NCBI RefSeq assembly: GCF_900099835.1
Contig: NZ_FNKP01000001.1
Coordinates: forward strand, 2,170,001-2,234,000
Direction of reading: 5' to 3'
Length of the DNA stretch: 64,000 nt
Origin: Paraburkholderia fungorum
GTDB taxonomy: Bacteria; Pseudomonadota; Gammaproteobacteria; Burkholderiales; Burkholderiaceae
Shown here: one piece after another, positions 1-64,000 of the stretch
How positions within the stretch are numbered: the first letter of the stretch is position 1
Layout of the letters: each line of letters starts with the position of its first letter
Notes under the pieces: generated by a model
Database searches by the model: none
The model's input: only the letters and a program-made list of their open reading frames with translations
What the model was told of the DNA's origin: nothing
Translations under genes and position numbers: made by a program

Positions 1-20
1 TCACGCGTCGAACGACGCAC

Positions 21-65
21 GTTATGCACGTCATGCACGTCATGCACGTCATGCACGTCATGCAC
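21..65. repeat. 9-bp tandem repeat, five copies
   Basis: Five head-to-tail copies of GTCATGCAC (the first reads GTTATGCAC) fill this stretch upstream of the AraC-type regulator. The unit is a multiple of three, but no gene is supported here. It may be a slippage-prone spacer or a cluster of protein-binding sites; nothing in the sequence decides between these. Confidence 0.85.
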
Positions 66-227
66 ATAGGCACATCAGGCATGCCCCACGCATGCAATCC
101 GGCAAACTCCCGTTTTTTGACGCGGATAAACAGGGTAAGGTGACCGTCATCATCGGGACCCGTGTGCGAAGGACCGTCATTTTGCACATGCCTCGCTCCC
201 CACAACCTGTTGACGAGTGCCCATCTG

Positions 228-1211
228 ATGCTGCCCGTTTCCCTGCAGATCGAGCCGACGGCCCTGCGCAAATACCGCTATTTCGAATCCACGGACGTCG
301 ACGACACGCGTCAGCGCATTGCGGCCGTGCTGCAACCGCATCGGCTGATGCCGGGTCCGGCGCGGCCCGGCCACTCGGCGTACATGAACTACGCGCGGCT
401 CGAAAACCTGGCCTTCGGCTCGCTCGGCTACGCGGGCGCGATGAGCGTCGAGGCGGGCGAACTGGGCGACTACTACCTCGTGATCCTGACGCTGAGTGGC
501 TATGCGGACGTGTCGGTCGGTTCGCGGCGGCTGATCGCCGCGCAATCGCAGGGCGTGGTGGTCGGGCCGTCGACGCGCTTCGGGGGCACCTTTTCCGGCG
601 ATTGCGAACAGTTTTTCGTCCGCATCGACAAGCAGGCGATGCTCGCGCATTCCGGTTTCGAGCATCTGCAGATGGAGCCGACCATCGATCTGGCGCGCCC
701 CGAACTCGCGCCGTGGCTCGCGCAATTGCGGCTGCTGGCCGGGTCGCCTGAGACGGTTTCATTGGCGCAGCGCGACCGCCGTGTTGCAGTTGAAATCGAG
801 CGGCTGCTGGTGATGCTTCTGCTGGCCGGGCAACCGCATCACAGTCAGGAACGGACGCAGACATCGGTGCTGCTGCCGCGTACCGTTCGGCGCGCCGAGG
901 CGTACATCGGCGAACATGCGTGCGAGCCGCTGACGCTGTCCGATATCGCCAATGCCGCAGGTGTGCCGGTGCGCACGCTGCTGCACAGTTTCCGCCGCTT
1001 TCGCGATGTCAGCCCGATGCAACTGGTGCGCGAGGCGCGTATCGAACGTGCCCGCGACAGGCTGATGCGTGCCGGCGACGCCGACCGCGTAGCCGATATC
1101 GCACTGAGTTGCGGCTTCGTGAATCTCGGCCGCTTCGCAAGCGTGTATCGGGAGAAATTCGGCGAAGCGCCGTCCGACACGTTGCGCAACGCGCAGCAGC
1201 GCGGCGTTTAG
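228..1211 (+). CDS. AraC-family transcriptional regulator of the dioxygenase cluster
   Basis: Probable activator of the aromatic-degradation genes that follow on the same strand. The N-terminal two thirds looks like the ligand-sensing half of the AraC-binding-like group (FESTDVDDTRQRIAAV near the start is typical). The last ~100 residues carry the double helix-turn-helix, with LSDIANAAGVPVRTLLHSFRR and a second helix pair ending in GFVNLGRFASVYREKFGEAPS. I chose the ATG at 228; an in-frame GTG at 162 would add 22 residues that look unlike the family, and neither start has a strong ribosome site. A 220-bp gap separates it from the reductase gene. Regulation of that operon is inferred from position. 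The effector is unknown. Confidence 0.85.
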   Translation: MLPVSLQIEPTALRKYRYFESTDVDDTRQRIAAVLQPHRLMPGPARPGHSAYMNYARLENLAFGSLGYAGAMSVEAGELGDYYLVILTLSGYADVSVGSRRLIAAQSQGVVVGPSTRFGGTFSGDCEQFFVRIDKQAMLAHSGFEHLQMEPTIDLARPELAPWLAQLRLLAGSPETVSLAQRDRRVAVEIERLLVMLLLAGQPHHSQERTQTSVLLPRTVRRAEAYIGEHACEPLTLSDIANAAGVPVRTLLHSFRRFRDVSPMQLVREARIERARDRLMRAGDADRVADIALSCGFVNLGRFASVYREKFGEAPSDTLRNAQQRGV

Positions 1212-1431
1212 GCCGCCGTCCTGATTCCCGGTTGGCGATCGCGACGCGCGTTCGCGCGCATCGCCGCTTTATTTCCCCCTGTTACGCCCCCCTCCTTCCC
1301 GCATTCGCCTCCTCCCGCGCGATAAAGCTGCGCATTCTGGACATTCGCTGCGATCAACGGCTATAGACCGCCAATGCGCTGCCCTACAGTCGTCTGGATC
1401 GACCCCGCAATGCAATCGAAGGAGTTCCAGG

Positions 1432-2382
1432 ATGACAACGCTGCGCATGCGCGTTGCGCGTATCGACGCGCTGACGCCGACGATACGGCGCCTGCTGCTG
1501 GTCGCCGCCGACGGCGCACCGCTTCCCGCCTTCAGCGCAGGCGCGCATATCGGCCTGCATGTGCCGATCGACGGACGCACGCAGCGCCGTGCGTACTCGC
1601 TCGTCAACGCGCCCGCTCACACGGACCACTACGAAATCGCCGTGCAACTGGAAGCCACGAGCAGCGGCGGTTCGCGCTGGGTGCATGAACTGGAACCAGG
1701 CGCGGAACTGGAGATCGGCGTACCGCGCAACGACTTTCCACTCGACCCGGCCACTCAGGATGCGCTGCTGATCGCCGGCGGCATCGGCATCACGCCGATC
1801 CTTGCCATGGCACGCGCGCTGGATGCCGCCGGGACCGCCTATGCGCTCCACTACGCCGCCCGCGAAGCCGCGACCATGGCCTACCGCGACGACGTGCTCG
1901 CAATGCCCACCGCGACCTGCTGGCTCGACGGCGGCGATCCACGCAACGGCATGCCGCTCGCGACGACGATCGGTGCGCCGCAAGCCGGGCGTCATCTGTA
2001 TGTTTGCGGGCCGCGTCCGCTGATCGACGCGGTGCTGGCTCAAGCGGACGCGCTCGGCTGGCCCGCTGCGCAAGTTCACAGCGAACTCTTCACCGCCAAT
2101 CAGGACAGCACCGGGGACACCGCCTTCGAAGTCGTGCTGAAAGCCAGCAACCTTAGCTTGAACGTAGCCGCAGGAAAAACCGTGCTCGACGCGATGATCG
2201 ACGCCGGACTCGATCCGCTATTCGACTGCCGGCGTGGCGACTGCGGTGTCTGCACGACCCAGGTGATCGACGGCACGCCGGATCACCGCGATATCTGTCT
2301 GTCGGAGCAGGACCGCGAACGCGGCGACTTCTGCCCGTGCGTGTCACGCGCGACATCGTCGCGGCTCGTGCTCGACCTGTAA
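1432..2382 (+). CDS. Dioxygenase reductase, phthalate-dioxygenase-reductase type
   Basis: Cytoplasmic electron-transfer partner of the Rieske oxygenase encoded next. It is 316 residues in the order flavin domain, NAD domain, C-terminal plant-type [2Fe-2S] ferredoxin, which is the phthalate dioxygenase reductase/VanB arrangement. Visible landmarks are the flavin motif RAYSL (about residue 58), the nucleotide motif GGIGITP (about 112) and the cluster ligands CRRGDCGVC followed by a distal Cys. The ATG at 1432 has AAGGAG about 7 nt upstream. It is the first gene of a tightly packed operon, 25 bp before the oxygenase alpha subunit. Having the reductase first and no separate ferredoxin points to a two-component (class I-like) ring-hydroxylating oxygenase. 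Confidence 0.92.
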   Translation: MTTLRMRVARIDALTPTIRRLLLVAADGAPLPAFSAGAHIGLHVPIDGRTQRRAYSLVNAPAHTDHYEIAVQLEATSSGGSRWVHELEPGAELEIGVPRNDFPLDPATQDALLIAGGIGITPILAMARALDAAGTAYALHYAAREAATMAYRDDVLAMPTATCWLDGGDPRNGMPLATTIGAPQAGRHLYVCGPRPLIDAVLAQADALGWPAAQVHSELFTANQDSTGDTAFEVVLKASNLSLNVAAGKTVLDAMIDAGLDPLFDCRRGDCGVCTTQVIDGTPDHRDICLSEQDRERGDFCPCVSRATSSRLVLDL

Positions 2383-2407
2383 ACCTCTCCCCATTCAAGG
2401 AAGCCGA

Positions 2408-3733
2408 ATGAGCCTCAGCAACGAGACCCTCGCGAGCCTGGTGCGCCCGGACAGCGTGCATAAACGCGTCTACACCGACCCGCAGATTTTCGAGCTTGAA
2501 ATGCAGCGTATTTATGGTCAGGCGTGGATCTACGTCGGCCATGAAAGCCAGGTGAAGAATCCCGGCGACTATCACACCACGCTCCTCGGCGATCAGGACG
2601 TCGTCATGGTGCGCGCGGGCGACGGACAGATTCACGTCGTCTACAACCGCTGTCCGCACAAAGGTGCGAAAGTCGTCGCCGACGGCGACGGCTCGACCGG
2701 CAAGTTCTTTCGCTGTCCGTATCACGCGTGGACCTTCAGGCTCGACGGCACGCACCTGTCGGCGCCGCTGAAAAACGGCCTGCAAAACACCTGCTTCGAT
2801 CCGAAGCATCCGGATTTTTCGATGCGCAAGGTGGCGCGCGTCGGCGTGTATCGCGGCTTCGTGTTCGCGAGCCAGTCGAAAAAAGGACCGGAGCTGGCCG
2901 AGTTCCTGAACGGCGTCGCGTCGTCGATCGACAACCTGTGCGACCGCTCGCCGGTCGGCGAAGTCGAAGTGGCGGGCGGTGTGTTCCGCGTGCTGCAACG
3001 CTCGAACTGGAAGGTGTTTTACGAGAACCTCCACGACACGATGCATGCGCCGGTCACGCACGAATCGTCGGTGGTGTCCGCGCGTTCGCAGGCCGAGGCG
3101 CAAGGCTCACTGCCCTTCGAACTGTTGATCATGGAAGGCAACGGCGAGCCGTACGAGTTCTGGGAAAAGCTCGAACTGCGCGCGTATGAAAACGGCCACG
3201 GCTACATGGAAGGCATTTTCGATCCGGCCGCCGCCGAACGCGATCCGGTCTCGAGCGCGCATTTCGCGGCGCTGACCGAAGCGTATGGCGAAACCCGCGC
3301 ACGCGACATTCTCGGCATGAACCGGCATAACACGGTGATCTACGGCAGCGGATCGCCGCATACCGTGTTCCAGCAGTTTCGCGTGATCCGTCCACTCGCG
3401 GTGGACCGGACCCTGGTCGAAATCCAGATATTCAAACTCAAGGGCGCGCCCGACTCGGTATTCGAACGCGCAATGACCTACGCGAACGTGATCAATTCGC
3501 CGTCGTCGAACGTGATGCCCGACGACGTCGAAGTGTATGCGCGTTGCCAGCAGGGCAACCAGACCAACGGCGGCGACTGGATCAGCATGCACCGCTATGC
3601 AGGCACCGATCGCGCGGTCGAGAACGGCATGGTGTCGATCAACGGCACCAGCGAGTTGCCCATGCGCAATCAGTTTGTCGCGTGGAAGCGCTTCATGCTC
3701 AACGAGATCGCCGGAAACCAGGGAGCTGCATGA
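2408..3733 (+). CDS. Rieske aromatic-ring-hydroxylating dioxygenase, alpha subunit
   Basis: Catalytic large subunit (441 residues) that would insert both atoms of O2 into an aromatic acid or amine. The Rieske cluster motif is complete: C82-x-H84 and C103-x2-H106 (CPHKG ... CPYHAW). The mononuclear iron site is visible as ENLHDTMH (H209, H213), with a carboxylate at D372/D373 as the likely third ligand. An AAGGAAG site lies just before the ATG. Its stop overlaps the beta-subunit start (ATGA), so the two are translationally coupled. The substrate cannot be read from sequence. The form resembles benzoate/anthranilate/aminobenzenesulfonate-type oxygenases in a broad sense, and I do not assign a named enzyme. 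Confidence 0.93.
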   Translation: MSLSNETLASLVRPDSVHKRVYTDPQIFELEMQRIYGQAWIYVGHESQVKNPGDYHTTLLGDQDVVMVRAGDGQIHVVYNRCPHKGAKVVADGDGSTGKFFRCPYHAWTFRLDGTHLSAPLKNGLQNTCFDPKHPDFSMRKVARVGVYRGFVFASQSKKGPELAEFLNGVASSIDNLCDRSPVGEVEVAGGVFRVLQRSNWKVFYENLHDTMHAPVTHESSVVSARSQAEAQGSLPFELLIMEGNGEPYEFWEKLELRAYENGHGYMEGIFDPAAAERDPVSSAHFAALTEAYGETRARDILGMNRHNTVIYGSGSPHTVFQQFRVIRPLAVDRTLVEIQIFKLKGAPDSVFERAMTYANVINSPSSNVMPDDVEVYARCQQGNQTNGGDWISMHRYAGTDRAVENGMVSINGTSELPMRNQFVAWKRFMLNEIAGNQGAA

Positions 3734-4266
3734 TGTTGTTCGACACGACTTTCGACCTCTCTACCCAGGTTGCGAATCCAGTTCGCGTGACTGATACGTT
3801 GCGCGTTGATGTCGAGCAGTTTCTGTTTCGCGAAGCGCGTTTGCTCGACACGCGCGCCTTCGACGCGTGGCTCGATCTCTGGACCGCCGACGGTATGTAC
3901 TGGATGCCGCATGATCCAGAGCAGACCAATGCACGCGACCACATTTCGCTGTTCTGGGAAGACGCGACATTGCGCGAAGTACGCGTGCGCCGCATCACGA
4001 ATCCGCGCAACTGGTCGCAACAACCGGTCACGCGCACCGCTCGCGTGATCGGCAACGTGATGATCGACGGCACCGACCAAGCCGGTCGGCTGATCGTCCA
4101 TTCCACGTTCAGTCTGACCGAATGGCGCAACGGCCAGCGTCAGCTCGCCGGACTCACGACGCACAAACTCGTCGCCCAGGACAACGGCGGCTGGCAGATC
4201 TACCTGAAGCGCGTGGACCTGATCAATGCCGCCGACGCCTTCGCGAATCTGGAAGTGTTCGTCTGA
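3730..4266 (+). CDS. Ring-hydroxylating dioxygenase, beta (small) subunit
   Basis: Small subunit, 178 residues, of the SnoaL/NTF2-like cone fold found in alpha3beta3 oxygenases. The core VEQFLFREARLLDTRAFDAW followed by DLWTADGMYWMP is characteristic of the BenB/XylY group. The subunit is structural and has no metal ligands. I placed the start at the ATG overlapping the alpha stop; a second ATG follows immediately. Its own stop (TGA) overlaps the ATG of the next gene, so the reductase, oxygenase and hydrolase genes form one coupled transcript. The pairing of alpha and beta is certain from order. What they oxidise is not known. Confidence 0.93.
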   Translation: MMLFDTTFDLSTQVANPVRVTDTLRVDVEQFLFREARLLDTRAFDAWLDLWTADGMYWMPHDPEQTNARDHISLFWEDATLREVRVRRITNPRNWSQQPVTRTARVIGNVMIDGTDQAGRLIVHSTFSLTEWRNGQRQLAGLTTHKLVAQDNGGWQIYLKRVDLINAADAFANLEVFV

Positions 4267-4895
4267 TGACGGCGATTTCCACGCCCCCGTTGCAGCGCAC
4301 CGCCGTGCTCGCGCTGCACTATCAGAACGACGTGCTGCATCCGGACGGCAGGATTCGCGTCGGCCTCGCGGCGGCGGACCCGGCGCGCGAACGTGTCATC
4401 GATGCGGCGAAGAAGCTGCTCGACGGCGCGCGACGCATGCACCTGCCGCTGATTCACGTGCGCATCGCATTTCGTCCGGACTATGCCGACCTCGTGCAGA
4501 ACTGCTGGATTTTCCGCAAGACCGCGGAACTCGGCGCGGTGCAGGAAGGCACATGGGGCGCGTCGTTTTACGACGGACTCGGCCCCGATGAAACCCGCGC
4601 GAACGAGTTCGTGATCCGGCATCGGCGGACCAGCGCTTTTATCGGCACGCCGCTCGAACAGTTGCTGCTGAAACTCGGCGTGCGTCACCTGATCGTGGCG
4701 GGCGTGGCGACGCATTCGGTCGTCGAAATGACGGTGCGTCATGCCGTCGATCTCGGCTATGAAGCAACGGTCGCCGCCGATGCCTGCGCGGCGGCCGATA
4801 CGCGAACTCACGAAGCGTCGCTCGACAGCATGCGTCTGCTGGCGGAAATCGGCAGCGTCGACACGGCGCTCGCGCGACGGGAGGACCCCGCATGA
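4266..4895 (+). CDS. Isochorismatase-fold hydrolase lacking the usual catalytic cysteine
   Basis: A 209-residue member of the isochorismatase-like superfamily. The first-strand Asp is present (LALHYQND). The segment that normally reads T-x-x-C-V in nicotinamidases and N-carbamoyl hydrolases instead reads THSVVEMT, so the nucleophilic cysteine is replaced by valine. Loss of that cysteine is known in the vinyl-ether hydrolases EntB and PhzD, which use the Asp for acid catalysis. The enzyme may therefore cleave an enol ether or act by another non-cysteine route; that is inference. It overlaps the dioxygenase beta gene by one base and the SDR gene by four, so it very likely acts in the same pathway. 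Confidence 0.85.
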   Translation: MTAISTPPLQRTAVLALHYQNDVLHPDGRIRVGLAAADPARERVIDAAKKLLDGARRMHLPLIHVRIAFRPDYADLVQNCWIFRKTAELGAVQEGTWGASFYDGLGPDETRANEFVIRHRRTSAFIGTPLEQLLLKLGVRHLIVAGVATHSVVEMTVRHAVDLGYEATVAADACAAADTRTHEASLDSMRLLAEIGSVDTALARREDPA

Positions 4896-5716
4896 ACGCG
4901 CCCGCTTCCACCCGATTGCATGGCCGGCTGGCCGGTAAAGTCGCGATTGTCAGCGGCAGCACGCAAGGGCTCGGCGCCGACATCGCGCGCGGGCTCGTCG
5001 CGGCGGGCGCCTCGGTAACGATCCTCGGACTCGACGCACCCACGGGCCGGGCCGTCGCCGATTCGCTCGGCGACGCCGCCTGTTTCATCGAGACCGATAT
5101 CACCGACGACGCGCAGATCGACCGCGCAATCGACGTGACGTTGCGCCGTTTCGGACGGCTCGACTTTCTGGTCAATAACGCTTGCACGTATGCCGATTCC
5201 GGCCTCGCGTCGACGCGCGAGCAATGGACGCATCTGCTGAATGTGAACCTGGTGTCCGCCGCGATCTTCGCGCAGAAGGCCGCGCCGCATCTGTCGCGCG
5301 GCGGCGTGATCGTCAATCTGGGCAGCACCGGCGGCAAGTTCGGCGCGGCGGGACGCGCGCTGTATCCGGCGTCGAAAGCGGCGTTGCAGCAGTTCACGCG
5401 CAATCTCGCGGTAACGCTCGCGCCCGACGGCATTCGGGCGGTCACGGTGTCGCCTGCATGGACCTGGTCGCCGTCGCTCGAACAACTCGCGCACGGCTCG
5501 ATCGATACCGCCGACAAGGTCGGCGAGGCACTGCATCCACTCGGGCGCGTCGGGCGTGGACACGAAATCGCGCAGGTGGTCGCATTCCTCTGCTCGGCCG
5601 ACGCGTCGTGGATTACCGGCGTCGATATTCCGGTCGACGGTGGTTTTTCGATTCTCGGACCCGACCAGGGCGTGTCGCCGCGCGACTGGTTCGCGCGTCT
5701 TCAGCCTGCCGATTGA
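4892..5716 (+). CDS. Short-chain dehydrogenase/reductase, candidate cis-dihydrodiol dehydrogenase
   Basis: Classical SDR of 274 residues. The nucleotide-binding turn reads SGSTQGLG instead of the canonical TGxxxGIG. The NNA motif is present (LVNNACTY), and the active-site Ser and YPASK motif lie near residues 150-170. The C-terminal DIPVDGG is typical. Immediately after a Rieske dioxygenase, the expected role is oxidation of the cis-dihydrodiol to a catechol with NAD+ (as BenD does); this rests on context rather than on a specific signature. The ATG overlaps the stop of the preceding hydrolase gene, giving tight coupling. A 59-bp gap follows before the next gene. Confidence 0.88.
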   Translation: MNAPASTRLHGRLAGKVAIVSGSTQGLGADIARGLVAAGASVTILGLDAPTGRAVADSLGDAACFIETDITDDAQIDRAIDVTLRRFGRLDFLVNNACTYADSGLASTREQWTHLLNVNLVSAAIFAQKAAPHLSRGGVIVNLGSTGGKFGAAGRALYPASKAALQQFTRNLAVTLAPDGIRAVTVSPAWTWSPSLEQLAHGSIDTADKVGEALHPLGRVGRGHEIAQVVAFLCSADASWITGVDIPVDGGFSILGPDQGVSPRDWFARLQPAD

Positions 5717-5775
5717 CACGGCATCACACACACGTTTCGTCCCATTCAGAAAGAACGTCCCCGAAGGAGACACCC

Positions 5776-7002
5776 ATGTCGCAGCAGATCAAGATCACGT
5801 CGAACGGCTCGCAGTTCGATGCCTGGCTCGCGTTGCCGGATACGGGCAGCGGTCCGGTCATCGTGCTGCTGCAGGAGATTTTCGGCATCAATGCCGAGAT
5901 GCGTGAAGTCGCGGACCTGTACGCGAGCGAAGGCTATGTCGTGCTTGCGCCGGATCTGTTCCACCAGTTCGAGCCGAACATCGAACTTGGCTATAGCGAA
6001 GCCGATCACGCGAAAGCATTCGATTACTACAAGCGCTTCGACGTTGCGCGCGCCATTGGCGATATTCGCGCGACGGTGCAATTTGCGCGCTCGATGCCGG
6101 AATCGACCGGTGCGGTGGGCGCGCTCGGCTTCTGCCTCGGCGGCAAGCTTGCGTATCTGGCGGCGGCGCAATGCGGTGTCGATTGCGCGGTCGGCTATTA
6201 CGGCGTCGGCATTCAGGATGCACTCGATCTCGCGGCAGAGATCACCTGTCCGCTCGCGTTGCACTTCGGCGAAACCGATCCGATGAATCCGCCTGCGGCC
6301 GTTGCGGCAATCAAGGCGGCGCTCGGCGACAAGCCGAACGTCAAACTCCACGTCTATCCCGAAGCCGGCCACGCGTTCAACCGTAGCGGCCCGACCTTCG
6401 TCAAGAGCGCCGCGATGCCCGCGCATACGCGCAGTCTCGACGTATTCCGCAAGACGTTGGGGCCGGACTACGACCTGAGCGCGATCGCCGATCATCACTT
6501 CTACCTCGAATTCGCCGCGCGCGATCCCGAAGCGACGATGCAGACGATGGTGCCGCAACCGTACGTCAACCACGTGCCGACGATGACCGGTGGCACCGGT
6601 TATACCGAACTCAAGCGCTTTTACGCGAACCATTTCATCCACAACAATCCCGCCGACACGAAGATGGTGCCGATCTCGCGCGTGGTCGGCGTGGACCGGA
6701 TGGTCGACGAATTCATCCTGTGTTTCACGCACGATCGCGAAATCGACTGGCTGTTGCCCGGCGTCGCGCCGACCGGCCGCTACGTCGAAATTCCGATGCT
6801 CGTGGTGGTCGGTTTTCGCGGACCGAAGCTCTACAACGAGCACATCTACTGGGATCAGGCGAGCGTGCTCGTGCAGATCGGACTGCTCGATCCGGCTGGA
6901 TTGCCGGTGTCCGGCGCCGAAGCGGCGCGCAAGCTGATGAACGAAAAACTGCCGTCGAACACGCTGATGGCGCGCTGGAAAGACAGCGCGCCTGTCGAAT
7001 AG
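5776..7002 (+). CDS. Dienelactone hydrolase fused to a SnoaL-like domain
   Basis: A two-domain protein of 408 residues, much longer than the ~235 of ordinary dienelactone hydrolases. Residues 1 to about 230 form the alpha/beta-hydrolase, with the Cys-Asp-His triad visible: C120 in GFCLGG, D168 in GETDPM, H199 in EAGHAF, plus the conserved Glu34. From about residue 238 a second domain begins (IADHHFYLEFAARDP), with the pattern of an NTF2/SnoaL fold. The hydrolase would open an enol lactone or related ester. The C-terminal part could be a partner binding or isomerising domain, but its job is not established. A GAAGGAGA ribosome site precedes the ATG at 5776. It is co-directional with the oxygenase operon. 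Confidence 0.88.
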   Translation: MSQQIKITSNGSQFDAWLALPDTGSGPVIVLLQEIFGINAEMREVADLYASEGYVVLAPDLFHQFEPNIELGYSEADHAKAFDYYKRFDVARAIGDIRATVQFARSMPESTGAVGALGFCLGGKLAYLAAAQCGVDCAVGYYGVGIQDALDLAAEITCPLALHFGETDPMNPPAAVAAIKAALGDKPNVKLHVYPEAGHAFNRSGPTFVKSAAMPAHTRSLDVFRKTLGPDYDLSAIADHHFYLEFAARDPEATMQTMVPQPYVNHVPTMTGGTGYTELKRFYANHFIHNNPADTKMVPISRVVGVDRMVDEFILCFTHDREIDWLLPGVAPTGRYVEIPMLVVVGFRGPKLYNEHIYWDQASVLVQIGLLDPAGLPVSGAEAARKLMNEKLPSNTLMARWKDSAPVE

Positions 7003-7078
7003 ATCCGGGGCTTGCGCGCCGCCTTCTTTTAGCTCTTCCGCACGTCAACCGCTGTTTCCTCTCTGGAGCCGCATCATC

Positions 7079-8548
7079 ATGACAACCGATACCGCCGCGC
7101 GCGTGATCCGCGAAGGCAAACTGTTTATCGACGGGCAATGGGTCGCCGGGTCCGACGGCCAGACGCGGCCCGACTACAACCCGGCAACCGGCGAGCAGTT
7201 TGCAAACGTGCATCAGGCGACCCGCGCCGACGCAATGCGCGCGGTCGATGCCGCGCATCGGGCGAAAGACATGTGGGCGAACATGGTCGTGTCGAAGCGC
7301 GCGGATATTCTGCTGGCCTGCGCCGATGCGCTGGCCGCCATGGCCGACGACGTGCGCGACGTGCTGATCGAAGAGTCCGGTTCGACCTATCCGAAAGCGA
7401 TGTTCGAAGTGATGAGCGGCATCGACCTGCTGCGCAGCGCGGCGGGCGATGCACGGCATGTGTTCGGCGAGACGCTGCCGCATAGCATGCAGGGACAACT
7501 CGGCTTCACGCTGCGCCGTCCGCTTGGCGTGATCGCCGGAATCGCGCCATTCAACGCACCGTTCTGGCTGGCGATGAAAAAGGTCGTGCTCGCGCTCGCG
7601 GCGGGCAATACGTTCGTGCTGAAGCCATCTGAAGAAACGCCGGTGACGGGCCTGAAAATCGCCGAACTGTTCGAGCGCGGCGGCTTGCCGCCCGGCGTGC
7701 TGAACGTGGTGCCCGGTCCCGCCGATGAAGTCGGCGACGTGCTGCTCACCGATCCGCGCGTGCGGATGCTGACGTTCACGGGTTCGACGCGTGTGGGCCG
7801 ACACCTGGCGGTCGAAGCGGCGAAGCAGATGAAAAAGGTCACGCTGGAACTGGGCGGCAAGAATCCACTGATCGTGTTGCGCGACGCCGACCTCGACTAC
7901 GCAGTGCGCGCCGCCTGCTTCGGCATCTTCTTTCATCAGGGCCAGGTGTGCATGGCGAATTCGCGGATCGTTGTCGAAGCACCGGTGTACGACGCGTTCG
8001 CGGAAGCCTTCGTCGCGCGGGCGAAGACGTATCAGGTCGGCGATCCGCGCGATCCGAATACGGTCATCGGACCGCTGATCCGCCGCTCGCAATGCGGCGT
8101 GATCGACGCGCAGGTGGAAGACGCCGTGTCGAAAGGCGCGCGCCTGCTGATGGGCGGCACGCATCGCGAGAACTTCTACGATCCCACCGTTCTCGCCGAT
8201 GTCACGTCCGCGATGACGATCTACGACGACGAGAGTTTCGGCCCGGTCACCTCGCTGATTCGCGTGGCCGACTCCGAGGAGGCGTTGCACGTCGCCAACG
8301 ATACGTCGTACGGATTGTCGGCGGGCGTGATCACCAACGATCTGCAGAAAGCGTTCGATCTCGCGTTGCGGATCGAAGCCGGCATGGTTCATATCAACGA
8401 CACGACGGTGTCCGATGAACCGCATGTGCCGTTTGGCGGCACGAAAATGAGCGGCAGCGGCCGTGAAGGCGGCCGTTATTCGATGGAGGAAATGACCGAG
8501 CTGAAGTGGGTCACGGTGCAGATGGGGCAGCGGGTGTTTCCGTTTTGA
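7079..8548 (+). CDS. NAD(P)-dependent aldehyde dehydrogenase
   Basis: A 489-residue aldehyde dehydrogenase with all catalytic landmarks: N159 in APFNAP, E257 in ELGGKNP, and the nucleophile C291 in HQGQVCM. The N-terminal and C-terminal layout resembles the vanillin/benzaldehyde dehydrogenase side of the superfamily, so an aromatic or dienal-type aldehyde from the pathway is the natural substrate guess. A CTCTGGAG ribosome site lies upstream. It is the last gene of the plus-strand run, followed by a clear hairpin terminator. The 76-bp gap before it has no evident promoter, so it probably shares the operon transcript. Confidence 0.92.
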   Translation: MTTDTAARVIREGKLFIDGQWVAGSDGQTRPDYNPATGEQFANVHQATRADAMRAVDAAHRAKDMWANMVVSKRADILLACADALAAMADDVRDVLIEESGSTYPKAMFEVMSGIDLLRSAAGDARHVFGETLPHSMQGQLGFTLRRPLGVIAGIAPFNAPFWLAMKKVVLALAAGNTFVLKPSEETPVTGLKIAELFERGGLPPGVLNVVPGPADEVGDVLLTDPRVRMLTFTGSTRVGRHLAVEAAKQMKKVTLELGGKNPLIVLRDADLDYAVRAACFGIFFHQGQVCMANSRIVVEAPVYDAFAEAFVARAKTYQVGDPRDPNTVIGPLIRRSQCGVIDAQVEDAVSKGARLLMGGTHRENFYDPTVLADVTSAMTIYDDESFGPVTSLIRVADSEEALHVANDTSYGLSAGVITNDLQKAFDLALRIEAGMVHINDTTVSDEPHVPFGGTKMSGSGREGGRYSMEEMTELKWVTVQMGQRVFPF

Positions 8549-8601
8549 GGGTTTGTCTCGTTCTGATTCTGACGTGAACTGAAGATAACGATCTGTTGTC
8601 G

Positions 8602-8629
8602 GGGTGCGGGTATGCCGCCGCACCCTTTT
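8602..8629 (+). terminator. Rho-independent terminator after the aldehyde dehydrogenase gene
   Basis: A perfect 8-bp stem, GGGTGCGG paired with CCGCACCC, with an 8-nt loop, is followed by TTTTA. It lies 54 bp past the aldehyde dehydrogenase stop and closes the catabolic operon. Confidence 0.8.
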
Positions 8630-9093
8630 ATCGGACCCTCTTCGCCTGAAGACCAGAACGCTGCGGAGCAGCGTTTTCGGTGAATACGATCGACCTGACG
8701 GTTAGTTGCATTTCAATCGTTATCTGAAACTGCGTGCCGGTCCTGTCCACGAACCATAATCGACGCCCTCCACGATAGTGGAATTTATGTCACGCACTGG
8801 TGCGATGAAACGTGACGGTGCATCGCTGCACAAAAACGCGCCCTCGAAGTCTTTCAAACCACACCGCATCCCTGCTCCACCGCTCGTCCTCGCCGCGTCC
8901 CAAACGCAGCAACCCCGTCTTTTTTCTCCTCCACGAGAAGCTGACAAATCCCCCGCCAACCCCATTCGTACGGCTTTCACCCTCCCTCACCACCTTCCTT
9001 TTCGCCGGGAACATAACCACGGCCCCTCTCAAATGGCATGGACGTTGCTCTACTTTAAGAGAATCGCCTCTACCATCGTTACAGGGAGCCACC
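8630..9093. other. Intergenic region upstream of the MHS transporter
   Basis: About 460 bp with no convincing gene. Open frames cross it, but they have no ribosome site and unlike-family translations, and they are pyrimidine-rich by composition. Its 3' end holds the transporter's ribosome site (AGGGAGCC) and the shared motif at 9048-9062. Confidence 0.6.
9048..9062 (+). promoter_or_regulatory. Candidate operator shared with the class II aldolase gene
   Basis: CTCTACTTTAAGAGA lies 31 bp before the transporter ATG. It contains the inverted repeat CTCT-N6-AGAG. A 14/15 match (CTCTACTTTAGGAGA) lies before the aldolase gene at 12128-12142. The XRE-cupin regulator encoded between the two genes is the obvious candidate binder; that is inference. 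Confidence 0.5.
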
Positions 9094-10425
9094 ATGAGTC
9101 AAATCACGGCCGACGCGCCGCCGGCAGTCGCAACACCCGCGTCGCAGCATCTCCATCACGAACGACGGCGCGTGCTGATCGCCAGCGTGATCGGATCGAT
9201 CTTCGAGTGGTACGACTTCGTCGTGTACGCGATTGCCTCCGCGCTGGTCTTCAACAAGCTGTTCTTTCCAGCGGCCAATCCGCTGGTCGGCACGATCGCG
9301 GCATTCGGCACCTATGCGGTCGGCTATGTCGCGCGACCGCTGGGCGGCATCGTGTTCGGCCACTTCGGCGACCGGCTCGGACGCAAGGCGATGCTGTCGT
9401 TGACGCTCGCGATCATGGGCGTCGGCACGTTTCTGATCGGCTGTCTGCCGACGTATGCGCAGATCGGCTTGTGGGCGCCCGCGCTGCTGATCGTGCTGCG
9501 CTTCACGCAGGGTCTCGGGATCGGCGGCGAATGGGGCGGCTCGATCCTGATGGCCGTCGAACACGCGCCGCCGAATCGGCGCGGACTGTTCGGCAGTCTG
9601 GTGCAACTCGGCTATCCGGTCGGCGTGATCGTCTCCACCGGCGTGTTTTCGATGATGGCGTGGCTACCGCAAGCGGACTTCCTGTCGTGGGGCTGGCGTC
9701 TGCCCTTTCTGATCAGCATCCTGTTCGCGGTGGCGGGAATCGTGATCCGCCTTCGTGTCGCCGAAAGCCCCGCGTTCGAACGCGTCGCCCAACCGGAAAA
9801 GCTCGCCAAGGTGCCGTTCTTCGAGATTCTCGCCAACCACCGCCGGACCTTCCTGGTGGCAGTCGGCCTGAAAATTTCGGAGATCGCGTGGGTCAGCGTC
9901 GCGACCATCGTGACCATCAGCTACGTGACGGTTCATCTGGGCCTGCCGAAGAGCGTGATTCTGAACGGCCTGCTCTGGGCGGCCGCGCTCGAACTCGTGA
10001 CGATTCCGTTGTTCGGCTGGCTATCCGATCTGTACGGACGACGCACCATGTTCTTCACCGGCTGCGTATTTTCGATCGTGTTCGCGTTTCCGCTGTTCCA
10101 TCTGCTAGATAGCCGCGATCCCACCACGATTGCACTGACCATCGCGATCGCGGTCAGCCTCGGACAAGGGATCATGTTCGGCCCGGAAGCAGCATGGGTG
10201 TCGGAACTGTTCCCGACGCGTCTGCGCTACAGCGGCGCATCGCTCGGCTTCCAGCTGGGCGGCGCGATATCCGGCGGATTGACGCCGCTCGTCGCTACGT
10301 TGCTGATGAACTGGGCGGGCGGCGCGACGTGGCCGGTATCGATCCTGCTGATCGGCACGGCGTGCATCACGTTGCTCGCTGCGTGGCACGCGCCTGAAAC
10401 CGCGCATGAGCCGTTGCGGAACTGA
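9094..10425 (+). CDS. MFS transporter, metabolite:H+ symporter (MHS) family
   Basis: Inner-membrane uptake protein of 443 residues with about 12 predicted membrane segments. IGSIFEWYDFVVYAIAS near residue 32 is the hallmark of the MHS/ShiA/ProP-like group, and GHFGDRLGRKAML is the major-facilitator loop 2-3 motif. The ATG at 9094 is preceded by AGGGAG. Family members import shikimate, alpha-ketoglutarate, proline and aromatic or dicarboxylic acids. Given the flanking genes, it probably brings in the substrate of the aldolase or of the dioxygenase cluster. It carries its own upstream motif, shared with the aldolase gene and not with the dioxygenase operon, which favours the aldolase link. Confidence 0.9.
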   Translation: MSQITADAPPAVATPASQHLHHERRRVLIASVIGSIFEWYDFVVYAIASALVFNKLFFPAANPLVGTIAAFGTYAVGYVARPLGGIVFGHFGDRLGRKAMLSLTLAIMGVGTFLIGCLPTYAQIGLWAPALLIVLRFTQGLGIGGEWGGSILMAVEHAPPNRRGLFGSLVQLGYPVGVIVSTGVFSMMAWLPQADFLSWGWRLPFLISILFAVAGIVIRLRVAESPAFERVAQPEKLAKVPFFEILANHRRTFLVAVGLKISEIAWVSVATIVTISYVTVHLGLPKSVILNGLLWAAALELVTIPLFGWLSDLYGRRTMFFTGCVFSIVFAFPLFHLLDSRDPTTIALTIAIAVSLGQGIMFGPEAAWVSELFPTRLRYSGASLGFQLGGAISGGLTPLVATLLMNWAGGATWPVSILLIGTACITLLAAWHAPETAHEPLRN

Positions 10426-10516
10426 GTGGCCGCGCCTTTCTGATCTACGTTGGAACCGTATCCGGCCACGAGTTCTCCCGTGTGCCGGATACCGCTCTTT
10501 GCATCGCCGAGACGCT

Positions 10517-11215
10517 TCAGCTACGAACCGGATTGATGATGATCAGATACTTGCAGACGCTGCGTCCGGTGTTTTCGAAACGATGCGGCGCGTCGGCGCG
10601 GTAGTACAGCGAATCCGTCGCATTGAGCACGGTGCGGGTATCGCCGATCGTCACAATAAGCGAGCCCGACAACACGTACACGTATTCCTCGACCGGCAAC
10701 GTATGCGCCACCAGCGGCCCCGTATCCGATTTCGACGGCATTTCCGCCATCACGAAATCGAGGCCGCGGCCTGGCAGGATCGGCGAAAGGACGCGCCGCG
10801 AGAAACCCGTATCGGGATCGACCAGCACCGTTTGCTGGTCGTGCCGCATCACGACGACATCGTGCTGACGCACTTCCTGACCGAGCAGGCGGGCGACCGT
10901 CGTGTCGAGTGCATCGACGAGTTTGGAGAGAATCGACGTTGAAGGTGAAGACTGAGCGCGTTCGATCTTCGAGATCATCGCGCGGCTGACGCCGGACGCG
11001 CTGGCCAGATCGTCGAGCGACATGCTTTTGAGCTTGCGCTGACGGCGCAATTCGTCGCCGAGCGCGGCATTGGTCGCGTGAGTTGCGGGGGTCGCTGCTG
11101 CGGCGCTGTCTGCCGCAACCGGAGCATTGTCGTGGTCGACGGGGACAGTATCGTCCTGCGCCGTCTGACTGGTTGAACTGGCAGGATGCCGCGCGCCGGT
11201 TTTGCTTTTTATCAC
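10517..11215 (-). CDS. XRE-family regulator with C-terminal cupin domain
   Basis: A 232-residue regulator. Residues 1-50 are Ala/Thr-rich and look disordered. A helix-turn-helix follows at about 52-108 (LDDLASASGVSRAMISKIER). The C-terminal cupin sensor, which binds a small ligand in related proteins, includes PVEEYVYVLSGSLIVTIGD. The start is GTG, since no later ATG would preserve the DNA-binding domain. It sits between the MHS transporter (convergent) and the aldolase (upstream, same strand), whose promoters share a motif; it is therefore the best candidate repressor of both. Relatives often control amino-acid, polyamine or sugar-acid use. Confidence 0.87.
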   Translation of the reverse strand: MIKSKTGARHPASSTSQTAQDDTVPVDHDNAPVAADSAAAATPATHATNAALGDELRRQRKLKSMSLDDLASASGVSRAMISKIERAQSSPSTSILSKLVDALDTTVARLLGQEVRQHDVVVMRHDQQTVLVDPDTGFSRRVLSPILPGRGLDFVMAEMPSKSDTGPLVAHTLPVEEYVYVLSGSLIVTIGDTRTVLNATDSLYYRADAPHRFENTGRSVCKYLIIINPVRS

Positions 11216-11303
11216 AGTCGAATTCGCGTTCGTTTGAATCCCGTGATTTTATAGCGTTACGCGCGCGCGGCATTGAATCACATCATGAGATTACGCCATG
11301 ACC

Positions 11304-12086
11304 TCACGCCGCGAGGCAATCCGGGTGATTGCGTTGAGCACGCCGGGCGTAGTACGCGAAGGTCACCATGTCGCGTTTGATCGTGGAGACCCAGTCGTGC
11401 GCTTCGACCGCCAGCATCTGAGGCAAGGGCTTGATGGTGCCCGCCGCCATGGCCAGCAATTGCAGGCGCGCCGCCCGTTCCATCAACAGCGCGAGCATGC
11501 AGGCTTCCTCGATGGTTTTACCGACCACCAGTTGACCGTGATGCGCGAGCAGGATCGCGCGTTTGTCGCCGAGCGCCGCCGAAATGATCTCGCCTTCTTC
11601 GTTGCCGACCGGCACGCCAGGCCATTTTTCGAGGAACGCGCAATCGTCGAACAGCGGACTGGTGTCCATATGCGACACCGCGAGCGGCACTTCGAGCATC
11701 GACAAGGCCGAGATGTACGGCGGATGCGTATGGATGATGCAGTTGATCTCGGGCCGCGCCCGGTAGATCCACGTATGAAAACGGTTAGCAGGGTTCGGAA
11801 TGCCCTCGCCGGACACCACCTGCAAGTCTTCGTCCACTTTGATCAGGTTGGACGGCGCAATCTCGTCGAAGCCGAGGCCGAGCCGCTGCGTGTAGAACGT
11901 GCCCGCTTCGGCGCGGGAGGTGATCTGCCCGGCAAGACCCGAATCATGACCGCCGTCGAACAGAATGCGGCAGGTCAGCGCCAGTTTTTCGGACACACTC
12001 CAGTTGCCTTCGCGCACGTCGGCGTCGAGCCTGCGCTCGGCCAGTTCGATCAGGTCCTTCTTGGACATCTCAAGCGTTTCTGCCAT
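11304..12086 (-). CDS. Class II aldolase/adducin-family protein
   Basis: A 260-residue cytoplasmic zinc enzyme of the class II aldolase/adducin fold. Metal-binding residues are visible in IIHTHPPYISAL and in LLAHHGQLVVG. Family members cleave or epimerise sugar phosphates (fuculose-, ribulose-, rhamnulose-phosphate), and several catabolic homologues act on oxo-acids or as decarboxylase-like enzymes. No phosphate-specific signature could be confirmed, so the substrate is open. The gene has its own promoter region with an inverted repeat, and the XRE-cupin regulator lies 88 bp downstream on the same strand. Together with the MHS transporter this forms a small uptake-and-use unit beside the dioxygenase operon. 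Confidence 0.85.
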   Translation of the reverse strand: MAETLEMSKKDLIELAERRLDADVREGNWSVSEKLALTCRILFDGGHDSGLAGQITSRAEAGTFYTQRLGLGFDEIAPSNLIKVDEDLQVVSGEGIPNPANRFHTWIYRARPEINCIIHTHPPYISALSMLEVPLAVSHMDTSPLFDDCAFLEKWPGVPVGNEEGEIISAALGDKRAILLAHHGQLVVGKTIEEACMLALLMERAARLQLLAMAAGTIKPLPQMLAVEAHDWVSTIKRDMVTFAYYARRAQRNHPDCLAA

Positions 12087-12116
12087 GACATCGACCCCTT
12101 TATGAAATCCACCTTC

Positions 12117-12142
12117 AGTAGAATTAACTCTACTTTAGGAGA
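12117..12142 (-). promoter_or_regulatory. Candidate operator of the aldolase gene
   Basis: The perfect inverted repeat AGTAGA-N6-TCTACT (12117-12134) overlaps the 15-mer CTCTACTTTAGGAGA (12128-12142), which also occurs with one mismatch before the transporter at 9048. It lies about 30-55 bp upstream of the aldolase start, where a repressor would block the promoter. Confidence 0.5.
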
Positions 12143-12167
12143 TAAATAAAACGGTGTAAAGCAGCGC

Positions 12168-12689
12168 TCACCCCTTGTGGAGCGATCCGTAGTGTTGCGC
12201 TGTCCGGGAGCGCGAGCGCAGCAGCAGATAGAAGGCGGCGCCGTGCGTCAGCATCAGCAGCGGCACGTAGATGATCACGATCGCGTACATCGCGCCCAAC
12301 TCTCCCGCGCGCGCCGGCAGATCGGCCTGGATCGCGTGGTAGTAGTCGAGCATCAGTTCGCCTGCGCCGACCACATTGAACGCGACGACGAACAGCCAGA
12401 AGATGCGCGGCATCCGTGCGGTGAGGAGCGCCAGCAGCGCCAGAACGCCGGTTGCGAAATCGCCGTATGCGGCGGGCCCGGCGAAACTGCCCGGCAGATG
12501 CGCGCCGACCACGCCCGGCAGAACGAATACCAGCCCGAAGAACCGGAAGCTGTGCAAAGTGGCGATGGCGCGATGCGCTTCGAACGGATCCATCGATTTG
12601 AGCCTGGGCCAGATGTACGTGCGCAGGCAGAGCAGCCACGCGAGGTATCCCAGAACGAGATGCGATAGAAAGATAAGTTCGGGTGGCAT
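12168..12689 (-). CDS. Unrecognised four- to five-helix membrane protein
   Basis: A 173-residue inner-membrane protein I cannot name. It begins MPPELIFLSHLVLGYLAWLL and has four to five hydrophobic segments separated by short loops, ending in a basic tail. I took the ATG at 12689, because upstream in-frame ATGs add a soluble stretch with no family look; AGCCAGCATGCC precedes it. It is divergent from the LysR gene at 12950, with about 260 bp between them, so that regulator may control it. No catalytic motif is visible. Confidence 0.7.
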   Translation of the reverse strand: MPPELIFLSHLVLGYLAWLLCLRTYIWPRLKSMDPFEAHRAIATLHSFRFFGLVFVLPGVVGAHLPGSFAGPAAYGDFATGVLALLALLTARMPRIFWLFVVAFNVVGAGELMLDYYHAIQADLPARAGELGAMYAIVIIYVPLLMLTHGAAFYLLLRSRSRTAQHYGSLHKG

Positions 12690-12949
12690 GCTGGCTCCTG
12701 TCGCGGGATAGATGCGGTGCATCGGGGGCAGTTGGCGCGATGTCAGGCGCATCAGGCTGATCCGGCACATCGGTCGGGCCTCTCGGTTGGGCGTATCACG
12801 CACATCCATCGCTCACCGCAAGTTTTGTCCGTGAGTTTCCTCACCGGTCTTAACGGCCTTGCGAGCCTGCCTGGCGCGACTCTCCGGCTACAGGCATAGG
12901 TGTACCATGGCCTCTCGCGACCGACTATTCATCACAATGTTGACGGGCT

Positions 12950-13888
12950 ATGAAGCAGAACTTCACAGTCAGGCAAGGCGCGCTCGACGGCGTGGAAGTG
13001 TTCCTCAGCGTGGCCCGGCATCGCAGCTTCCGACAAGCCGCCGCAGAACTCGGCGTGACGCCGTCGGCGGTCAGTCAAACGGTGCGTGTCCTCGAAGCGC
13101 GCATCGGCGCCACGCTCTTCATACGGACCACACGCAGCGTCGGCCTGACCGAAGCGGGCGAACGGTTTCTGGCGCACGCAAAACCGGCGTTCGACGAGCT
13201 GGTCGCCGCCAGCGAGGTGGCGCGCGGATTCGGTCAGCGGCCCACCGGCCTGTTGCGTCTTTCGGTGCCGCGTGCGGTGGTGCCGATCCTGCTGGAACCG
13301 CTGATCGCCTCGTTTTGCGCCGCTTATCCCGAAGTCGAAGTGGAGATCGCCGCCAGCAAGGAACTGATCGATCTTGCCGCGCAAGGATTTGACGCCGGAA
13401 TCCGGCTCGGCCAGTTCGTCGACGCCGATATGGTCGCGATCCCGTTGACGCCGCCGCTTCGTCTGATCGTCGTGGGCAGTCCGGCTTATCTGGCGGCACG
13501 CGGTCTGCCGGCTCACACCGACGAACTTCGCCAGCACGCGTGCCTGCGATGGCGGCGATCCGGCGGCGCGCTCGCGCTATGGTCGTTCAACGACCAGGGC
13601 CGCACGATCGAGATCGCCGTAGCGGGCCCGCTGATCGCCAATGACTTTCCCACGATGCTCGGTGCGGCGATCGAAGGCATGGGTCTCGCCCAACTACCCG
13701 AACCGCTGGCCGCCGAAGGATTGCGGGCGAGGAAACTGATGCAGGTGCTGGAACCGTTCGCACCCGTGATTCCGGGGGTGTTTCTCTACTATCCGGACCG
13801 GCGGCAGATGATGCCGAAGCTGCGCGCATTCATCGATCATGTGAAAAGCCGAGCGGCGGCTGACGGCAAGGCCGCCGATACGCAATGA
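12950..13888 (+). CDS. LysR-family transcriptional regulator
   Basis: A 312-residue LTTR. The N-terminal winged helix-turn-helix spans about residues 8-70, with VARHRSFRQAAAELGVTPSA and the VSQTVRVLEARIGATLF recognition segment. The rest is the periplasmic-binding-like co-inducer domain (LRLSVPRAVVPILLEPLIASF). The subtype resembles the CrgA/DsdC-like group common in Burkholderiales. The start is the ATG at 12950, from which the HTH begins in register. It stands divergent from the membrane protein at 12168-12689, the usual LTTR arrangement. Co-inducer and targets cannot be read from sequence. Confidence 0.9.
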   Translation: MKQNFTVRQGALDGVEVFLSVARHRSFRQAAAELGVTPSAVSQTVRVLEARIGATLFIRTTRSVGLTEAGERFLAHAKPAFDELVAASEVARGFGQRPTGLLRLSVPRAVVPILLEPLIASFCAAYPEVEVEIAASKELIDLAAQGFDAGIRLGQFVDADMVAIPLTPPLRLIVVGSPAYLAARGLPAHTDELRQHACLRWRRSGGALALWSFNDQGRTIEIAVAGPLIANDFPTMLGAAIEGMGLAQLPEPLAAEGLRARKLMQVLEPFAPVIPGVFLYYPDRRQMMPKLRAFIDHVKSRAAADGKAADTQ

Positions 13889-13951
13889 GCCAACTCGCCG
13901 CGCCGTCGCCCTGAACACGGCGAGCGGCGCGGCGCATCTCCGCATCCCGTG

Positions 13952-14341
13952 TTACTTCACGTTGAACGAATAGTCGCCATGCGTGCGATGCCCGTCCGAC
14001 GCAACCGCCACCCAGTGCACCTGATAACGGCCCGCTGCCAGCGTCGGCAAGGGCACCGTGATCAACGCCGCCTCGTGATCATCGACTGAGGATTTCGCGG
14101 TGTTCACCTGCTTGCCGCTGGCATCGGTGACGGTCAGCGAACTGAAGGCCGGTTCCAGCGGCCCGTCGAACATCACGCGAACCTGAGCGGGCGACGTGAC
14201 CGTCGACCCCGCACCGGGCTCCTGCTTCTGCGGAAACACATGCGCGCAGGCAGCACCCGCCAGCGCGAGTCCCGCCAGCAGCGTCGTCAGTTTCGCGATG
14301 CCACGCAAACCGGCATCGTTCGAAAAATGCTTCGTTTTCAT
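13952..14341 (-). CDS. CopC-domain periplasmic copper-binding protein
   Basis: A 129-residue protein with a signal peptide (hydrophobic core LTTLLAGLALAGAACA, mature end near AHVFPQ). The mature N-terminal His and the later HWVAVASDGH segment match the CopC/YobA copper-site layout, and the ending HRTHGDYSFNV is typical. It would bind copper in the periplasm. It is the last of three minus-strand envelope genes (DUF2946 protein, outer-membrane-like protein, CopC), 15 bp after the preceding stop. CopD, the usual membrane partner, is absent from the window, which leaves open whether it feeds copper uptake or buffers it. Confidence 0.88.
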   Translation of the reverse strand: MKTKHFSNDAGLRGIAKLTTLLAGLALAGAACAHVFPQKQEPGAGSTVTSPAQVRVMFDGPLEPAFSSLTVTDASGKQVNTAKSSVDDHEAALITVPLPTLAAGRYQVHWVAVASDGHRTHGDYSFNVK

Positions 14342-14356
14342 CGTCTCTCTCCTCGT

Positions 14357-15247
14357 TCACTGGAATAGCGGTTTGCCGATCGTCGTCGGCGCGATGTCGT
14401 CGAGGAAGATATGCGCCTGCACCAGGATGCCCACGTGCGACCCGCTCGCGCGATTGACCGGAATCTGCGCCTCGACGCCGAACTGCCCGTAACGGTTCAT
14501 CCAGATAAAGCCGGGATTGACCGTGCCGGTGGTCTGCCCCTGGCTTCTCGACAACGGAATTTCGACCAGCGGAATCAGGCTCGCGAGCGGCTGCGGCAAC
14601 CCGACGTCGTGCACATGCTGCTGCAGATACGGCAGGCTGTACTGCACCGTCACGCCGTAGTTGAACGCGTTCGGCTGACCTGCGCCGGTGGTGAGCGCCG
14701 GACCGGCCTCGGCGGTGATCGCGACCGGCCGCAGGTACGCGAGCGAATCCGGCAGATCGCCCATGCCCTTGCCGGCATAGACAGTCGGCGAAATCGTCGA
14801 GAAATTATCGGCAATCGCACGGCTGCCAGTGCCGCCGAGTTCGGCATCCACACCGATCGACGTCATGAATTCGTGCGCATCGTTGACATACAGCAGGTAC
14901 TTCAGCCCGACGCCGAAGTTGTCGAATCCGCGGGCCCGCGGATTGTTCTGCATCGGATAAGTGCCGTCGATGGATACCGCGAGGCGCGGCGTGATCAGCT
15001 TGTCGTATTCGACGTCGAAGGTGTTGATGCTCTGATCGCCGTCGTCGCCGGGTACACGCTGATGGCCGTACTCGAAGTTGGCTTCGTCGCCGACACCGGG
15101 GTCGTCGACGGACATCGTCGACGGAAAGACGCGGTCGCCCGCAATCGCGTGGGCATTCGCCAGCGACGGCGCGCATAGCGCGATACCGGCCGCAACGAGC
15201 GATGCCGCGCGCAGCGTGCGAGCGCAGCGGACTGATTGTTTCTGCAT
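14357..15247 (-). CDS. Outer-membrane beta-barrel-like protein of a copper cluster
   Basis: A 296-residue exported protein: a signal peptide ends near ANAHAI, followed by a long series of short amphipathic strands with alternating aromatic residues (for example VGLKYLLYVND, YGVTVQYSLPYL, FGVEAQIPVN). There are no long hydrophobic helices. This pattern suggests an outer-membrane barrel, perhaps a small-molecule or metal channel. The family is known to me only as uncharacterised. An AGGATG ribosome site precedes the ATG at 15247. It lies between the DUF2946 and CopC genes on the same strand, so a role in copper handling is a reasonable inference. Confidence 0.65.
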   Translation of the reverse strand: MQKQSVRCARTLRAASLVAAGIALCAPSLANAHAIAGDRVFPSTMSVDDPGVGDEANFEYGHQRVPGDDGDQSINTFDVEYDKLITPRLAVSIDGTYPMQNNPRARGFDNFGVGLKYLLYVNDAHEFMTSIGVDAELGGTGSRAIADNFSTISPTVYAGKGMGDLPDSLAYLRPVAITAEAGPALTTGAGQPNAFNYGVTVQYSLPYLQQHVHDVGLPQPLASLIPLVEIPLSRSQGQTTGTVNPGFIWMNRYGQFGVEAQIPVNRASGSHVGILVQAHIFLDDIAPTTIGKPLFQ

Positions 15248-15353
15248 GGTTCATCCTGTTTCATGGGTCGTGACAACGACGGCGCGCACGCCCGAACGGA
15301 CGTGCGGCGGCAGCCGCGCTGCGCATGGGCGCAACGGGCGACGAGGACTCGAA

Positions 15354-15812
15354 TCAGGCGATGAACGGAGGTGCGCGAGGCTGCGCGAAGGTAAGCGGTT
15401 CGACGCGGCGGACGCTCTTGAAGCGTGTTGCGACGACGTGCTGGCGAGTGCGCACGGCGGCGACGAAGAGCGTCTCGACGCCGGGCATGACCGGCAGGTG
15501 AGCGAGCAGGCTGCAATAGCCGCAGGCGTCGCCATCGGACATTTGCGTGTGCTTGGTGGCGGAGTCGCTGGTTGGGGTGGAGGCTTGAGGGGCGTCGTCG
15601 GTGGCGTCGCGCATGGACGACATCGAGCCCATCTGCGGCATGGCGTGCATCGATTGCATGGAATCCATCGACACCATGTCGCAATGCTCATCCGCCATCG
15701 CCCCTCGATCTGCGCGAGCGGCGAGCGTTTGCGAAATCGTCGGAGCGAGCGTGGCCATCAGGATCGCGAGCAATCCCAGCCAACTGCCGATGTTCCGATA
15801 AAAACGACTCAA
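15354..15812 (-). CDS. DUF2946-family protein, Met/His/Cys-rich
   Basis: A 152-residue protein of the DUF2946 type. It has an N-terminal signal or anchor (IGSWLGLLAILMATLAPT), then a Met-, His- and Asp-rich stretch (EHCDMVSMDSMQSMHAM) and the family's CGYC motif near residue 95. Clustered Met, His and Cys residues suit copper(I) binding in the periplasm. It is the first gene of the three-gene minus-strand group that ends with CopC. DUF2946 proteins commonly travel with copper or TonB-receptor genes; their biochemical role is not established. Confidence 0.82.
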   Translation of the reverse strand: MSRFYRNIGSWLGLLAILMATLAPTISQTLAARADRGAMADEHCDMVSMDSMQSMHAMPQMGSMSSMRDATDDAPQASTPTSDSATKHTQMSDGDACGYCSLLAHLPVMPGVETLFVAAVRTRQHVVATRFKSVRRVEPLTFAQPRAPPFIA

Positions 15813-15959
15813 GATGCGCCCGGCAAGACGATTAGAAGCGGATTAAAGCCGATTAGAAGCTGTCGCGGATTATGCCACGGTCAATAGAGCAAACTGCCGA
15901 CGGCAAAGCCGCCCCGGACGATGGACAATGCATCATTCAGGCCCCGGCACGGAGTGCCC

Positions 15960-17306
15960 ATGAAAGCGCAGCGCCCGCATCCCCCGCACTTTCCCAGCGA
16001 CCACCATGCCGAATGGCGCGACCATACGATGCCCTACGTCATCGTCGCCGTGCTGATCCTGCTGGCGATCACGCTGGTCATCTGGGTGGTCGATCCGGCG
16101 CCGCCCAAGACCATCACGATCAGCGCAGGTCCGCGCGACAGTTCGTTCTTCGTCGCCGCCAGTCAGTACAAGAAGATTCTCGCGCGCAACGGCGTAAAGC
16201 TGAACGTGCTGGAATCGGACGGCTCGGTGCAGAATCTGCAACGTCTGCTGGACCCGAAACAGCGTGTCGATCTTGCGCTCGTGCAAGGCGGCGTCGCTGA
16301 CGGAATCGATACGTCGTCGCTGATGTCGCTCGGCAGCGTGTTCTATATCCCCGTGGTGGTGTTTTATCGCGGCGCAGGGCTGACGCAGCTTTCACAACTG
16401 GAAGGCAAACGGATCGCGATAGGCCGCGAAGGCAGCGGCACGCGCCTGCTCGCGCTCAAGTTGCTGGAGGCGAACGGCATCGGACCGGGCGGCAGCACCG
16501 TGCTGGTGCCAACCGATGGTTTGCAGGCCGCCACGCAACTGGTGTCGGGCGAGGTCGACGCGGCGATTCTGAATGGCGACTCGGCAACCCGCCCGCTCAT
16601 GTTGCGGCTGCTCAAGGTGCCCGGCGTTTCCGTGATGAATTTCGAAGAAGCGAGCGCGTACGCGCGCCTGTTCCCCTACCTTGCGGACATCAGCCTGCCG
16701 GCCGGCGTGCTGGATCTGAAGTACAGGATTCCGCCTGAAACGGTGCATCTGATCAGCCCGACTGCCGAACTCGTCGCGCGGACCAACCTGCACCCGGCCA
16801 TCTCCGATCTGCTGATCGAAGCCGCGCAGGAAGTGCACGGCATGCCGGGCTTATTGCAGCATGCGGGGGAATTTCCGAATCCGGTGGCGCGCGAATATCA
16901 GATCAGCGAGGATGCACAGCGTTATTACAGGACCGGTAAAAGTTTTCTGTACCGGACGCTGCCGTTCTGGCTGGCGAGTATCGGCGACCGCACGCTGGTT
17001 CTGCTGCTGCCGATGGCGGTGCTGCTGTTTCCGACCATGCGCCTGATTCCGGCGCTCTACCGGTGGCGGGTGCGTTCGCGCATCTATCGATATTACGGGT
17101 CGCTGATTGCGATCGAGCGCGGCGCGCTGGCCGATCCGAGCGACGATGAACGCAAGCACTTATTCGCGGAACTGGATCAGATCGAAGCGTCGCTGAACCG
17201 GCTGCGTATGCCGTTGGCATATGCCGATGCGTTTTACGTGCTGCGCGAGCATGTGGGTTTTGTGCGCGGCCGGTTGACGGCCGCGGCGCAGGTGAGCCAT
17301 CCCTAG
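15960..17306 (+). CDS. TAXI-family TRAP transporter solute-binding protein with membrane anchors
   Basis: A 448-residue protein with an N-terminal membrane segment (YVIVAVLILLAITLVIWVVD), then a periplasmic solute-binding domain of the TAXI type (TITISAGPRDSSFFVAASQYKK). A second membrane segment sits near residue 345 (RTLVLLLPMAVLLFPTM), followed by a cytoplasmic tail with a possible coiled coil. This long, doubly anchored form differs from free TAXI proteins. No DctQM-type permease is adjacent, so it may be a sensor-like or orphan binding protein. The ATG at 15960 has GGAG 7 nt upstream and was preferred over an ATG 39 bp earlier. Confidence 0.85.
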   Translation: MKAQRPHPPHFPSDHHAEWRDHTMPYVIVAVLILLAITLVIWVVDPAPPKTITISAGPRDSSFFVAASQYKKILARNGVKLNVLESDGSVQNLQRLLDPKQRVDLALVQGGVADGIDTSSLMSLGSVFYIPVVVFYRGAGLTQLSQLEGKRIAIGREGSGTRLLALKLLEANGIGPGGSTVLVPTDGLQAATQLVSGEVDAAILNGDSATRPLMLRLLKVPGVSVMNFEEASAYARLFPYLADISLPAGVLDLKYRIPPETVHLISPTAELVARTNLHPAISDLLIEAAQEVHGMPGLLQHAGEFPNPVAREYQISEDAQRYYRTGKSFLYRTLPFWLASIGDRTLVLLLPMAVLLFPTMRLIPALYRWRVRSRIYRYYGSLIAIERGALADPSDDERKHLFAELDQIEASLNRLRMPLAYADAFYVLREHVGFVRGRLTAAAQVSHP

Positions 17307-17323
17307 GCGGGATGGCGTGCACT

Positions 17324-18139
17324 TTATGCTTCGGGTTGGGTCGACGGAGTGTCGGTGGAGCTTGCCGGAGCGGCAGTTTCGTTGCGGACCGGTGCTTCCG
17401 TCGAAGCGACTTGCGGCTTGTTGTCGGTGGCCTCGGTAGCTTCGGCTGGTGCGGCGCCTGCTTCCGCAGATGCCGCTTCAGTCGGAGCAACCGCCGTACC
17501 GTCAGCCGGTGCCGCCGCATCGGCCGTACCAGCCGCTGCGGCCTTCGCAGCGCTCCGGTTCGCGCGATGTGCCTGCAGACGCTGCGCGCCCGCGGCTTCC
17601 TGCGCGGTGACCTGACCCGCTTCAGCGCCCGTCAGATCGACGCGTGCCGCGCCTTCGACGAGGCACTTCCAGTAGCGGCTGCCACGGCACCACGTCTTGA
17701 TCGCGTCGCGCAACTCGGCTTCGCTCAGCGACAGATCTTTCGCATGCACGACGAGGTCTTCGAAGATACCGACCTTCAGCGGCAACTTGGGCGCCGGATT
17801 CTTCGGGAACGCAACCGGGAACCGCTTTTGCAGTCGCCCAATCGATTTGACCACCGGATCGACCGGTTTAGCATCCACAGCTGGCTTTGCGTCGACGGCG
17901 GCCGGGTTCGCGTCGCGACGCGGATGCGCCGGCTTGCGCGCGGGCCTCGCGTCGGGCCGGGCACCCGGCTTGGAACCGGGCTTGAAACCCGCCTTCGCGC
18001 CGGGCTTGGAAGCCGGGTTAGAAGCGGCATTGGAGGCATGCTTCGAAGCGGGCTTGGCACCGGATTTGGCGGCAGGCTCAGCTTCGGCACGTGCCGCAGC
18101 CAGTTGCTTCTTCAGTTCAGCGAGTTGTTCGAAACCCAT
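17324..18139 (-). CDS. proQ: ProQ/FinO-domain RNA chaperone with long low-complexity arms
   Basis: A 271-residue RNA-binding protein. The ProQ/FinO domain occupies roughly residues 98-195 (IGRLQKRFPVAFPK, then LRDAIKTWCRGSRYWKCL with the conserved Trp and Arg residues). It is preceded by a Lys/Pro/Ala repeat arm (about 20-95, units like SKPGAKAGFKPG) and followed by an acidic Ala/Glu/Thr tail. ProQ proteins bind structured sRNAs and mRNA 3' ends. The basic repeat arm probably adds non-specific RNA contact, and the acidic tail may balance it. The frame is GC-rich, and its repeats read through in other frames, but only this one contains the domain. It is convergent with the TAXI gene. Confidence 0.9.
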   Translation of the reverse strand: MGFEQLAELKKQLAAARAEAEPAAKSGAKPASKHASNAASNPASKPGAKAGFKPGSKPGARPDARPARKPAHPRRDANPAAVDAKPAVDAKPVDPVVKSIGRLQKRFPVAFPKNPAPKLPLKVGIFEDLVVHAKDLSLSEAELRDAIKTWCRGSRYWKCLVEGAARVDLTGAEAGQVTAQEAAGAQRLQAHRANRSAAKAAAAGTADAAAPADGTAVAPTEAASAEAGAAPAEATEATDNKPQVASTEAPVRNETAAPASSTDTPSTQPEA

Positions 18140-18379
18140 AGCGCACAGTCGATTGAGAAAGACGAGATTGTAGCAGCGTGCGCAAACGCGCTTGTGACAA
18201 CGCTGCGAGGCAGATTCGGCATGACGCCGCGATGTAGCTGGAAGAGTAGGATTTTTACCGCGTTTTTGCAGGTTTTGTCGTTTGAATCGCGGGCGAAATG
18301 GATGCGGTGGGGCTGTGGGATGCTGTGCGCCGGCACCTGAAAGCCACTTCCGCCAATATTCGCAAATTTAGAATTTTTA

Positions 18380-19762
18380 TCACGTTCTGGTGGATGCCGC
18401 CGCCGCTGCCGCTTCGGCCTCTTGCGCCTTCAGCCCCGTCACCGTGACGCACAAACCCGGCCGCCCCACGTTATTGCGCAGCGAAAGATCCAGTTGATGC
18501 CGCCCCGCAATCCGCGAAACGATGGCAAGACCGAGGCCGCTGCCCTCGCCCTGCGCGTTCTCGCCGCGATAAAACCGGTCGAACACGCGCTCGAGTTCGG
18601 CCTCGGGGATGCCCGTCCCGGTATCGACGACCGCCAGCCCGACGCGCCCGCCTTCCGCCCGCCGGACGATCACGTCGACACGCCCGCCGTGAGGCGTATG
18701 GCGAATCGCGTTGTTGACCAGATTCGCCAGCAGAACGTTCATGCCGTGCGGCTCGGCCAGCACGGTGTAAGCGTCGTCGTCCGTTTGAGCGTGCTCGCAT
18801 TCGAGACCGAGGTCGATCCCCTTCGCCTCCGCCAGCAGCGAAAAATCGCCGACCACCTGCTCGCCGATCCGTCGCAGGCTAACCGGTTTCATCGACGTGA
18901 CCAGGTGCGCGTCCTCGCGCGCCAGCGTCAATAACTGCTGTACCAGGTGGATGATCCGGTTGACCCGCCCTTCGACGCGTTCGAGCGCCTGCCCCTCGCC
19001 CTTCAACGACCCATCGCGCGATGCCGCCTGGAGTTGCAGCTTCAGCGCGGCGAGTGGCGAACGCAGTTCGTGCGCGGCATCCGCGATAAACGTGCGCTGC
19101 GCCTGCGACGCCGTATGCAAGCGCTGCAACAGATCGTTGAGCGCTTCGACCAGCGGCTTGATCTCGACCGGCACGGTGCCGTCCAGACGCAACGGCTCGA
19201 GTGAATCGATCGAACGCGTGGTCAGTGCGCGCGACAGCCCGCCGATCGGCCCCAACCCGCGCGCCACCACCAGCAGCACCAGCACGATCGTCACCGGCAC
19301 CAGCAACGCGAGCGGCCACAGCGTATGCAGCGCCAGTTGCAGCGCGAGATCCTCGCGCACGGAGACCGGCTGCGCGACCTGCACATAGCGGCCCTTCTGC
19401 TCGACCCCGAAAATGCGCCAGTGATAGCGGCCGCGCTCCACCGTGCTGAAACCGGCCGGTTGACGCGAGATTGCCGGTTCGCGCGTCGAGTGATAAATCA
19501 GCTCGCCGTCGCCGCCCCAGATCTGGATGACGATGCGGTCGTCGGCGAGATCGCCGAGATCGGGATCGCGATGCTCGCCGTTGCCGACGCCCGCGAGGTT
19601 CGACGGTAACGACAGCGCGACCGTGCGCAGTTCATAGTCGAACAGCTCGCTGGCCTCCTGCCGCGCCGTGTGAAAGATGCCGTATCCAGCCATGCCCGAC
19701 GCCGCCGCCATGCCGAAAATCAGCCAGCCCAGCAGCCAGCGGCGAATCGACGTCATCCGCAC
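18380..19762 (-). CDS. Sensor histidine kinase, QseC/PmrB type
   Basis: A 460-residue inner-membrane kinase: TM1 at about 8-28, a periplasmic sensor of about 140 residues, TM2 near 160-182 (LALLVPVTIVLVLLVVARGL), a HAMP-like linker, the H-box AHELRSPLAAL (His ~252), N-box LLANLVNNAIRH, and G-boxes DTGTGIP and GEGSGLGLAIV. The start overlaps the response-regulator stop by 10 bp, so both are made from one message. The pair resembles QseBC/TctDE-type systems. The signal is unknown, but a PmrA-type box before the operon implies autoregulation. Confidence 0.92.
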   Translation of the reverse strand: MRMTSIRRWLLGWLIFGMAAASGMAGYGIFHTARQEASELFDYELRTVALSLPSNLAGVGNGEHRDPDLGDLADDRIVIQIWGGDGELIYHSTREPAISRQPAGFSTVERGRYHWRIFGVEQKGRYVQVAQPVSVREDLALQLALHTLWPLALLVPVTIVLVLLVVARGLGPIGGLSRALTTRSIDSLEPLRLDGTVPVEIKPLVEALNDLLQRLHTASQAQRTFIADAAHELRSPLAALKLQLQAASRDGSLKGEGQALERVEGRVNRIIHLVQQLLTLAREDAHLVTSMKPVSLRRIGEQVVGDFSLLAEAKGIDLGLECEHAQTDDDAYTVLAEPHGMNVLLANLVNNAIRHTPHGGRVDVIVRRAEGGRVGLAVVDTGTGIPEAELERVFDRFYRGENAQGEGSGLGLAIVSRIAGRHQLDLSLRNNVGRPGLCVTVTGLKAQEAEAAAAAASTRT

Positions 19763-20415
19763 CTCTTCAGGCGATAGCCCACGCCGCGCACCGTCACGAC
19801 CTGCTCCGCGCCGATCTTGCGGCGCAGACTGTGCACATGCACTTCAATCGTGTTGCTGCCGACTTCCTCGCCCCAGCCGTACAGTTTTTCTTCGAGCTCG
19901 GCCTTCGTGAAGACTCGCGTGGGCTGTTCGATCAACGCATGCAGCAGCGCGAATTCGCGCGGCACGAGCGGCAACGCCGCTCCGTTCAGCGTGACTTCGT
20001 GCGCGGCGGGATCGAGCGTCAGTTCGCCGTGCGCATAGACCGGCTGCTTCTGGCCGGTGCGCCGCCGCGACAGTGCGCGCACGCGCGCGGCCAGTTCGTC
20101 GAGATCGAACGGCTTGATCAGATAGTCGTCGGCGCCGGCGTCGAGACCGCGAATCCGGTCGTCCACCGCATCGCGCGCGGTCAGGATGATGACCGGCGCG
20201 TCGCCGCCGTTCTTCCGGTAGGCATTGAGCACGTCGATGCCGTCTTTCTTCGGCAGACCGAGGTCGAGCAGGACGAGGTCGTACACGCCGTTTCCCAGCG
20301 ACAACTCGGCTGCGCGACCGTCTTCGGCCCAGTCGATCGCATAGCCGGCGCGGCGCATCGCGCCTAACACCGTCTCTGCAATCATGTCGTCGTCTTCTAC
20401 CAGTAGCAGACGCAT
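19753..20415 (-). CDS. OmpR-family response regulator, QseB/PmrA type
   Basis: A 220-residue DNA-binding regulator. The receiver domain has the acidic pocket EDDD, phospho-acceptor Asp51 (LLDLGLPKKDG) and the KPFD lysine. The C-terminal winged helix includes KLYGWGEEVGSNTIEVHVHS, a stretch typical of the QseB/PmrA subgroup. Such regulators bind direct repeats of CTTAA spaced 11 bp apart, and exactly such a site lies 48 bp upstream of this gene, so it probably controls its own operon. The same site type occurs before the efflux and hopanoid operons. Confidence 0.93.
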   Translation of the reverse strand: MRLLLVEDDDMIAETVLGAMRRAGYAIDWAEDGRAAELSLGNGVYDLVLLDLGLPKKDGIDVLNAYRKNGGDAPVIILTARDAVDDRIRGLDAGADDYLIKPFDLDELAARVRALSRRRTGQKQPVYAHGELTLDPAAHEVTLNGAALPLVPREFALLHALIEQPTRVFTKAELEEKLYGWGEEVGSNTIEVHVHSLRRKIGAEQVVTVRGVGYRLKRCG

Positions 20416-20462
20416 GGCCTTCTCCTCTGTCCAGTTTTGGCCCGCATTGTCGTGGTTGGGAG

Positions 20463-20479
20463 CTTAACGGTTCCTTAAG
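20463..20479 (-). promoter_or_regulatory. PmrA/QseB-type box before the first two-component operon
   Basis: On the minus strand this reads CTTAAG-GAACC-GTTAAG: two half-sites with an 11-bp period. A -10-like GACAAT (20451-20446) follows 11 nt after it, so the box would cover the -35 region. This matches the known recognition pattern of PmrA/QseB regulators. One of four such boxes in the window. Confidence 0.72.
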
Positions 20480-21017
20480 ATCAGCGGCAAATCATGACAG
20501 ATTGGGGGTGCGGTTGATGCCGGCATCGATATTGTGATGCCTATCGCGATGGCCGCGTCGCGCGCGGCTGCGGGCTAGTGACAATCCGTCAGCGGCCAGG
20601 AACTGCGAAGGGAGTTATGTTCGTCATGTTCGAGGATGACGACGGGCAACGTCAATGTCATCGTAAGGCCCAGCCTTCTCTATAAACGAAGGAAGGAGGC
20701 GCTCGGGGCATCCCTGCTGCCGTGGATGGGACACGGCAATGTCAGGGCGAAGTACACCATCTCGTGGCGCAGTGACTCGTGGATAAGTCTCACCTACTCG
20801 GTTGGTTGCAAACGGCGCGGCAGGACACTGAACGACGAAAGAAAGGCCACCACGCGGCGGCCTTTCCTCAAGAGAAAATTGTCGCTCGCATTCAGTCAAT
20901 CATGCAACTCGACGTTGCAACGGCTGATACCCCTATATCAAGATAGACGCCACTCACCACGTGGGAGACTAGGGCAGCAACACTCCCTAAAATTTCCCAA
21001 TAGTGAGAAATCGTTCG
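20480..21017. other. Intergenic stretch at the edge of the accessory region
   Basis: No supported gene. At 20842-20865 AAAGGCC and GGCCTTT form a terminator-like hairpin on either strand. Open frames on both strands have codon use unlike the neighbours, and none shows a ribosome site. Base composition drops toward A+T from about 20.6 kb onward. Confidence 0.5.
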
Positions 21018-22028
21018 ATGACAAAGTGTGATAACCAACGTTGTCCAATCTGTTACCCGAACTGGAAAGAGGAAGAAGCTGCCGCAAAAAAGCGCGCAGA
21101 AGATGACCACCAGGACTGCATCAACTGTTGGCGCTTCTATCAGAAAAAAGCGGAAGCCATCGTTTCTGCCGGCGATCCGATCGCCCGTAACCGACGAATC
21201 AATGCGGCCTATGCGCGATTGTGGTTAGATGACCGCCGCTTCCAGTGGGCAGGACTGGCTGCATTCGCATCCAAACAAGTCGGATGCGGCCTGCTTAACG
21301 CCGCGGAGTTCATTAGCAAGTCAAATCGCGAACGCAACGCGTATCAGCAATGGGAAAAACAGAGCTCCCTGCTTGAACGGATGGCACCCTACGGATCGCC
21401 GCGCATGCCCATTCCCGATCAGGTCAACGGCGCTGGCGCCGGGAATGTTTATCAAATGCTTGCCAAGGGCAACACCGCGCTCTTCCTGGACATCTGGCCA
21501 CTGCACATGTTCTTTAAGGAGTTCGGTTTGCAGCGGTTCAAGCGCTGTCTGCAGGAGCGTCGGGAACTGAACGGATCGGTCGCATGGCCGCTCGCTGATA
21601 GCGTTCCGTTTGGGGTTACCAAAACGCAAGTTGTACAGGGGTTTGAAGCGATTGATGCTGGCGCTATCACTAAAAGTGTCGAATTACTCGCGTGGCATGA
21701 ACAGATCAACATTTTGCAACCGGCCATGTACGACGATCAGAACTTCGCTCTATTGATGCGGGCCAATCAGTTCGCATGGGCGCTGAACATTCCGACCGGA
21801 TCGGCGCGCGAAATCCAGCTAACGCTCGCCAACCAGTGCACCGTAACAGGCGCTAGTGCAAGATATGAAACGTTCAGCAAGGAGCCTTTGGCCAATCTTG
21901 CGGACGGCCGCCAGCGGATGGCGTTTGTTTTACGCGCTGCGCTGCGGTTCGATCAGCTCTTGAAGGACCCGATTCAGCGGCATTTTGTGGAGAATTCCCT
22001 GTTCCTTATCGCGCACGGAGACGCCTGA
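21018..22028 (+). CDS. Unassigned 336-residue protein with Cys motifs, possibly DUF2515-like
   Basis: A soluble-looking protein whose N-terminus carries two cysteine groups, CDNQRCPIC and DCINC, which could bind zinc. The middle contains a strongly patterned block (NAAEFISKSNRERNAYQQWEK, with GNTALFLDIWPLHMFFKEFG further on) and RANQFAWALNIPTG near the end. The blocks recall proteins labelled DUF2515 that appear near type VI secretion genes, but I hold this loosely. I used the ATG at 21018; a GTG at 21003 is the alternative. Its stop overlaps the ATG of the next gene, an arrangement usual for an effector and its partner. Lower G+C than the flanks suggests horizontal gain. Confidence 0.6.
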   Translation: MTKCDNQRCPICYPNWKEEEAAAKKRAEDDHQDCINCWRFYQKKAEAIVSAGDPIARNRRINAAYARLWLDDRRFQWAGLAAFASKQVGCGLLNAAEFISKSNRERNAYQQWEKQSSLLERMAPYGSPRMPIPDQVNGAGAGNVYQMLAKGNTALFLDIWPLHMFFKEFGLQRFKRCLQERRELNGSVAWPLADSVPFGVTKTQVVQGFEAIDAGAITKSVELLAWHEQINILQPAMYDDQNFALLMRANQFAWALNIPTGSAREIQLTLANQCTVTGASARYETFSKEPLANLADGRQRMAFVLRAALRFDQLLKDPIQRHFVENSLFLIAHGDA

Positions 22029-22651
22029 TGCAGATCACAAAACTTCATCGGCGTCGGCGCCTTGCTTGCGCAGGGTTTGTACTCACCGCCCTGTTGGCTA
22101 TTTACGCGATAGCGCGTCCATCGGATGAATTAGTGCTTGCGATTGGAGAGCCGTATGAACAGGTAAGGCTTCAGTCTCCGTCGGTCTTGCCGGCTATCGA
22201 GCCCGATGCAAACTGGGGTGGCTTGGCAAGCCGCCCTGCCCGATTGCGTTTCGTCGATCCCCAATACGGTTTTGTCGCTCCCGCAGCGAAATTCCTGGCG
22301 GTACATTACGACAGCAAGGGGAATGTCGACTCCGTTACGCTATCCCCGCAAGTGGCGACATTGCTCCTTGATGATGCGATGCAAGTCCTAACGGATTTGC
22401 AGGACCAGCTTCGACGCGGAGGGTGGAAGCCATTTCGAGAAGCACGAAGCCAGCCTATAGAAGACACGCCCGCGAGACGCGCAGAAATTCAAACGTGCGT
22501 GGCACCTACGAGCTATTGGCAAGCCGGAATCAAATACCAACTCTCGCTAAATATTCGCTGCTTTCGCAGCGAACAGCATCCGGACGATGAGCGTTACCTG
22601 ATCACGTTGGACCTGGGGCCGCCCGTCTTTGAAGACTCAGTTGTCCCTTGA
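22028..22651 (+). CDS. Unassigned membrane-anchored protein coupled to the preceding gene
   Basis: A 207-residue protein with one N-terminal membrane segment (LACAGFVLTALLAIYAIA) after a basic start, then an extracytoplasmic domain with no family I recognise. Two cysteines (near residues 157 and 178) could form a disulfide. There is no lipobox. The start overlaps the stop of the Cys-motif protein by one base, so the two are made together. A periplasm-facing anchored domain coupled to a soluble protein resembles a toxin-immunity or secreted-partner pair. That reading is inference from layout only. Confidence 0.6.
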   Translation: MQITKLHRRRRLACAGFVLTALLAIYAIARPSDELVLAIGEPYEQVRLQSPSVLPAIEPDANWGGLASRPARLRFVDPQYGFVAPAAKFLAVHYDSKGNVDSVTLSPQVATLLLDDAMQVLTDLQDQLRRGGWKPFREARSQPIEDTPARRAEIQTCVAPTSYWQAGIKYQLSLNIRCFRSEQHPDDERYLITLDLGPPVFEDSVVP

Positions 22652-23080
22652 GCGGTTGATAGCGTTTCGGTCGCCTCATGGGCTTACGCTAAAACAGTCC
22701 TGCAGGATCAGCCGCTCGCTCTCGACTGTAGATAATCAACGCCTATCGCTGCGCCATCCAATCCGCCCCTCCAACCATGTAGTCAATATCAGTCACCTCA
22801 TTCTGGAACGCCTCGAAAATCGCTCGCATCGTTGCGATGATCATTCACGCCCAAAATCGCCCTTCCCTTGATCCGGCTCCGAGAGGTACCGGCTAGTACG
22901 CGCCGGAGAACTCACGTTCATAAAACTTGGCACGCGCGCATCGGCAATTACAGAGGACAGTCTGTCCCACTTTGTCGCCACCCATACGAGGATCTTGGGA
23001 AATGGTAGCTAGCCAGGTAGCTGGTGGTCGGTATTCGGCAGCCAGGCCTTGCTGGCTATAGGCTTCAGTCATTTTTACGC
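22652..23080. other. Intergenic end of the accessory region
   Basis: About 430 bp with no supported gene on either strand. I see no tRNA, integrase, insertion-sequence end or attachment repeat that would define an island boundary. Confidence 0.5.
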
Positions 23081-23097
23081 TTAAGCGTTCCTTAAGC
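23081..23097 (+). promoter_or_regulatory. PmrA/QseB-type box before the RND efflux operon
   Basis: CTTAAG-CGTTC-CTTAAG is the most perfect of the four boxes: two identical half-sites, 11-bp period. It lies 79 bp upstream of the efflux operon's first start. TATTCT at 23121-23126 is a possible -10, but the spacing differs from the other sites. Confidence 0.72.
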
Positions 23098-23175
23098 CCC
23101 CCCTCTGCAAACTCGGCCCCTATTCTGCGGCATCCGTTTCCGGTTGCCGCCACTTCTTCATACAGGAGCCGGATT

Positions 23176-24615
23176 TTGCCCGTTTTCGACGCCGCGACTG
23201 CGGCTACACCCACGGTCATATCGAGCACGGCGTTGCGCCATCTGCGCAGGCTCACGCCCGTTTTCGCGGTGCTCGTCACCGGTTGCACGTGGTACCACCC
23301 TGAACCGCTTGCACCGCAAAACACGTCGACGTCCGCGCATTCGCTCGAACGTATCCAGATCGATTCGTCGAAGATGCCGCTGCCAGAGCTGGCCGCGCAT
23401 CGCTTCGATCCGTCCGACGGGCTCGATCTCGACGAACTCGCGATGCTCGCAGTCGCCAACAATCCCGATCTCAAACTGTCGCGCGACGACCTCGGCATAG
23501 CGCGCGCGCAAGCATATTCGGCGGGTTTGCTGCCCGATCCGCAACTAAGCGTGTCGAGCGACTATCCAGGCGAGCTCGGCACCACGCGCGCGTTCAACTA
23601 CGGCCTGAGCATCGACGTGATGGCGATCGTGTTGCGCAGCGCGAATAAACAATCCGCCGACGCCACCGTCGCCAAAACCGATCTCGGCCTGCTATGGCAG
23701 GAATGGCAGATCGTCGCGCAGGCGCGGCAACTGTTCATCAAGACGCGCTTTCAGCAGGACACGTTGCCGCTTCTCCAGCAACAGCGCGACCTCGCGCGTA
23801 CCCGCTACGAGCGCATGGCCGAAGCGCGTCGCGACGGCAACCTGACCGACGACACGCTGACCGCCGCGCTCACCGCTTACAGCGACGCCCGCAAGCAATT
23901 CTCCGACGCCGAACGCGCAGCCGAACAGACGCATCACGACCTGAACGCGTTGCTCGGCCTTGCGCCCGAGGTCCGCGTGCAGCTTTCGGGCGACGACCGC
24001 ATCGAACCGCTCACCGACACGGCACTCGACGCAACACTGCCCGGTCTCGCGCAACGCCGTCCCGATCTGATCGCACTGCAAGCCGGTTATCAGGCACAGG
24101 AGCAGAAATATCGCGCGGCGATCCTGAGCCAGTTTCCGAGCCTTTCCGTGGGCTTCGTACGCGCACGCGATACGTCGAACATCTACACCAGCGGCTTCCA
24201 GATCAACCTGAGCCTGCCGATCTTCAATCGCAATCAGGGCAACGTCGCGATCGAAAGAGCGACCCGTCAACGCCTGCGCGACGAATATCAAACGCGCTTG
24301 AATCAGGCCTATGCGGACGTCGCCCATCTTCGCGCGGACACCGTGATTCTCTCGCGTCAACTTCAGCAGACCGAAGCCGCATTGCCCGACGTGGACCTCG
24401 CCGCACAGCACGCCGCTGCGGCCTTCGCCGATCACAACCTCGCACTCGGCGCATACACCGATGCGCAAAGCGCGTCGCTCATCAAACGTATCGACATCGC
24501 GACACTGCGCGAATCGCTCGCCGAACAACGCGTTGGCTTGCAGGCGCTGCTAGGCAGTGCGATACCCGACGCCTTCACATCCGCTCAGACCTTCACCGAC
24601 TCTCATGCGAAATAA
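23176..24615 (+). CDS. Outer-membrane efflux lipoprotein, TolC/CusC family
   Basis: The outer-membrane channel of a tripartite efflux pump, 479 residues. A lipobox is visible (FAVLVTGC, Cys near residue 36), so the mature protein should be lipid-anchored like CusC/OprM. Two long helical repeats follow (DLKLSRDDLGIARAQAYSAG; YQAQEQKYRAAILSQFPSL), the duplicated TolC-type unit. The start codon at 23176 is TTG (ATTTTG in AGCCGGATTTTGCCC), with an AGGAG site about 8 nt before it. The gene overlaps the membrane-fusion gene by 11 bp. It follows the PmrA-type box and so is likely induced with the two-component systems nearby. Confidence 0.88.
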   Translation: MPVFDAATAATPTVISSTALRHLRRLTPVFAVLVTGCTWYHPEPLAPQNTSTSAHSLERIQIDSSKMPLPELAAHRFDPSDGLDLDELAMLAVANNPDLKLSRDDLGIARAQAYSAGLLPDPQLSVSSDYPGELGTTRAFNYGLSIDVMAIVLRSANKQSADATVAKTDLGLLWQEWQIVAQARQLFIKTRFQQDTLPLLQQQRDLARTRYERMAEARRDGNLTDDTLTAALTAYSDARKQFSDAERAAEQTHHDLNALLGLAPEVRVQLSGDDRIEPLTDTALDATLPGLAQRRPDLIALQAGYQAQEQKYRAAILSQFPSLSVGFVRARDTSNIYTSGFQINLSLPIFNRNQGNVAIERATRQRLRDEYQTRLNQAYADVAHLRADTVILSRQLQQTEAALPDVDLAAQHAAAAFADHNLALGAYTDAQSASLIKRIDIATLRESLAEQRVGLQALLGSAIPDAFTSAQTFTDSHAK

Positions 24616-25747
24616 CCCCTTTCCAGCGATGCGGCCGCGTATCGCCGCAGTCGTCATGTCCGCCGCGGCCTGCAGTGCACTCGCGTACATGACCATCCAC
24701 GCATCGCCTGCGGCAAGCGCCCCCGCAGCGGCACCGGACGCGTCGAGCCAACCCGTCGTATCCGTGCAAACCGTTCGCGTGCAGCAGGCAACGATTGCGC
24801 AACCGGTCCGTGCTTTCGGCATCGTCGCGGCATCCGCATCGAATCTGACGACAGTCAATCTGCCGTACGTCGCGCGAATCGTGCAGATGCGCGTGCAGTC
24901 CGGGCAAACGGTGACGCGCGGCACGCCGCTCTTCGCCGTGCAGGCCGACCCGGCCGCCGTGCTCGCCGCGACCCAGGCAAGAAGCGCGGTGACCCTCGCA
25001 CAGGGCGAACTGGCGCGCACACAGTCGCTGCTCGACAAAGGGCTTGCCACGCAGTCGCAACTCGCGACCGCCCGCAAGGCACTCGACGATGCACAGCAGG
25101 CCAGCGCCGCGCAGAACGAGACCGGCGTCGCGAGCGGCAACAAAATCGTGACCGCGCCGATCGACGGCGTGGTCATGCAACTGTCGGCCGCACAGGGCGA
25201 CCAGGTGCAGGCGGGCGCGCCAATCCTGCAGCTCGCGGGCGGCAATAGCCGCAATAGCCACGATTTGCGCGCCAACGTGACGCTAGGCGTCGAGCCGTCA
25301 GAAGCCGCCTCTATTCATGCGGGCGATTCCGTCACGTTGCGCGGCCTGTCCACCTCGCTCGCGAGAACCACGGCGAACGGCAGCGTGATGCTGGTCGGCG
25401 CAGCAGTCAACCAGCAGAGCCAGCTCGTCGACATCGGCGCGAACGTGCCGCTTGCCCAGACGCCGTTCATTCCGGGCACCCGCGTCAGCGCCGATATCGC
25501 GACCCGCGCCGGCACGCACTGGATCGTGCCGCGCGCGGCCGTGCTGAAAGACGACAAAGGCGCCTACGTTTTTCAGATTACCCCGCAAAACAAGGCTCGC
25601 CGTGTAGCGGTGATCACTCGTGTAGAAAACGGCGACCGCTATGGCGTGGATGGTCCGATCGATGCCGCGCAAGGACTCGTGGTCAGCGGCAACTATGAAT
25701 TGAAAGACGGCATGGCGGTGCGAACCAGCGGAGGCGCGCCGCAATGA
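24605..25747 (+). CDS. RND efflux periplasmic adaptor (membrane-fusion protein)
   Basis: A 380-residue adaptor linking the inner-membrane pump to the outer-membrane channel. A short N-terminal signal/anchor (IAAVVMSAAACSALAYMTI) is followed by a lipoyl/barrel-sandwich half (RIVQMRVQSGQTVTRGTPLF), an alpha-hairpin of about 75 residues (ATQARSAVTLAQGELARTQS), the second lipoyl half (KIVTAPIDGVVMQLSAAQGD), and beta-barrel and membrane-proximal domains. The start at 24605 lies inside the end of the channel gene, and its stop overlaps the pump start (GCAATGA), so all three are translationally coupled. No His/Met-rich metal segment is seen, which favours an organic rather than metal substrate. Confidence 0.9.
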   Translation: MRNNPFPAMRPRIAAVVMSAAACSALAYMTIHASPAASAPAAAPDASSQPVVSVQTVRVQQATIAQPVRAFGIVAASASNLTTVNLPYVARIVQMRVQSGQTVTRGTPLFAVQADPAAVLAATQARSAVTLAQGELARTQSLLDKGLATQSQLATARKALDDAQQASAAQNETGVASGNKIVTAPIDGVVMQLSAAQGDQVQAGAPILQLAGGNSRNSHDLRANVTLGVEPSEAASIHAGDSVTLRGLSTSLARTTANGSVMLVGAAVNQQSQLVDIGANVPLAQTPFIPGTRVSADIATRAGTHWIVPRAAVLKDDKGAYVFQITPQNKARRVAVITRVENGDRYGVDGPIDAAQGLVVSGNYELKDGMAVRTSGGAPQ

Positions 25748-28700
25748 ATTTCGGTCAATGGATGCAAACGCACCGGCGTTCGCTGCTGTTCGTGATTGCG
25801 CTGCTCGCGATTGCGGGCGCGCTCACCGCGTTCCGTCTGCCGATCTCGCTGTTTCCGAACGTCGCGTTTCCACGCGCCGTCATCTCGCTCGACGCAGGCG
25901 ACCGCCCCGCCGAACAGATGGCCACACTCGTCACGATGCCGGTCGAAGAAGCGCTGCGGCGGGTGCCGAACGTGCGCGACGTGGAATCGAAAACCAGTCG
26001 CGGCGCGGCCGAGATCTCGCTGAACTTCGACTGGGGCACCGACATGGCGCAAGCCACGTTGCAGGCGCAGGCGGCGCTCAGCGAAATTCTCGCGACGCTG
26101 CCACAAGGCACCTCGATGCAGGTCCGGCGCATGGACCCGACGGTGTTTCCGGTGCTCGCCTACAGCCTCACGTCGACGCAGCAGTCGCTATCGGCTCTGC
26201 ACGATCTGGCGCAATTCCAGATGCGGCCTCTGCTGTCTTCGGTGGAAGGCGTGGCGCGGGTCGATGTGACGGGCGGCGCTCAGGACGAGTTCGAAGTCGC
26301 CGTCGATCCCGCGCGCCTCGCCGCGTACAAGCTGTCGCTCGCGGATGTATCGAAGGCGATCGGCGCGAGCAACGTGCTGATGGCGAACGGCCGTATCGAA
26401 GATCACGACAAGCTGTATCTCGTGATTACCAACACCACCATCACGCAACTCGACGAACTGCGCAACGTGGTGGTGTCCGCGAACGGCGCGACGCAAATCC
26501 GTCTCGGCGACATCGCCACCGTTCGCCAGGGCGTGATGCCGCAATGGCTGCGCGTCACCGCCGACGGCCAGGACGCCGTGCTGCTCAACGTGTATCAGCA
26601 GCCGGGCGCGAACAGCGTGGCGATGGCGCGGGCGATCCGCGCGAAGATCGCCGACTTCCAGCATCAGATGCCGCCCGGCGTGCATCTGTCGAACTGGTAC
26701 GACCAGAGCGAACTGGTGATCGCGTCGGCCACCAGCGTGCGCGACGCGATCATGATCGGCGTGGTGCTGGCCGCGTTGACCCTGTTCGTGTTTCTGCGCA
26801 ACTGGAAGATCACCGCGATCGCGGTTGCGCTGGTGCCGGTCGTGATGGCCGCGACCATCCTGTTGCTCGACGTGTTCGGCATGGGCTTCAACATCATGAC
26901 GCTGGGCGGGATGGCGGCGGCAGTGGGTCTCGTCATCGACGATGCGATCGTGATGATCGAACATATCGTGCGACGCATGCGCGAAGGCGGCTCACGCGCA
27001 TTTCATGGCCGCGTGATGGCCGCCGCGCTCGAATTCACGCGGCCGCTGGCGGGATCGTCGGCGGCGACGTTGATCATCTTCGTGCCGCTGGCATTTTTGT
27101 CCGGCGTGACCGGCGCGTTCTTCAAGGCGCTGTCGGTGACGATGGCAAGCGCGCTGTTCATTTCGTTTCTCGTCACGTGGCTCGCGGTGCCGATTCTGTG
27201 CGACCGCTGGCTCAAACCGAAGGACGCCGAGGAGCATGCGGAAACGCGCTTCGCGTCGTGGATGAACCGGCGCTATGCATTCCTCGTCGAGCGCGTCACC
27301 GCCCGGCCGCTGCTCGTGCTGATCGGCCTCGTGCCGCTGATCGTGGTCGCCGCCATCGCGTTCACGCGAGTCGGCAGCGGCTTCATGCCGACCATGGACG
27401 AAGGCGGCTTCGTGCTCGACTACCACACGGAACCGGGCACGTCGATCACGGAGACCGACCGGCTGATGAAGCAGATCGAGGCCATCGTCCGCGCGAATCC
27501 GAATGTCGCGACTTACTCGCGTCGAACCGGAGCGGGCCTGGGTGGCGATCTGAACGAACCGAACAAGGGCGACTTTTTCGTCCGATTGAAGTCGGGCAAT
27601 CGTGAACCGATCGACACCGTGATGGAAGAAATCCGCTCGCAGGTCGAGACTCAGGTGCCCGGCGTCAGCGTCGAACTCGCGCAGTTGATGGAAGATCTGA
27701 TCGGCGACCTGACGGCCGTCCCGCAACCCGTGCAGATCAAGATTTTCTCCGACGACCAGAACACGCTCGACACCACCGCGCGCAAAGTCGCGGCCCGCAT
27801 CGGCCAGATTCAGGGCGTGGTGGATGTGAACGACGGCATCAATCCCGCCGGTGACGCGCTCGAATTGCACATCCTGCCCGCCGCAGCCGCAGCCGAAGGC
27901 ATGGACCCGCAATCGATCGCACAGGCCGTATCGGACATGGTCGAAGGCAACGTCGCGACGCAGTTCCAGAACGGCCCGAAAACGGTCGGCGTGCGAGTGC
28001 GAGTGGACGGCGCGTTGAAACTGACGGATACGCAACTCGGCCAGTTGCAGATACGCGCGCCGGACGGCCATCTGTTCGCGCTGAACCGCGTGGCCGATCA
28101 GATCAAGGTGACGGGTCAGCCGGAAATCAGCCGCGACAATCTGAAACGGATGGTGGCAGTCACCGCACGTATCGACGGACGCGATCTGGGCTCGACCATC
28201 GCCGACGTGCAGAAAGCGCTCGGCGACAAGAGCCTGTTACCCACCGGCGTGTACTACGAGCTGGGCGGTTTGTATCAGCAGCAGCAGATTGCGTTCAAGG
28301 GCTTGCTGACGGTGTTCGGCGCGGCGATTGCGCTCGTGTTCGGCTTGCTGCTGTTTCTGTACGAACGCTTTCGCGTCGCGCTGGCGGTGATGGCGATGCC
28401 GTTGCTCGCAGCGGGCGCGGTATTCATCGGCTTATGGATCACCGGCATCGAGTTGAACATCTCCGCAATGATGGGCATGACGATGATTATCGGCATCGTC
28501 ACCGAGGTCGCGATTTTCTATGTGTCGGAATTGCAGTCGCTGGTGCGTGAGGAAATGCCGTTCGATGAGGCATTGTTGAGCGCGGGCCGCAATCGTCTGC
28601 GCCCTATCGCGATGACGACGATAGCCGCGATTCTCGCGTTGCTGCCGCTGGCATTCGCGCTCGGGCAAGGTTCGGCGATGCAGCAGCCGCTGGCGATTGC

Positions 28701-28791
28701 GATTATCTCCGGGTTGATCGTGCAGTTGCCGCTGGTGCTGTTGTTGCTGCCGGTTTTGCTGAAGCTGCTGATGAAGAAGCAGGCGATCTAA
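25744..28791 (+). CDS. RND-family inner-membrane efflux pump
   Basis: A 1015-residue proton-driven exporter with the AcrB/CzcA layout: TM1 at the N-terminus, a large periplasmic loop, TM2-6, a second loop from about residue 555 and TM8-12. The proton-relay pair D399-D400 sits in TM4 (GLVIDDAIVMIEH), as in the HAE1 drug-exporter subgroup, and the CzcA-type metal motif is absent. Length and sequence (about 1015, RMDPTVFPVLAYSLTS) resemble the shorter HAE-like transporters often found outside the classic AcrB group. It is the last gene of the operon and faces the hpnK-like gene, with a 16-bp hairpin between them. Substrates are unknown. Confidence 0.92.
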   Translation: MNFGQWMQTHRRSLLFVIALLAIAGALTAFRLPISLFPNVAFPRAVISLDAGDRPAEQMATLVTMPVEEALRRVPNVRDVESKTSRGAAEISLNFDWGTDMAQATLQAQAALSEILATLPQGTSMQVRRMDPTVFPVLAYSLTSTQQSLSALHDLAQFQMRPLLSSVEGVARVDVTGGAQDEFEVAVDPARLAAYKLSLADVSKAIGASNVLMANGRIEDHDKLYLVITNTTITQLDELRNVVVSANGATQIRLGDIATVRQGVMPQWLRVTADGQDAVLLNVYQQPGANSVAMARAIRAKIADFQHQMPPGVHLSNWYDQSELVIASATSVRDAIMIGVVLAALTLFVFLRNWKITAIAVALVPVVMAATILLLDVFGMGFNIMTLGGMAAAVGLVIDDAIVMIEHIVRRMREGGSRAFHGRVMAAALEFTRPLAGSSAATLIIFVPLAFLSGVTGAFFKALSVTMASALFISFLVTWLAVPILCDRWLKPKDAEEHAETRFASWMNRRYAFLVERVTARPLLVLIGLVPLIVVAAIAFTRVGSGFMPTMDEGGFVLDYHTEPGTSITETDRLMKQIEAIVRANPNVATYSRRTGAGLGGDLNEPNKGDFFVRLKSGNREPIDTVMEEIRSQVETQVPGVSVELAQLMEDLIGDLTAVPQPVQIKIFSDDQNTLDTTARKVAARIGQIQGVVDVNDGINPAGDALELHILPAAAAAEGMDPQSIAQAVSDMVEGNVATQFQNGPKTVGVRVRVDGALKLTDTQLGQLQIRAPDGHLFALNRVADQIKVTGQPEISRDNLKRMVAVTARIDGRDLGSTIADVQKALGDKSLLPTGVYYELGGLYQQQQIAFKGLLTVFGAAIALVFGLLLFLYERFRVALAVMAMPLLAAGAVFIGLWITGIELNISAMMGMTMIIGIVTEVAIFYVSELQSLVREEMPFDEALLSAGRNRLRPIAMTTIAAILALLPLAFALGQGSAMQQPLAIAIISGLIVQLPLVLLLLPVLLKLLMKKQAI

Positions 28792-28803
28792 CGCGTGTTG
28801 TTT

Positions 28804-28850
28804 AGCCACCTGCACGTTCGCGGCGCGCTGCCGTGAACGTGCAGGTGGCT
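28804..28850. terminator. Bidirectional hairpin between the efflux and hpnK operons
   Basis: A perfect 16-bp stem, AGCCACCTGCACGTTC paired with GAACGTGCAGGTGGCT, with a 15-nt loop. It lies between two convergent stops. There is no T-run on either side, so it may act as an RNA 3' end protector or a weak terminator. Confidence 0.7.
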
Positions 28851-28878
28851 CACGTATGGCACGCCACATCGACGCCGG

Positions 28879-29700
28879 TCACATCAGTACGTCGGCGAAT
28901 CCGCCGAGCCTCGCGCCCAGCGAGTCGATCGCCGCAGCCACCCTCGGCGATAACAACGCGTGCAATTCATCGGCATGCCGGTAATCGCGCATGCCGTCAC
29001 TCAGCGCGGTGTCGCCCGGCAATGCAGGGTGGCAATAAATCTCGCCCACACCTTCGGGCAAACCGGCAAGCGCCGCGAGCCATGCCGCCTCGTCCATCCG
29101 TCCCGTGTGCGTGATACCGACGACATAGTCGTTGTGGACGATTCCAGCGCGATCGAGACGCGCCCTCACCTGCGCGATCCACGGCCTCAACCACAGCGGC
29201 GCGTCGGGCTCGAACGGCAAACGCATCGCCGTCATGCCGTAGTCGCGGCCAATCGCGAGAATCATTCCGAGCACCGTCGGATGCAGATGAAAATGCTTGT
29301 GTGTGTTGACGTGGTCGAGAGTCAGCCCGGTTCGCGCAAACGCGTCGAACTGCGCGCGGATCTCGCGGGCCAGCTGTTTTCGCACATGAGGCAGGAAGAA
29401 AAACCGCACGCCGTCGCGCACCATGTTGTCGCCGAAACGGCCATGTTCGTCGAGCAGCGCGCGAATCGCCGTGCGCGGCATCAGCGCCGCGCCGTCAGCC
29501 AGCACCAGGTGCAGGCCGACCCGCAAATGCGGCAGATCGCGCGCGCGTGCCACTGCATCGCGCGCAGCGGGTGCGCCGATCATCAGGCTCGCGGCGCTCA
29601 GCACGCCATCGCGATGCGCGCGTTCGACCGCCAGATTCACGCGCTGGTGCAAGCCGAAATCGTCGGCGGTGACGATGAGGCCGCGCGGCTTAATTTCCAT
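28879..29700 (-). CDS. hpnK: HpnK-like hopanoid deacetylase (YdjC/ChbG family)
   Basis: A 273-residue carbohydrate deacetylase of the YdjC fold. The metal-binding Asp pair is in VTADDFGLHQ near the N-terminus, and the metal-binding histidines are in HVNTHKHFHLHP near residue 130. In hopanoid-producing bacteria HpnK removes the acetyl group from N-acetylglucosaminyl bacteriohopanetetrol, the step after the HpnI glycosyltransferase and before the HpnJ radical-SAM ring contraction. Its start overlaps the preceding glycosyltransferase stop by 11 bp, so the two are coupled. The role is assigned from fold plus this context. Confidence 0.87.
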   Translation of the reverse strand: MEIKPRGLIVTADDFGLHQRVNLAVERAHRDGVLSAASLMIGAPAARDAVARARDLPHLRVGLHLVLADGAALMPRTAIRALLDEHGRFGDNMVRDGVRFFFLPHVRKQLAREIRAQFDAFARTGLTLDHVNTHKHFHLHPTVLGMILAIGRDYGMTAMRLPFEPDAPLWLRPWIAQVRARLDRAGIVHNDYVVGITHTGRMDEAAWLAALAGLPEGVGEIYCHPALPGDTALSDGMRDYRHADELHALLSPRVAAAIDSLGARLGGFADVLM

Positions 29701-31015
29701 CGGAAGCCTCCATGGCGTCCATTGCGGTCAGACGTCCATTGCGTGCATCGAACACATTGAGTGCGGGCGACGTATCGACCGGCACGCGCGCGCCGCGCCA
29801 CATCACATGCGAACCGGTCCACGCGCTCAGCCATTGCAACGTCAGCAGCAGATCGCGTAACGGCACAAGCGGCAGATCGCGCCAGAACCGCTGCTGATGA
29901 CGCGCCGCACGCAGATGCAGCAGCAAACGCGCGGCCAGTCCGCTCGCTGCGATCCCCGTACTCAGGAGCGCGGCGGCGATGTGCGGATGGCCGCAAGAGC
30001 CGGCCGACAGCAGTCCGGTCAGCCACGCGCCGGCCAGCAGCCACGGCGTCGTGAACGTGATCAGCAAAGACGCGAATCCCGGCGGATTCACCGAGCGGAT
30101 CGTGCGCAGCCAGCGCGTCTCGCGCTGCCATAGCGCGGTAAAAGTCGGCTCGATCACATCGGTGGCGACCATCACGCGCGACAGCACCGTTTGCAGGCCG
30201 AGGGCGCGTACGTGCTCGGCGAGCCAGTAGTCGTCGGCGAGACAGTTTTTCAGCGCGTCGAAACCGCCGATGCGTTCGAGCGTCGCGCGCCGCAACGCGA
30301 GGGTCGCGCCGAAACCGAAACGGCGCGAACCCATCGCATGCGCGACACGCACCGACGGAGCAAACCATTCGTTGATGAAAAGCGCGCCCACACGCGGCCA
30401 GAAGCCGCCCACGCCCTCCGCGACGTACAGACAGGTGACGACGCCTACGCGCGGGTCCGCGAGCGGCGCAGCGACGCTATCGAGATAATCGGCTTCGACG
30501 GCGATGTCGCTATCGGCGATCACGATCAGATCGTGCCGCGCATGCTCCGCCATGTTGATCAGATTGCTGACCTTGAGATTGCTCCCATGCACGCGCGGAT
30601 CGACGGCAAGTTCGATGTCGTGTGCCGGATAGGCGGCCTGCAGCCGGCGCACCACGGCAATCGCCGGATCGTCGGGCGACGACACACCGAGCACCAGCTG
30701 AAAGTGCCGGTGCCGCTGCTCGCAAAAGGTCCGCAGGTTTTCATAGAGACGCGGCTCAGCGCCGCACAGCGGTTTGAGCACGCTGACGCCGACCTGCGCA
30801 AATGAACCTGACGTTGACGAGCTGGTTGCGCTGGAATCGTAGTGGGAGTGTGTTGCGGAGAAACCGGACGAACGACGCCGGCCGGCAAGTGTGCGATGTG
30901 TGCGGCGGGGGCCGAAAAACGGCATCGCTACCGCTGCGAAAACCGCGTACAGCGTCGCGCACATGCAGCCGGCCAGCAGAATCCATTCGCATGCCGTCAA
31001 AGCGTGCGCCGCCAT
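29690..31015 (-). CDS. hpnI: HpnI-like glycosyltransferase (GT21/ceramide-glucosyltransferase type)
   Basis: A membrane-bound glycosyltransferase of 441 residues. A TM segment at the N-terminus is followed by a Ser-rich insert (about 48-72) that the second copy lacks. The GT-A catalytic part has SVLKPLCGAEPRLYENL, the DxD-like ADSD, the general base in CLADDYWLAEH and the RETRW(LRT) acceptor motif. Two or three C-terminal TM segments follow. Its partner HpnK overlaps it, so this copy is the better HpnI candidate: transfer of N-acetylglucosamine to bacteriohopanetetrol. A second copy of the same family lies at 34968-36143. Confidence 0.85.
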   Translation of the reverse strand: MAAHALTACEWILLAGCMCATLYAVFAAVAMPFFGPRRTHRTLAGRRRSSGFSATHSHYDSSATSSSTSGSFAQVGVSVLKPLCGAEPRLYENLRTFCEQRHRHFQLVLGVSSPDDPAIAVVRRLQAAYPAHDIELAVDPRVHGSNLKVSNLINMAEHARHDLIVIADSDIAVEADYLDSVAAPLADPRVGVVTCLYVAEGVGGFWPRVGALFINEWFAPSVRVAHAMGSRRFGFGATLALRRATLERIGGFDALKNCLADDYWLAEHVRALGLQTVLSRVMVATDVIEPTFTALWQRETRWLRTIRSVNPPGFASLLITFTTPWLLAGAWLTGLLSAGSCGHPHIAAALLSTGIAASGLAARLLLHLRAARHQQRFWRDLPLVPLRDLLLTLQWLSAWTGSHVMWRGARVPVDTSPALNVFDARNGRLTAMDAMEASDGN

Positions 31016-31027
31016 TGTCCGCGCCTG

Positions 31028-31384
31028 TCAATGTCCGGCCAGCACGAACGGCTTACCTGTCAGCCGTAAATGAAGAATGACGAGCCAGCGCCGCGGACAA
31101 TCGGCGTCTACCGCGAATTCGACCGGCCATGCGGCCCGGTTGACCGGCATCGTGTGATGTTTTTCGACAGCGGATTCGAAGGCGGCCTGCGCGAATTCGC
31201 GCGCAGCGATGACTCCACCGAGGATCACCACGATCGCAAACAGCCTGAACGACGTGGAGCCGAAGAATTGCTGCGACACCGGCAACACCAGCAGCGCGAC
31301 GCAGACCAGCGCTTCCGTGCCCACGGCAGTGAGCGAAGCAACCAGCAGATGGGCTCGCAGCATGTCGACGGTGACTGTTTTCAT
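31028..31384 (-). CDS. Small membrane protein at the head of the hpnI-hpnK operon
   Basis: A 118-residue protein with two hydrophobic segments (LLVASLTAVGTEALVCVALLV; LFAIVVILGGVIAAREFA) and a C-terminal soluble tail, of no family I recognise. I used the ATG at 31384, from which MKTVTVDMLRAH runs; upstream extension is not supported by a ribosome site. It ends 12 bp before the glycosyltransferase start. Placed first in the operon, it may act in hopanoid handling, but only location supports this. Confidence 0.65.
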   Translation of the reverse strand: MKTVTVDMLRAHLLVASLTAVGTEALVCVALLVLPVSQQFFGSTSFRLFAIVVILGGVIAAREFAQAAFESAVEKHHTMPVNRAAWPVEFAVDADCPRRWLVILHLRLTGKPFVLAGH

Positions 31385-31573
31385 AACAGAAGTCTCGTGA
31401 CCTGATGGGATGCTTGGCGCGTTGATCAACGCGATTCGTCGAGGCGATTTGCCGGAATAAAACTCCGTGCTCACGCTATCGACATACTTTCAATCACGCC
31501 GCGACAACCTGACAAAACACCTGTTTCATCTGTTCGGAAAAAGGCCGCGCGACTGGGGGTCTATTGAGGGGCG

Positions 31574-31606
31574 ATAGTATCGATTCAAGCTGAAGGAAAC
31601 CTTAAG
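31574..31606 (-). promoter_or_regulatory. PmrA/QseB-type box and -10 of the hpnI-hpnK operon (also divergent to the second two-component operon)
   Basis: Read toward the minus-strand operon: CTTAAG-GTTTC-CTTCAG (31606-31590), 10 nt, then TACTAT (31579-31574) as -10. The same box read on the plus strand points toward the response-regulator gene at 31723, where TTAAAA (31617-31622) sits 10 nt downstream of it. A 19-nt core AAGCTGAAGGAAACCTTAA recurs unchanged before hpnJ. Confidence 0.72.
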
Positions 31607-31722
31607 CATCCGCGTGTTAAAACGCTCACTGAACAGGATGGTTCAACTCAGGATGCAGCAGTCGGCACTTGCATAAAAGTGCTTACCGTTGTGCAATAAA
31701 CATCAAAACGGAATCCCCACCC

Positions 31723-32382
31723 ATGCGCGTACTTCTCGTAGAAGACGACGATCTGATCGGCTGCGGTATCGAAGCCGGGATGCGTCAAGCCGGCTTCACG
31801 GTCGACTGGGCGCGCGACGGCCACAAGGCCGGACTTGCGCTCACCACCACCGTTTATGCACTGGTCATTCTCGACCTCGGTTTGCCTCGTGTATCGGGCA
31901 TGGAATTGCTCAGACGTCTGCGCGATTCCGGCAAGGACGTGCCGGTGCTCGTACTGACCGCGAAAGGCACGGTGGTCGACCGGGTCGGCGGACTCGAAGC
32001 GGGTGCCGACGACTATCTCGGCAAGCCCTTCGATCTCACCGAACTGATCGCGCGTTGCCGCGCCCTGCTGCGGCGCGCGCAAGGCCGCAGTGTCGAGTTG
32101 ATCCGCTATCAGGATCTGACCGTCAATCCGGCTGCGCAGACGGTCGAGGTATCCGGCACGCGCGTGCCGCTCACGTCGCGCGAATGGGCGGTGCTGATGC
32201 AGCTGCTGACCCATCAGGGCATTCCGCAATCGCGCTCGCGGCTCGAGGAAAGCCTGTACGGCTGGCAGGAAGAAATCGAAAGCAATGCGATCGAGGTCCA
32301 CGTGTCCAACCTGCGCAAAAAGCTCGGCGCGACGCTGATCAGAACGGTGCGCAATATCGGCTACGTCGTGGAGAAACTGTGA
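31723..32382 (+). CDS. OmpR-family response regulator, QseB/PmrA type (second system)
   Basis: A 219-residue regulator with receiver (EDDD, phospho-Asp51 in ILDLGLPRVSG, KPFD lysine) and winged-helix domain (SLYGWQEEIESNAIEVHVSN), very like the regulator at 19753-20415. The ATG at 31723 begins MRVLLVEDDD, the typical N-terminus. It is placed between two hopanoid operons that both carry CTTAA-type boxes, and it shares one of these boxes with the divergent operon, so it is the most economical candidate to control hopanoid modification and itself. Its stop overlaps the kinase start. Confidence 0.93.
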   Translation: MRVLLVEDDDLIGCGIEAGMRQAGFTVDWARDGHKAGLALTTTVYALVILDLGLPRVSGMELLRRLRDSGKDVPVLVLTAKGTVVDRVGGLEAGADDYLGKPFDLTELIARCRALLRRAQGRSVELIRYQDLTVNPAAQTVEVSGTRVPLTSREWAVLMQLLTHQGIPQSRSRLEESLYGWQEEIESNAIEVHVSNLRKKLGATLIRTVRNIGYVVEKL

Positions 32383-33785
32383 TGGGCGCGTCGATCCGCC
32401 GACGCCTGGTGCTGCTGGTTCTCGCCAGCATCGTGCTGTGCTGGGGAATCGCGCTGGTGTCCAGTTATCGCCAGGCCACCCGCGAACTCGGCGAATGGGA
32501 AGATGCGCGCATCGCCGAACTCGCGCAGATTCTCGCGCTGCTCGACCAGCACAATCTGATCACGCTCGCGAACGCGCGCATCGACGTGCGTGAAGAAGAA
32601 AAAGGCGGCGAGCCGGGCGCCAACGATCTCGACGACGACGACTCGTTGCCGCGCGATGCGCTGTTCCAGGTGCGCAACGCGAACGGCGACATTCTCGCGG
32701 GCAGCCCGCCGTTGCATGCGCTGAACGCATGGGACCTGCCGGTGCCGCCGGTCAGCGGCGCGCGCGACATTACGCTCGGCGGCCAGATGTATCACTCGTT
32801 CACGTTGCGCGACACCGCGCTCGGCCATACCGTGCGCGTCTTCGAACCCGCCAATACGCGTAGCGATCTGGTGAGCGGCGTCGCCAGCCGGATCGCGCGG
32901 CCCACGCTCGTCGCGTTGCCGCTGCTCGCGCTGCTGGTGTGGTTCAGCATCGGCTGGAGTCTCGCGCCGCTGAAGGTGCTGTCCAACGCCATCCGCTCGC
33001 GCGACATCCACCGGATGGAGCCGGTCGACATCGGCCACGTGCCGACCGAGGTGCGGCCGCTGGTCGACGCGATCAATCTGATGCTGTCGCGCTTGCTGAA
33101 CGCACTGGAACGCGAGCGCGCATTTACCGCCGACGCCGCGCATGAACTGAAGACGCCGCTCGCCGCGATCAAGGTGCAGGCGCAGGTCGCGCTCGCCGAA
33201 CCGGACACCGCATTGCAGCGGCTCGCCATGCAGCGGGTGGTGCAAGGTGTGGATCGCAGCGCGCGGCTAGCGGAGCAATTGCTGCTGCTGGCGCGTCTGG
33301 ACGTGCAGGAGAAATTGTCGGCGGTACCGCTCAAGCCCGCGACTGTCGCGAAGAACGCGCTGCTGGCCAATGAGCGCAACGCGCAGCAGAAGAGCATCAG
33401 CGTGATGCTGATGGGCGACATGCGCGCCGAAATCTATGCGGAGCCGGTGCTGATCGGCATTCTGCTCGACAACCTGCTCGATAACGCGATCAAGTACGGA
33501 CGCACGGGCGGCAATATCGAGGTCGCCGTGCAACATGCGAACGACCGCGTGCAGGTCACCGTGCGTGACGACGGCCCCGGCGTGGCGGCCGACGACCTCG
33601 CGCGTCTGACGAACCGCTTTTTTCGCGCGACAGGGAATCAGGCTACCGGGAGCGGTTTGGGGCTGTCGATTGTCGCGCGCATCGCCGAACATTTTGGCGC
33701 GAGCCTGCGCATGGGAGCGGGTATTGGCGAGCTCGGGCTGGCGGTCGAGGTGTCGTTTCCGGCCTATGCGCCGGTGCAGCAGTGA
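32382..33785 (+). CDS. Sensor histidine kinase, QseC/PmrB type (second system)
   Basis: A 467-residue kinase: TM1 (LVLLVLASIVLCWGIALVSS), a periplasmic domain of about 135 residues with a markedly acidic patch (NDLDDDDSLPRD, about residue 80-95), TM2 (PTLVALPLLALLVWFSIGW), H-box AHELKTPLAAI, N-box LDNLLDNAIKYG, and G-boxes DGPGVAAD and GSGLGLSIV. An acidic periplasmic patch can sense divalent cations or cationic peptides in PhoQ/PmrB-like kinases; here that is inference. Its ATG overlaps the regulator stop by one base. It ends 36 bp before the convergent hpnL-like gene. Confidence 0.92.
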   Translation: MGASIRRRLVLLVLASIVLCWGIALVSSYRQATRELGEWEDARIAELAQILALLDQHNLITLANARIDVREEEKGGEPGANDLDDDDSLPRDALFQVRNANGDILAGSPPLHALNAWDLPVPPVSGARDITLGGQMYHSFTLRDTALGHTVRVFEPANTRSDLVSGVASRIARPTLVALPLLALLVWFSIGWSLAPLKVLSNAIRSRDIHRMEPVDIGHVPTEVRPLVDAINLMLSRLLNALERERAFTADAAHELKTPLAAIKVQAQVALAEPDTALQRLAMQRVVQGVDRSARLAEQLLLLARLDVQEKLSAVPLKPATVAKNALLANERNAQQKSISVMLMGDMRAEIYAEPVLIGILLDNLLDNAIKYGRTGGNIEVAVQHANDRVQVTVRDDGPGVAADDLARLTNRFFRATGNQATGSGLGLSIVARIAEHFGASLRMGAGIGELGLAVEVSFPAYAPVQQ

Positions 33786-33821
33786 ACCGAACGGGCGAGG
33801 CCCGATGCACGCCCGGCAAGC

Positions 33822-34865
33822 TCAATGGCGATGAGTCTCGCCGGCCACCGTTTGCTCCGCCATCTCCACCCGCGCCTCCCTCTGCCCACCGCTGGAAGCG
33901 CGGTTCGACGACTCGAAAAACTGCCACGCCACCAGCCCGGGAACGAACATCAGCAGATCGCGAATCCGCCGCGCACCGGCGAGTGCGAGACAGGTGGGCG
34001 CATCGAGTCCGAGCGCGCCGCCGATCAGGATGAACCCGCCCTCCTGCACGCCCAGACCGCCCGGCACAAAGAACGCCGCGCTGCTGACCGCCTGGATCAG
34101 CGATTCGATCACCACGGCTTCGACGAGCGTGACGGGCGCGCCGAGGAAATACAGCGCAAGCCAGATTTCCAGCGACGTCAGGAAGCTTTGCAGCGGCTGC
34201 CAGAAGAACAGATAGCGCAACACCACCGCGCGGCGACGCCAGATCAGCCGGATGGCCTGATCGATCTGCGCGGATTGCCCCACGAGAGCGGCGAGCTTGC
34301 CGCTCGTCATCCGGTTGAGCACGCGTGTGATGCGCTCGAACGGACTCGCATGCTGCACGAGCGCGAACAGCACCAGCAATGGAGTGAGCACCACGACGCC
34401 CCACGCGAGTTGTCCGGCGAGCCGCAACGTGCCGGACTGCGCATGCGCGAACAGAAAGCCGATGCCGACCATCGTGAACAGCAACTGGCTGATGACCGTG
34501 AGCTGCATGTCGACGACGATGCTGCCCACCGCCGTCGACGGTTTCACGCCCCAGCGCCTGAGCATGCGGAACGACACGACTTCGCCGCCGATCCGCGCGA
34601 CCGGCAGCATGCTGTTGACCGACTCGCGCACCCAGACCAGATGCAGCATGCTGCCGATGCCGGGCCGGTTTGCGCCGCGAATCAGCGAGCGCCAGTCGAT
34701 GGCATTGGCGAGCATCGGCAGCACGTGAACCAGCGCGGCCAGCACGAGGCCCGCGCCGGCCGCGCGCAGTGCGCCGAGTACCGCGCCAGGGTTGCTCTGC
34801 CACACGAGCCACAGCGACAGCACCAGACCGGCAAGCGCGGCGAAGCGGCCAAGATGTTTCATCAC
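33822..34865 (-). CDS. hpnL: HpnL-like membrane protein (UPF0104/LPG-synthase TM family)
   Basis: A 347-residue integral membrane protein with 7-8 hydrophobic segments and the family's central block, including VREVSNSMLPVARIGGE-like (here VRESVNSMLPVARIGGEVVSF) and SAAFFVPGGLGVQEGGF. This is the lysyl-phosphatidylglycerol synthase transmembrane domain without a synthetase part. The version encoded beside hopanoid genes has been named HpnL. It may flip or deliver a hopanoid intermediate; the reaction is not known. It follows the second glycosyltransferase by about 100 bp on the same strand and has a charged C-terminal tail. Confidence 0.83.
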   Translation of the reverse strand: MMKHLGRFAALAGLVLSLWLVWQSNPGAVLGALRAAGAGLVLAALVHVLPMLANAIDWRSLIRGANRPGIGSMLHLVWVRESVNSMLPVARIGGEVVSFRMLRRWGVKPSTAVGSIVVDMQLTVISQLLFTMVGIGFLFAHAQSGTLRLAGQLAWGVVVLTPLLVLFALVQHASPFERITRVLNRMTSGKLAALVGQSAQIDQAIRLIWRRRAVVLRYLFFWQPLQSFLTSLEIWLALYFLGAPVTLVEAVVIESLIQAVSSAAFFVPGGLGVQEGGFILIGGALGLDAPTCLALAGARRIRDLLMFVPGLVAWQFFESSNRASSGGQREARVEMAEQTVAGETHRH

Positions 34866-34967
34866 GCGGACACCTCGCGCGCGCGTTGCTCTGCGATTGC
34901 CGCCGTCCTCTTTGTGGAACGCGGTCGTTCAGAAAACCCATGCATCATTGCCAATCCAGCCTGCCAT

Positions 34968-36143
34968 TCATATCTGTTCGACCTGTTCGTCCTGCGCGGC
35001 CGACAACAGGCCGTCGCCGTCCACCTTGAAACTGAAGCCTCGCCAGATCACCCGCGACGACCAGAAGCTCGCGACAAAAATCGCAAACGATACGAGGTCC
35101 CACAGCGGCAGCAGCCACAGGTCGCGATGCGGTTGCCGCAATGCGCGGTCCAGCAGCAGCTTCAGCGTGAGCCGCGCGCACATCGCCGCGAACGCGAGTT
35201 GCCACGCCCACAGCGTGCCGCCCGAAAAGGCGACCGCCAGCAACGCGAACGCGAGCGGATGAATCAGCGCCGAGCCGAAATGACCGAGCGGATCGATACG
35301 CCGGATCGTCCGGCTCCAGCGCAGTTCATGCGAGATCAACTGCGTCGCGCTCGATTCGACGCACGCATGCGAAATCGTGAACGGCGGAATCACCACCTTT
35401 TCGCCGATCTGACGCACGGCCTCGCCGATCGCGTGATCGTCGGCGAGATGCCGCACGAACGGCATGAAGCCGCCGATTTTGTCCAGCGTATCGCGGCGCA
35501 TCGCGATGGTCTGTCCGAAACACGGACGCGCGAGGCCGAGCGCGAGTCCGGTCACGACGCTGGGTAAAAACTGGTAGTTGGTGGCCTTGGCCGACATGCG
35601 CGGCCAGAAACCCGGATCGGGTTGTCCGCGATACACGCAGGTGACGAGCCCCACGTCAGGCCTCTGCAATTCGCCGATCACGTTGCGCAGATAATCGGGC
35701 GCGACGCTCACGTCGCTATCGGCGAACACCAGCACATCGTGCAGCGCATGCGGCAGCATGTTGACGATATTGCTGATCTTGCGATTGGGACCATAAAGGC
35801 GCGCATCGGCGATCACGGTGATGTCCGCCTTGGGATGCAGCCGCCGCAGTTCCTCAACGGCTTGCAGCGCGGGGTCGGTCGAATCGTGTACGCCAAACAG
35901 AAATTGCACAGGACCAGGATAGTCCTGCTGACAGAAGCTCGCCAGATTGGCGAGCAATGCCCACTCGGTGCCGTGCAGCGGCTTGACGATCGTCACCGGT
36001 GGATAGCTGGCCGGCTGCGCCACCGGCCGCCTGAAAAAACGCCCGATCAGCACACCGGTCAGCGCGGTGTACCCGAGCCCGAAGACCGCGCCCGCCGCGC
36101 ACGCGTAACCCAACGTGACGGCGAGCAGGTGCGTGGCGCTCAC
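34968..36143 (-). CDS. Second HpnI-like glycosyltransferase of the hopanoid locus
   Basis: A 391-residue GT21-type enzyme with an N-terminal TM segment, the catalytic block VTIVKPLHGTEWALLANL, DxD-like FADSD, base motif HLADDHAIG, acceptor motif HELRWSRT, and C-terminal TM segments. Layout and motifs match the copy at 29690-31015, but it lacks that copy's Ser-rich insert. Its ATG overlaps the HpnJ stop by 4 bp, so it is coupled to the radical-SAM gene. Two copies in one locus could mean two sugars or two acceptors, or a redundant pair; the sequence does not decide this. Confidence 0.85.
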   Translation of the reverse strand: MSATHLLAVTLGYACAAGAVFGLGYTALTGVLIGRFFRRPVAQPASYPPVTIVKPLHGTEWALLANLASFCQQDYPGPVQFLFGVHDSTDPALQAVEELRRLHPKADITVIADARLYGPNRKISNIVNMLPHALHDVLVFADSDVSVAPDYLRNVIGELQRPDVGLVTCVYRGQPDPGFWPRMSAKATNYQFLPSVVTGLALGLARPCFGQTIAMRRDTLDKIGGFMPFVRHLADDHAIGEAVRQIGEKVVIPPFTISHACVESSATQLISHELRWSRTIRRIDPLGHFGSALIHPLAFALLAVAFSGGTLWAWQLAFAAMCARLTLKLLLDRALRQPHRDLWLLPLWDLVSFAIFVASFWSSRVIWRGFSFKVDGDGLLSAAQDEQVEQI

Positions 36144-37561
36144 GCCTCGTGTGCGCGCAGGAAACGGAAGAATTCGACGCCTTCACGCAAGCGCCGCTTC
36201 ATCATGTCCCAACTCGTCAGCATCTCGCGCAGGATTTCCCAGATCTTCGATGGACGGAAATAGAAACGTTTATAGAAGTTCTCGAGCTGGTGATACATCT
36301 CGTCGCGCGACAGATCCGGATAGCCGATCGCCGCGAGTTGCACGCCTTTCTTGCTGACGAGATTGATGACCTTGTTCTCTTCGAGCCAACCGCTTTCCAC
36401 TGCCTGCTTATACAACGTGGTGCCCGGATAAGGCGCGGCGAGCGACACCTGGATGGTCAGCGGATTGATCTCTTTCGCGTACTCGATGGTCTTCTGGATT
36501 GTTTCCGGCGTCTCGCCCGGCAGACCCAGAATAAAAGTGCCATGAACCTTGATGCCGAGCGTGCGGCAGTCTTTCGCAAAACGACGCGCGATATCGGTGC
36601 GCAAGCCCTTTTTCACGTTCAGCAGAATCTGGTCGTCGCCCGATTCATAGCCGACCAGCAGCAGACGCAGACCGTTTTCCTTCATGATCTTCAACGTCGC
36701 GAAGGGCACGTTTGCCTTGGCGTTGCAGGACCACGTCACGCCGAGCTTGCCCATGCCGCGGGCAATTTCCTCAGCTCGCGGCTTGAAGTCGGTGAAGGTG
36801 TCGTCGTCGAACATGATCTCCTTGACTTCGGGCATGTTGTCGCGAATCCACTTCACTTCTTCCAGCACGTTTTCGACCGAACGCACGCGATAGCGATGAC
36901 CGCCGACGGTTTGCGGCCACAGGCAGAACGTGCATTTCGAACGGCAGCCACGGCCCGTATAGAGCGAGATATACGGATGTTTCAGGTAGCCGTTGAAGTA
37001 GTTCTTGATCGTCAGATCGCGCTTGTAAATTGGTGCTACAAACGGCAGTTCGTCCATGTTCTCGAGGATCGGACGTGCTTCGTTATGCTCGATCGATCCA
37101 TCGGCGTTGCGATAACTGAGGCCCTTGATGTCGGCGAACGGCTTGCCTTCCGAGACTTCCTTGCACGTGAAGTCGAATTCTTCGCGGCCCACGAAGTCGA
37201 TGGCGTCGCTCGCGGTCAGCGAGTTATGCGGATCGACTGCGACCTTTGCGCCGACCATGCCGATCAGCAGCGAGGGCTTGCGCTTCTTGAGGTCTTCGGC
37301 GAATAAAGCGTCGGTGGGAAACGACGGTGTGCTGGTGTGAATGACCACCAGATCGTATTGCTGTGCAATGTCTAGCGTTTGTTCGACGGACAGGCCGTCT
37401 GCGGTGGCGTCGAGTACGCGGCTGTCGGCGATGAGTGCGGCGGGCTGCGCAAGCCACGTGGGATACCAGAACGAGCGGACTTCACGCTTGGCCTGGTAGC
37501 GCGAACCCGCACCACCGTCGAAGCCGTCATACGACGGCGCCTGCAAGAACAGAGTTTTCAT
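36140..37561 (-). CDS. hpnJ: HpnJ-like B12-binding radical-SAM protein
   Basis: A 473-residue radical-SAM enzyme. The N-terminal cobalamin-binding-like Rossmann part (about 1-160) precedes the cluster motif GRGCRSKCTFC with C206, C210 and C213. SAM-site features FDDDTF and GLPGET follow in the barrel. HpnJ contracts the glucosamine ring of glucosaminyl-bacteriohopanetetrol to the cyclopentane cyclitol ether. With hpnI/K-like genes present, the full set for that head group is here. It is first in its operon (hpnJ, glycosyltransferase, hpnL) and has a box and -10 upstream. Confidence 0.92.
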   Translation of the reverse strand: MKTLFLQAPSYDGFDGGAGSRYQAKREVRSFWYPTWLAQPAALIADSRVLDATADGLSVEQTLDIAQQYDLVVIHTSTPSFPTDALFAEDLKKRKPSLLIGMVGAKVAVDPHNSLTASDAIDFVGREEFDFTCKEVSEGKPFADIKGLSYRNADGSIEHNEARPILENMDELPFVAPIYKRDLTIKNYFNGYLKHPYISLYTGRGCRSKCTFCLWPQTVGGHRYRVRSVENVLEEVKWIRDNMPEVKEIMFDDDTFTDFKPRAEEIARGMGKLGVTWSCNAKANVPFATLKIMKENGLRLLLVGYESGDDQILLNVKKGLRTDIARRFAKDCRTLGIKVHGTFILGLPGETPETIQKTIEYAKEINPLTIQVSLAAPYPGTTLYKQAVESGWLEENKVINLVSKKGVQLAAIGYPDLSRDEMYHQLENFYKRFYFRPSKIWEILREMLTSWDMMKRRLREGVEFFRFLRAHEA

Positions 37562-37655
37562 GGACGCTCCAGCAAGCCTGTTAGGCGCTTTTCAGTTTTC
37601 TGGGGAAGAAACTTTCGAAACTATTGCCCCGCATGGATGCGAGAAGGTGGCGCAA

Positions 37656-37688
37656 ATAGTACGGAGCGAAGCTGAAGGAAACCTTAAC
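37656..37688 (-). promoter_or_regulatory. PmrA/QseB-type box and -10 of the hpnJ operon
   Basis: Read on the minus strand: GTTAAG-GTTTC-CTTCAG (37688-37672), 10 nt, then TACTAT (37661-37656). Box, spacing and -10 match the hpnI-hpnK promoter at 31574-31606. The start codon of hpnJ is about 90 nt downstream. Confidence 0.74.
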
Positions 37689-38082
37689 AATCATACTGCG
37701 TTCCGACGGCAAACGGCATTCTTCTAATGGTTCGTTTTTAGTGGCGGATTCATGCTGCAGTCATATTAGTAGGCGCCAAAATAAATCGCGCCACACGTTT
37801 GAGAAGATTATGAAGATTGGGAATCGCGCATGAATTAACTGCGCTGCGAAGCCTGGTGTCTGCTCGCGCTTATCGTGCTTACCGCGTTTACCATTAGGCG
37901 GGCAGAGATTGAATCAGCCTCCATTCATATGCCGCAGGTTGAACCCGGCTTGAACCTCGCGTTCTGCCCAATTCCGCCATAGCGTCCAATCTGCTTTGAT
38001 TGTGCGTTTTTATTGGTTCAGTTTCGCTTACGCTTTCACTACATTGAGCGGTCACTACTCAACAATAGACCAGGACCGTTCA
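37689..38082. other. Intergenic region between divergent hpnJ and ABC importer operons
   Basis: About 390 bp, relatively A+T rich, no supported gene. It must hold the promoter of the plus-strand ABC importer. No CysB/SsuR-like site could be assigned by eye. Confidence 0.5.
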
Positions 38083-39150
38083 ATGATCTTCTCGCGGGAC
38101 ACGGCACGCTTGCCGCATTCATCTTCGGGCTCTCCGGGTTTTTCACGCGCGCGGTATGCGGGCTTTCGCACCGGCTTCGCATCGCTTCTCATTGCCGCTA
38201 CGTCCACGCTCGCTCTTCTCGCGCCCACTATTGCGCACGCTGCGCCGCCCGCAGAGTTGAAACTCGACTACGCGTACTACTCGCCGGAAAGCCTGGTGAT
38301 CAAACGCAATGGCTGGCTCGAACAGGCACTCGCGCCGCAGCATACGGAAGTCAAATGGGTGCTGAGTCTCGGCAGCAATCGTGCACTCGAGTACCTGAAT
38401 AGCGGCGCAATCGATATCGGTTCGACCGCCGGACTCGCCGCAGTACTCGCCAGGGCGAACGGCAATCCGATTCGCGCGGTGTATGTTTTCTCGCGCCCTG
38501 AATGGACCGCGCTCGTCGTGCGCAAGGATTCTCCGATCAAAACGCTCGCGGACCTCAAAGGCAAGAAGATCGCCGCGACCAAGGGCACCGATCCGTTCCT
38601 GTTCACGCTACGCGCATTGCATACCGCAGGCCTCTCGCGCGACGACGTGGAGATCGTCAATCTCCAGCATCCCGATGGCCGCACCGCTCTGGCGAACGGT
38701 CAGGTCGACGCATGGGCCGGACTCGATCCGCACATGGCCGCCGCGCAGATCGACGACGGCGCGAAGCTGCTTTATCGCAATGTCGATTTCAACACCTGGG
38801 GCCTGCTCGACGCTCGCGACGATTTCATTCACGACCATCCCGAAACGCTCGCGCAAGTGTTGAAGGTCTATGAAAAGGCGCGTGCGTGGATCGCCGCGCA
38901 TCCCGACGAAACCGCGAAGATCGTCGCCGAGGAATCGAAGCTGTCGTTGCCGGTCGCGAAGCTGCAATTGAGCCGCAACGATTTCAGCCATCCGCAACCG
39001 GGTGCGCAGCAACTCACCGCGCTCAAGGCAGCCGCGCCGATTCTCGTGCAGGAACAACTGGTAAAGCCGGGCACGGACCTGAATCAGGTAATCGACGCGC
39101 TGATCGACCTGCAGGCGGCGCAACCCGTGATCGCAGCAAACGGGCAGTGA
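38083..39150 (+). CDS. ABC transporter substrate-binding protein, aliphatic-sulfonate (SsuA) type
   Basis: A 355-residue periplasmic binding protein. The N-terminal ~55 residues include a basic stretch and a hydrophobic signal core (FASLLIAATSTLALLAPTIAHA), then the mature SsuA/NMT1-type fold with LKLDYAYYSPESLVIKRNGW and DIGSTAGLAAVLARANG. I used the ATG at 38083 (AGGA 9 nt upstream); it still gives a long n-region, so an internal start is possible. Typical ligands are alkanesulfonates or taurine. No FMN-dependent sulfonate monooxygenase (SsuD) is next to it, so the ligand could be another organosulfur or nitrile-like compound. Confidence 0.87.
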   Translation: MIFSRDTARLPHSSSGSPGFSRARYAGFRTGFASLLIAATSTLALLAPTIAHAAPPAELKLDYAYYSPESLVIKRNGWLEQALAPQHTEVKWVLSLGSNRALEYLNSGAIDIGSTAGLAAVLARANGNPIRAVYVFSRPEWTALVVRKDSPIKTLADLKGKKIAATKGTDPFLFTLRALHTAGLSRDDVEIVNLQHPDGRTALANGQVDAWAGLDPHMAAAQIDDGAKLLYRNVDFNTWGLLDARDDFIHDHPETLAQVLKVYEKARAWIAAHPDETAKIVAEESKLSLPVAKLQLSRNDFSHPQPGAQQLTALKAAAPILVQEQLVKPGTDLNQVIDALIDLQAAQPVIAANGQ

Positions 39151-39202
39151 GATGGCGCACGACTGCTTCGACTCCTTGCATCTGACTCGCTGATCTACGC
39201 AC

Positions 39203-40063
39203 ATGGCTACCGACGAATCGCTCGCCCTTGACCGCCTCGCGCCCGCAGCAACTGAACAGCGCGCACAACCGGCGCGCGACCCGCTCAGACGCTGGCGGGT
39301 CGCCGGGCTGATCCTGCCGCTCGCCTTTCTCGCGCTGATCGAAGTGCTGGTGCGTGCGTCGGTGTTGCCGGAGCATCTGGTGCCGGCTCCCAGCTCGATC
39401 TTCGAGACGCTCTGGCAACTCGGCGCGGAGCGTCTCGGCCGACATATCGGCGCAAGCACGTTGCGCGTGTTCGCGGGCTTCGGCCTCGGCGCCGCGTTCG
39501 CGCTGTTGATCGGCGCGGCGATGGGGCTGAGCCGTCGCCTCGACGCGCTGCTCGACCCGGCGTTCCAGGCATTGCGGGCGATTCCATCGCTGGCATGGGT
39601 GCCGATCCTGCTGCTGTGGATGGGTATCGACGAAGCGCCGAAAATCGCACTCGTCGCCATTGGTGCGTTCTTTCCAGTGCAACTGAGCGTGGTGGCCGGG
39701 ATTCGCGGCGTCGACCGGAAGCTGATCGAACTCGGCGAGGTCAACGGCTTGAGTCGACGGGCGCTGTTCACACGCATTCTGTTGCCCGCATCGTTGCCGC
39801 ATATTTTCACCGGCCTGCGCACGGGCTTGAGCCTCGCGTGGATGTTCATGGTCGCCGCCGAACTGATCGCGGCCACGCGCGGCCTCGGCTACATGCTCAG
39901 CGACGGACGCGAGACCGGACGCCCGGATCTCGTGTTCGGCGCGATCCTGTTGCTCGCGCTGCTGGGCAAGCTCAGCGACAGCGTGCTCAAGGCAATCGAA
40001 ACGCACGTGCTGTCGTGGCGCGATACGGCTCATGACGATGCCGTCACCGGAGACAAGCGATGA
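39203..40063 (+). CDS. ABC transporter permease, SsuC/TauC type
   Basis: A 286-residue inner-membrane permease with six predicted segments. The EAA-loop motif is visible as ELGEVNGLSRRALFTRILLP (about residue 175), which contacts the ATPase. Its stop overlaps the ATPase start by 4 bp. With the flanking binding protein and ATPase it completes a sulfonate-type importer. A Glu/Ala/Arg-rich cytoplasmic N-terminus of about 30 residues is longer than usual. Confidence 0.9.
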   Translation: MATDESLALDRLAPAATEQRAQPARDPLRRWRVAGLILPLAFLALIEVLVRASVLPEHLVPAPSSIFETLWQLGAERLGRHIGASTLRVFAGFGLGAAFALLIGAAMGLSRRLDALLDPAFQALRAIPSLAWVPILLLWMGIDEAPKIALVAIGAFFPVQLSVVAGIRGVDRKLIELGEVNGLSRRALFTRILLPASLPHIFTGLRTGLSLAWMFMVAAELIAATRGLGYMLSDGRETGRPDLVFGAILLLALLGKLSDSVLKAIETHVLSWRDTAHDDAVTGDKR

Positions 40064-40851
40064 GTACCCTGACCGGAGTTTCCTCTGCGGGCGCCGCTGC
40101 CAGTGACTCGCCGCTGCTCGACGTCCGCGCGCTCAGCAAGCGCTACGACACGCGAACCGTGCTCGATCGGGTGAACTTCACGTTAGCGCGCGGCCAGATC
40201 GTCAGCCTGGTCGGTCCGAGCGGATGCGGCAAGAGCACGTTGCTGCGCGTGCTGGCCGGGCTCGACCGCGATTTCGACGGAGAGGTTGTGCTCGACGGCC
40301 AGATTCGACGCGGTCCCTCGCCGCGCGTGGGCGTGATTTTTCAGGAGCCGCGTCTGCTGCCGTGGCTGAACGTGGCCGACAACGTCGCGTTTTCCGCCGG
40401 ACCGCGCCAAGGCGACGATCCGCGTGTGGCACGTCTGCTCGATGAGGTCGGGCTTGCCGGCATCGGCTGCGCGTTGCCCAAACAACTGTCGGGCGGCATG
40501 GCGCAGCGTGTCGCGCTCGCCAGGGGCCTGTTTTCGCAGCCGGACCTGCTGCTGCTCGACGAGCCGTTCAGCGCCGTCGACGCGATGACGCGCATGCGTC
40601 TGCAAGACCTGCTGTTGTCGCTGACGCAGGCGCACGGCACCGCCGCGCTGATCGTCACGCACGACCTGGACGAAGCGCTGTATCTGTCCGACCGCGTGCT
40701 GCTGCTGAACACGACGGGGCCGCACGGCTCCGGGCGTCTGGTGCGCGATATCGCGGTGAGCGGCGGGCATCCGCGTGACCGGCGTGACACGTCGATTGGC
40801 GATCTGCGGGATGAATTGCTGGAGGGGATTGGCGCGGGACTCGGCGTCTAG
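40060..40851 (+). CDS. ABC transporter ATP-binding protein, SsuB/TauB type
   Basis: A 263-residue ATPase with Walker A GPSGCGKST (residues 52-60), Q-loop FQEPRLLPW, signature LSGGMAQRVALARGL, Walker B LLLLDEP and the switch His in VTHDLDEAL. It energises the importer encoded upstream and starts inside the permease stop. The operon ends here. The sequence after the stop has no T-run hairpin on the plus strand; the next clear signal is the minus-strand terminator of the cold-shock gene. Confidence 0.92.
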   Translation: MSTLTGVSSAGAAASDSPLLDVRALSKRYDTRTVLDRVNFTLARGQIVSLVGPSGCGKSTLLRVLAGLDRDFDGEVVLDGQIRRGPSPRVGVIFQEPRLLPWLNVADNVAFSAGPRQGDDPRVARLLDEVGLAGIGCALPKQLSGGMAQRVALARGLFSQPDLLLLDEPFSAVDAMTRMRLQDLLLSLTQAHGTAALIVTHDLDEALYLSDRVLLLNTTGPHGSGRLVRDIAVSGGHPRDRRDTSIGDLRDELLEGIGAGLGV

Positions 40852-40956
40852 AAACGCTGAAGCGGAAGTTATCAGCGGACTCATGCACCGAAATCGCACA
40901 TCGGACCGCATCACCCGTGAGAACCCCACGCGTGACCTAACCGCTTCCTGTGACAC

Positions 40957-41001
40957 AAAAAAATCGCGGCCGGCCCACGCTTCCCATAGCGTGAACCAGC
41001 C
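40957..41001 (-). terminator. Rho-independent terminator of the cold-shock gene
   Basis: On the minus strand a 14-bp stem (one arm 40968-40981, the other 40988-41001, with a few G-U pairs) and a 6-nt loop is followed by GCGA and seven Ts (40963-40957). It lies just past the stop of the cold-shock gene. Confidence 0.82.
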
Positions 41002-41011
41002 GCCGCCCCGC

Positions 41012-41215
41012 TCACACCGGCTTGATATCAGCCGCCTGCTTGCCCTTGGGTCCCTGCTTGATTTCAAAACTGACTTTCTGGTTTTCCTGCAACGACTTGA
41101 ATCCCTCGGAGCGGATCTCCGAGAAATGGGCGAACAGATCTTCACCGCCGTCGTCTGGCGTAATGAAGCCGAAGCCTTTAGCGTCGTTGAACCATTTCAC
41201 TGTACCGGTAGGCAT
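41012..41215 (-). CDS. Cold-shock domain protein, CspA family
   Basis: A 67-residue single-stranded nucleic-acid binding protein of the usual CspA size. RNP1 is KGFGFIT and RNP2 is DLFAHFS; GTVKWFN opens the fold. It would bind mRNA to melt structure. The gene is monocistronic, with its own terminator, and the region between its start and the next gene holds the long tandem-repeat tract at 41361-41508. Many csp genes have long structured 5' leaders, so the repeat may lie within or near that leader. Confidence 0.96.
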
Positions 41216-41360
41216 GTCGATTCCTCGTTTGCATCTGGGTTGATTGGGCGGTATTCGCCGTCGGTTGACTGCTGACTGCTACTTCCGAACCTCGCCCCGC
41301 GCCGCTACTGCCTTTATCCGGCACCGTTCAAGGCTGCGGGCCCGCGCCCGCTCTTGCCAC

Positions 41361-41508
41361 TGCATCTGCCACACTGCATCTGCCACACTGCATCTGCCAC
41401 ACTGCATCTGCCACACTGCATCTGCCACACTGCCACTGCCACTGCCACTGCCACTGCCACTGCCACTGCCACTGCCACTGCCACTGCCACTGCCACTGCC
41501 ACTGCCAC
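41361..41508. repeat. Compound tandem repeat: five 14-mers then thirteen 6-mers
   Basis: Five exact copies of TGCATCTGCCACAC (41361-41430) run directly into thirteen exact copies of TGCCAC (41431-41508). The 6-mer is contained in the 14-mer, so one probably grew from the other by slippage. In the six frames it gives dipeptide repeats (GS, AV, PL, HC and the like). None belongs to a supported gene, so I treat it as noncoding and likely variable in copy number. Confidence 0.95.
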
Positions 41509-41754
41509 TGCCGTCTGACTTTACGCCTCTTTGCGCGACGCCGCTTCGACCGCAATCCCAGCGCCACCGCAGCATCCGAGCAAGACACGTGCCGCGCACC
41601 ACGATCGGGCGGACAGCCGATGCGATCGCCCGCAATCAGATAAGATAATTGGTATCGGCAGTCCATCCAGCGCCGCGCACGGCCCGTTGCAGACTTTATG
41701 CAGCTTCCACCCGACCGCGCGGCCTGTCGTTTTTTCCACTAACAGGAACCCAGC

Positions 41755-43200
41755 ATGGCCACCTCGAGCTATACCGATACCCGACTTCTGATCAACGGCG
41801 AATGGTGCGACGCCGCCAGTGGCAAGACTCTCGACGTCATCAACCCGGCCACCGGCCAGGCCATCGGCAAAGTGGCGCACGCCGGCATCGCCGACCTGGA
41901 CCGCGCACTCGAAGCCGCGCAACGCGGCTTCAACGCCTGGCGCAAGATTCCCGCCAACGAGCGCGCTGCGACGATGCGCAAAGCTGCTGCTCTGGTGCGC
42001 GAGCGCGCGGCCGACATCGGCCGTCTGATGACGCAGGAGCAAGGCAAGCCGTTCGCGGAAGCGCGCGTCGAAGTGCTGGCCGCCGCCGACATCATCGAAT
42101 GGTTCGCTGACGAAGGCCGCCGCGTCTACGGCCGGATCGTGCCGTCGCGCAACCTGTCCGCGCAGCAACTGGTGCTGAAGGAGCCGATCGGCCCGGTCGC
42201 GGCGTTCACGCCGTGGAATTTCCCGGTCAACCAGATCGTGCGCAAGCTGAGCGCGGCGCTGGCAAGCGGCTGCTCGTTCCTCGTCAAGGCGCCGGAAGAA
42301 ACCCCGGCGTCGCCGGCAGCGCTGCTGCAGGCTTTCGTCGAAGCCGGTGTGCCGGCCGGTACGGTCGGCCTCGTGTTCGGCGATCCGGCTGAAATTTCGA
42401 GCTACCTGATCCCGCATCCGGTGATCCGCAAGGTTACGTTCACCGGCTCGACGCCGGTCGGCAAGCAACTGGCCGCGATGGCCGGCGCGCACATGAAGCG
42501 GGCCACGATGGAACTGGGCGGTCACGCTCCGGTGATCGTAGCGGAAGACGCCGACGTCGCCCTCGCCGTCAAGGCAGCGGGCGGAGCCAAGTTCCGCAAC
42601 GCAGGCCAGGTCTGCATTTCGCCGACGCGTTTCCTCGTCCACAACAGCATCCGCGAAGAATTTGCTGCGGCGCTGGTCAAGCACGCCGAAAGCCTCAAGC
42701 TCGGCGATGGCCTGGCAGAAGGCACGACTCTCGGGCCGCTCGCCAACGCCCGCCGCCTGTCGGCAATGAGCAAGGTAATCGACGACGCGCGCAAGACCGG
42801 TGCGAAGATCGAAACCGGCGGCGAACGCGTCGGCTCGGAAGGCAACTTCTTCGCGCCAACCGTGCTGACCAACGTGTCGCTCGAATCGGACGTGTTCAAC
42901 AACGAGCCGTTCGGCCCGATCGCCGCGATTCGCGGTTTCGACAAGCTCGAAGAAGCGATCGCCGAAGCGAACCGTCTGCCGTACGGTCTCGCTGGCTACG
43001 CGTTCACGAAGTCGTTCAGCAACGTGCATCTGCTGTCGCAACAACTGGAAGTCGGCATGCTGTGGATCAACCAGCCCGCTACGCCGTCGCCGGAAATGCC
43101 GTTTGGCGGCGTGAAGGATTCGGGCTACGGCTCGGAAGGCGGTCCTGAAGCGATGGAAGGCTATCTTGTCACCAAGGCGGTTTCGGTGATGGCGGCTTAA
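41755..43200 (+). CDS. NAD(P)-dependent succinate-semialdehyde-type dehydrogenase
   Basis: A 481-residue aldehyde dehydrogenase of the GabD branch. Catalytic residues: N155 (TPWNFP), E253 (MELGGHAP), C287 (RNAGQVCIS). The GQVCIS and ELGGHAP blocks are typical of succinate-semialdehyde dehydrogenases, but related semialdehydes (glutarate, alpha-ketoglutarate) are possible. A CAGGAA ribosome site precedes the ATG. It is a stand-alone gene with a good terminator after it and no gabT partner nearby. Position next to KdgT and sugar-acid genes would also fit an alpha-ketoglutaric semialdehyde role. Confidence 0.9.
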
Positions 43201-43277
43201 GGCTCGCTGTAGCTCGCTGTCGATAGCCGGGGCGGGTTTTGCCTGCTGTCCCGGCTGTCCTGCGAAATGCCTGATCG

Positions 43278-43309
43278 GGTCCGCGAGCCTTCGCTCACGG
43301 GCCTTTTTT
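43278..43309 (+). terminator. Rho-independent terminator of the aldehyde dehydrogenase gene
   Basis: Stem GGTCCG-c-GAGC / GCTC-a-CGGGCC with a CTTC tetraloop, followed by six Ts. It lies about 80 bp past the stop. Confidence 0.85.
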
Positions 43310-43350
43310 ATTGCGTCTGCTTTTTCTCCTCTGATCACCCTCTTCGACTC

Positions 43351-43926
43351 ATGCAACCCACGCTCACCGGTCAAATCGTCGAACTTCGTCCGCTGCAGCA
43401 GGAGCACGCGCAAGCGCTGCTCGACGCCGCCGCCGACGGACAACTGTGGAATATGAAGCTGACCGTGGTGCCGGGGCCGGAGACCGTCGACCGCTATATC
43501 GCGACGGCGCTCGAAGGCCGAGCAGGCGGCACTGTGATGCCGTTCGTGATCGTGTTGCGGGAAACCGGCGCGGTGGTCGGCAGCACGCGGTTCTGGAAGA
43601 TCGACCGCGCGAATCGCAAGCTCGAAATCGGCCATACGTGGCTGGGCGAATCCGTGCAGCGCTCGCCGGTGAATACCGAGGCGAAGTATCTGCTGCTGAG
43701 CCACGCGTTCGACGTGATGCGGTGCGTGCGCGTGCAGTTCACGACCGACGAGCTGAACGAGAAATCGCGCGCGGCGATTCTGCGGATCGGCGCGAAACTG
43801 GAAGGCGTGGTGCGGCATGAGCGAATCATGCCGGATGGACGCAAGCGTAACTCGGTGCGCTTTAGCATCATCGATGATGAATGGCCGGCGGTGAAGGCGA
43901 TGCTCGAAGGGAAACTGGCGCGGTAG
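43351..43926 (+). CDS. GNAT-family N-acetyltransferase (RimJ/RimL-like)
   Basis: A 191-residue acetyltransferase. It begins MQPTLTGQIVELRPLQQEH. The middle has the acyl-CoA-binding part (IGHTWLGESVQRSPVNTEAKY), and the end has RIGAKLEGVVRHERIMPDG, a block common in RimJ/RimL-like proteins of this length. Such proteins acetylate a protein N-terminus, an amine or an antibiotic; the target is not evident. I used the ATG at 43351; an upstream in-frame ATG at 43267 would place the terminator sequence inside the coding region, which is unlikely. Confidence 0.88.
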   Translation: MQPTLTGQIVELRPLQQEHAQALLDAAADGQLWNMKLTVVPGPETVDRYIATALEGRAGGTVMPFVIVLRETGAVVGSTRFWKIDRANRKLEIGHTWLGESVQRSPVNTEAKYLLLSHAFDVMRCVRVQFTTDELNEKSRAAILRIGAKLEGVVRHERIMPDGRKRNSVRFSIIDDEWPAVKAMLEGKLAR

Positions 43927-44076
43927 CGTTTGACGCCAGTGTGACGCATGTCGAGGCCGCTCATTGGCTTCTGCGAGCGGCCCCGTTCAGGTAAAACGCT
44001 CATCTCTCCCGCTTCGCTGCCTTCCCGGCCCGCTCACGCCACTACCGCGCGCGAGCAGGCCGCCCGCAAAGCAGGC

Positions 44077-45099
44077 TCAAACGTGTGCGTCCCGCTCATT
44101 CAAAGGCGCCGACTGCGGAGCAACAGCGGCAAACTCCTCGCGCAACGCATCGCGCGCATGATGCCGGCGCACCCACAGCGCCGTCAGGATCGGCACCAGA
44201 ATCGCGGTCACCAGGCAGGCCGTCGCGACCATCGCGGTCGCGGCAGGCACCAGCGGCTTGAAGCTAGGAATCATCTCGCCGATGATCGCCGGATTCGCGA
44301 CCGCCGCTCCCGCCGTCGACGATGCCGCCAACCCCGCCGCTCCATTGCCGCCAGCCAGCCAGCGATCCGCGAGAATCAGCGGAATGCCGGTCACGACGAT
44401 CACTGCGAGCCCGAGCACGACGCCCGGAAAACCGCTCGTGACGATCACGTTCAGATCGATGCCGTTGCCCAGCGCAAAGCCGAAAAACGGAATCAGCGGA
44501 TGCACGCAGCGTCCGAACAGTTCGCGCAGATCGCTATCGAGATTGCCGAGCGTGAAGCCGATCAGAAACGGCAGCACCGCGCCGACAAAAAGCCGCGGCT
44601 CGAAAAACGCCACGCCCGTCGCGCCGAGAATGATCATGCTGACGAGCGGCCCCGATTCGATCGACATCAGCACGAACGCGCCCGCTTCTTCTTTCGTTCC
44701 GTACTGCTGCATCACCGCGGCGTAGAGACCGCCGTTGGTCATGTCCATCGACGTGGTGATCGCCAGCATCGAGAGGCCCGCGAATAAACCGGTCTTGATG
44801 CCGTCGACGGGAATGAAGCGCGCGGCGATCAGCGTCACGATCCACGCCACCAGCATTTTGGTCGCGAGCAACGTGCCGGACTTGCGCAGCACCACGCCGG
44901 TGGCCCGCAAATCGATCGTTGCGCCCATGCAGAAGAACCAGACCGCCAGGATCGGCACGGTGCCAGTTATCAGACCATTGGTGAACGAGCCGAAATACTT
45001 CCCGGCGCCCGGCGCGAATGTGTGGACACAGGCGCCGAGCAGCAACGGCACCAGCATCAGGCCGCCAGGAATGCGGTCGAGAGCCTTCTTGAGCTTCAT
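44077..45099 (-). CDS. kdgT: 2-keto-3-deoxygluconate permease (KdgT family)
   Basis: An inner-membrane proton symporter, 340 residues, about ten hydrophobic segments. Family blocks include [20 protein letters not shown] at the start and [18 protein letters not shown] in the middle. It would import 2-keto-3-deoxygluconate from pectin or uronate breakdown. The kinase and aldolase (kdgK, kdgA) are not beside it. A palindrome 28 bp before the start could be a repressor site. Confidence 0.92.
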
Positions 45100-45126
45100 G
45101 CCTCCTCCATGGACTTGCGTCCCGTT

Positions 45127-45145
45127 ACCGGGCGGATAACCCGGT
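45127..45145. promoter_or_regulatory. Inverted repeat before kdgT
   Basis: ACCGGG-N7-CCCGGT is a perfect 6+6 palindrome 28 bp before the kdgT ATG, in a place where a repressor would act. I cannot name the regulator; none is encoded next to it. Confidence 0.4.
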
Positions 45146-45867
45146 GTAGTGGATTGTTGGCCCGGTCTGATGTCGGACTTCTCCCCTTTCGGCGCAATAT
45201 ATCACCGTGAAAGGAAGCGGATTCCGATTCGTTTTCGATTTTTCGGTCATCGTTTACCCGCGCGTCGGGTGTAGGCGGGTGCTGCGAATCCTCGCGCCGG
45301 AGGGTGATTCCGCGCACGTCCGACGGTGGGCATGAGGGCATTGCCGGGACGTTGGGCGCTCCACAACCGACAAGGCAACTGGCGAGCGGCAACGCCGTGC
45401 TCTCACCGGCCATTTCCATCACGTCGTGAGCCAATCGTGCGTGATTCACACGCCTCGTTCGCGTATTCGTCTTCACATGGATGCGAGCCGTCGAGCGTGA
45501 ATAAGCCATCAGAAGCGCACTCCTACTGTCGCATCGCGTCGTCAGTCTGCAACTGAATGTATCCGCACGGCATCGCAGCGGCGAAACACGATGTGAACCA
45601 TTTATCGACAGTTAATGTGTTTGCCGCCCCACGCATTCAAGCGCGCCGCGCCCCCGTATACAGCGTTTTTTTCATAGCGCGTTCAATGGCTTGCCTGCAG
45701 TTCTGTAAGCAGGTACCGGGCCGCGAATCCATCCGCGAATAGTGTCCGGTCAAATCCGCGCGCGCCATCTACACGCAGCGCAATCGACACGTCCTGTTAC
45801 ACACAAACACAACCGAAATTTCACCGCTCAGTAGAGTTCGGGTCACAAGCAAAAAGGGAGCAACGTC
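45146..45867. other. Long intergenic region before the small-lipoprotein genes
   Basis: About 720 bp with no gene I can support on either strand. Short open frames occur but none has a ribosome site and a plausible protein together. The 3' end holds the AAGGGAG ribosome site of the lipoprotein gene. Confidence 0.5.
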
Positions 45868-45993
45868 ATGAGAAAAATTATCGCGCTGGCCATTCTGGCA
45901 GTCACGCTCGGCACCGCTTTGAGCGGCTGTATCGTGGTCCCGGACGGCGGTTATCACGACCATCCGCACTATCACGATCACGATCATTACTAA
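45868..45993 (+). CDS. 41-residue His-rich lipoprotein
   Basis: A very short exported protein. MRKIIALAILAVTLGTALSGC is a complete signal with lipobox LSGC (Cys 21), leaving a mature lipid-anchored peptide of 21 residues with eight His and several Asp, ending HYHDHDHY. AAAAAGGGAG 9 nt upstream gives a strong ribosome site. A His-Asp-rich surface peptide suggests binding of Ni, Zn, Co or Cu in the periplasm. It is 47 bp before the similarly His-rich 46041 gene, so the two may work as a set. Confidence 0.8.
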   Translation: MRKIIALAILAVTLGTALSGCIVVPDGGYHDHPHYHDHDHY

Positions 45994-46040
45994 GCGCATC
46001 GCGCGCAGCAACACCCACAATTAAGAATCCGGGATTAAAC

Positions 46041-46424
46041 ATGAACACTTCACGAAACCGCTGGATGTCGCTGGCGATCGTTGCAGGCCTGGGGATTGGC
46101 GCATCGTCGGCCGCTATGGCTCACGTGGATGTCGGCGTGAACATCGGCGTGCCGGGTGTCGTTCTCGCCGCGCCCGAGCCGGTCTATGCACCGCCGCCGC
46201 CCCCGCCGCCCGTCTACGCACCGGCGCCGGTCGTCGTGGTGAGCCCAGGCTGGTACGGCGAACGTTACTACGACGGACATCGCTACTGGGAACGTCGCGA
46301 GTGGGAATCGCGTCATCACGATCAGCGCGAGTGGCATGACGCACGCGGCCCGCACGGCGACTGGCACGGTCACGACGACGGCCCGCACGGCCGTGACGAC
46401 GACCATGGTCGCGGCTACCACTAA
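46041..46424 (+). CDS. Pro-rich, His-rich periplasmic protein
   Basis: A 127-residue exported protein: signal peptide (MSLAIVAGLGIGASSAAMA), then a short DVGVNIGVPG block. A proline-rich stretch follows (PPPPPPVYAPAP), then a tail packed with His, Asp, Arg and Trp (HDQREWHDARGPHGDWHG). Similar YXXX(R/H)-rich, water-exposed proteins are frequent in Burkholderia but have no known function; metal or cell-wall binding is a guess. It follows the His-rich lipoprotein on the same strand. Confidence 0.75.
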   Translation: MNTSRNRWMSLAIVAGLGIGASSAAMAHVDVGVNIGVPGVVLAAPEPVYAPPPPPPPVYAPAPVVVVSPGWYGERYYDGHRYWERREWESRHHDQREWHDARGPHGDWHGHDDGPHGRDDDHGRGYH

Positions 46425-46502
46425 TGCATCGGCTGGAGCGGCTTCGGTAACGCGGCCGCGCCGCGTACGCATTCGCGCCACCCATCCTGCAGGAGCGACG
46501 AT

Positions 46503-46751
46503 ATGGTACGCAGCGATCCACGACGCGTGACGGCGCAGGTCGACGGCACGCTCATCTGCGCGGAATATAGCGAGCAGACCGGGCAATTGTGCTTGCGGCA
46601 GGACGGCACGCTATTGCGCGAATGGTTTCCGCCGCACTCGTGGATGGCGATCGCTTCGGTCGCGGGTGCGCGTCATTGGGGCACGCGTCCCAGCGACGAC
46701 GATCTGCTGGCGCTGCTACGCAACGAGCTGGTGTTGTTGCGCGTGATCTGA
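46503..46751 (+). CDS. Small unassigned protein (82 residues)
   Basis: An 82-residue cytoplasmic-looking protein: VTAQVDGTLICAEYSEQTGQ then LREWFPPHSWMAIASVAGA and a C-terminal helix. It has a good ribosome site (CAGGAGCG, 7 nt) and its own terminator just after it. I do not recognise the family. It is the third of three plus-strand small genes and may share their transcript. Confidence 0.68.
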   Translation: MVRSDPRRVTAQVDGTLICAEYSEQTGQLCLRQDGTLLREWFPPHSWMAIASVAGARHWGTRPSDDDLLALLRNELVLLRVI

Positions 46752-46762
46752 TGATGCAAACA

Positions 46763-46803
46763 AAAAAGCGCACGAAGAGTCAATGACTCATCGTGCGCTT
46801 TTT
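46763..46803. terminator. Bidirectional terminator after the 46503 gene
   Basis: GCGCACGA and TCGTGCGC form an 8-bp stem, extended by GAGT/ACTC after one mismatch, with A-runs on the left and T-runs on the right. It serves the convergent genes on both sides. Confidence 0.85.
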
Positions 46804-46850
46804 CAATTCTGGTGCGCTGTTTCGTTGTAACCGGATGCTGGCGGCAACGC

Positions 46851-47102
46851 TCAACGTGCGTTGTAAATCGGCGGCGAATACGAGCTTACCGTGGTGCTGC
46901 CGCCTCGACCGGATTGCCACGTACCGTGGCTGCCTGAACCATAACCGCTGTTGTCGACCTGGGCTGCGTTCTGCCGACCCGACGCCTGAGCCTGCGTGGC
47001 CTGCGTATCTTGCGAAACGCCCTGATCAGCCGACTGCGCAAACGATGCAACCGGCGCAGCAAGAACGACAGCAATAGCAACAGCTTGAATGAGCGACTTC
47101 AT
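46851..47102 (-). CDS. Small secreted protein, DUF4148-like
   Basis: An 83-residue exported protein: signal peptide MKSLIQAVAIAVVLAAPVASFA, mature start near QSADQGVSQD, then a Gln/Ala segment and a Ser/Gly/Tyr-rich tail. The form resembles the DUF4148 family of small periplasmic Burkholderia proteins, but the match is by pattern. The ATG at 47102 was chosen because the signal peptide begins there and GGGAGGTG-like purines (CCCGGAGGTGGTTTC on the coding strand) precede it. Confidence 0.75.
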   Translation of the reverse strand: MKSLIQAVAIAVVLAAPVASFAQSADQGVSQDTQATQAQASGRQNAAQVDNSGYGSGSHGTWQSGRGGSTTVSSYSPPIYNAR

Positions 47103-47240
47103 GAAACCACCTCCGGGGATTGTCTCTGTGCGGGCTGCCGATGCAACTTGTGAGGCAGCGTTAGACAAAGTGTAGGTGGCGCGAGGTGCGAGATAAATCC
47201 ATCAATCATGAATTCACTGTTGTGTTTCGCACGACAATGA

Positions 47241-47287
47241 AAAAGCGGCTGCCAGAGCGTAATTACCAGCACACGGCAGCCGCTTTT
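47241..47287 (-). terminator. Terminator of the AAHS transporter operon
   Basis: A perfect 13-bp stem, AAAAGCGGCTGCC with GGCAGCCGCTTTT (loop 21 nt), starting 12 bp past the transporter stop on the minus strand. It is symmetrical and could also stop plus-strand transcription. Confidence 0.82.
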
Positions 47288-47299
47288 GCGATGCAGCAA

Positions 47300-48718
47300 T
47301 CATTTCCCTGCCATAGCGGCGACTGCTCCCTTTGACGATGCCCCATCCTCGGGCACGCGCCGCATCATCAGATATACGCCGCCGGCCGCAATGACCGCCG
47401 GCACGCAAAGCAGGCTGAAGACCGCGCCGAATTGCCAGCCGAGTCCCATTAGCGCGGCGCCTACCAATGCCCCTGCCACACCGCCAATGCGCCCCACGCC
47501 GAGCATCCACGCGACGCCTGTTGCACGTGCCCGCGTCGGATAGAAACTCGCGGCAAGGGCCGACATCGACGTGACCGCGCTGGTGGCGACCGCGCCGGTG
47601 AGGAAAATCAGCGTGCCGAGCCACAGTTGATGTCCGACGCCTTGTCCCACGAGCAAAACGAGCACGCCAACGAGTGCATAGGTCAACGCGACGACGCGGT
47701 GTCCGACGAAGCGGTCCATGATCCAGCCGACGCACAGGTTGCCGAGCACACCGCCGAGCGGAAACAGCGACGTCATCAGCGCCGCTTTTTCGGCTGAAAA
47801 ACCGGTGTCTTTGAACAGCGTGGGCAGCCAGTTCGTGAGCAGGTAGTAAATCAGCAGCCCCATGAAATACGCGAGCCACAGCATCTGGGTGCCAAAGCGA
47901 TAGCGCGATGACAGCACGACGGCGAGTGCCCATTGAGCGCGTGTGCCGTCGCCGCTGTGTCCTCGCGCATCGGATGCGTGGGTCACGTGCCCCGCGCGAT
48001 CATCGCGCGCGACGAAGCGGCATCGTTCCAGATTGATGTGCGGCGCAATGCGCTGCAGTATCCGCGCGATACGTTGATCCGCTTTCCTGCGCACGGCGAG
48101 AAACTGCACCGACTCCGGCAGTAACAGAATCAGCAACACGGTCAGCACGATCGGGCCCACACCGCCTGCGACGAGCACACTGGGCCAGCCGAAATGTGGA
48201 ATCAGCCATGCGGACGCAAGACCGCCAAGCGCGAGTCCACATGAAAATCCGCAGAACATCGCATTCACGGCCACCGCGCGAATTCGAGCGGGCGCGTATT
48301 CGGACATGAGCGTGACGGCATTCGGCATCGCCGCACCGAGACCCAGGCCGGTGAAAAACCGCAGCAGCGTGAGCGACTCGATCGAGGTCGCGCGAGCGGC
48401 GGCGAGACTCCACAGTCCAAAGAAAAATACCGATAAAGCCAGCACCGTCTTACGTCCGATACGATCCGCAAACGGACCGGCCGCGAGCGCGCCGATTCCG
48501 AGTCCGACGAGCGCCGCGCTCATCACCGGACCGAGCGAACTCCGCGCAATGCCCCACTGCTGCACCAGCGAAGGTGCGATGAAGCCGACTGCGGCGGTAT
48601 CGAAACCATCGGCGGCGACGACCAGAAAGCACAGCACGAGAATCGTCCATTGAAACGGCGAGAAGCGTTGTTCGTCGATGAACACCTGAACATCCACGCT
48701 GCGGTCGGGGCTTGTCAT
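47300..48718 (-). CDS. MFS aromatic-acid:H+ symporter (AAHS/PcaK-like)
   Basis: An inner-membrane importer of 472 residues and 12 segments. The AAHS signature DGFDTAAVGFIAPSL in TM1 and GPFADRIGRKTVL in loop 2-3 are both present. Members import 4-hydroxybenzoate, protocatechuate and related acids. An unusual Arg/His-rich stretch lies in the central loop (about 238-262, FVARDDRAGHVTHASDARGH). It is the last gene of the minus-strand group, 205 bp after the SDR gene, so it may have its own start of transcription. It likely feeds the KstD-like/SDR pathway or PobA. Confidence 0.9.
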   Translation of the reverse strand: MTSPDRSVDVQVFIDEQRFSPFQWTILVLCFLVVAADGFDTAAVGFIAPSLVQQWGIARSSLGPVMSAALVGLGIGALAAGPFADRIGRKTVLALSVFFFGLWSLAAARATSIESLTLLRFFTGLGLGAAMPNAVTLMSEYAPARIRAVAVNAMFCGFSCGLALGGLASAWLIPHFGWPSVLVAGGVGPIVLTVLLILLLPESVQFLAVRRKADQRIARILQRIAPHINLERCRFVARDDRAGHVTHASDARGHSGDGTRAQWALAVVLSSRYRFGTQMLWLAYFMGLLIYYLLTNWLPTLFKDTGFSAEKAALMTSLFPLGGVLGNLCVGWIMDRFVGHRVVALTYALVGVLVLLVGQGVGHQLWLGTLIFLTGAVATSAVTSMSALAASFYPTRARATGVAWMLGVGRIGGVAGALVGAALMGLGWQFGAVFSLLCVPAVIAAGGVYLMMRRVPEDGASSKGAVAAMAGK

Positions 48719-48922
48719 AACGCGCCTCCGTGCCCGCCAGTTTCTGACGTTAAACGTGTTTCCAGATCATGCGGATGCAGAGCGGCCGCCCTGCAGGGTT
48801 GGGGCTGATTCATTGCGGTGTCTCCGTGATATGACGTGATGATTTTTTATTTTTCGAATGCTGCCGATGCTGCCGATGTTGCTGTTGCCAGGCCCTGAAT
48901 CTGAACCGCACACGCGATACGT

Positions 48923-49684
48923 CTAATACGCCGCGCCATACGCATGCCAGCCACCGTCCACGCTCAGCGTCGTGCCGGTGATATAGCTCGCGGCGTCGGA
49001 TGCGAGAAAACCGATTGCCCGCGCGATTTCATCAGGGCGCGCGAGCCGGCCCATTGGCGTGCGCTTTTCGATCGACTGGAGATTCATCTGCCCGTTGCGT
49101 TCGAGCGCTTCGACCAGTTCAGTCGCGACGTAGCCTGGCGCAACGGCATTCACGCGAATCCCTTCGCGTGCCCATTCGCACGCGAGCGAGCGGGTCATCG
49201 CGACGATGCCGGCTTTGGCCGCGCTGTACGCGTTGCGTTGCGGGATACCCGCGAGCCCCGCAATCGACCCGAGATTGACGATTGCGCCGCTGCGCTGCGC
49301 GAGCATCAATTTCGCGGCCTCGCGGCAAGCGAGAAAAGTGCCTCGCAAATGGATATCGACAAGGCGGTCGAATGCGTCGATGTTCTGCTCGATGGTGGGA
49401 TACGGCTGATCGCTATTGCCAGCATTGTTGACGAGTACATCCAGTCTGCCGAAGCGTTCGACGCACGCACTGACCAGCGCGATCACGTCTGCTTCGATAG
49501 CCACGTCGGCAGCAATACCCAGGTGAGCCTCGCCCAACTCCTCAGCGCGGCGACGCGCACGTTCGGCGTGCAGGTCTGCAACGACCACGCTGTATCCGTC
49601 TTGTGCAAAGCGCTGCGCGGTCGCCCAACCGATGCCACTCGCGCCACCTGTCACGATCGCGACGCGTCGTGTTGGTTCGTTCAT
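48923..49684 (-). CDS. Short-chain dehydrogenase/reductase
   Basis: A 253-residue classical SDR: TGGASGIG nucleotide motif, LVNNAGN, catalytic Ser in NLGSIAG, YSAAK, and the C-terminal TLSVDGG. Such enzymes oxidise ring alcohols to ketones or the reverse. It is the fourth gene of an operon: SDR, KstD-like flavoprotein, NIPSNAP, SDR. With a KstD-like partner, an expected step is oxidation of a ring hydroxyl to the ketone that the flavoprotein then desaturates. Confidence 0.9.
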   Translation of the reverse strand: MNEPTRRVAIVTGGASGIGWATAQRFAQDGYSVVVADLHAERARRRAEELGEAHLGIAADVAIEADVIALVSACVERFGRLDVLVNNAGNSDQPYPTIEQNIDAFDRLVDIHLRGTFLACREAAKLMLAQRSGAIVNLGSIAGLAGIPQRNAYSAAKAGIVAMTRSLACEWAREGIRVNAVAPGYVATELVEALERNGQMNLQSIEKRTPMGRLARPDEIARAIGFLASDAASYITGTTLSVDGGWHAYGAAY

Positions 49685-49709
49685 GTCTGTCTCCTCCGTG
49701 ATCGCGCCG

Positions 49710-50048
49710 TTAGCGAAGCATGGCCAGGCTCCTGAAATCGACGCGTTTAATAATCCGGCTCTCCTGCGCGACGATCAGATGCGCGGACGCCTGCAGATAA
49801 GCGGGCCATTCGGGATCGGCATCGCGCGCGGTGCGGCGCTGGTCGTAATCGCCGATGCTTTCGTAGCCCCATAGATGCACCACCTGATTCAACGCACCGA
49901 TGTCGCTCATGTAGAAGCCAACCGGCGCACCGAGATACTTCACCTGGATCGGCATCGCCAGCCGGTCGAATACGTCGATGAATTCCGCCATGCCGCGCGG
50001 ACGAATCGTATAAATGCGGTGATCGACAAAGGGTTTGCCGCTGCTCAT
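49710..50048 (-). CDS. NIPSNAP-family protein
   Basis: A 112-residue dimeric alpha+beta-barrel protein. The family start (VDHRIYTIRPRGMAEFIDVF) and the block HLWGYESIGDYDQRRTARDADPEW are clear. NIPSNAP proteins are common in catabolic operons, but their reaction is unclear; some relatives act as small monooxygenases or isomerases. It starts inside the stop of the flavoprotein gene (4-bp overlap) and is 25 bp before the SDR gene, so it is a real member of the pathway. Confidence 0.9.
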   Translation of the reverse strand: MSSGKPFVDHRIYTIRPRGMAEFIDVFDRLAMPIQVKYLGAPVGFYMSDIGALNQVVHLWGYESIGDYDQRRTARDADPEWPAYLQASAHLIVAQESRIIKRVDFRSLAMLR

Positions 50049-51826
50049 GTGCCTGTCCTCAATGCTGTTTTCGATGCCTGCGATGCGTCTGGCTGGCTTT
50101 GCGCTGGCGCGGCGGCATCGCTCACCCCTGCGAGATGGCGGCCGGTGATGTAGCCGAAGGTCATGATCGGTCCGAGCGTGATGCCCGCGCCCGGATAGTT
50201 GCCGCCCATCACGCTCGCCCGGTCGTTGCCGACGGCATACAGGCCGGGAATCGGTGCGCCCGCTTCGTCGAGCACTTCGCCGGTGACCTTCGTCGAGATT
50301 CCATCGAAGGTGCCGAGGTCGCCCATCAGCACTTTCAACGCGTAGTACGGGCCGTCGCCGATTGGCGCAACGCAGGGGTTAGGCCGCTGTTCCGGGTCCG
50401 CCAGATAGCGGTTAAACGACGTCGTGCCCCGGCCGAATTCGGTGTCTTCGCCGCGAGCAGCGCCGACGTTGTAGTGCTTAACGGTTGCCTCTAAAACCTG
50501 TCCGTCGAGCCCAGCATTGCGCGCGAGTTCAGCCAGCGTTCGCCCCATGGTCAGATAGCCATTGCGCAACAGCGGACCGAGCGGCACCGGCGCGGGCTTC
50601 GCAAAACCAAGCCCGTATTTGCGGATCGTCGCGTGATCGCAGATCAGCCACATCGCGGTTTCCCGCTCGTTCGCGCACGCTTCGATCATCGCCGCGCCCA
50701 CGTCGTGATACGAATTCGCTTCGTTCGTGAAGCGCTTGCCCGCGCGCGTCACGCCGATAATGCCGGGCTTGTAGCGATCCAGAAGATGCGGAAACACGCC
50801 GACACTGCCGTCGCGCATCGGCACGCGCGACACCGGCATCCAGGCCGCCGGTTGCGGATAACGGATCGCCACTTTCGCGCCGAGTCGTTCCGCCATGCCG
50901 ACACCGTCCCCGGTATTGCCTGGGGGCACCGGCGACACGTGTTCGCCGCCGCGCTTCAGATGCGGGTACGCGGTCGCAATACGCGCTACGTCATGTGAAA
51001 AACCGCCACATGCAAGCACGACACCGCGCCGCGCGACGATTCGAATTTCACCGTCTGCTCCACTGACAAGCGCACCGGTTACGCGCTGACCTGTCGTCGT
51101 CAATTCACGCGCTGCGGTATTCGTGTGAATCGGAATGCCCAGATCGAGCGCCGATCTAGCCAGACGTGCGGCGAGCGCATTGCCGCTCGTCACCTGCACG
51201 CCGCGCCGGTATAACGCGAGGTCTTTCAGATGGCCCGCAAGGCGTTTCGCCACATAAATCGCCGACTTCAGCGAACGCGTCGCATTGAAAAAGTGCTTGA
51301 GATCCGCGTTCGACGAATTGAACATCATGCCGATAAACGTGATCGTGCTGAGCGGCGGACGCAGCCGCACGATGTCCTTGCCGAGCGCCCGCGCATCGAA
51401 TGGCGCGGCCACCACCGAGCGGCCGATATCCACTCCGCCGTCCACGTTCGGGTGATAGTCGGGATACAGCGTCGGCACGAACTTGACCGTGGTTTCCTTC
51501 TCGAAGAAATCGAGCATTTGCGGACCCGTGTCGAGAAAGGCATCGACGGCGGCCGCGTCGAAAAATTCGCCGGTTTCGTGGCGCATGTACCTGAGCGCCG
51601 CTTCGCGCGTGTCGTGCACCTGGTTGCTGTGCGCGTGACGATTACCGGGGATCCACAATACGCCGCCCGAAAACGCAGTGGTGCCGCCAAAGAACGGCTC
51701 CTTCTCGATCACGATCACGTCGAGCCCCTGCTTGCGTGCAGTGATCGCCGTGGAGAGGCCGCCTGCCCCCGAGCCGATGACGAGCACGTCGCAAGTCAAC
51801 ACGGCGTTTCGCGTGGTGTCAGTCAT
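50045..51826 (-). CDS. FAD-dependent dehydrogenase of the 3-ketosteroid-delta1-dehydrogenase (KstD) type
   Basis: A 593-residue flavoprotein. The FAD-binding start is VIGSGAGGLSTAITAR, then IVIEKEPFFGGTTAFSGG. The C-terminal end has the KstD-type substrate/FAD block GNYPGAGITLGPIMTFGYI, and an N-terminal Tyr-rich segment fits the same family. Members remove hydrogen from a ring next to a ketone to give an enone, on the way to an aromatic ring. No steroid genes are nearby. In this setting a simpler cyclic ketone acid is likely; see the finding on aromatisation. It lies 21 bp after the SDR stop and overlaps the NIPSNAP gene. Confidence 0.88.
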   Translation of the reverse strand: MTDTTRNAVLTCDVLVIGSGAGGLSTAITARKQGLDVIVIEKEPFFGGTTAFSGGVLWIPGNRHAHSNQVHDTREAALRYMRHETGEFFDAAAVDAFLDTGPQMLDFFEKETTVKFVPTLYPDYHPNVDGGVDIGRSVVAAPFDARALGKDIVRLRPPLSTITFIGMMFNSSNADLKHFFNATRSLKSAIYVAKRLAGHLKDLALYRRGVQVTSGNALAARLARSALDLGIPIHTNTAARELTTTGQRVTGALVSGADGEIRIVARRGVVLACGGFSHDVARIATAYPHLKRGGEHVSPVPPGNTGDGVGMAERLGAKVAIRYPQPAAWMPVSRVPMRDGSVGVFPHLLDRYKPGIIGVTRAGKRFTNEANSYHDVGAAMIEACANERETAMWLICDHATIRKYGLGFAKPAPVPLGPLLRNGYLTMGRTLAELARNAGLDGQVLEATVKHYNVGAARGEDTEFGRGTTSFNRYLADPEQRPNPCVAPIGDGPYYALKVLMGDLGTFDGISTKVTGEVLDEAGAPIPGLYAVGNDRASVMGGNYPGAGITLGPIMTFGYITGRHLAGVSDAAAPAQSQPDASQASKTALRTGT

Positions 51827-51847
51827 GATGGTTGTCCTTGAGATGGC

Positions 51848-52702
51848 TTAGCGTGCAGCAAACTGCACGGCTTCGAAACCGGGGCGCGGCACGAGGTCCA
51901 TCAACATGCTTTCGAGTCCGCCATCGACCACGATCTCTGCGCCGTTCACATACGCGGCTCGCGCGCTCGCGAGAAACGCGACTACGTCTGCGATATCCTG
52001 CGGCTCGCCAATTCGGCGGCTTGCCGTCATCGCGCTACGGCGCTGTTCGATATCGCCGTGCTCGTAAAAGGCGGCGGACAGCGGTGTGCGGATCATGCCG
52101 GGACACACGGTATTGCTGCGGATGCCGCGTGGCCCCCACTCCGCCGCCAACTGTTTCGACAGCATTGCCACGCCCGCCTTGCCGGGGCTATACGCGCCGC
52201 TATAAGTTTGCGGATGATGTGCGGCCACCGAAGCCACATGCACAATCGCGCCCGCGCGCTGCTTCAACATACCGTGACCGAACTGTTGCGAGCACAGCAT
52301 GTAGCCGGTGAGATTCACGCGTAGCATCGCGTTCCACGCTTCAAGGCCGATTTCCTCGATGCCTCCGGGACGCAGCAGGCCCGCATTATTCACGAGCACA
52401 TCGGCCACGCCGAACGCTGCTTCGACCCCGGCCACCGCGCCACGCACGCTATCTATGTCGCCGATATCGCAGGCGAATGCGAGTGCTTCGACACCGTTTT
52501 CGTTTAGCGTCTGCGCGAGTGCACGGCATTTTTCTTCGTCACGGTCGAGTAACGCGACGCGTGCGCCTGCATCGCCGAGCACGCGCGCAATGGCGCTGCC
52601 TATGCCGCCCGCAGCACCGCTGACTACGCAAACCTTGCTGTCGAGCGCGAGCCAGTGTCGTGAATTCCCACGATCACCAGCCGTATCAATTTGATTAGCC
52701 AT
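51848..52702 (-). CDS. Short-chain dehydrogenase/reductase, first gene of the KstD-like operon
   Basis: A 284-residue SDR: VSGAAGGIGSAIARV, LVNNAGL, Ser in HVASVAAH, YSPGK catalytic pair, and EIVVDGG. The C-terminus is about 25 residues longer than in the SDR at 48923. I took the ATG at 52702 (GGAG 6 nt upstream); the upstream in-frame starts have no ribosome site. The two SDRs of the operon could act on two different hydroxyls or at two steps. The gene faces away from the AraC gene at 52868, which is the likely regulator. Confidence 0.9.
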   Translation of the reverse strand: MANQIDTAGDRGNSRHWLALDSKVCVVSGAAGGIGSAIARVLGDAGARVALLDRDEEKCRALAQTLNENGVEALAFACDIGDIDSVRGAVAGVEAAFGVADVLVNNAGLLRPGGIEEIGLEAWNAMLRVNLTGYMLCSQQFGHGMLKQRAGAIVHVASVAAHHPQTYSGAYSPGKAGVAMLSKQLAAEWGPRGIRSNTVCPGMIRTPLSAAFYEHGDIEQRRSAMTASRRIGEPQDIADVVAFLASARAAYVNGAEIVVDGGLESMLMDLVPRPGFEAVQFAAR

Positions 52703-52867
52703 CCGAATCTCCATGATTTTAATTCTGGCTACGGTCCGCAGGACGACGTTACCGCCGTGCTTTCGAATCGTCCCATCCATGGAAAAAAGTATAGCGATGC
52801 GAGTGCAGGAGAAATTGGACAAAGGGAGCGCATCGCAGGACAATCCGTACACAGGAGACAAAACCGC

Positions 52868-53758
52868 ATGAGGAAAATCCCTAACTACGATCTGTACGGA
52901 GAATCGGCTCGGCCGCCGTGGTACGACGCATTCAATTTCGAATGGATCGCCGAGCGCAGCCGTCCTAACGACTGGCATATCGCCGCGCATCGTCACGACG
53001 CGTTATTGCAGATTCTGTACATCCGCAGTGGCGGCGGTCATGTGTTGATCGAGAGCGAGAAGCTCTCCATTGAACCACCATGCATTCTGCTGATTCCCGC
53101 GCAAACAGTGCATGGTTTCGTGTTTTCGCCCGATGTGGACGGACTCGTGATTACTGCCGCACAACGTGCGCTGGAGTCGATTTCAAAGGCAGTGTCACCG
53201 GGGCTATTGCCGGTGCTGCAACGTCCCGCGCTGATCCCCGTTCGCCCTGTTCTCGGCGAAGGCACGTTGATGCCGCTATTCGGTTTGCTGGAGCAGGAAT
53301 TTCGCGGCAGCGCGCGTGGCCATATCGCCGCGGGCATGTCTCTGATGATTGCACTTTTTGTACAGGTGGCGCGATTGACCGACGCAGCGTCGGCAACCGG
53401 CGCGGCTGTCAACGACCGGCGCGCTGCGCAGATCAAACGGCTGCGTGAACTGGTCGCTGCGCATGTTCGCGAGCATCAGCCCATCGAGTTCTATGCGGGG
53501 AAATTGGGCGTGACTGCAGCGCAATTGGGTCGTATCTGCCGCGACGAATTGGGTCAGTCACCCATGTCGCTTGTCAACGATCAGTTGATACGCGAGGCGC
53601 AACGCGATCTGGTTTATTCAGGCATGACCATCAAACAGATTGCGCATGCGCTCGGTTTCGAAGACTCGGCGTATTTCAGCCGCTATTTTCGTAAGCAGAC
53701 GGGCGTCACGCCTACGGAGTTTCAGGCGGCAGCGCATCGGGATTTATCGCTCAACTGA
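52868..53758 (+). CDS. AraC-family regulator, PobR/HpaA-like
   Basis: A 296-residue activator. The N-terminal cupin-like sensor has GGGHVLIESEKLSIEPPCIL and the motif LIPAQTVHGFVF. The C-terminal HTH contains LRELVAAHVREHQPIEFYAG and ALGFEDSAYFSRYFRKQTG. This is the pattern of the PobR/HpaA group, which senses 4-hydroxybenzoate or 4-hydroxyphenylacetate. It is divergent to the KstD-like operon and convergent with pobA. The ATG at 52868 was preferred to an earlier one at 52691, which lies inside the neighbouring gene on the other strand. Confidence 0.87.
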   Translation: MRKIPNYDLYGESARPPWYDAFNFEWIAERSRPNDWHIAAHRHDALLQILYIRSGGGHVLIESEKLSIEPPCILLIPAQTVHGFVFSPDVDGLVITAAQRALESISKAVSPGLLPVLQRPALIPVRPVLGEGTLMPLFGLLEQEFRGSARGHIAAGMSLMIALFVQVARLTDAASATGAAVNDRRAAQIKRLRELVAAHVREHQPIEFYAGKLGVTAAQLGRICRDELGQSPMSLVNDQLIREAQRDLVYSGMTIKQIAHALGFEDSAYFSRYFRKQTGVTPTEFQAAAHRDLSLN

Positions 53759-53795
53759 AACGTGCGTCCCGATGCCTGAATGTCGCGCGAAAAAA

Positions 53796-55061
<1,266 letters not shown>

Positions 55062-55221
55062 TTATGGCGATAGACAGTCTATCCGGGACGCTCGCGGCGA
55101 TGGGTTGCATCGGGCGCTAACGCTTGCCAGCCGGGGCTTTTGGCCCATGTCTGGCGATAACGGTTTGTCTTGACTGCACTTTGCAGGCTCAAGGTAAACC
55201 CCGAGCTTGCTTTGGCGGTAG

Positions 55222-56793
55222 TTAGCCTAGAAACAGGCGGTAAACCGGGTTCTTCGTCTCTTCCCAGTACGGATAGCCGAGCGTCATAAGGAATTTTTCG
55301 AACCCGTCGTTCTCGGTCATCGGCACCTGGATGCCGACGAGGATCGAGCTGTAGTCCGCGCCCTGGTTGCGGTAATGAAACAGGCTGATATTCCAGTTCG
55401 GCGCCATCGACGACAGGAATTTCATCAGCGCGCCCGGCCGTTCGGGAAACTCGAAACGGAACAGGCGTTCGTCGTGCGCCAACGGCGAACGACCGCCGAC
55501 CATGTAGCGGATGTGCTGCTTCGACAGTTCGTCGAAAGTCAGATCGACGGTGGCGAAGCCGTGAGTTTCGAATGCGCCTGCAATCTGCACGGACTCGCTG
55601 CGGTTTTTTGTTTGCACGCCGACGAAGATATGCGCCGAATTCGCGTCTGCGATACGGTAGTTGAATTCGGTGACGCTGCGCGTGCCGACCAGCTCGCAGA
55701 AGCGCCGGAAGCTGCCGCGTTCTTCGGGGATCGTCACCGCGAAAACCGCTTCGCGTGCTTCGCCGACTTCGGCGCGTTCCGCCACGAAACGCATGCGGTC
55801 GAAGTTCATGTTCGCGCCGGACGTGATCGCGATCAGCGTCTGGTTTTCGATGCCTTCTCTTTCCGCGTACTGCTTGGCACCCGCTACCGCCAGTGAGCCG
55901 GCTGGTTCAAGCACGCTGCGCGTGTCCTGGAACACGTCCTTGATGGCGGCGCACAACGCGTCGGTATTCACGAGCAGCACATCGTCGAGATATTCGCTGC
56001 ACAGGCGGAAGGTTTCTTCGCCGACCAGCTTCACGGCCGTGCCGTCCGAGAACAGGCCCACTTCGTTCAGCGTGACGCGCTCGCCTGCTTTCAGCGACGC
56101 GGCCATCGCGCACGAATCGTCGGTCTGCACGCCAATCACCTTGATCTCCGGGCGCACCGATTTCACGTATGCCGCGACGCCCGCCGCCAGACCGCCGCCG
56201 CCAATCGGCACGAAGATCGCGTGAATCGGACCTTGATGCTGGCTTAGAATTTCCATCGCCACTGTGCCTTGGCCTGCAATCACGTACGGGTCATCGAACG
56301 GATGCACGAAGGTCAGGCCGCGTTCTTCCTGGAGCTTCACCGCATGGCCGTAGGCGTCGCTATACGACTCGCCGAACTGCACGACTTCGACCGTTGCGCC
56401 GCCATGCGCGCGCACCGCATCGACCTTCACCTGCGGCGTGGTAGTGGGCACCACGATGATCGCCTTCACACCCATGCGAGCCGCCGACAACGCCACACCC
56501 TGCGCATGATTGCCTGCCGACGCGGTAATCACGCCACGCTGCAACGCATCCGCCGGAATATGCGCCATCTTGTTGTACGCGCCGCGCAGCTTGAACGAGA
56601 ACACCGGCTGGTTATCCTCGCGCTTCAGATACACCGGATTACGCAGCCGCGCCGACAGATTCGGCGCATGTTCGAGTTCGGTCTCGCGGGCCACGTCGTA
56701 GACGCGCGCGGTCAGGGTCTTTTTCAGGTAGTCGTGACGCAACGCGACGCTATCGGATGCATCGGCTGCATGTTCGAATTCGAATAATGACAA
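55222..56793 (-). CDS. ilvA: Biosynthetic threonine ammonia-lyase
   Basis: A 523-residue PLP enzyme that deaminates threonine to 2-oxobutyrate, the first committed step of isoleucine synthesis. PLP lysine K68 is in SFKLRGAYN, and the phosphate loop is GGGGLAAG. Two ACT-like regulatory domains follow from about residue 340 (ERGSFRRFCELVG; ERPGALMKFLSSM), so feedback by isoleucine is expected. The start codon is TTG, 6 nt after CAGGAG. The gene is preceded by an isoleucine-rich leader and a T-run hairpin, so it is controlled by attenuation. Confidence 0.95.
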   Translation of the reverse strand: MSLFEFEHAADASDSVALRHDYLKKTLTARVYDVARETELEHAPNLSARLRNPVYLKREDNQPVFSFKLRGAYNKMAHIPADALQRGVITASAGNHAQGVALSAARMGVKAIIVVPTTTPQVKVDAVRAHGGATVEVVQFGESYSDAYGHAVKLQEERGLTFVHPFDDPYVIAGQGTVAMEILSQHQGPIHAIFVPIGGGGLAAGVAAYVKSVRPEIKVIGVQTDDSCAMAASLKAGERVTLNEVGLFSDGTAVKLVGEETFRLCSEYLDDVLLVNTDALCAAIKDVFQDTRSVLEPAGSLAVAGAKQYAEREGIENQTLIAITSGANMNFDRMRFVAERAEVGEAREAVFAVTIPEERGSFRRFCELVGTRSVTEFNYRIADANSAHIFVGVQTKNRSESVQIAGAFETHGFATVDLTFDELSKQHIRYMVGGRSPLAHDERLFRFEFPERPGALMKFLSSMAPNWNISLFHYRNQGADYSSILVGIQVPMTENDGFEKFLMTLGYPYWEETKNPVYRLFLG

Positions 56794-56857
56794 GGCAAGC
56801 TCCTGGGTGGCAAAGACGAATCAGCAAAGAGTTCACCAGGAGGCAGGCAGCGCGGAC

Positions 56858-56922
56858 ATAAAAAAACCCGCCTCGTGGGGCGGGTTAATGTGTCACTGCT
56901 ACCAGACGCGCGCTAACCCACC
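56858..56922 (-). promoter_or_regulatory. Transcription attenuator before ilvA
   Basis: Terminator: AACCCGCC/GGCGGGTT (56865-56886, minus strand) with loop CCACGA, followed by seven Ts. Antiterminator: GGTGGGTTA (56922-56914) can pair over 9 bp (one G-U) with TAACCCGCC (56887-56879), the terminator's first arm. GGTGGGTTA is the end of the leader-peptide reading frame. A ribosome stalled on the Ile codons would leave it free to pair; a ribosome at the stop codon would cover it. Confidence 0.82.
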
Positions 56923-56975
56923 ATTCGATGAATGATGCTAATAATCAGCGCAATACGGATGTGGGTGCAGTTCAT
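56913..56975 (-). CDS. ilvA leader peptide, isoleucine-rich
   Basis: A 20-codon frame, MNCTHIRIAL then IISIIHRMVG, with six Ile (codons ATC, ATT, ATT, ATT, ATC, ATT) of 20. It ends at TAG directly beside the antiterminator segment. Such density of the end-product amino acid is the hallmark of attenuation leaders. A good -35 (TTGACA, 57011-57006) is upstream, but the -10 (GAAGAT) is weak, and the translation start signal is also weak, so the exact start of transcription is uncertain. Confidence 0.8.
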   Translation of the reverse strand: MNCTHIRIALIISIIHRMVG

Positions 56976-57032
56976 ACGTTCGATCTTCGTTGACTTGACG
57001 GTCTTTGTCAATCCTTGTGGATGGCGCGAGAA

Positions 57033-57066
57033 GATGTGGGACGCGTCCATCGACGCGCCCCACATC
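57033..57066 (-). terminator. Hairpin after the acvB gene
   Basis: GATGTGGG and CCCACATC pair over 8 bp, extended by CGCGTC/GACGCG after one mismatch, with a 4-nt loop. It directly follows the acvB-like stop at 57079. There is no T-run, so termination may be weak. Confidence 0.6.
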
Positions 57067-57078
57067 ACGCCAGGAAAT

Positions 57079-58344
57079 TCAATCGTGCGCGCCGCTCTGC
57101 TTTTTAAAGGCAACCAGAATGCGCTGTTCCAGCGAGTTATAGTCGCCGCCGAAATGGTGATCCCCGCCTGTGCGAATCACGTCGATACCGGTCGTGGTCA
57201 GCGCCGGACACAACGTATCTTTCTCGTCCGCGCCATAAAAGCATTGCACGATGGCAGGCGGCACACGCGTCAGTTCAGGCCGCACTTTCAGAGCCTTGTC
57301 GCTGGCCGGCATACCGAGCCATCCGCCCACGCGAATCTGAAAATCGGCGTCGGGTGCAAAACCCAGCAATGAAATCAGCGAGACCTTCGCGCGCTGCGCT
57401 TCAGGCAAGCGGTTATACGCGAACGGCATAACATCGGCGCCAAACGAATAGCCGACCAATGCGATGTGCTGAGCGTGCCAACGCGCGCTGTAGGTTTGCA
57501 TCACGCGTGCGAGGTCGCGGCTGGTTTGCGCAGGCGGCTTCTCGCTCCAGAAATAACGCAGACTGTCCCAGCCGATCACCGACACGCCGTCTTTCTGCAA
57601 AGCCTGCGCGATGGTCTTGTCGAGATCGCGCCAGCCACCGTCGCCGGAAATCACGATCGCCATCAGCCCGTTCGGATGTGCCGCGGGCAATTCGATCAGC
57701 GGCAGGTCGGAGACATCGTCATCGCTGGTCGATACCGCCTGCAAATGCGGCGTGACCAGCGACACGAGCCGCTCGCGATCCGCGCTACCCGTGGTGGCCT
57801 TTTCGACGAAACCCGGCACCTTGTCGCGAATCACCGTCGGGTCTGGCGGACACGGCTGGAAACGCGCATCGAGATTGCGTTCGGCATCGACCGATACAGC
57901 GCCGGCGATCGTATTCGACGGCGCCTGTTCGAGCACATGCATTGCGAGCGTCGCGCCCTGGCCCGTACCGACGACGATCGGCGCGAAATAATGGCTCGAT
58001 TGCGACTGCCGTTCGAGCTGATGGCTCAACGCTTCAGCATCGCCCACCAGTTGATGGCAGGCCTCTTTCTTCGCGTTCAGATTGGCCGCATAACGCGCGG
58101 TGTCCACGCCGACCGTCAACGCACCGGCTTTGGCAAGCGCATCGGCGCTCTGCTGGTCCGCCGCGCTCCAGCCGCTCGCCTGCGAATACAGCACGACGAA
58201 GCCGCGCAACGGGCCGGCTGGCTGTGTCACCGTGACGTCGCCATAGCGGCCGCCCGGCACGGTAGTGGTAGATGCCTGCGCGAAGGTGGCGCAAGTCACG
58301 AGGCCCGCTGCGGCAGCGAGTTTGAAGAATGGATGCAATGTCAT
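57079..58344 (-). CDS. acvB: AcvB/VirJ-family lysyl-phosphatidylglycerol hydrolase
   Basis: A 421-residue periplasmic protein with signal peptide (FFKLAAAAGLVTCATFAQA). It has two alpha/beta-hydrolase halves: GTGQGATLAM in the first and GDGGWRDLD plus GYSFGADVMP in the second, the latter with the nucleophile Ser. In Agrobacterium the homologue AcvB hydrolyses lysyl-phosphatidylglycerol and is encoded in an operon with the synthase LpiA. Here the same pair occurs, with the ATG overlapping the synthase stop (ATGA). I took the ATG at 58344, where the signal peptide starts. Confidence 0.9.
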   Translation of the reverse strand: MTLHPFFKLAAAAGLVTCATFAQASTTTVPGGRYGDVTVTQPAGPLRGFVVLYSQASGWSAADQQSADALAKAGALTVGVDTARYAANLNAKKEACHQLVGDAEALSHQLERQSQSSHYFAPIVVGTGQGATLAMHVLEQAPSNTIAGAVSVDAERNLDARFQPCPPDPTVIRDKVPGFVEKATTGSADRERLVSLVTPHLQAVSTSDDDVSDLPLIELPAAHPNGLMAIVISGDGGWRDLDKTIAQALQKDGVSVIGWDSLRYFWSEKPPAQTSRDLARVMQTYSARWHAQHIALVGYSFGADVMPFAYNRLPEAQRAKVSLISLLGFAPDADFQIRVGGWLGMPASDKALKVRPELTRVPPAIVQCFYGADEKDTLCPALTTTGIDVIRTGGDHHFGGDYNSLEQRILVAFKKQSGAHD

Positions 58345-60941
58345 GAACGCCGGCCTCCCGCCAGCAATGACAGGTCCGCGAGCGTGAAGAACACGCCCAC
58401 CGAACCCGACGCCGCGAGATAACGCGGCTCCCAATGCGGCTGGAACTTGCTCTTGAAAGCACGCAGTCCGCGGAAGTTATAGAAGCGGCCGCCGAAGCGC
58501 CAGATGATGCCGGCCAGCCGATGCCATCGCGAAGCGAGCGGCGTCGGCAGCATGCCGGAGAGCGGCGCAATGCCGAGACTGAGCGAGCGGAAACCCGCCT
58601 GCTTCAGATGCAGCGCCAGTTGCGTGAACAGATATTCCATCGCGTACGGCGACGCGCTTTCCACATGCCGCATCACGCCGACTGTTGCCTCGGTATTCAT
58701 ATCGGTCGTCATGAACGTGACGAACGCAGCGGGCTCGCCGTTCTGGCGAACCAGCATCACCGATTGCGCGGCGAGGTACTCGTCGGTGAACGCGGCCACC
58801 GAGAAACTTTTCTCGCGCGCATCGCGGCTATCGAGCCAGCCATCGGAAATCTGACGCAGCGTTTCGAGCGATGCGGGCACGTTGGCCTGATCGATCACTT
58901 CGACCGTAAAGCCATCGCGGTCGCCACGCTTGAGCGCGTAACGTAGATGCGCACGATGCGAGCCCTTCAGATCGAAATCGTCGAGCACGACGTGCGCTTC
59001 CTCGCCGAGTTTCATCAGCGTGAGACCGGCGTCGAGATACAGCGGCAATGCGTTCGCGCGAACCTGGTAGAACGCGGCGCGGCCGCCGTGCGCATGCGCA
59101 AGCGCGACGAACTTGCTGATGAGTCCGGCCCACTCCTCGCGCGGTCCGACCGGATCGTGCAAAGCGGCCCACGTACGGCCGTTTTTCGCATACATCAGGA
59201 AAGCCTCGCGCGACTCGGAGAACAGAAAACTCTTGTCGCCCATCAGCGCGAGACCCGCGTCGCTGCGCTCCTGCGCGCGCACGATACGCGCGGCGTCGTG
59301 CAGATCTTCCGGTGCGGGTTTGACGAAGCGGCCCGGCGCGGGACGCAGCAACTGCCAGAACGAAAACGTCGCGGCGAACAGGCTCGCTGCCAGCGTGGCG
59401 CGAAGCGCACGCGGCGCGCGTTCGTCGAAGGCGAATTGCCACCAGAGGTCTTGCGTGTACGGCACGTCGCGGAAAGCAAACAGCATCACCCACGTTGCCA
59501 GCATCAGCACCATCGCCACCGACACCAGCCAGCCCGCCGTAAAGCGCTCGGCAAACAGCGACGAATGACGGTTGAAACGCCGGCGCGTGGACAGCAGCAG
59601 CACGATCAGCATGCCGAGCACGCCCGCCTCCACGAAGGCGAGACCTTTGGTCAGCGACAGCGCGAGGCTCGCCACTGCGAGCGCGAGAGTCATCCACCAT
59701 GCGGCGTCGAGGCGTCGCAACAAACCTCGCGCGACGAACAGCAGCAGCACGCCAAGCACACTGCATAGCATCTGCGAGCTTTCGATCACCCACAGCGGCA
59801 CGACGTCGCGCAAGATGTGAATGCGCTGCCAGAATGCCGGCGTCGCGCTGGAAATAACCAGCATCCCGCCGACTACGAACGTAACCAGGCTCAGGAACAG
59901 CGGCGCGAGTTTCGCCGCGGCTTCGGCCTGCAGCATCGGCAGACGCTTCTTCAGCAGGCGTCCTTCGAAGCCCGCGAGCAGCCCGGCCGACACGATCAGC
60001 GGGACACCGAAGTAAATCGCGCGATACGCGAGCAGCGCGGCGAGCATCTGATGCGTTTGCACATTGCGGCTCAGCGTGAACACCATCGCCGCTTCGAATA
60101 CGCCGACGCCGCCGGGCGTATGGCCGATCATGCCGAGCAGCATGGCCGCGGCGTAGACGGTGATGAAGGTGACGAAACTCACGTCCGCGTGCGGCAGCAG
60201 CGCCCACAACGCGAGGCCTGCCGCGACCACGTCGAGAACCGCGAGCGCGACCTGCTCGATCAGATCGCGGCGCGCGGGGATATCGAACGACAGCCACTGC
60301 CAGCGCGTGCGAACCGGGCGGGTCTCGCTGCGGCATGCGGCGGCGGCCAGCGCCAGTGCGACGAGCAGCGCAGCGCCGATCCAGCGCAATGCAAGCGGCG
60401 AAAGATGCAGCATCGGCGCAATCGAGCTGGCCTTGCAGACCATGCCGAGCGCCGTCATCAGTACCAGCGCGAGCGCGAGCGACACGCTGGTGAACACCGT
60501 CATGCGGCCGATCTGTGCGGGGGTCACGTCCGCCACGCCGTAGACGCGCGCGCGCACGGCGCCGCCGGTCAGCGCGCCGAAGCCGGTCGCATTGCCGAGC
60601 GCGGAGCCGGCGGTCGCACCGATCCACAGCGCCATGCGCGGCACGACTACGCCGAGATAACGCAGGCCGACCGCATCGCGCCCGACCAGCGCCACGTAAC
60701 TCAGCGCCGTGGCGCCGAGCGCGGCGCTCCATTCGGTGCCGGTGAGGCCGCGCAACTGGCGCATGACCGAGCGGTAGTCGACTGCCTGGGACAAATGCTG
60801 GAAGACGAGCAGCAGCAACCCGCAGATAACGAGTGCAAGTACTGGCGAGAGGATGCCCCGATTGCCGAGGGCTTTCGACGCCCGGGTGAGCATCGCGCCG
60901 AACCGGCCGGATTGATCGTTATAACGACGAAACATGGACAT
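58341..60941 (-). CDS. mprF: Bifunctional lysylphosphatidylglycerol flippase/synthetase
   Basis: An 866-residue membrane protein of the MprF/LpiA family. Residues 1 to about 540 hold some 14 hydrophobic segments (the flippase half, with the GHTPGGVGVFEAAMVF block). The cytoplasmic C-terminal synthetase half (DUF2156) starts near 550 and includes KSFLFSESREAFLMY, HGGRAAFYQVRAN and KLGEEAHVVLDDFDL. It transfers lysine (or alanine) from tRNA to phosphatidylglycerol and moves the product outward, lowering surface charge and giving resistance to cationic peptides. It is first in the operon with acvB, which removes the lysine again. Confidence 0.94.
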   Translation of the reverse strand: MSMFRRYNDQSGRFGAMLTRASKALGNRGILSPVLALVICGLLLLVFQHLSQAVDYRSVMRQLRGLTGTEWSAALGATALSYVALVGRDAVGLRYLGVVVPRMALWIGATAGSALGNATGFGALTGGAVRARVYGVADVTPAQIGRMTVFTSVSLALALVLMTALGMVCKASSIAPMLHLSPLALRWIGAALLVALALAAAACRSETRPVRTRWQWLSFDIPARRDLIEQVALAVLDVVAAGLALWALLPHADVSFVTFITVYAAAMLLGMIGHTPGGVGVFEAAMVFTLSRNVQTHQMLAALLAYRAIYFGVPLIVSAGLLAGFEGRLLKKRLPMLQAEAAAKLAPLFLSLVTFVVGGMLVISSATPAFWQRIHILRDVVPLWVIESSQMLCSVLGVLLLFVARGLLRRLDAAWWMTLALAVASLALSLTKGLAFVEAGVLGMLIVLLLSTRRRFNRHSSLFAERFTAGWLVSVAMVLMLATWVMLFAFRDVPYTQDLWWQFAFDERAPRALRATLAASLFAATFSFWQLLRPAPGRFVKPAPEDLHDAARIVRAQERSDAGLALMGDKSFLFSESREAFLMYAKNGRTWAALHDPVGPREEWAGLISKFVALAHAHGGRAAFYQVRANALPLYLDAGLTLMKLGEEAHVVLDDFDLKGSHRAHLRYALKRGDRDGFTVEVIDQANVPASLETLRQISDGWLDSRDAREKSFSVAAFTDEYLAAQSVMLVRQNGEPAAFVTFMTTDMNTEATVGVMRHVESASPYAMEYLFTQLALHLKQAGFRSLSLGIAPLSGMLPTPLASRWHRLAGIIWRFGGRFYNFRGLRAFKSKFQPHWEPRYLAASGSVGVFFTLADLSLLAGGRRS

Positions 60942-61388
60942 GCGGGCCTTGCGTGGAGCTGTCGCGACGACGGAACGTCCATCGCGGCGTCGCCTGCTTT
61001 TGGCGATTACAAAGGGATAACGGCAAACCGACCAAAAGGTTGACAGGGGGAATGATTTCCAGCGGAATTAACTCAGCAGGCCATTAAAAGGGCGCGTTCG
61101 AGCAGCGTGATCGACGCCGCAAAGCCGTTAAACGGGCAATTTTGCCGATCGGCTTCCCATTCAATCGACAGATAGAAGCCGAGGGGGCCGGAGTTTAAGC
61201 GCAATCGCGTATGAATAGCGATTCGACCCTATCGCATCGGCGCACGACGGGTTGTCGGCGGAATCAAAAAACTGTCCCGAGACCCGTTTTTCGGCATCAA
61301 GCTTTCCGCTTCACCTGCCGTAATCGCAAGCAATGGAGCGACGAAATACGAAGCGCGCGCCATGTGAACAGGGACTTGAAGGGGAACG
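60942..61388. other. Intergenic region upstream of mprF
   Basis: About 445 bp with no supported gene. It must hold the mprF promoter. I looked for the CTTAAG-N5-CTTAAG box found elsewhere and saw none here. Confidence 0.5.
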
Positions 61389-61529
61389 ATGATGGCAGAT
61401 CAGGATTGGGTGATGGCGGGCGTGTATCTGGTGGGACTGGTGGCTACCCTGCTGTTGATGAGCGCATTGTCCGCGCGGGCGACGAAGATGCGCGCGGCGG
61501 CGTCCGGTTCAAACCATTCCAGCGAGTAA
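61389..61529 (+). CDS. Small single-span membrane protein (46 residues)
   Basis: Frame beginning MMADQDWVMAGVYLVGLVAT, with one hydrophobic segment (about 9-26) and a short positively charged tail (ARATKMRAAA). Ribosome site AAGGGGAACG just before two consecutive ATGs (61389 and 61392). It lies in a stretch with no larger gene. Role unknown; small membrane proteins often modulate a transporter or kinase. Confidence 0.6.
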   Translation: MMADQDWVMAGVYLVGLVATLLLMSALSARATKMRAAASGSNHSSE

Positions 61530-61856
61530 GGCTCCATCCGGGAAGCTGCTCTTTAGCAAACGCGTGCAACGCCAGGGGCGAAAAGCCGCTGGCGCGAGTT
61601 GCACGTGAATGCTGATTTGCCTGCCCGGATAGCGAAATAGCAGAAGACTATGCCGGCGGCGCGCAGATCCTGTAAGGGTCGCGCCGCTGCACCGGCAATA
61701 AGACATGGCCCATCTACATATGAACAGATGGCAGCCGATCGACTGCTAAAAATTGCCTGATCGACCGAGGCACATCAAAGACCGCACATGCGGCCCGACA
61801 CGCCCAGCCCTTCCTGCGCCCCGCCACTTTCCGGCGAACGGCGCGCAATACCTGCC
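61530..61856. other. Intergenic region with a 43-nt hairpin
   Basis: No supported gene. At 61563-61605 a long imperfect hairpin forms: CGTGCAAC, GCCAG and GGC pair with GCC, CTGGC and GTTGCACG around a GAAAA loop, with a GCGA bulge. There is no T-run. It could be a structured RNA element or a protein-binding palindrome. Confidence 0.5.
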
Positions 61857-62006
61857 TTACTGCGGACGACGATGAGCTTCAGCGATAACCGCGCAGTTTT
61901 GCAGATGCAGGTTCAGCGCATGCAGCGCCAAAGCGCGCAGCTTGCCCAACCAGGTGGTGTTGCGAGCGGAAGTAGCACGGGCAGCGGCGTTGGAAGCGGT
62001 GTTCAT
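61857..62006 (-). CDS. Unassigned 49-residue protein with a strong promoter
   Basis: Starts MNTASNAAARATSARNTTW and continues to a short amphipathic helix (KLRALALHALNLHLQNCA), ending RRPQ. An excellent ribosome site CAGGAG lies 6 nt before the ATG. A promoter with a perfect TATAAT -10 sits about 35 nt further upstream. No family recognised. The basic N-terminus and amphipathic helix suggest a nucleic-acid or membrane-surface protein. Confidence 0.7.
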   Translation of the reverse strand: MNTASNAAARATSARNTTWLGKLRALALHALNLHLQNCAVIAEAHRRPQ

Positions 62007-62047
62007 GGTCAACTCCTGTATAGGGTTTATACCTAGGGAATAACCCG

Positions 62048-62075
62048 ATTATAGTCCTCTTATGTCGCGCCGCAA
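62048..62075 (-). promoter_or_regulatory. Sigma-70-type promoter of the 49-residue gene
   Basis: Minus strand: TTGCGG (62075-62070), 16-nt spacer, TATAAT (62053-62048), a consensus -10. The expected start of transcription is about 62041, giving a 5' leader of about 35 nt with AGGAG near its end. Confidence 0.65.
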
Positions 62076-62239
62076 CAAAAATTAAATACGGAGTTGCGAT
62101 GTTGTACGACGACCATATCCGCCAACGCACATAATTTCGCTTAGGGCGCCATCAGACGGCCGTCTATTAACCATCCGCACCGTACAGGTGCAATAATGGC
62201 CCCTTTGCCTGCGACCGTCCGCCGCAGCACTCCGCCGTC

Positions 62240-63637
62240 ATGACCGTGGTCCAGAAAGCACTGATTGCGCCCCTCATCGTCGCGTGCGCGATGTTCATGG
62301 AAAGCGTCGACGCGAACGTGATCGTCACAGCATTACCGGCCATGGCGCGCGATTTCGGGCGCGATCCGGTCACACTGAAAATCGCGGTCACGAGTTACGT
62401 GCTCGGACTGGGCGTGTTTATCCCGGTGTGCGGATGGCTGGCAGACCGTTTTGGCGCACGCACCGTCTTCCGCACGGCAATCGGCATCTTCGTGACGGGC
62501 TCGCTGCTGTGCGCGGCGTCGAATTCGCTTGCCACCTTCACGCTGGCGCGCTTCGTCCAGGGTGTCGGCGGGGCGATGATGGTGCCGGTCGGACGCATCA
62601 TCATTTTCCGGGTGGTCGACAAGGCCGACTTCATCCGCGCGATGAACTATCTGAGCGTTCCCGCGATGCTCGGCCCCGCCGCCGGCCCGCTGCTAGGCGG
62701 CTTCATCACCACCTATCTGCACTGGCGCCTGATCTTTTTCATCAACGTGCCGATCGGCATTCTCGGTATCTATCTGACCAACCGGTTCATCGCGAACACG
62801 CGTGAGCCCGACCCCGGCCCGCTCGACTGGATCGGCTTCCTGCTGTCGGCGACGGGCGCGGTGCTGCTTCTGCTGGGGTTGTCGCTGGTCGGCGGCGAAC
62901 TGATTTCGAACGCGGACGCCTTCGGCATGTGCGGCTTTGGCGCGGCATTGCTGGCGATCTACGTCGTCTACGCGCAACGCGCGAAGCTGCCTCTGCTAGA
63001 TTTGCGCTTTTTCAAGGTGCCGACGTTCCAGGCGAGCGTGCTCGGCGGCTCGCTGTTCCGTATCGGGTTAGGCGCGCTGCCGTTCCTGTTGCCGCTGATG
63101 CTGCAGGAAGGCCATGGGATGAGCGCGTTCCAGTCCGGGCTGATCACCTGCGCGTCGGCGTTCGGCGGCATGTTCATGCGGACCGTCGCGTCCACGGTGC
63201 TGCGGCGCTTCGGCTTCCGCTCGGTGCTGGTCGTCAACGCCGCGTTATCGGGTATTTCAATTGCGGCGTGCGGGCTGTTTTTCCCCGGCACGCCTACGTG
63301 GATCATCTGGGTGGTCGTGCTGCTCGGCGGCTTCTTCCCTGCGCTGCAATTCACGAGTCTGAATTCGCTGACGTATGCCGAAATCGCCAGCCGCGACGTA
63401 GGGCGCGCGACCAGTCTCGGCAGCGTCGTCCAGCAGATGTCGCTCGGCCTCGGCGTAACGGTTGGCGGGATCGTGTTGCAGATGTCGCGGGCGCTGCACG
63501 GGCATCCGAGCATCATGTGGTCGGATTTCTGGCCGGCGTTTCTGGTGGTCGGACTGTGCTCGTTCGCGTCGATTCCGGTCACGCTGCGCATGCCGCGCGG
63601 CGCGGGCGCGGAAATATCACGCGGCGGACGCGGTTAA
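62240..63637 (+). CDS. MFS exporter, DHA2 (EmrB/QacA-like) family
   Basis: A 465-residue exporter with 13-14 hydrophobic segments. TM1 has the DHA2 block MESVDANVIVTALPAMARDF, the loop 2-3 motif is GWLADRFGARTVF, and motif C is in GPAAGPLLGGFIT. Members expel drugs, dyes and toxic metabolites with H+. It has no membrane-fusion partner next to it, so it should act as a single-component inner-membrane pump. The start at 62240 opens directly into TM1. Confidence 0.9.
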   Translation: MTVVQKALIAPLIVACAMFMESVDANVIVTALPAMARDFGRDPVTLKIAVTSYVLGLGVFIPVCGWLADRFGARTVFRTAIGIFVTGSLLCAASNSLATFTLARFVQGVGGAMMVPVGRIIIFRVVDKADFIRAMNYLSVPAMLGPAAGPLLGGFITTYLHWRLIFFINVPIGILGIYLTNRFIANTREPDPGPLDWIGFLLSATGAVLLLLGLSLVGGELISNADAFGMCGFGAALLAIYVVYAQRAKLPLLDLRFFKVPTFQASVLGGSLFRIGLGALPFLLPLMLQEGHGMSAFQSGLITCASAFGGMFMRTVASTVLRRFGFRSVLVVNAALSGISIAACGLFFPGTPTWIIWVVVLLGGFFPALQFTSLNSLTYAEIASRDVGRATSLGSVVQQMSLGLGVTVGGIVLQMSRALHGHPSIMWSDFWPAFLVVGLCSFASIPVTLRMPRGAGAEISRGGRG

Positions 63638-63649
63638 GCGCCCTGCCCG

Positions 63650-64000
63650 TCATTCCGGCCGGCCTTGCTTGCGGATCACGCTGATATCGCCGTTGCGCTC
63701 GAGAATCGCCTCCGCCACGCTATCCATCGAACGTGAGCCGGTTTTCTGCCGCACGCTTTCGCGAACGTCGGTTGGCGTGATCAGCGCGGCGTTCATCTCA
63801 CTCGCGTCGAATGCGCCATTGCGGAAAACCTCGCGTTCGACTCCGCCCACCAGCCGCTCGAAGCGGGTCGAATGCACGCAGGCCAGCGCCAGCAGCCGGT
63901 GACACGCGACGATCACGAACGACGACAGCACCGTCGCGCCAAACGGCGACGCGCCGACAATCGCGCGACTCAGCGTTGCGCCGAGCAGGATCACGACGAC
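63650..64000 (-). CDS. DUF421-family membrane protein (YetF/YcaP-like), partial
   Basis: Only the C-terminal part (about 116 residues) is inside the window; the rest lies beyond 64000. A hydrophobic N-terminal piece (GATVLSSFVIVACHRLLALA) precedes a soluble domain with the typical DUF421 ending DSVAEAILERNGDISVIRK. Members are membrane proteins with a C-terminal YetF-type domain; their function is not well known. It converges on the DHA2 exporter gene, 12 bp apart. Confidence 0.85.
   Translation of the reverse strand, partial: VVVILLGATLSRAIVGASPFGATVLSSFVIVACHRLLALACVHSTRFERLVGGVEREVFRNGAFDASEMNAALITPTDVRESVRQKTGSRSMDSVAEAILERNGDISVIRKQGRPE

Follow-up and report, generated by a model that had tools for sequence, protein, structure and literature searches.

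The window (the whole 64,000-nucleotide stretch of Paraburkholderia fungorum DNA that was analysed) encodes two two-component systems, RR1-HK1 and RR2-HK2, a tripartite RND efflux operon and two operons of hopanoid head-group genes (Table 1). HpnI, HpnK, HpnJ and HpnL all exceed their curated NCBIfam cut-offs; in the pump, the adaptor exceeds the TIGR01730 cut-off, and the permease and OMF do not reach the curated cut-offs set for their matching families. A preliminary description of this locus had assigned the operons correctly, and we add to it the gene for a 118-aa protein (sm118) that heads the hpnI-hpnK operon, as well as a second hpnI and hpnL after hpnJ. For sm118, 163 homologues were found, with no Pfam domain among the 120 matches listed.

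Table 1. Genes, boxes and promoter elements of the locus (positions in the window)
Feature	Position	Strand	Remark
HK1, QseC/PmrB-like histidine kinase	18380..19762	-	
RR1, PmrA/QseB-like response regulator	19753..20415	-	
-10-like GACAAT, putative RR1 promoter	20446..20451	-	11 nt from box
Class A box CTTAAG-N5-GTTAAG before RR1	20463..20479	-	CTTAACGGTTCCTTAAG as read on (+); autoregulation inferred
Class A box CTTAAG-N5-CTTAAG before RND efflux operon	23080..23096	+	CTTAAGCGTTCCTTAAG
Tripartite RND efflux operon	23176..28791	+	OMF 23176-24615, adaptor 24557-25747, permease 25744-28791
hpnK, deacetylase	28879..29700	-	TIGR03473 408 bits, cut-off 232.6
hpnI copy a, BHT glycosyltransferase	29690..31015	-	TIGR03472 454 bits, cut-off 310
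sm118, conserved 118-aa protein	31028..31384	-	first gene of hpnI-hpnK operon
-10-like TACTAT, sm118-hpnI-hpnK promoter	31574..31579	-	10 nt from box; conserved
Class B box CTTAAG-GTTTC-CTTCAG	31590..31606	-	CTTAAGGTTTCCTTCAG as read on (-); shared divergent promoter of sm118-hpnI-hpnK (-) and RR2-HK2 (+)
-10-like TAAAAC, RR2-HK2 promoter	31618..31623	+	11 nt from box; TATAAA in several relatives
RR2, PmrA/QseB-like OmpR-family response regulator	31723..32382	+	
HK2, QseC/PmrB-like histidine kinase	32382..33785	+	
hpnL, flippase-like membrane protein	33822..34865	-	TIGR03476 339 bits, cut-off 195.65
hpnI copy b	34968..36143	-	TIGR03472 500 bits, cut-off 310
hpnJ, radical SAM enzyme, cyclitol-ether step	36140..37561	-	TIGR03471 816 bits, cut-off 577.6
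-10-like TACTAT, hpnJ promoter	37656..37661	-	10 nt from box
Class B box GTTAAG-GTTTC-CTTCAG before hpnJ	37672..37688	-	GTTAAGGTTTCCTTCAG as read on (-)

All four repeats reported earlier are present, the pump box lying one nucleotide to the left of the 23081-23097 first given. The pattern STTAASN5CTTMAG yields five strand-hits at four places in the window; 100 dinucleotide shuffles averaged 0.01 hits and never gave more than 1, so the four boxes are not a product of chance in the window. A looser search of the window, for CTTAAGN5CTTAAG with three mismatches, was not significant (8 matches against a shuffle mean of 4.5). Long arrays of 11-bp units between RR1 and the pump were also considered and rejected, as a strict unit rule gave 2-5 consecutive units per relative and 2-3 in shuffles. 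The two hopanoid boxes (31590 and 37672) share the 19-nt core TTAAGGTTTCCTTCAGCTT, with TACTAT 10 nt away in both promoters, exactly as described before.

The earlier view of the boxes as PmrA-type repeats in promoters holds, but they form two classes, not one, and belong to two related circuits that differ in the second half-site and in the spacing to the -10. Class B, at the hopanoid operons, is CTTAAG-N5-CTTCAG followed at 10 nt by TACTAT, whereas class A, at RR1 and the pump, is CTTAAG-N5-CTTAAG with a spacing of 11 nt, a distance found in 48 of 65 RR1 promoters. Of 45 sequences on the RR2 side of its box, 30 have a -10-like hexamer at a distance of 9-12 nt, compared with 0 of 24 on the reverse side of hpnJ boxes. 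A single network for all four boxes was set aside, since co-occurrence separates RR1 from RR2 (see below) and the -10 spacing differs.

The genome scan that the preliminary description had proposed showed that STTAASN5CTTMAG is only mildly enriched across the 8.58-Mb genome: it gave 14 strand-hits, spread over 11 places, and the reversed control gave 8. Four of these 11 places fall within 17 kb of the window. Among the seven others (L005-L011), some lie near genes for an M23 peptidase (L006) or a TonB-receptor plug protein (L009), and L010 is near a Fur-like gene, beyond which lies an ECF sigma factor. Two relatives, G020 and G264, have loose-pattern sites that align with those of this genome: both share the pair of hopanoid sites and the one at the Fur gene, to which G020 adds the L005 site and G264 the RR1-pump site. 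The remaining sites may be due to chance or may serve other regulators. No match to the loose pattern was found in the whole-genome scan near the hopene cyclase, a core hopanoid gene (G000:C2:2888659).

Across relatives, a comparison also proposed earlier, the boxes are kept before the same operons, and the hopanoid box and its -10 are conserved where the flanks are near random. Across 20 non-redundant hpnJ promoters, half 1, N5 and half 2 have mean pairwise identities of 0.90, 0.91 and 1.00 and the -10 one of 0.76, with flanks at 0.27-0.40; the values for 32 hpnI promoters are 0.96, 0.88 and 1.00, and 0.90, with flanks at 0.27-0.43. Omitting the loci fetched by a box match (leaving 18 hpnJ and 28 hpnI promoters) gives -10 identities of 0.76 and 0.90 and flanks of 0.28-0.47.

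We searched 97 Paraburkholderia genomes for the strict full element, comprising the class B box, 10 nt and the -10, and found 95 matches in 51 genomes and none for the reversed pattern. The RR2-shared divergent promoter accounts for 44 matches and hpnJ promoters for 37, and eight of the other 14 precede hpnI, hpnK, sm118 or an hpnJ fragment with hpnI; in all, 89 of 95 stand at hopanoid head-group genes or the shared RR2 promoter, and six precede genes with no evident hopanoid link. The element occurs in 44 of 45 genomes with RR2 at at least 75% identity and in 7 of 52 without (p=9e-19), while for RR1 the figures are 47 of 88 and 4 of 9 (p=0.73), these p-values being calculated without regard to ancestry. 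Because RR2 adjoins most of the boxes, part of this co-occurrence is linkage by descent. With RR2's own promoter left out, a boxed hpnJ is found in 37 of the 43 genomes that have hpnJ and RR2 at at least 75%, against a strict element before hpnJ in 0 of 46 with hpnJ and no such RR2 (p=4e-19). In three of the six exceptions the element is there but its first half-site has decayed, and in another (G206) RR2 has an internal stop. The rule weakens at a 60% threshold for RR2 (48 of 59 with, 3 of 38 without), and ten genomes with RR2 at 67-73% identity have no strict element. In G183, RR2 is on C2 and a boxed hpnJ and sm118-hpnI are on C1; RR2, if it is the reader, therefore acts in trans.

Of 200 genomes of the family, 13 have the strict element, and 12 of these are Paraburkholderia; this rules it out as a general feature of hopanoid loci and makes it one of a single lineage. 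No class B box was found before hpnJ in the contiguous hpnI-hpnJ-hpnK loci scanned (in one set of 30 loci, gene starts were found for part). Some contiguous loci whose RR2 is at 70-71% (L063-L065) have variants of the box in front of sm118 and RR2.

RR1 and RR2 both have the receiver and OmpR-type winged-helix domains (PF00072 and PF00486), and their placement in the PmrA/QseB subgroup was borne out: the best NCBIfam families are PmrA and QseB, and the closest solved structure for both is PmrA/BasR (PDB 8jo2, 4s04/4s05). RR1 and RR2 score 245.8 and 227.0 bits against a PmrA equivalog cut-off of 330, and 236.5 and 223.7 against a QseB cut-off of 345; judged by sequence, they are PmrA-like regulators, not PmrA. 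For HK1 and HK2 the best family is QseC, at 217 and 258 bits against an equivalog cut-off of 475. In Klebsiella pneumoniae PmrA, alanine mutants of the base-contacting residues N188, N196 and R210 bind DNA more weakly and give no activation (PMC4660055). All 45 distinct RR2 orthologues have the three residues, while 65 of 65 distinct RR1 orthologues keep N188 and R210 and have S196 in place of N196; H195-S196 in RR1 and S195-N196 in RR2 are each invariant.

From the observed sites, their specificity, conservation, co-occurrence and geometry, we infer, with a probability of about 0.8, that RR2 governs the BHT-glucosamine/cyclitol-ether branch as well as its own expression, and that RR1 controls itself and the RND pump. 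HK2 is predicted to phosphorylate the PmrA-like RR2, and RR2, as a head-to-tail dimer, to bind CTTAAG-N5-CTTCAG between -39 and -23, as numbered from the -10-like hexamer, where it would stand in for the -35 element. It would activate three promoters, those of sm118-hpnI-hpnK and hpnJ-hpnI-hpnL and also, from the first box in the opposite direction, that of RR2-HK2 itself; that this is activation rather than repression is suggested by the promoter geometry alone. RR1 would form a sister circuit through the CTTAAG-N5-CTTAAG sites in its own promoter and that of the pump. By analogy with PmrA, the signal of the RR2 system is probably envelope stress or cationic peptides. The interpretation in the preliminary description, which tied both systems to the boxes, is partly supported: co-occurrence gives the hopanoid boxes to RR2, and the RR1 and efflux boxes are of a separate type.

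It is conceivable that RR1, or RR1 and RR2 jointly, reads the hopanoid boxes, giving one PmrA-like network over pump and hopanoids, as both regulators are PmrA-like, the two systems share one locus and the half-site (C/G)TTAAG is common to both box classes. In Caballeronia, RR1 lies with an hpn gene within a 3.6-kb locus in 10 of 30 loci from the best-scoring matches, and class A boxes stand before 7 of 23 hpnI-a entries (two entries being one site) and 0 of 8 hpnI-b entries, so RR1 may control hopanoids in that genus; C. glathei (L044) has RR2 and a class B box before hpnJ. In Paraburkholderia, however, the presence of RR1 does not predict the hopanoid boxes, three genomes lacking an RR1 match at 1e-90 (G209, G219 and G251) retain both of them, half 2 and spacing differ between the classes, and the invariant residues 195-196 separate the two regulators. 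We consider this reading unlikely.

A third PmrA-like regulator encoded elsewhere, with RR2 as an autoregulated passenger of the locus, could explain the three genomes (G221, G222 and G270) that have one element match each and no RR2 at 1e-90, and other regulators at about 59-76% identity to RR1 do exist, but such a regulator would need RR2's distribution over 97 genomes, which makes it markedly less likely again. Least credible of all is that the boxes are promoter text inherited without a regulator through common descent of a young locus. Nearly all matches do come from related genomes, and C2 of G183 keeps a full element beside an hpnJ fragment; against this, the box is nearly invariant between near-random flanks, hpnI-hpnK operons on contigs other than that of RR2 carry the same element (G136 and G040), and all 46 genomes without RR2 at at least 75% lack the strict element before hpnJ.

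PmrA targets put amine groups on an envelope lipid, lipid A, and in Salmonella the PmrA-type regulator turns on defences against antibiotic peptides; hopanoids are sterol-like membrane lipids. If RR2 reads the class B boxes, the logic of PmrA, in which envelope attack is sensed and an outer-membrane lipid is capped with amines, might have been retargeted from lipid A to hopanoids in Paraburkholderia. RR2 would then be a near-dedicated, self-amplifying head-group switch, controlling almost nothing besides itself and the enzymes for adding glucosamine, exposing its amine and forming the cyclitol ether, and RR1 of Caballeronia would have been wired separately to hpnI-hpnJ-hpnK. We offer this wider proposal tentatively, at somewhat under even odds.

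Hopanoid head groups are used as biomarkers and are thought to tune membranes, and the choice among them is little understood (PMC12583986). Many Paraburkholderia, bacteria of soil and plants, appear to have a PmrA-like regulator with a small, sharply defined set of sites before hopanoid amine head-group genes. Since the putative regulon mostly comprises two promoters per genome and the candidate regulator adjoins one, head-group control becomes testable. In Burkholderia, aminoarabinose on lipid A is constitutive and essential, and in the B. cepacia complex hpnJ has been linked with resistance to polymyxin (PMC4244539); a PmrA-type circuit acting on hopanoid amines, if true, would therefore solve the same problem in a different way.

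PmrA/BasR of Salmonella, Klebsiella and E. coli is the best structural match of both regulators, and its box resembles those described here in the half-site CTTAAG, the N5 spacing, the head-to-tail repeat and a first half-site at the -35 position, as at pbgP (PMC4660055, PMC3973317). The Salmonella box is CTTAAG, N5 and XTTAAT (PMC3973317), so that half 1 and the spacing match, whereas half 2 here reads CTTCAG in class B and CTTAAG or GTTAAG in class A; the putative target also differs, being a hopanoid head group rather than lipid A, and RR1 lacks N196. QseBC is the second-best NCBIfam family for the regulators and the best for the kinases, but all scores are far below the equivalog cut-offs. 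The three enzymes HpnI, HpnK and HpnJ correspond to the pathway to BHT cyclitol ether (PMC12583986), and in contrast to the contiguous hpnI-hpnJ-hpnK-hpnL of Burkholderia and most Cupriavidus loci examined, the genes here are divided between two operons, each with a box, and a second hpnI and hpnL are present. Hopanoid control of this kind had been thought undescribed, and we found no report of a PmrA/QseB-type system in the literature searched, but two-component control of a hopanoid operon is already known. BesRS of B. thailandensis responds to polymyxin B or ampicillin with a wide regulon that includes penL, a putative hopanoid operon (hbs), whose site by the paper's own account needs experimental verification, and an efflux operon (met) (PMC9426598, mBio 2022). 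BesR was aligned with ParR, RstA and CpxR and has a box of TGCG repeats (PMC9426598); by that description, it is set apart in regulator type and box from the PmrA- and QseB-like regulators and CTTAAG-type boxes of Paraburkholderia.

By direct reading, three of the four box positions in the preliminary description stand as they were, and the second begins at 23080 and not at 23081. The pattern STTAASN5CTTMAG gives five strand-hits at four places in the 64-kb window, against a mean of 0.01 and a maximum of 1 in 100 shuffles, while a looser search (CTTAAG-N5-CTTAAG with three mismatches) gave 8 versus 4.5 in the window, which is not significant. The window's own genome (8.58 Mb, four contigs) holds 14 strand-hits of STTAASN5CTTMAG at 11 places versus eight strand-hits in the reversed control, so the loose box alone is no genome-wide marker. 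The unusual feature is the crowding, with 4 of the 11 genomic places inside one 17-kb stretch of the window.

Comparison with relatives separates two classes of box. Class B, at the sm118-hpnI-hpnK and hpnJ promoters, reads CTTAAG-GTTTC-CTTCAG, followed after 10 nt by TACTAT or a near variant; class A, at the promoters of the response regulator RR1 and the RND pump, reads CTTAAG-N5-(C/G)TTAAG, followed after 11 nt by GACAAT or a weak hexamer. By a rule-based count, (C/G)TTAAG lies exactly 11 nt ahead of RAYAAT in 48 of 65 distinct RR1 promoters, and at six other spacings (8–10 and 12–14) in one of the 65 in all. For the hpnJ promoters (20 after removal of redundancy), pairwise identity averages 0.90 in half-site 1, 0.91 in N5, 1.00 in half-site 2, 0.74 in the spacer, 0.76 in the −10 element and 0.27–0.40 in the flanks; for 32 hpnI promoters the values are 0.96, 0.88, 1.00, 0.73, 0.90 and 0.27–0.43. 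The promoters were chosen by a half-site pattern match, which in part fixes the half-site values. Some loci had been fetched through a match that included the −10; recomputed without those (18 hpnJ and 28 hpnI promoters), the identities were 0.91 and 0.93 in N5, 0.77 and 0.78 in the spacer, 0.76 and 0.90 in the −10, and 0.28–0.47 in the flanks. A −10-like hexamer stands at a distance of 9–12 nt in 30 of 45 sequences on the RR2 side of the box shared with hpnI, and in 0 of 24 on the reverse side of the hpnJ box.

A strict class B element (STTMAGN5CTTCAGN10TASNAT) was searched in 97 genomes of the genus and found 95 times, in 51 of them, with none in the reversed control. Of these matches, 44 are divergent to RR2 and at most 400 nt from it, 37 are up to 400 nt upstream of hpnJ, and 14 are elsewhere, eight of the last with hopanoid genes downstream (table). 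A hopanoid link is not evident for the other six (G238, G143, G223, G205, G221 and G253); the G223 match resembles an hpnJ promoter, yet its genome has no hpnJ match at 1e-150. The loci in G238 and G143 (L202, L208) have similar flanks and no evident hopanoid gene nearby. In a sample of 200 genomes from 25 genera of the family, the element occurs in 13, of which 12 are Paraburkholderia.

Boxes and genes of the window, strict class B elements before hopanoid genes in relatives, and other elements
Feature	Location	Context
Class A box	20463-20479	before RR1
DUF2515 gene	21003-22028	between RR1 and pump promoters
ORF, no Pfam match	22028-22651	between RR1 and pump promoters
Class A box	23080-23096	before RND pump
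sm118 (118 aa)	31028-31384, −	first gene of hpnI-hpnK operon
Class B box	31590-31606	sm118-hpnI-hpnK; RR2-HK2 divergent
Class B box	37672-37688	before hpnJ
Simple repeat	~41300-41600	adjoins ssu-type ABC transporter genes
Strict element	G265; G183 C1	before sm118-hpnI
Strict element	G204	before sm118
Strict element	G136; G040	before hpnI-hpnK
Strict element	G222	before second-type hpnI
Strict element	G183 C2	before hpnJ fragment, then hpnI
Strict element	G270	before cytochrome-b561-like gene (named by eye), then hpnK
Variant CTTAAGGT-N3-CATCAG	L094 9430; L104 9781; L106 9782; L135 11734	before hpnJ or sm118
CTTAAGATTTCCTTAAG	L268 7781 (G016)	upstream of contiguous hpnI-hpnJ-hpnK-hpnL

Which regulator reads these boxes was judged by co-occurrence. 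The strict element is present in 44 of 45 genomes with an RR2 of at least 75% identity and in 7 of 52 without (p = 9e-19, ancestry and linkage ignored), whereas it shows no association with RR1 (47 of 88 with, 4 of 9 without; p = 0.73). With the threshold at 60% it is found in 48 of 59 genomes with RR2 and 3 of 38 without; ten genomes whose RR2 is 67–73% identical lack it, which weakens the rule, and they may represent a diverged subfamily with variant boxes (compare loci L063–L065). The sole exception at 75%, G206 (L058/L245), is a reduced 5.2-Mb genome in which RR2 has an internal stop; its hopanoid boxes are still present, with altered −10 elements. Because RR2's own promoter contains a box, the test was rerun with only hpnJ counted: a boxed hpnJ is present in 37 of the 43 genomes that carry both hpnJ and such an RR2, as against 0 of 46 with hpnJ and no such RR2 (p = 4e-19, again ignoring ancestry and linkage). 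In three of the six misses (G230, G273, G246) the element persists but its first half-site is decayed; the hpnJ copies of G225 and G157 lack the element, and G206 is the sixth. Six genomes are less exposed to linkage: RR2 is on C2 and boxed hpnJ and hpnI on C1 in G183, boxed hpnI-hpnK operons and RR2 are on separate contigs in G136 and G040, and G209, G219 and G251 keep both hopanoid boxes with RR1 absent at 1e-90. The comparative evidence gives good support to assigning the predicted hopanoid regulon to RR2.

Both regulators combine a receiver domain with an OmpR-type DNA-binding domain, with PmrA first and QseB second among NCBIfam families, under the equivalog cut-offs; for the kinases HK1 and HK2 the top-scoring family is QseC, and PmrB is among those that follow. 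The nearest solved structures to both regulators are PmrA/BasR chains (8jo2, 4s04/4s05). In K. pneumoniae PmrA, N188, N196 and R210 are reported to contact bases, and alanine substitutions there to give weaker binding and no activation (PMC4660055). Ungapped alignments place N, N and R there in RR2 and N, S and R in RR1, with S and H, respectively, at position 195; these patterns are invariant in 45 distinct RR2 and 65 distinct RR1 orthologues. The differences agree with two related yet distinct specificities and are no proof of them.

HpnI (two copies), HpnK, HpnJ and HpnL score above curated cut-offs. Relatives place the window in Paraburkholderia, and the nearest named HpnJ match is that of P. 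metrosideri (98%; records very close to the window were possibly left out). The operon's first gene, sm118, is an unannotated hopanoid-linked gene encoding a conserved protein, hydrophobic by eye; its named matches are mostly Paraburkholderia or 'Burkholderia sp.', with one Pararobbsia, and it has no Pfam domain among the 120 of 163 matches listed and only a far sub-threshold NCBIfam match. The CTTAAGGT variant, with a TA-rich −10-like hexamer after ~10 nt, occurs at loci without a local RR2 and is perhaps read by another regulator. The genus with CTTAAGATTTCCTTAAG is neither Paraburkholderia nor Caballeronia. In three genomes (L010, L307, L310, mid-locus), a conserved CTTAAG-N5-CTTAAG lies 9 nt from TACATAGTTCGG, ahead of a gene judged by eye to resemble the Fur family; this box is perhaps the target of a third PmrA-like regulator. 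The window's simple repeat produces long LPLPLP and GSGSGS reading frames.

RR1 and efflux would form a sister circuit beside the hopanoid regulon. In the tripartite RND pump, the permease and the outer-membrane factor score under the cut-offs of the families matched. In the relative G264 the promoters of RR1 and the pump lie next to each other; in the window ~2.6 kb (20480-23079, 55% GC) parts the two boxes, both promoters still being boxed, and we read this segment as inserted in the lineage of the window. At this locus P. metrosideri has neither hpnI-a nor hpnK, and most of the pump is missing. Of 30 RR1 loci from Caballeronia, 28 have a class A box no more than 200 nt from RR1 (one miss is cut by a contig end); hpn genes stand alongside in 10 and the pump's outer-membrane gene in 4. 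In the same genus a class A box stands ahead of hpnI-a in 7 of 23 rows scanned (two being one and the same site) and ahead of hpnI-b in 0 of 8. In C. glathei (L044), RR2 is present and hpnJ has a class B box.

Taken together, the comparisons point to a real and lineage-specific regulon, PmrA-like and very compact, that covers hopanoid head-group genes. HpnI, HpnK and HpnJ are described as steps to the BHT cyclitol ether (PMC12583986); hpnJ has been linked with polymyxin, and aminoarabinose is reported as constitutive in Burkholderia (PMC4244539). Among the titles and abstracts listed in our literature searches, in a library with few subscription papers, none reports PmrA/QseB-type hopanoid control. 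Two-component control of hopanoids is in itself not new, since polymyxin B is reported to induce a putative hopanoid operon and an efflux operon through BesRS in B. thailandensis (PMC9426598). HK2, on a presumed signal, would phosphorylate RR2, which would then activate the class B promoters. A −10 at −12 to −7 would place half-site 1 at −39 to −34 and half-site 2 at −28 to −23; by eye, no −35 consensus is seen at the half-site 1 position of class B promoters, which fits an activator. In the PmrA-regulated pbgP promoter half-site 1 is reported to coincide with the −35 element (PMC4660055), and the hopanoid promoters would resemble it in having half-site 1 at the −35 position.
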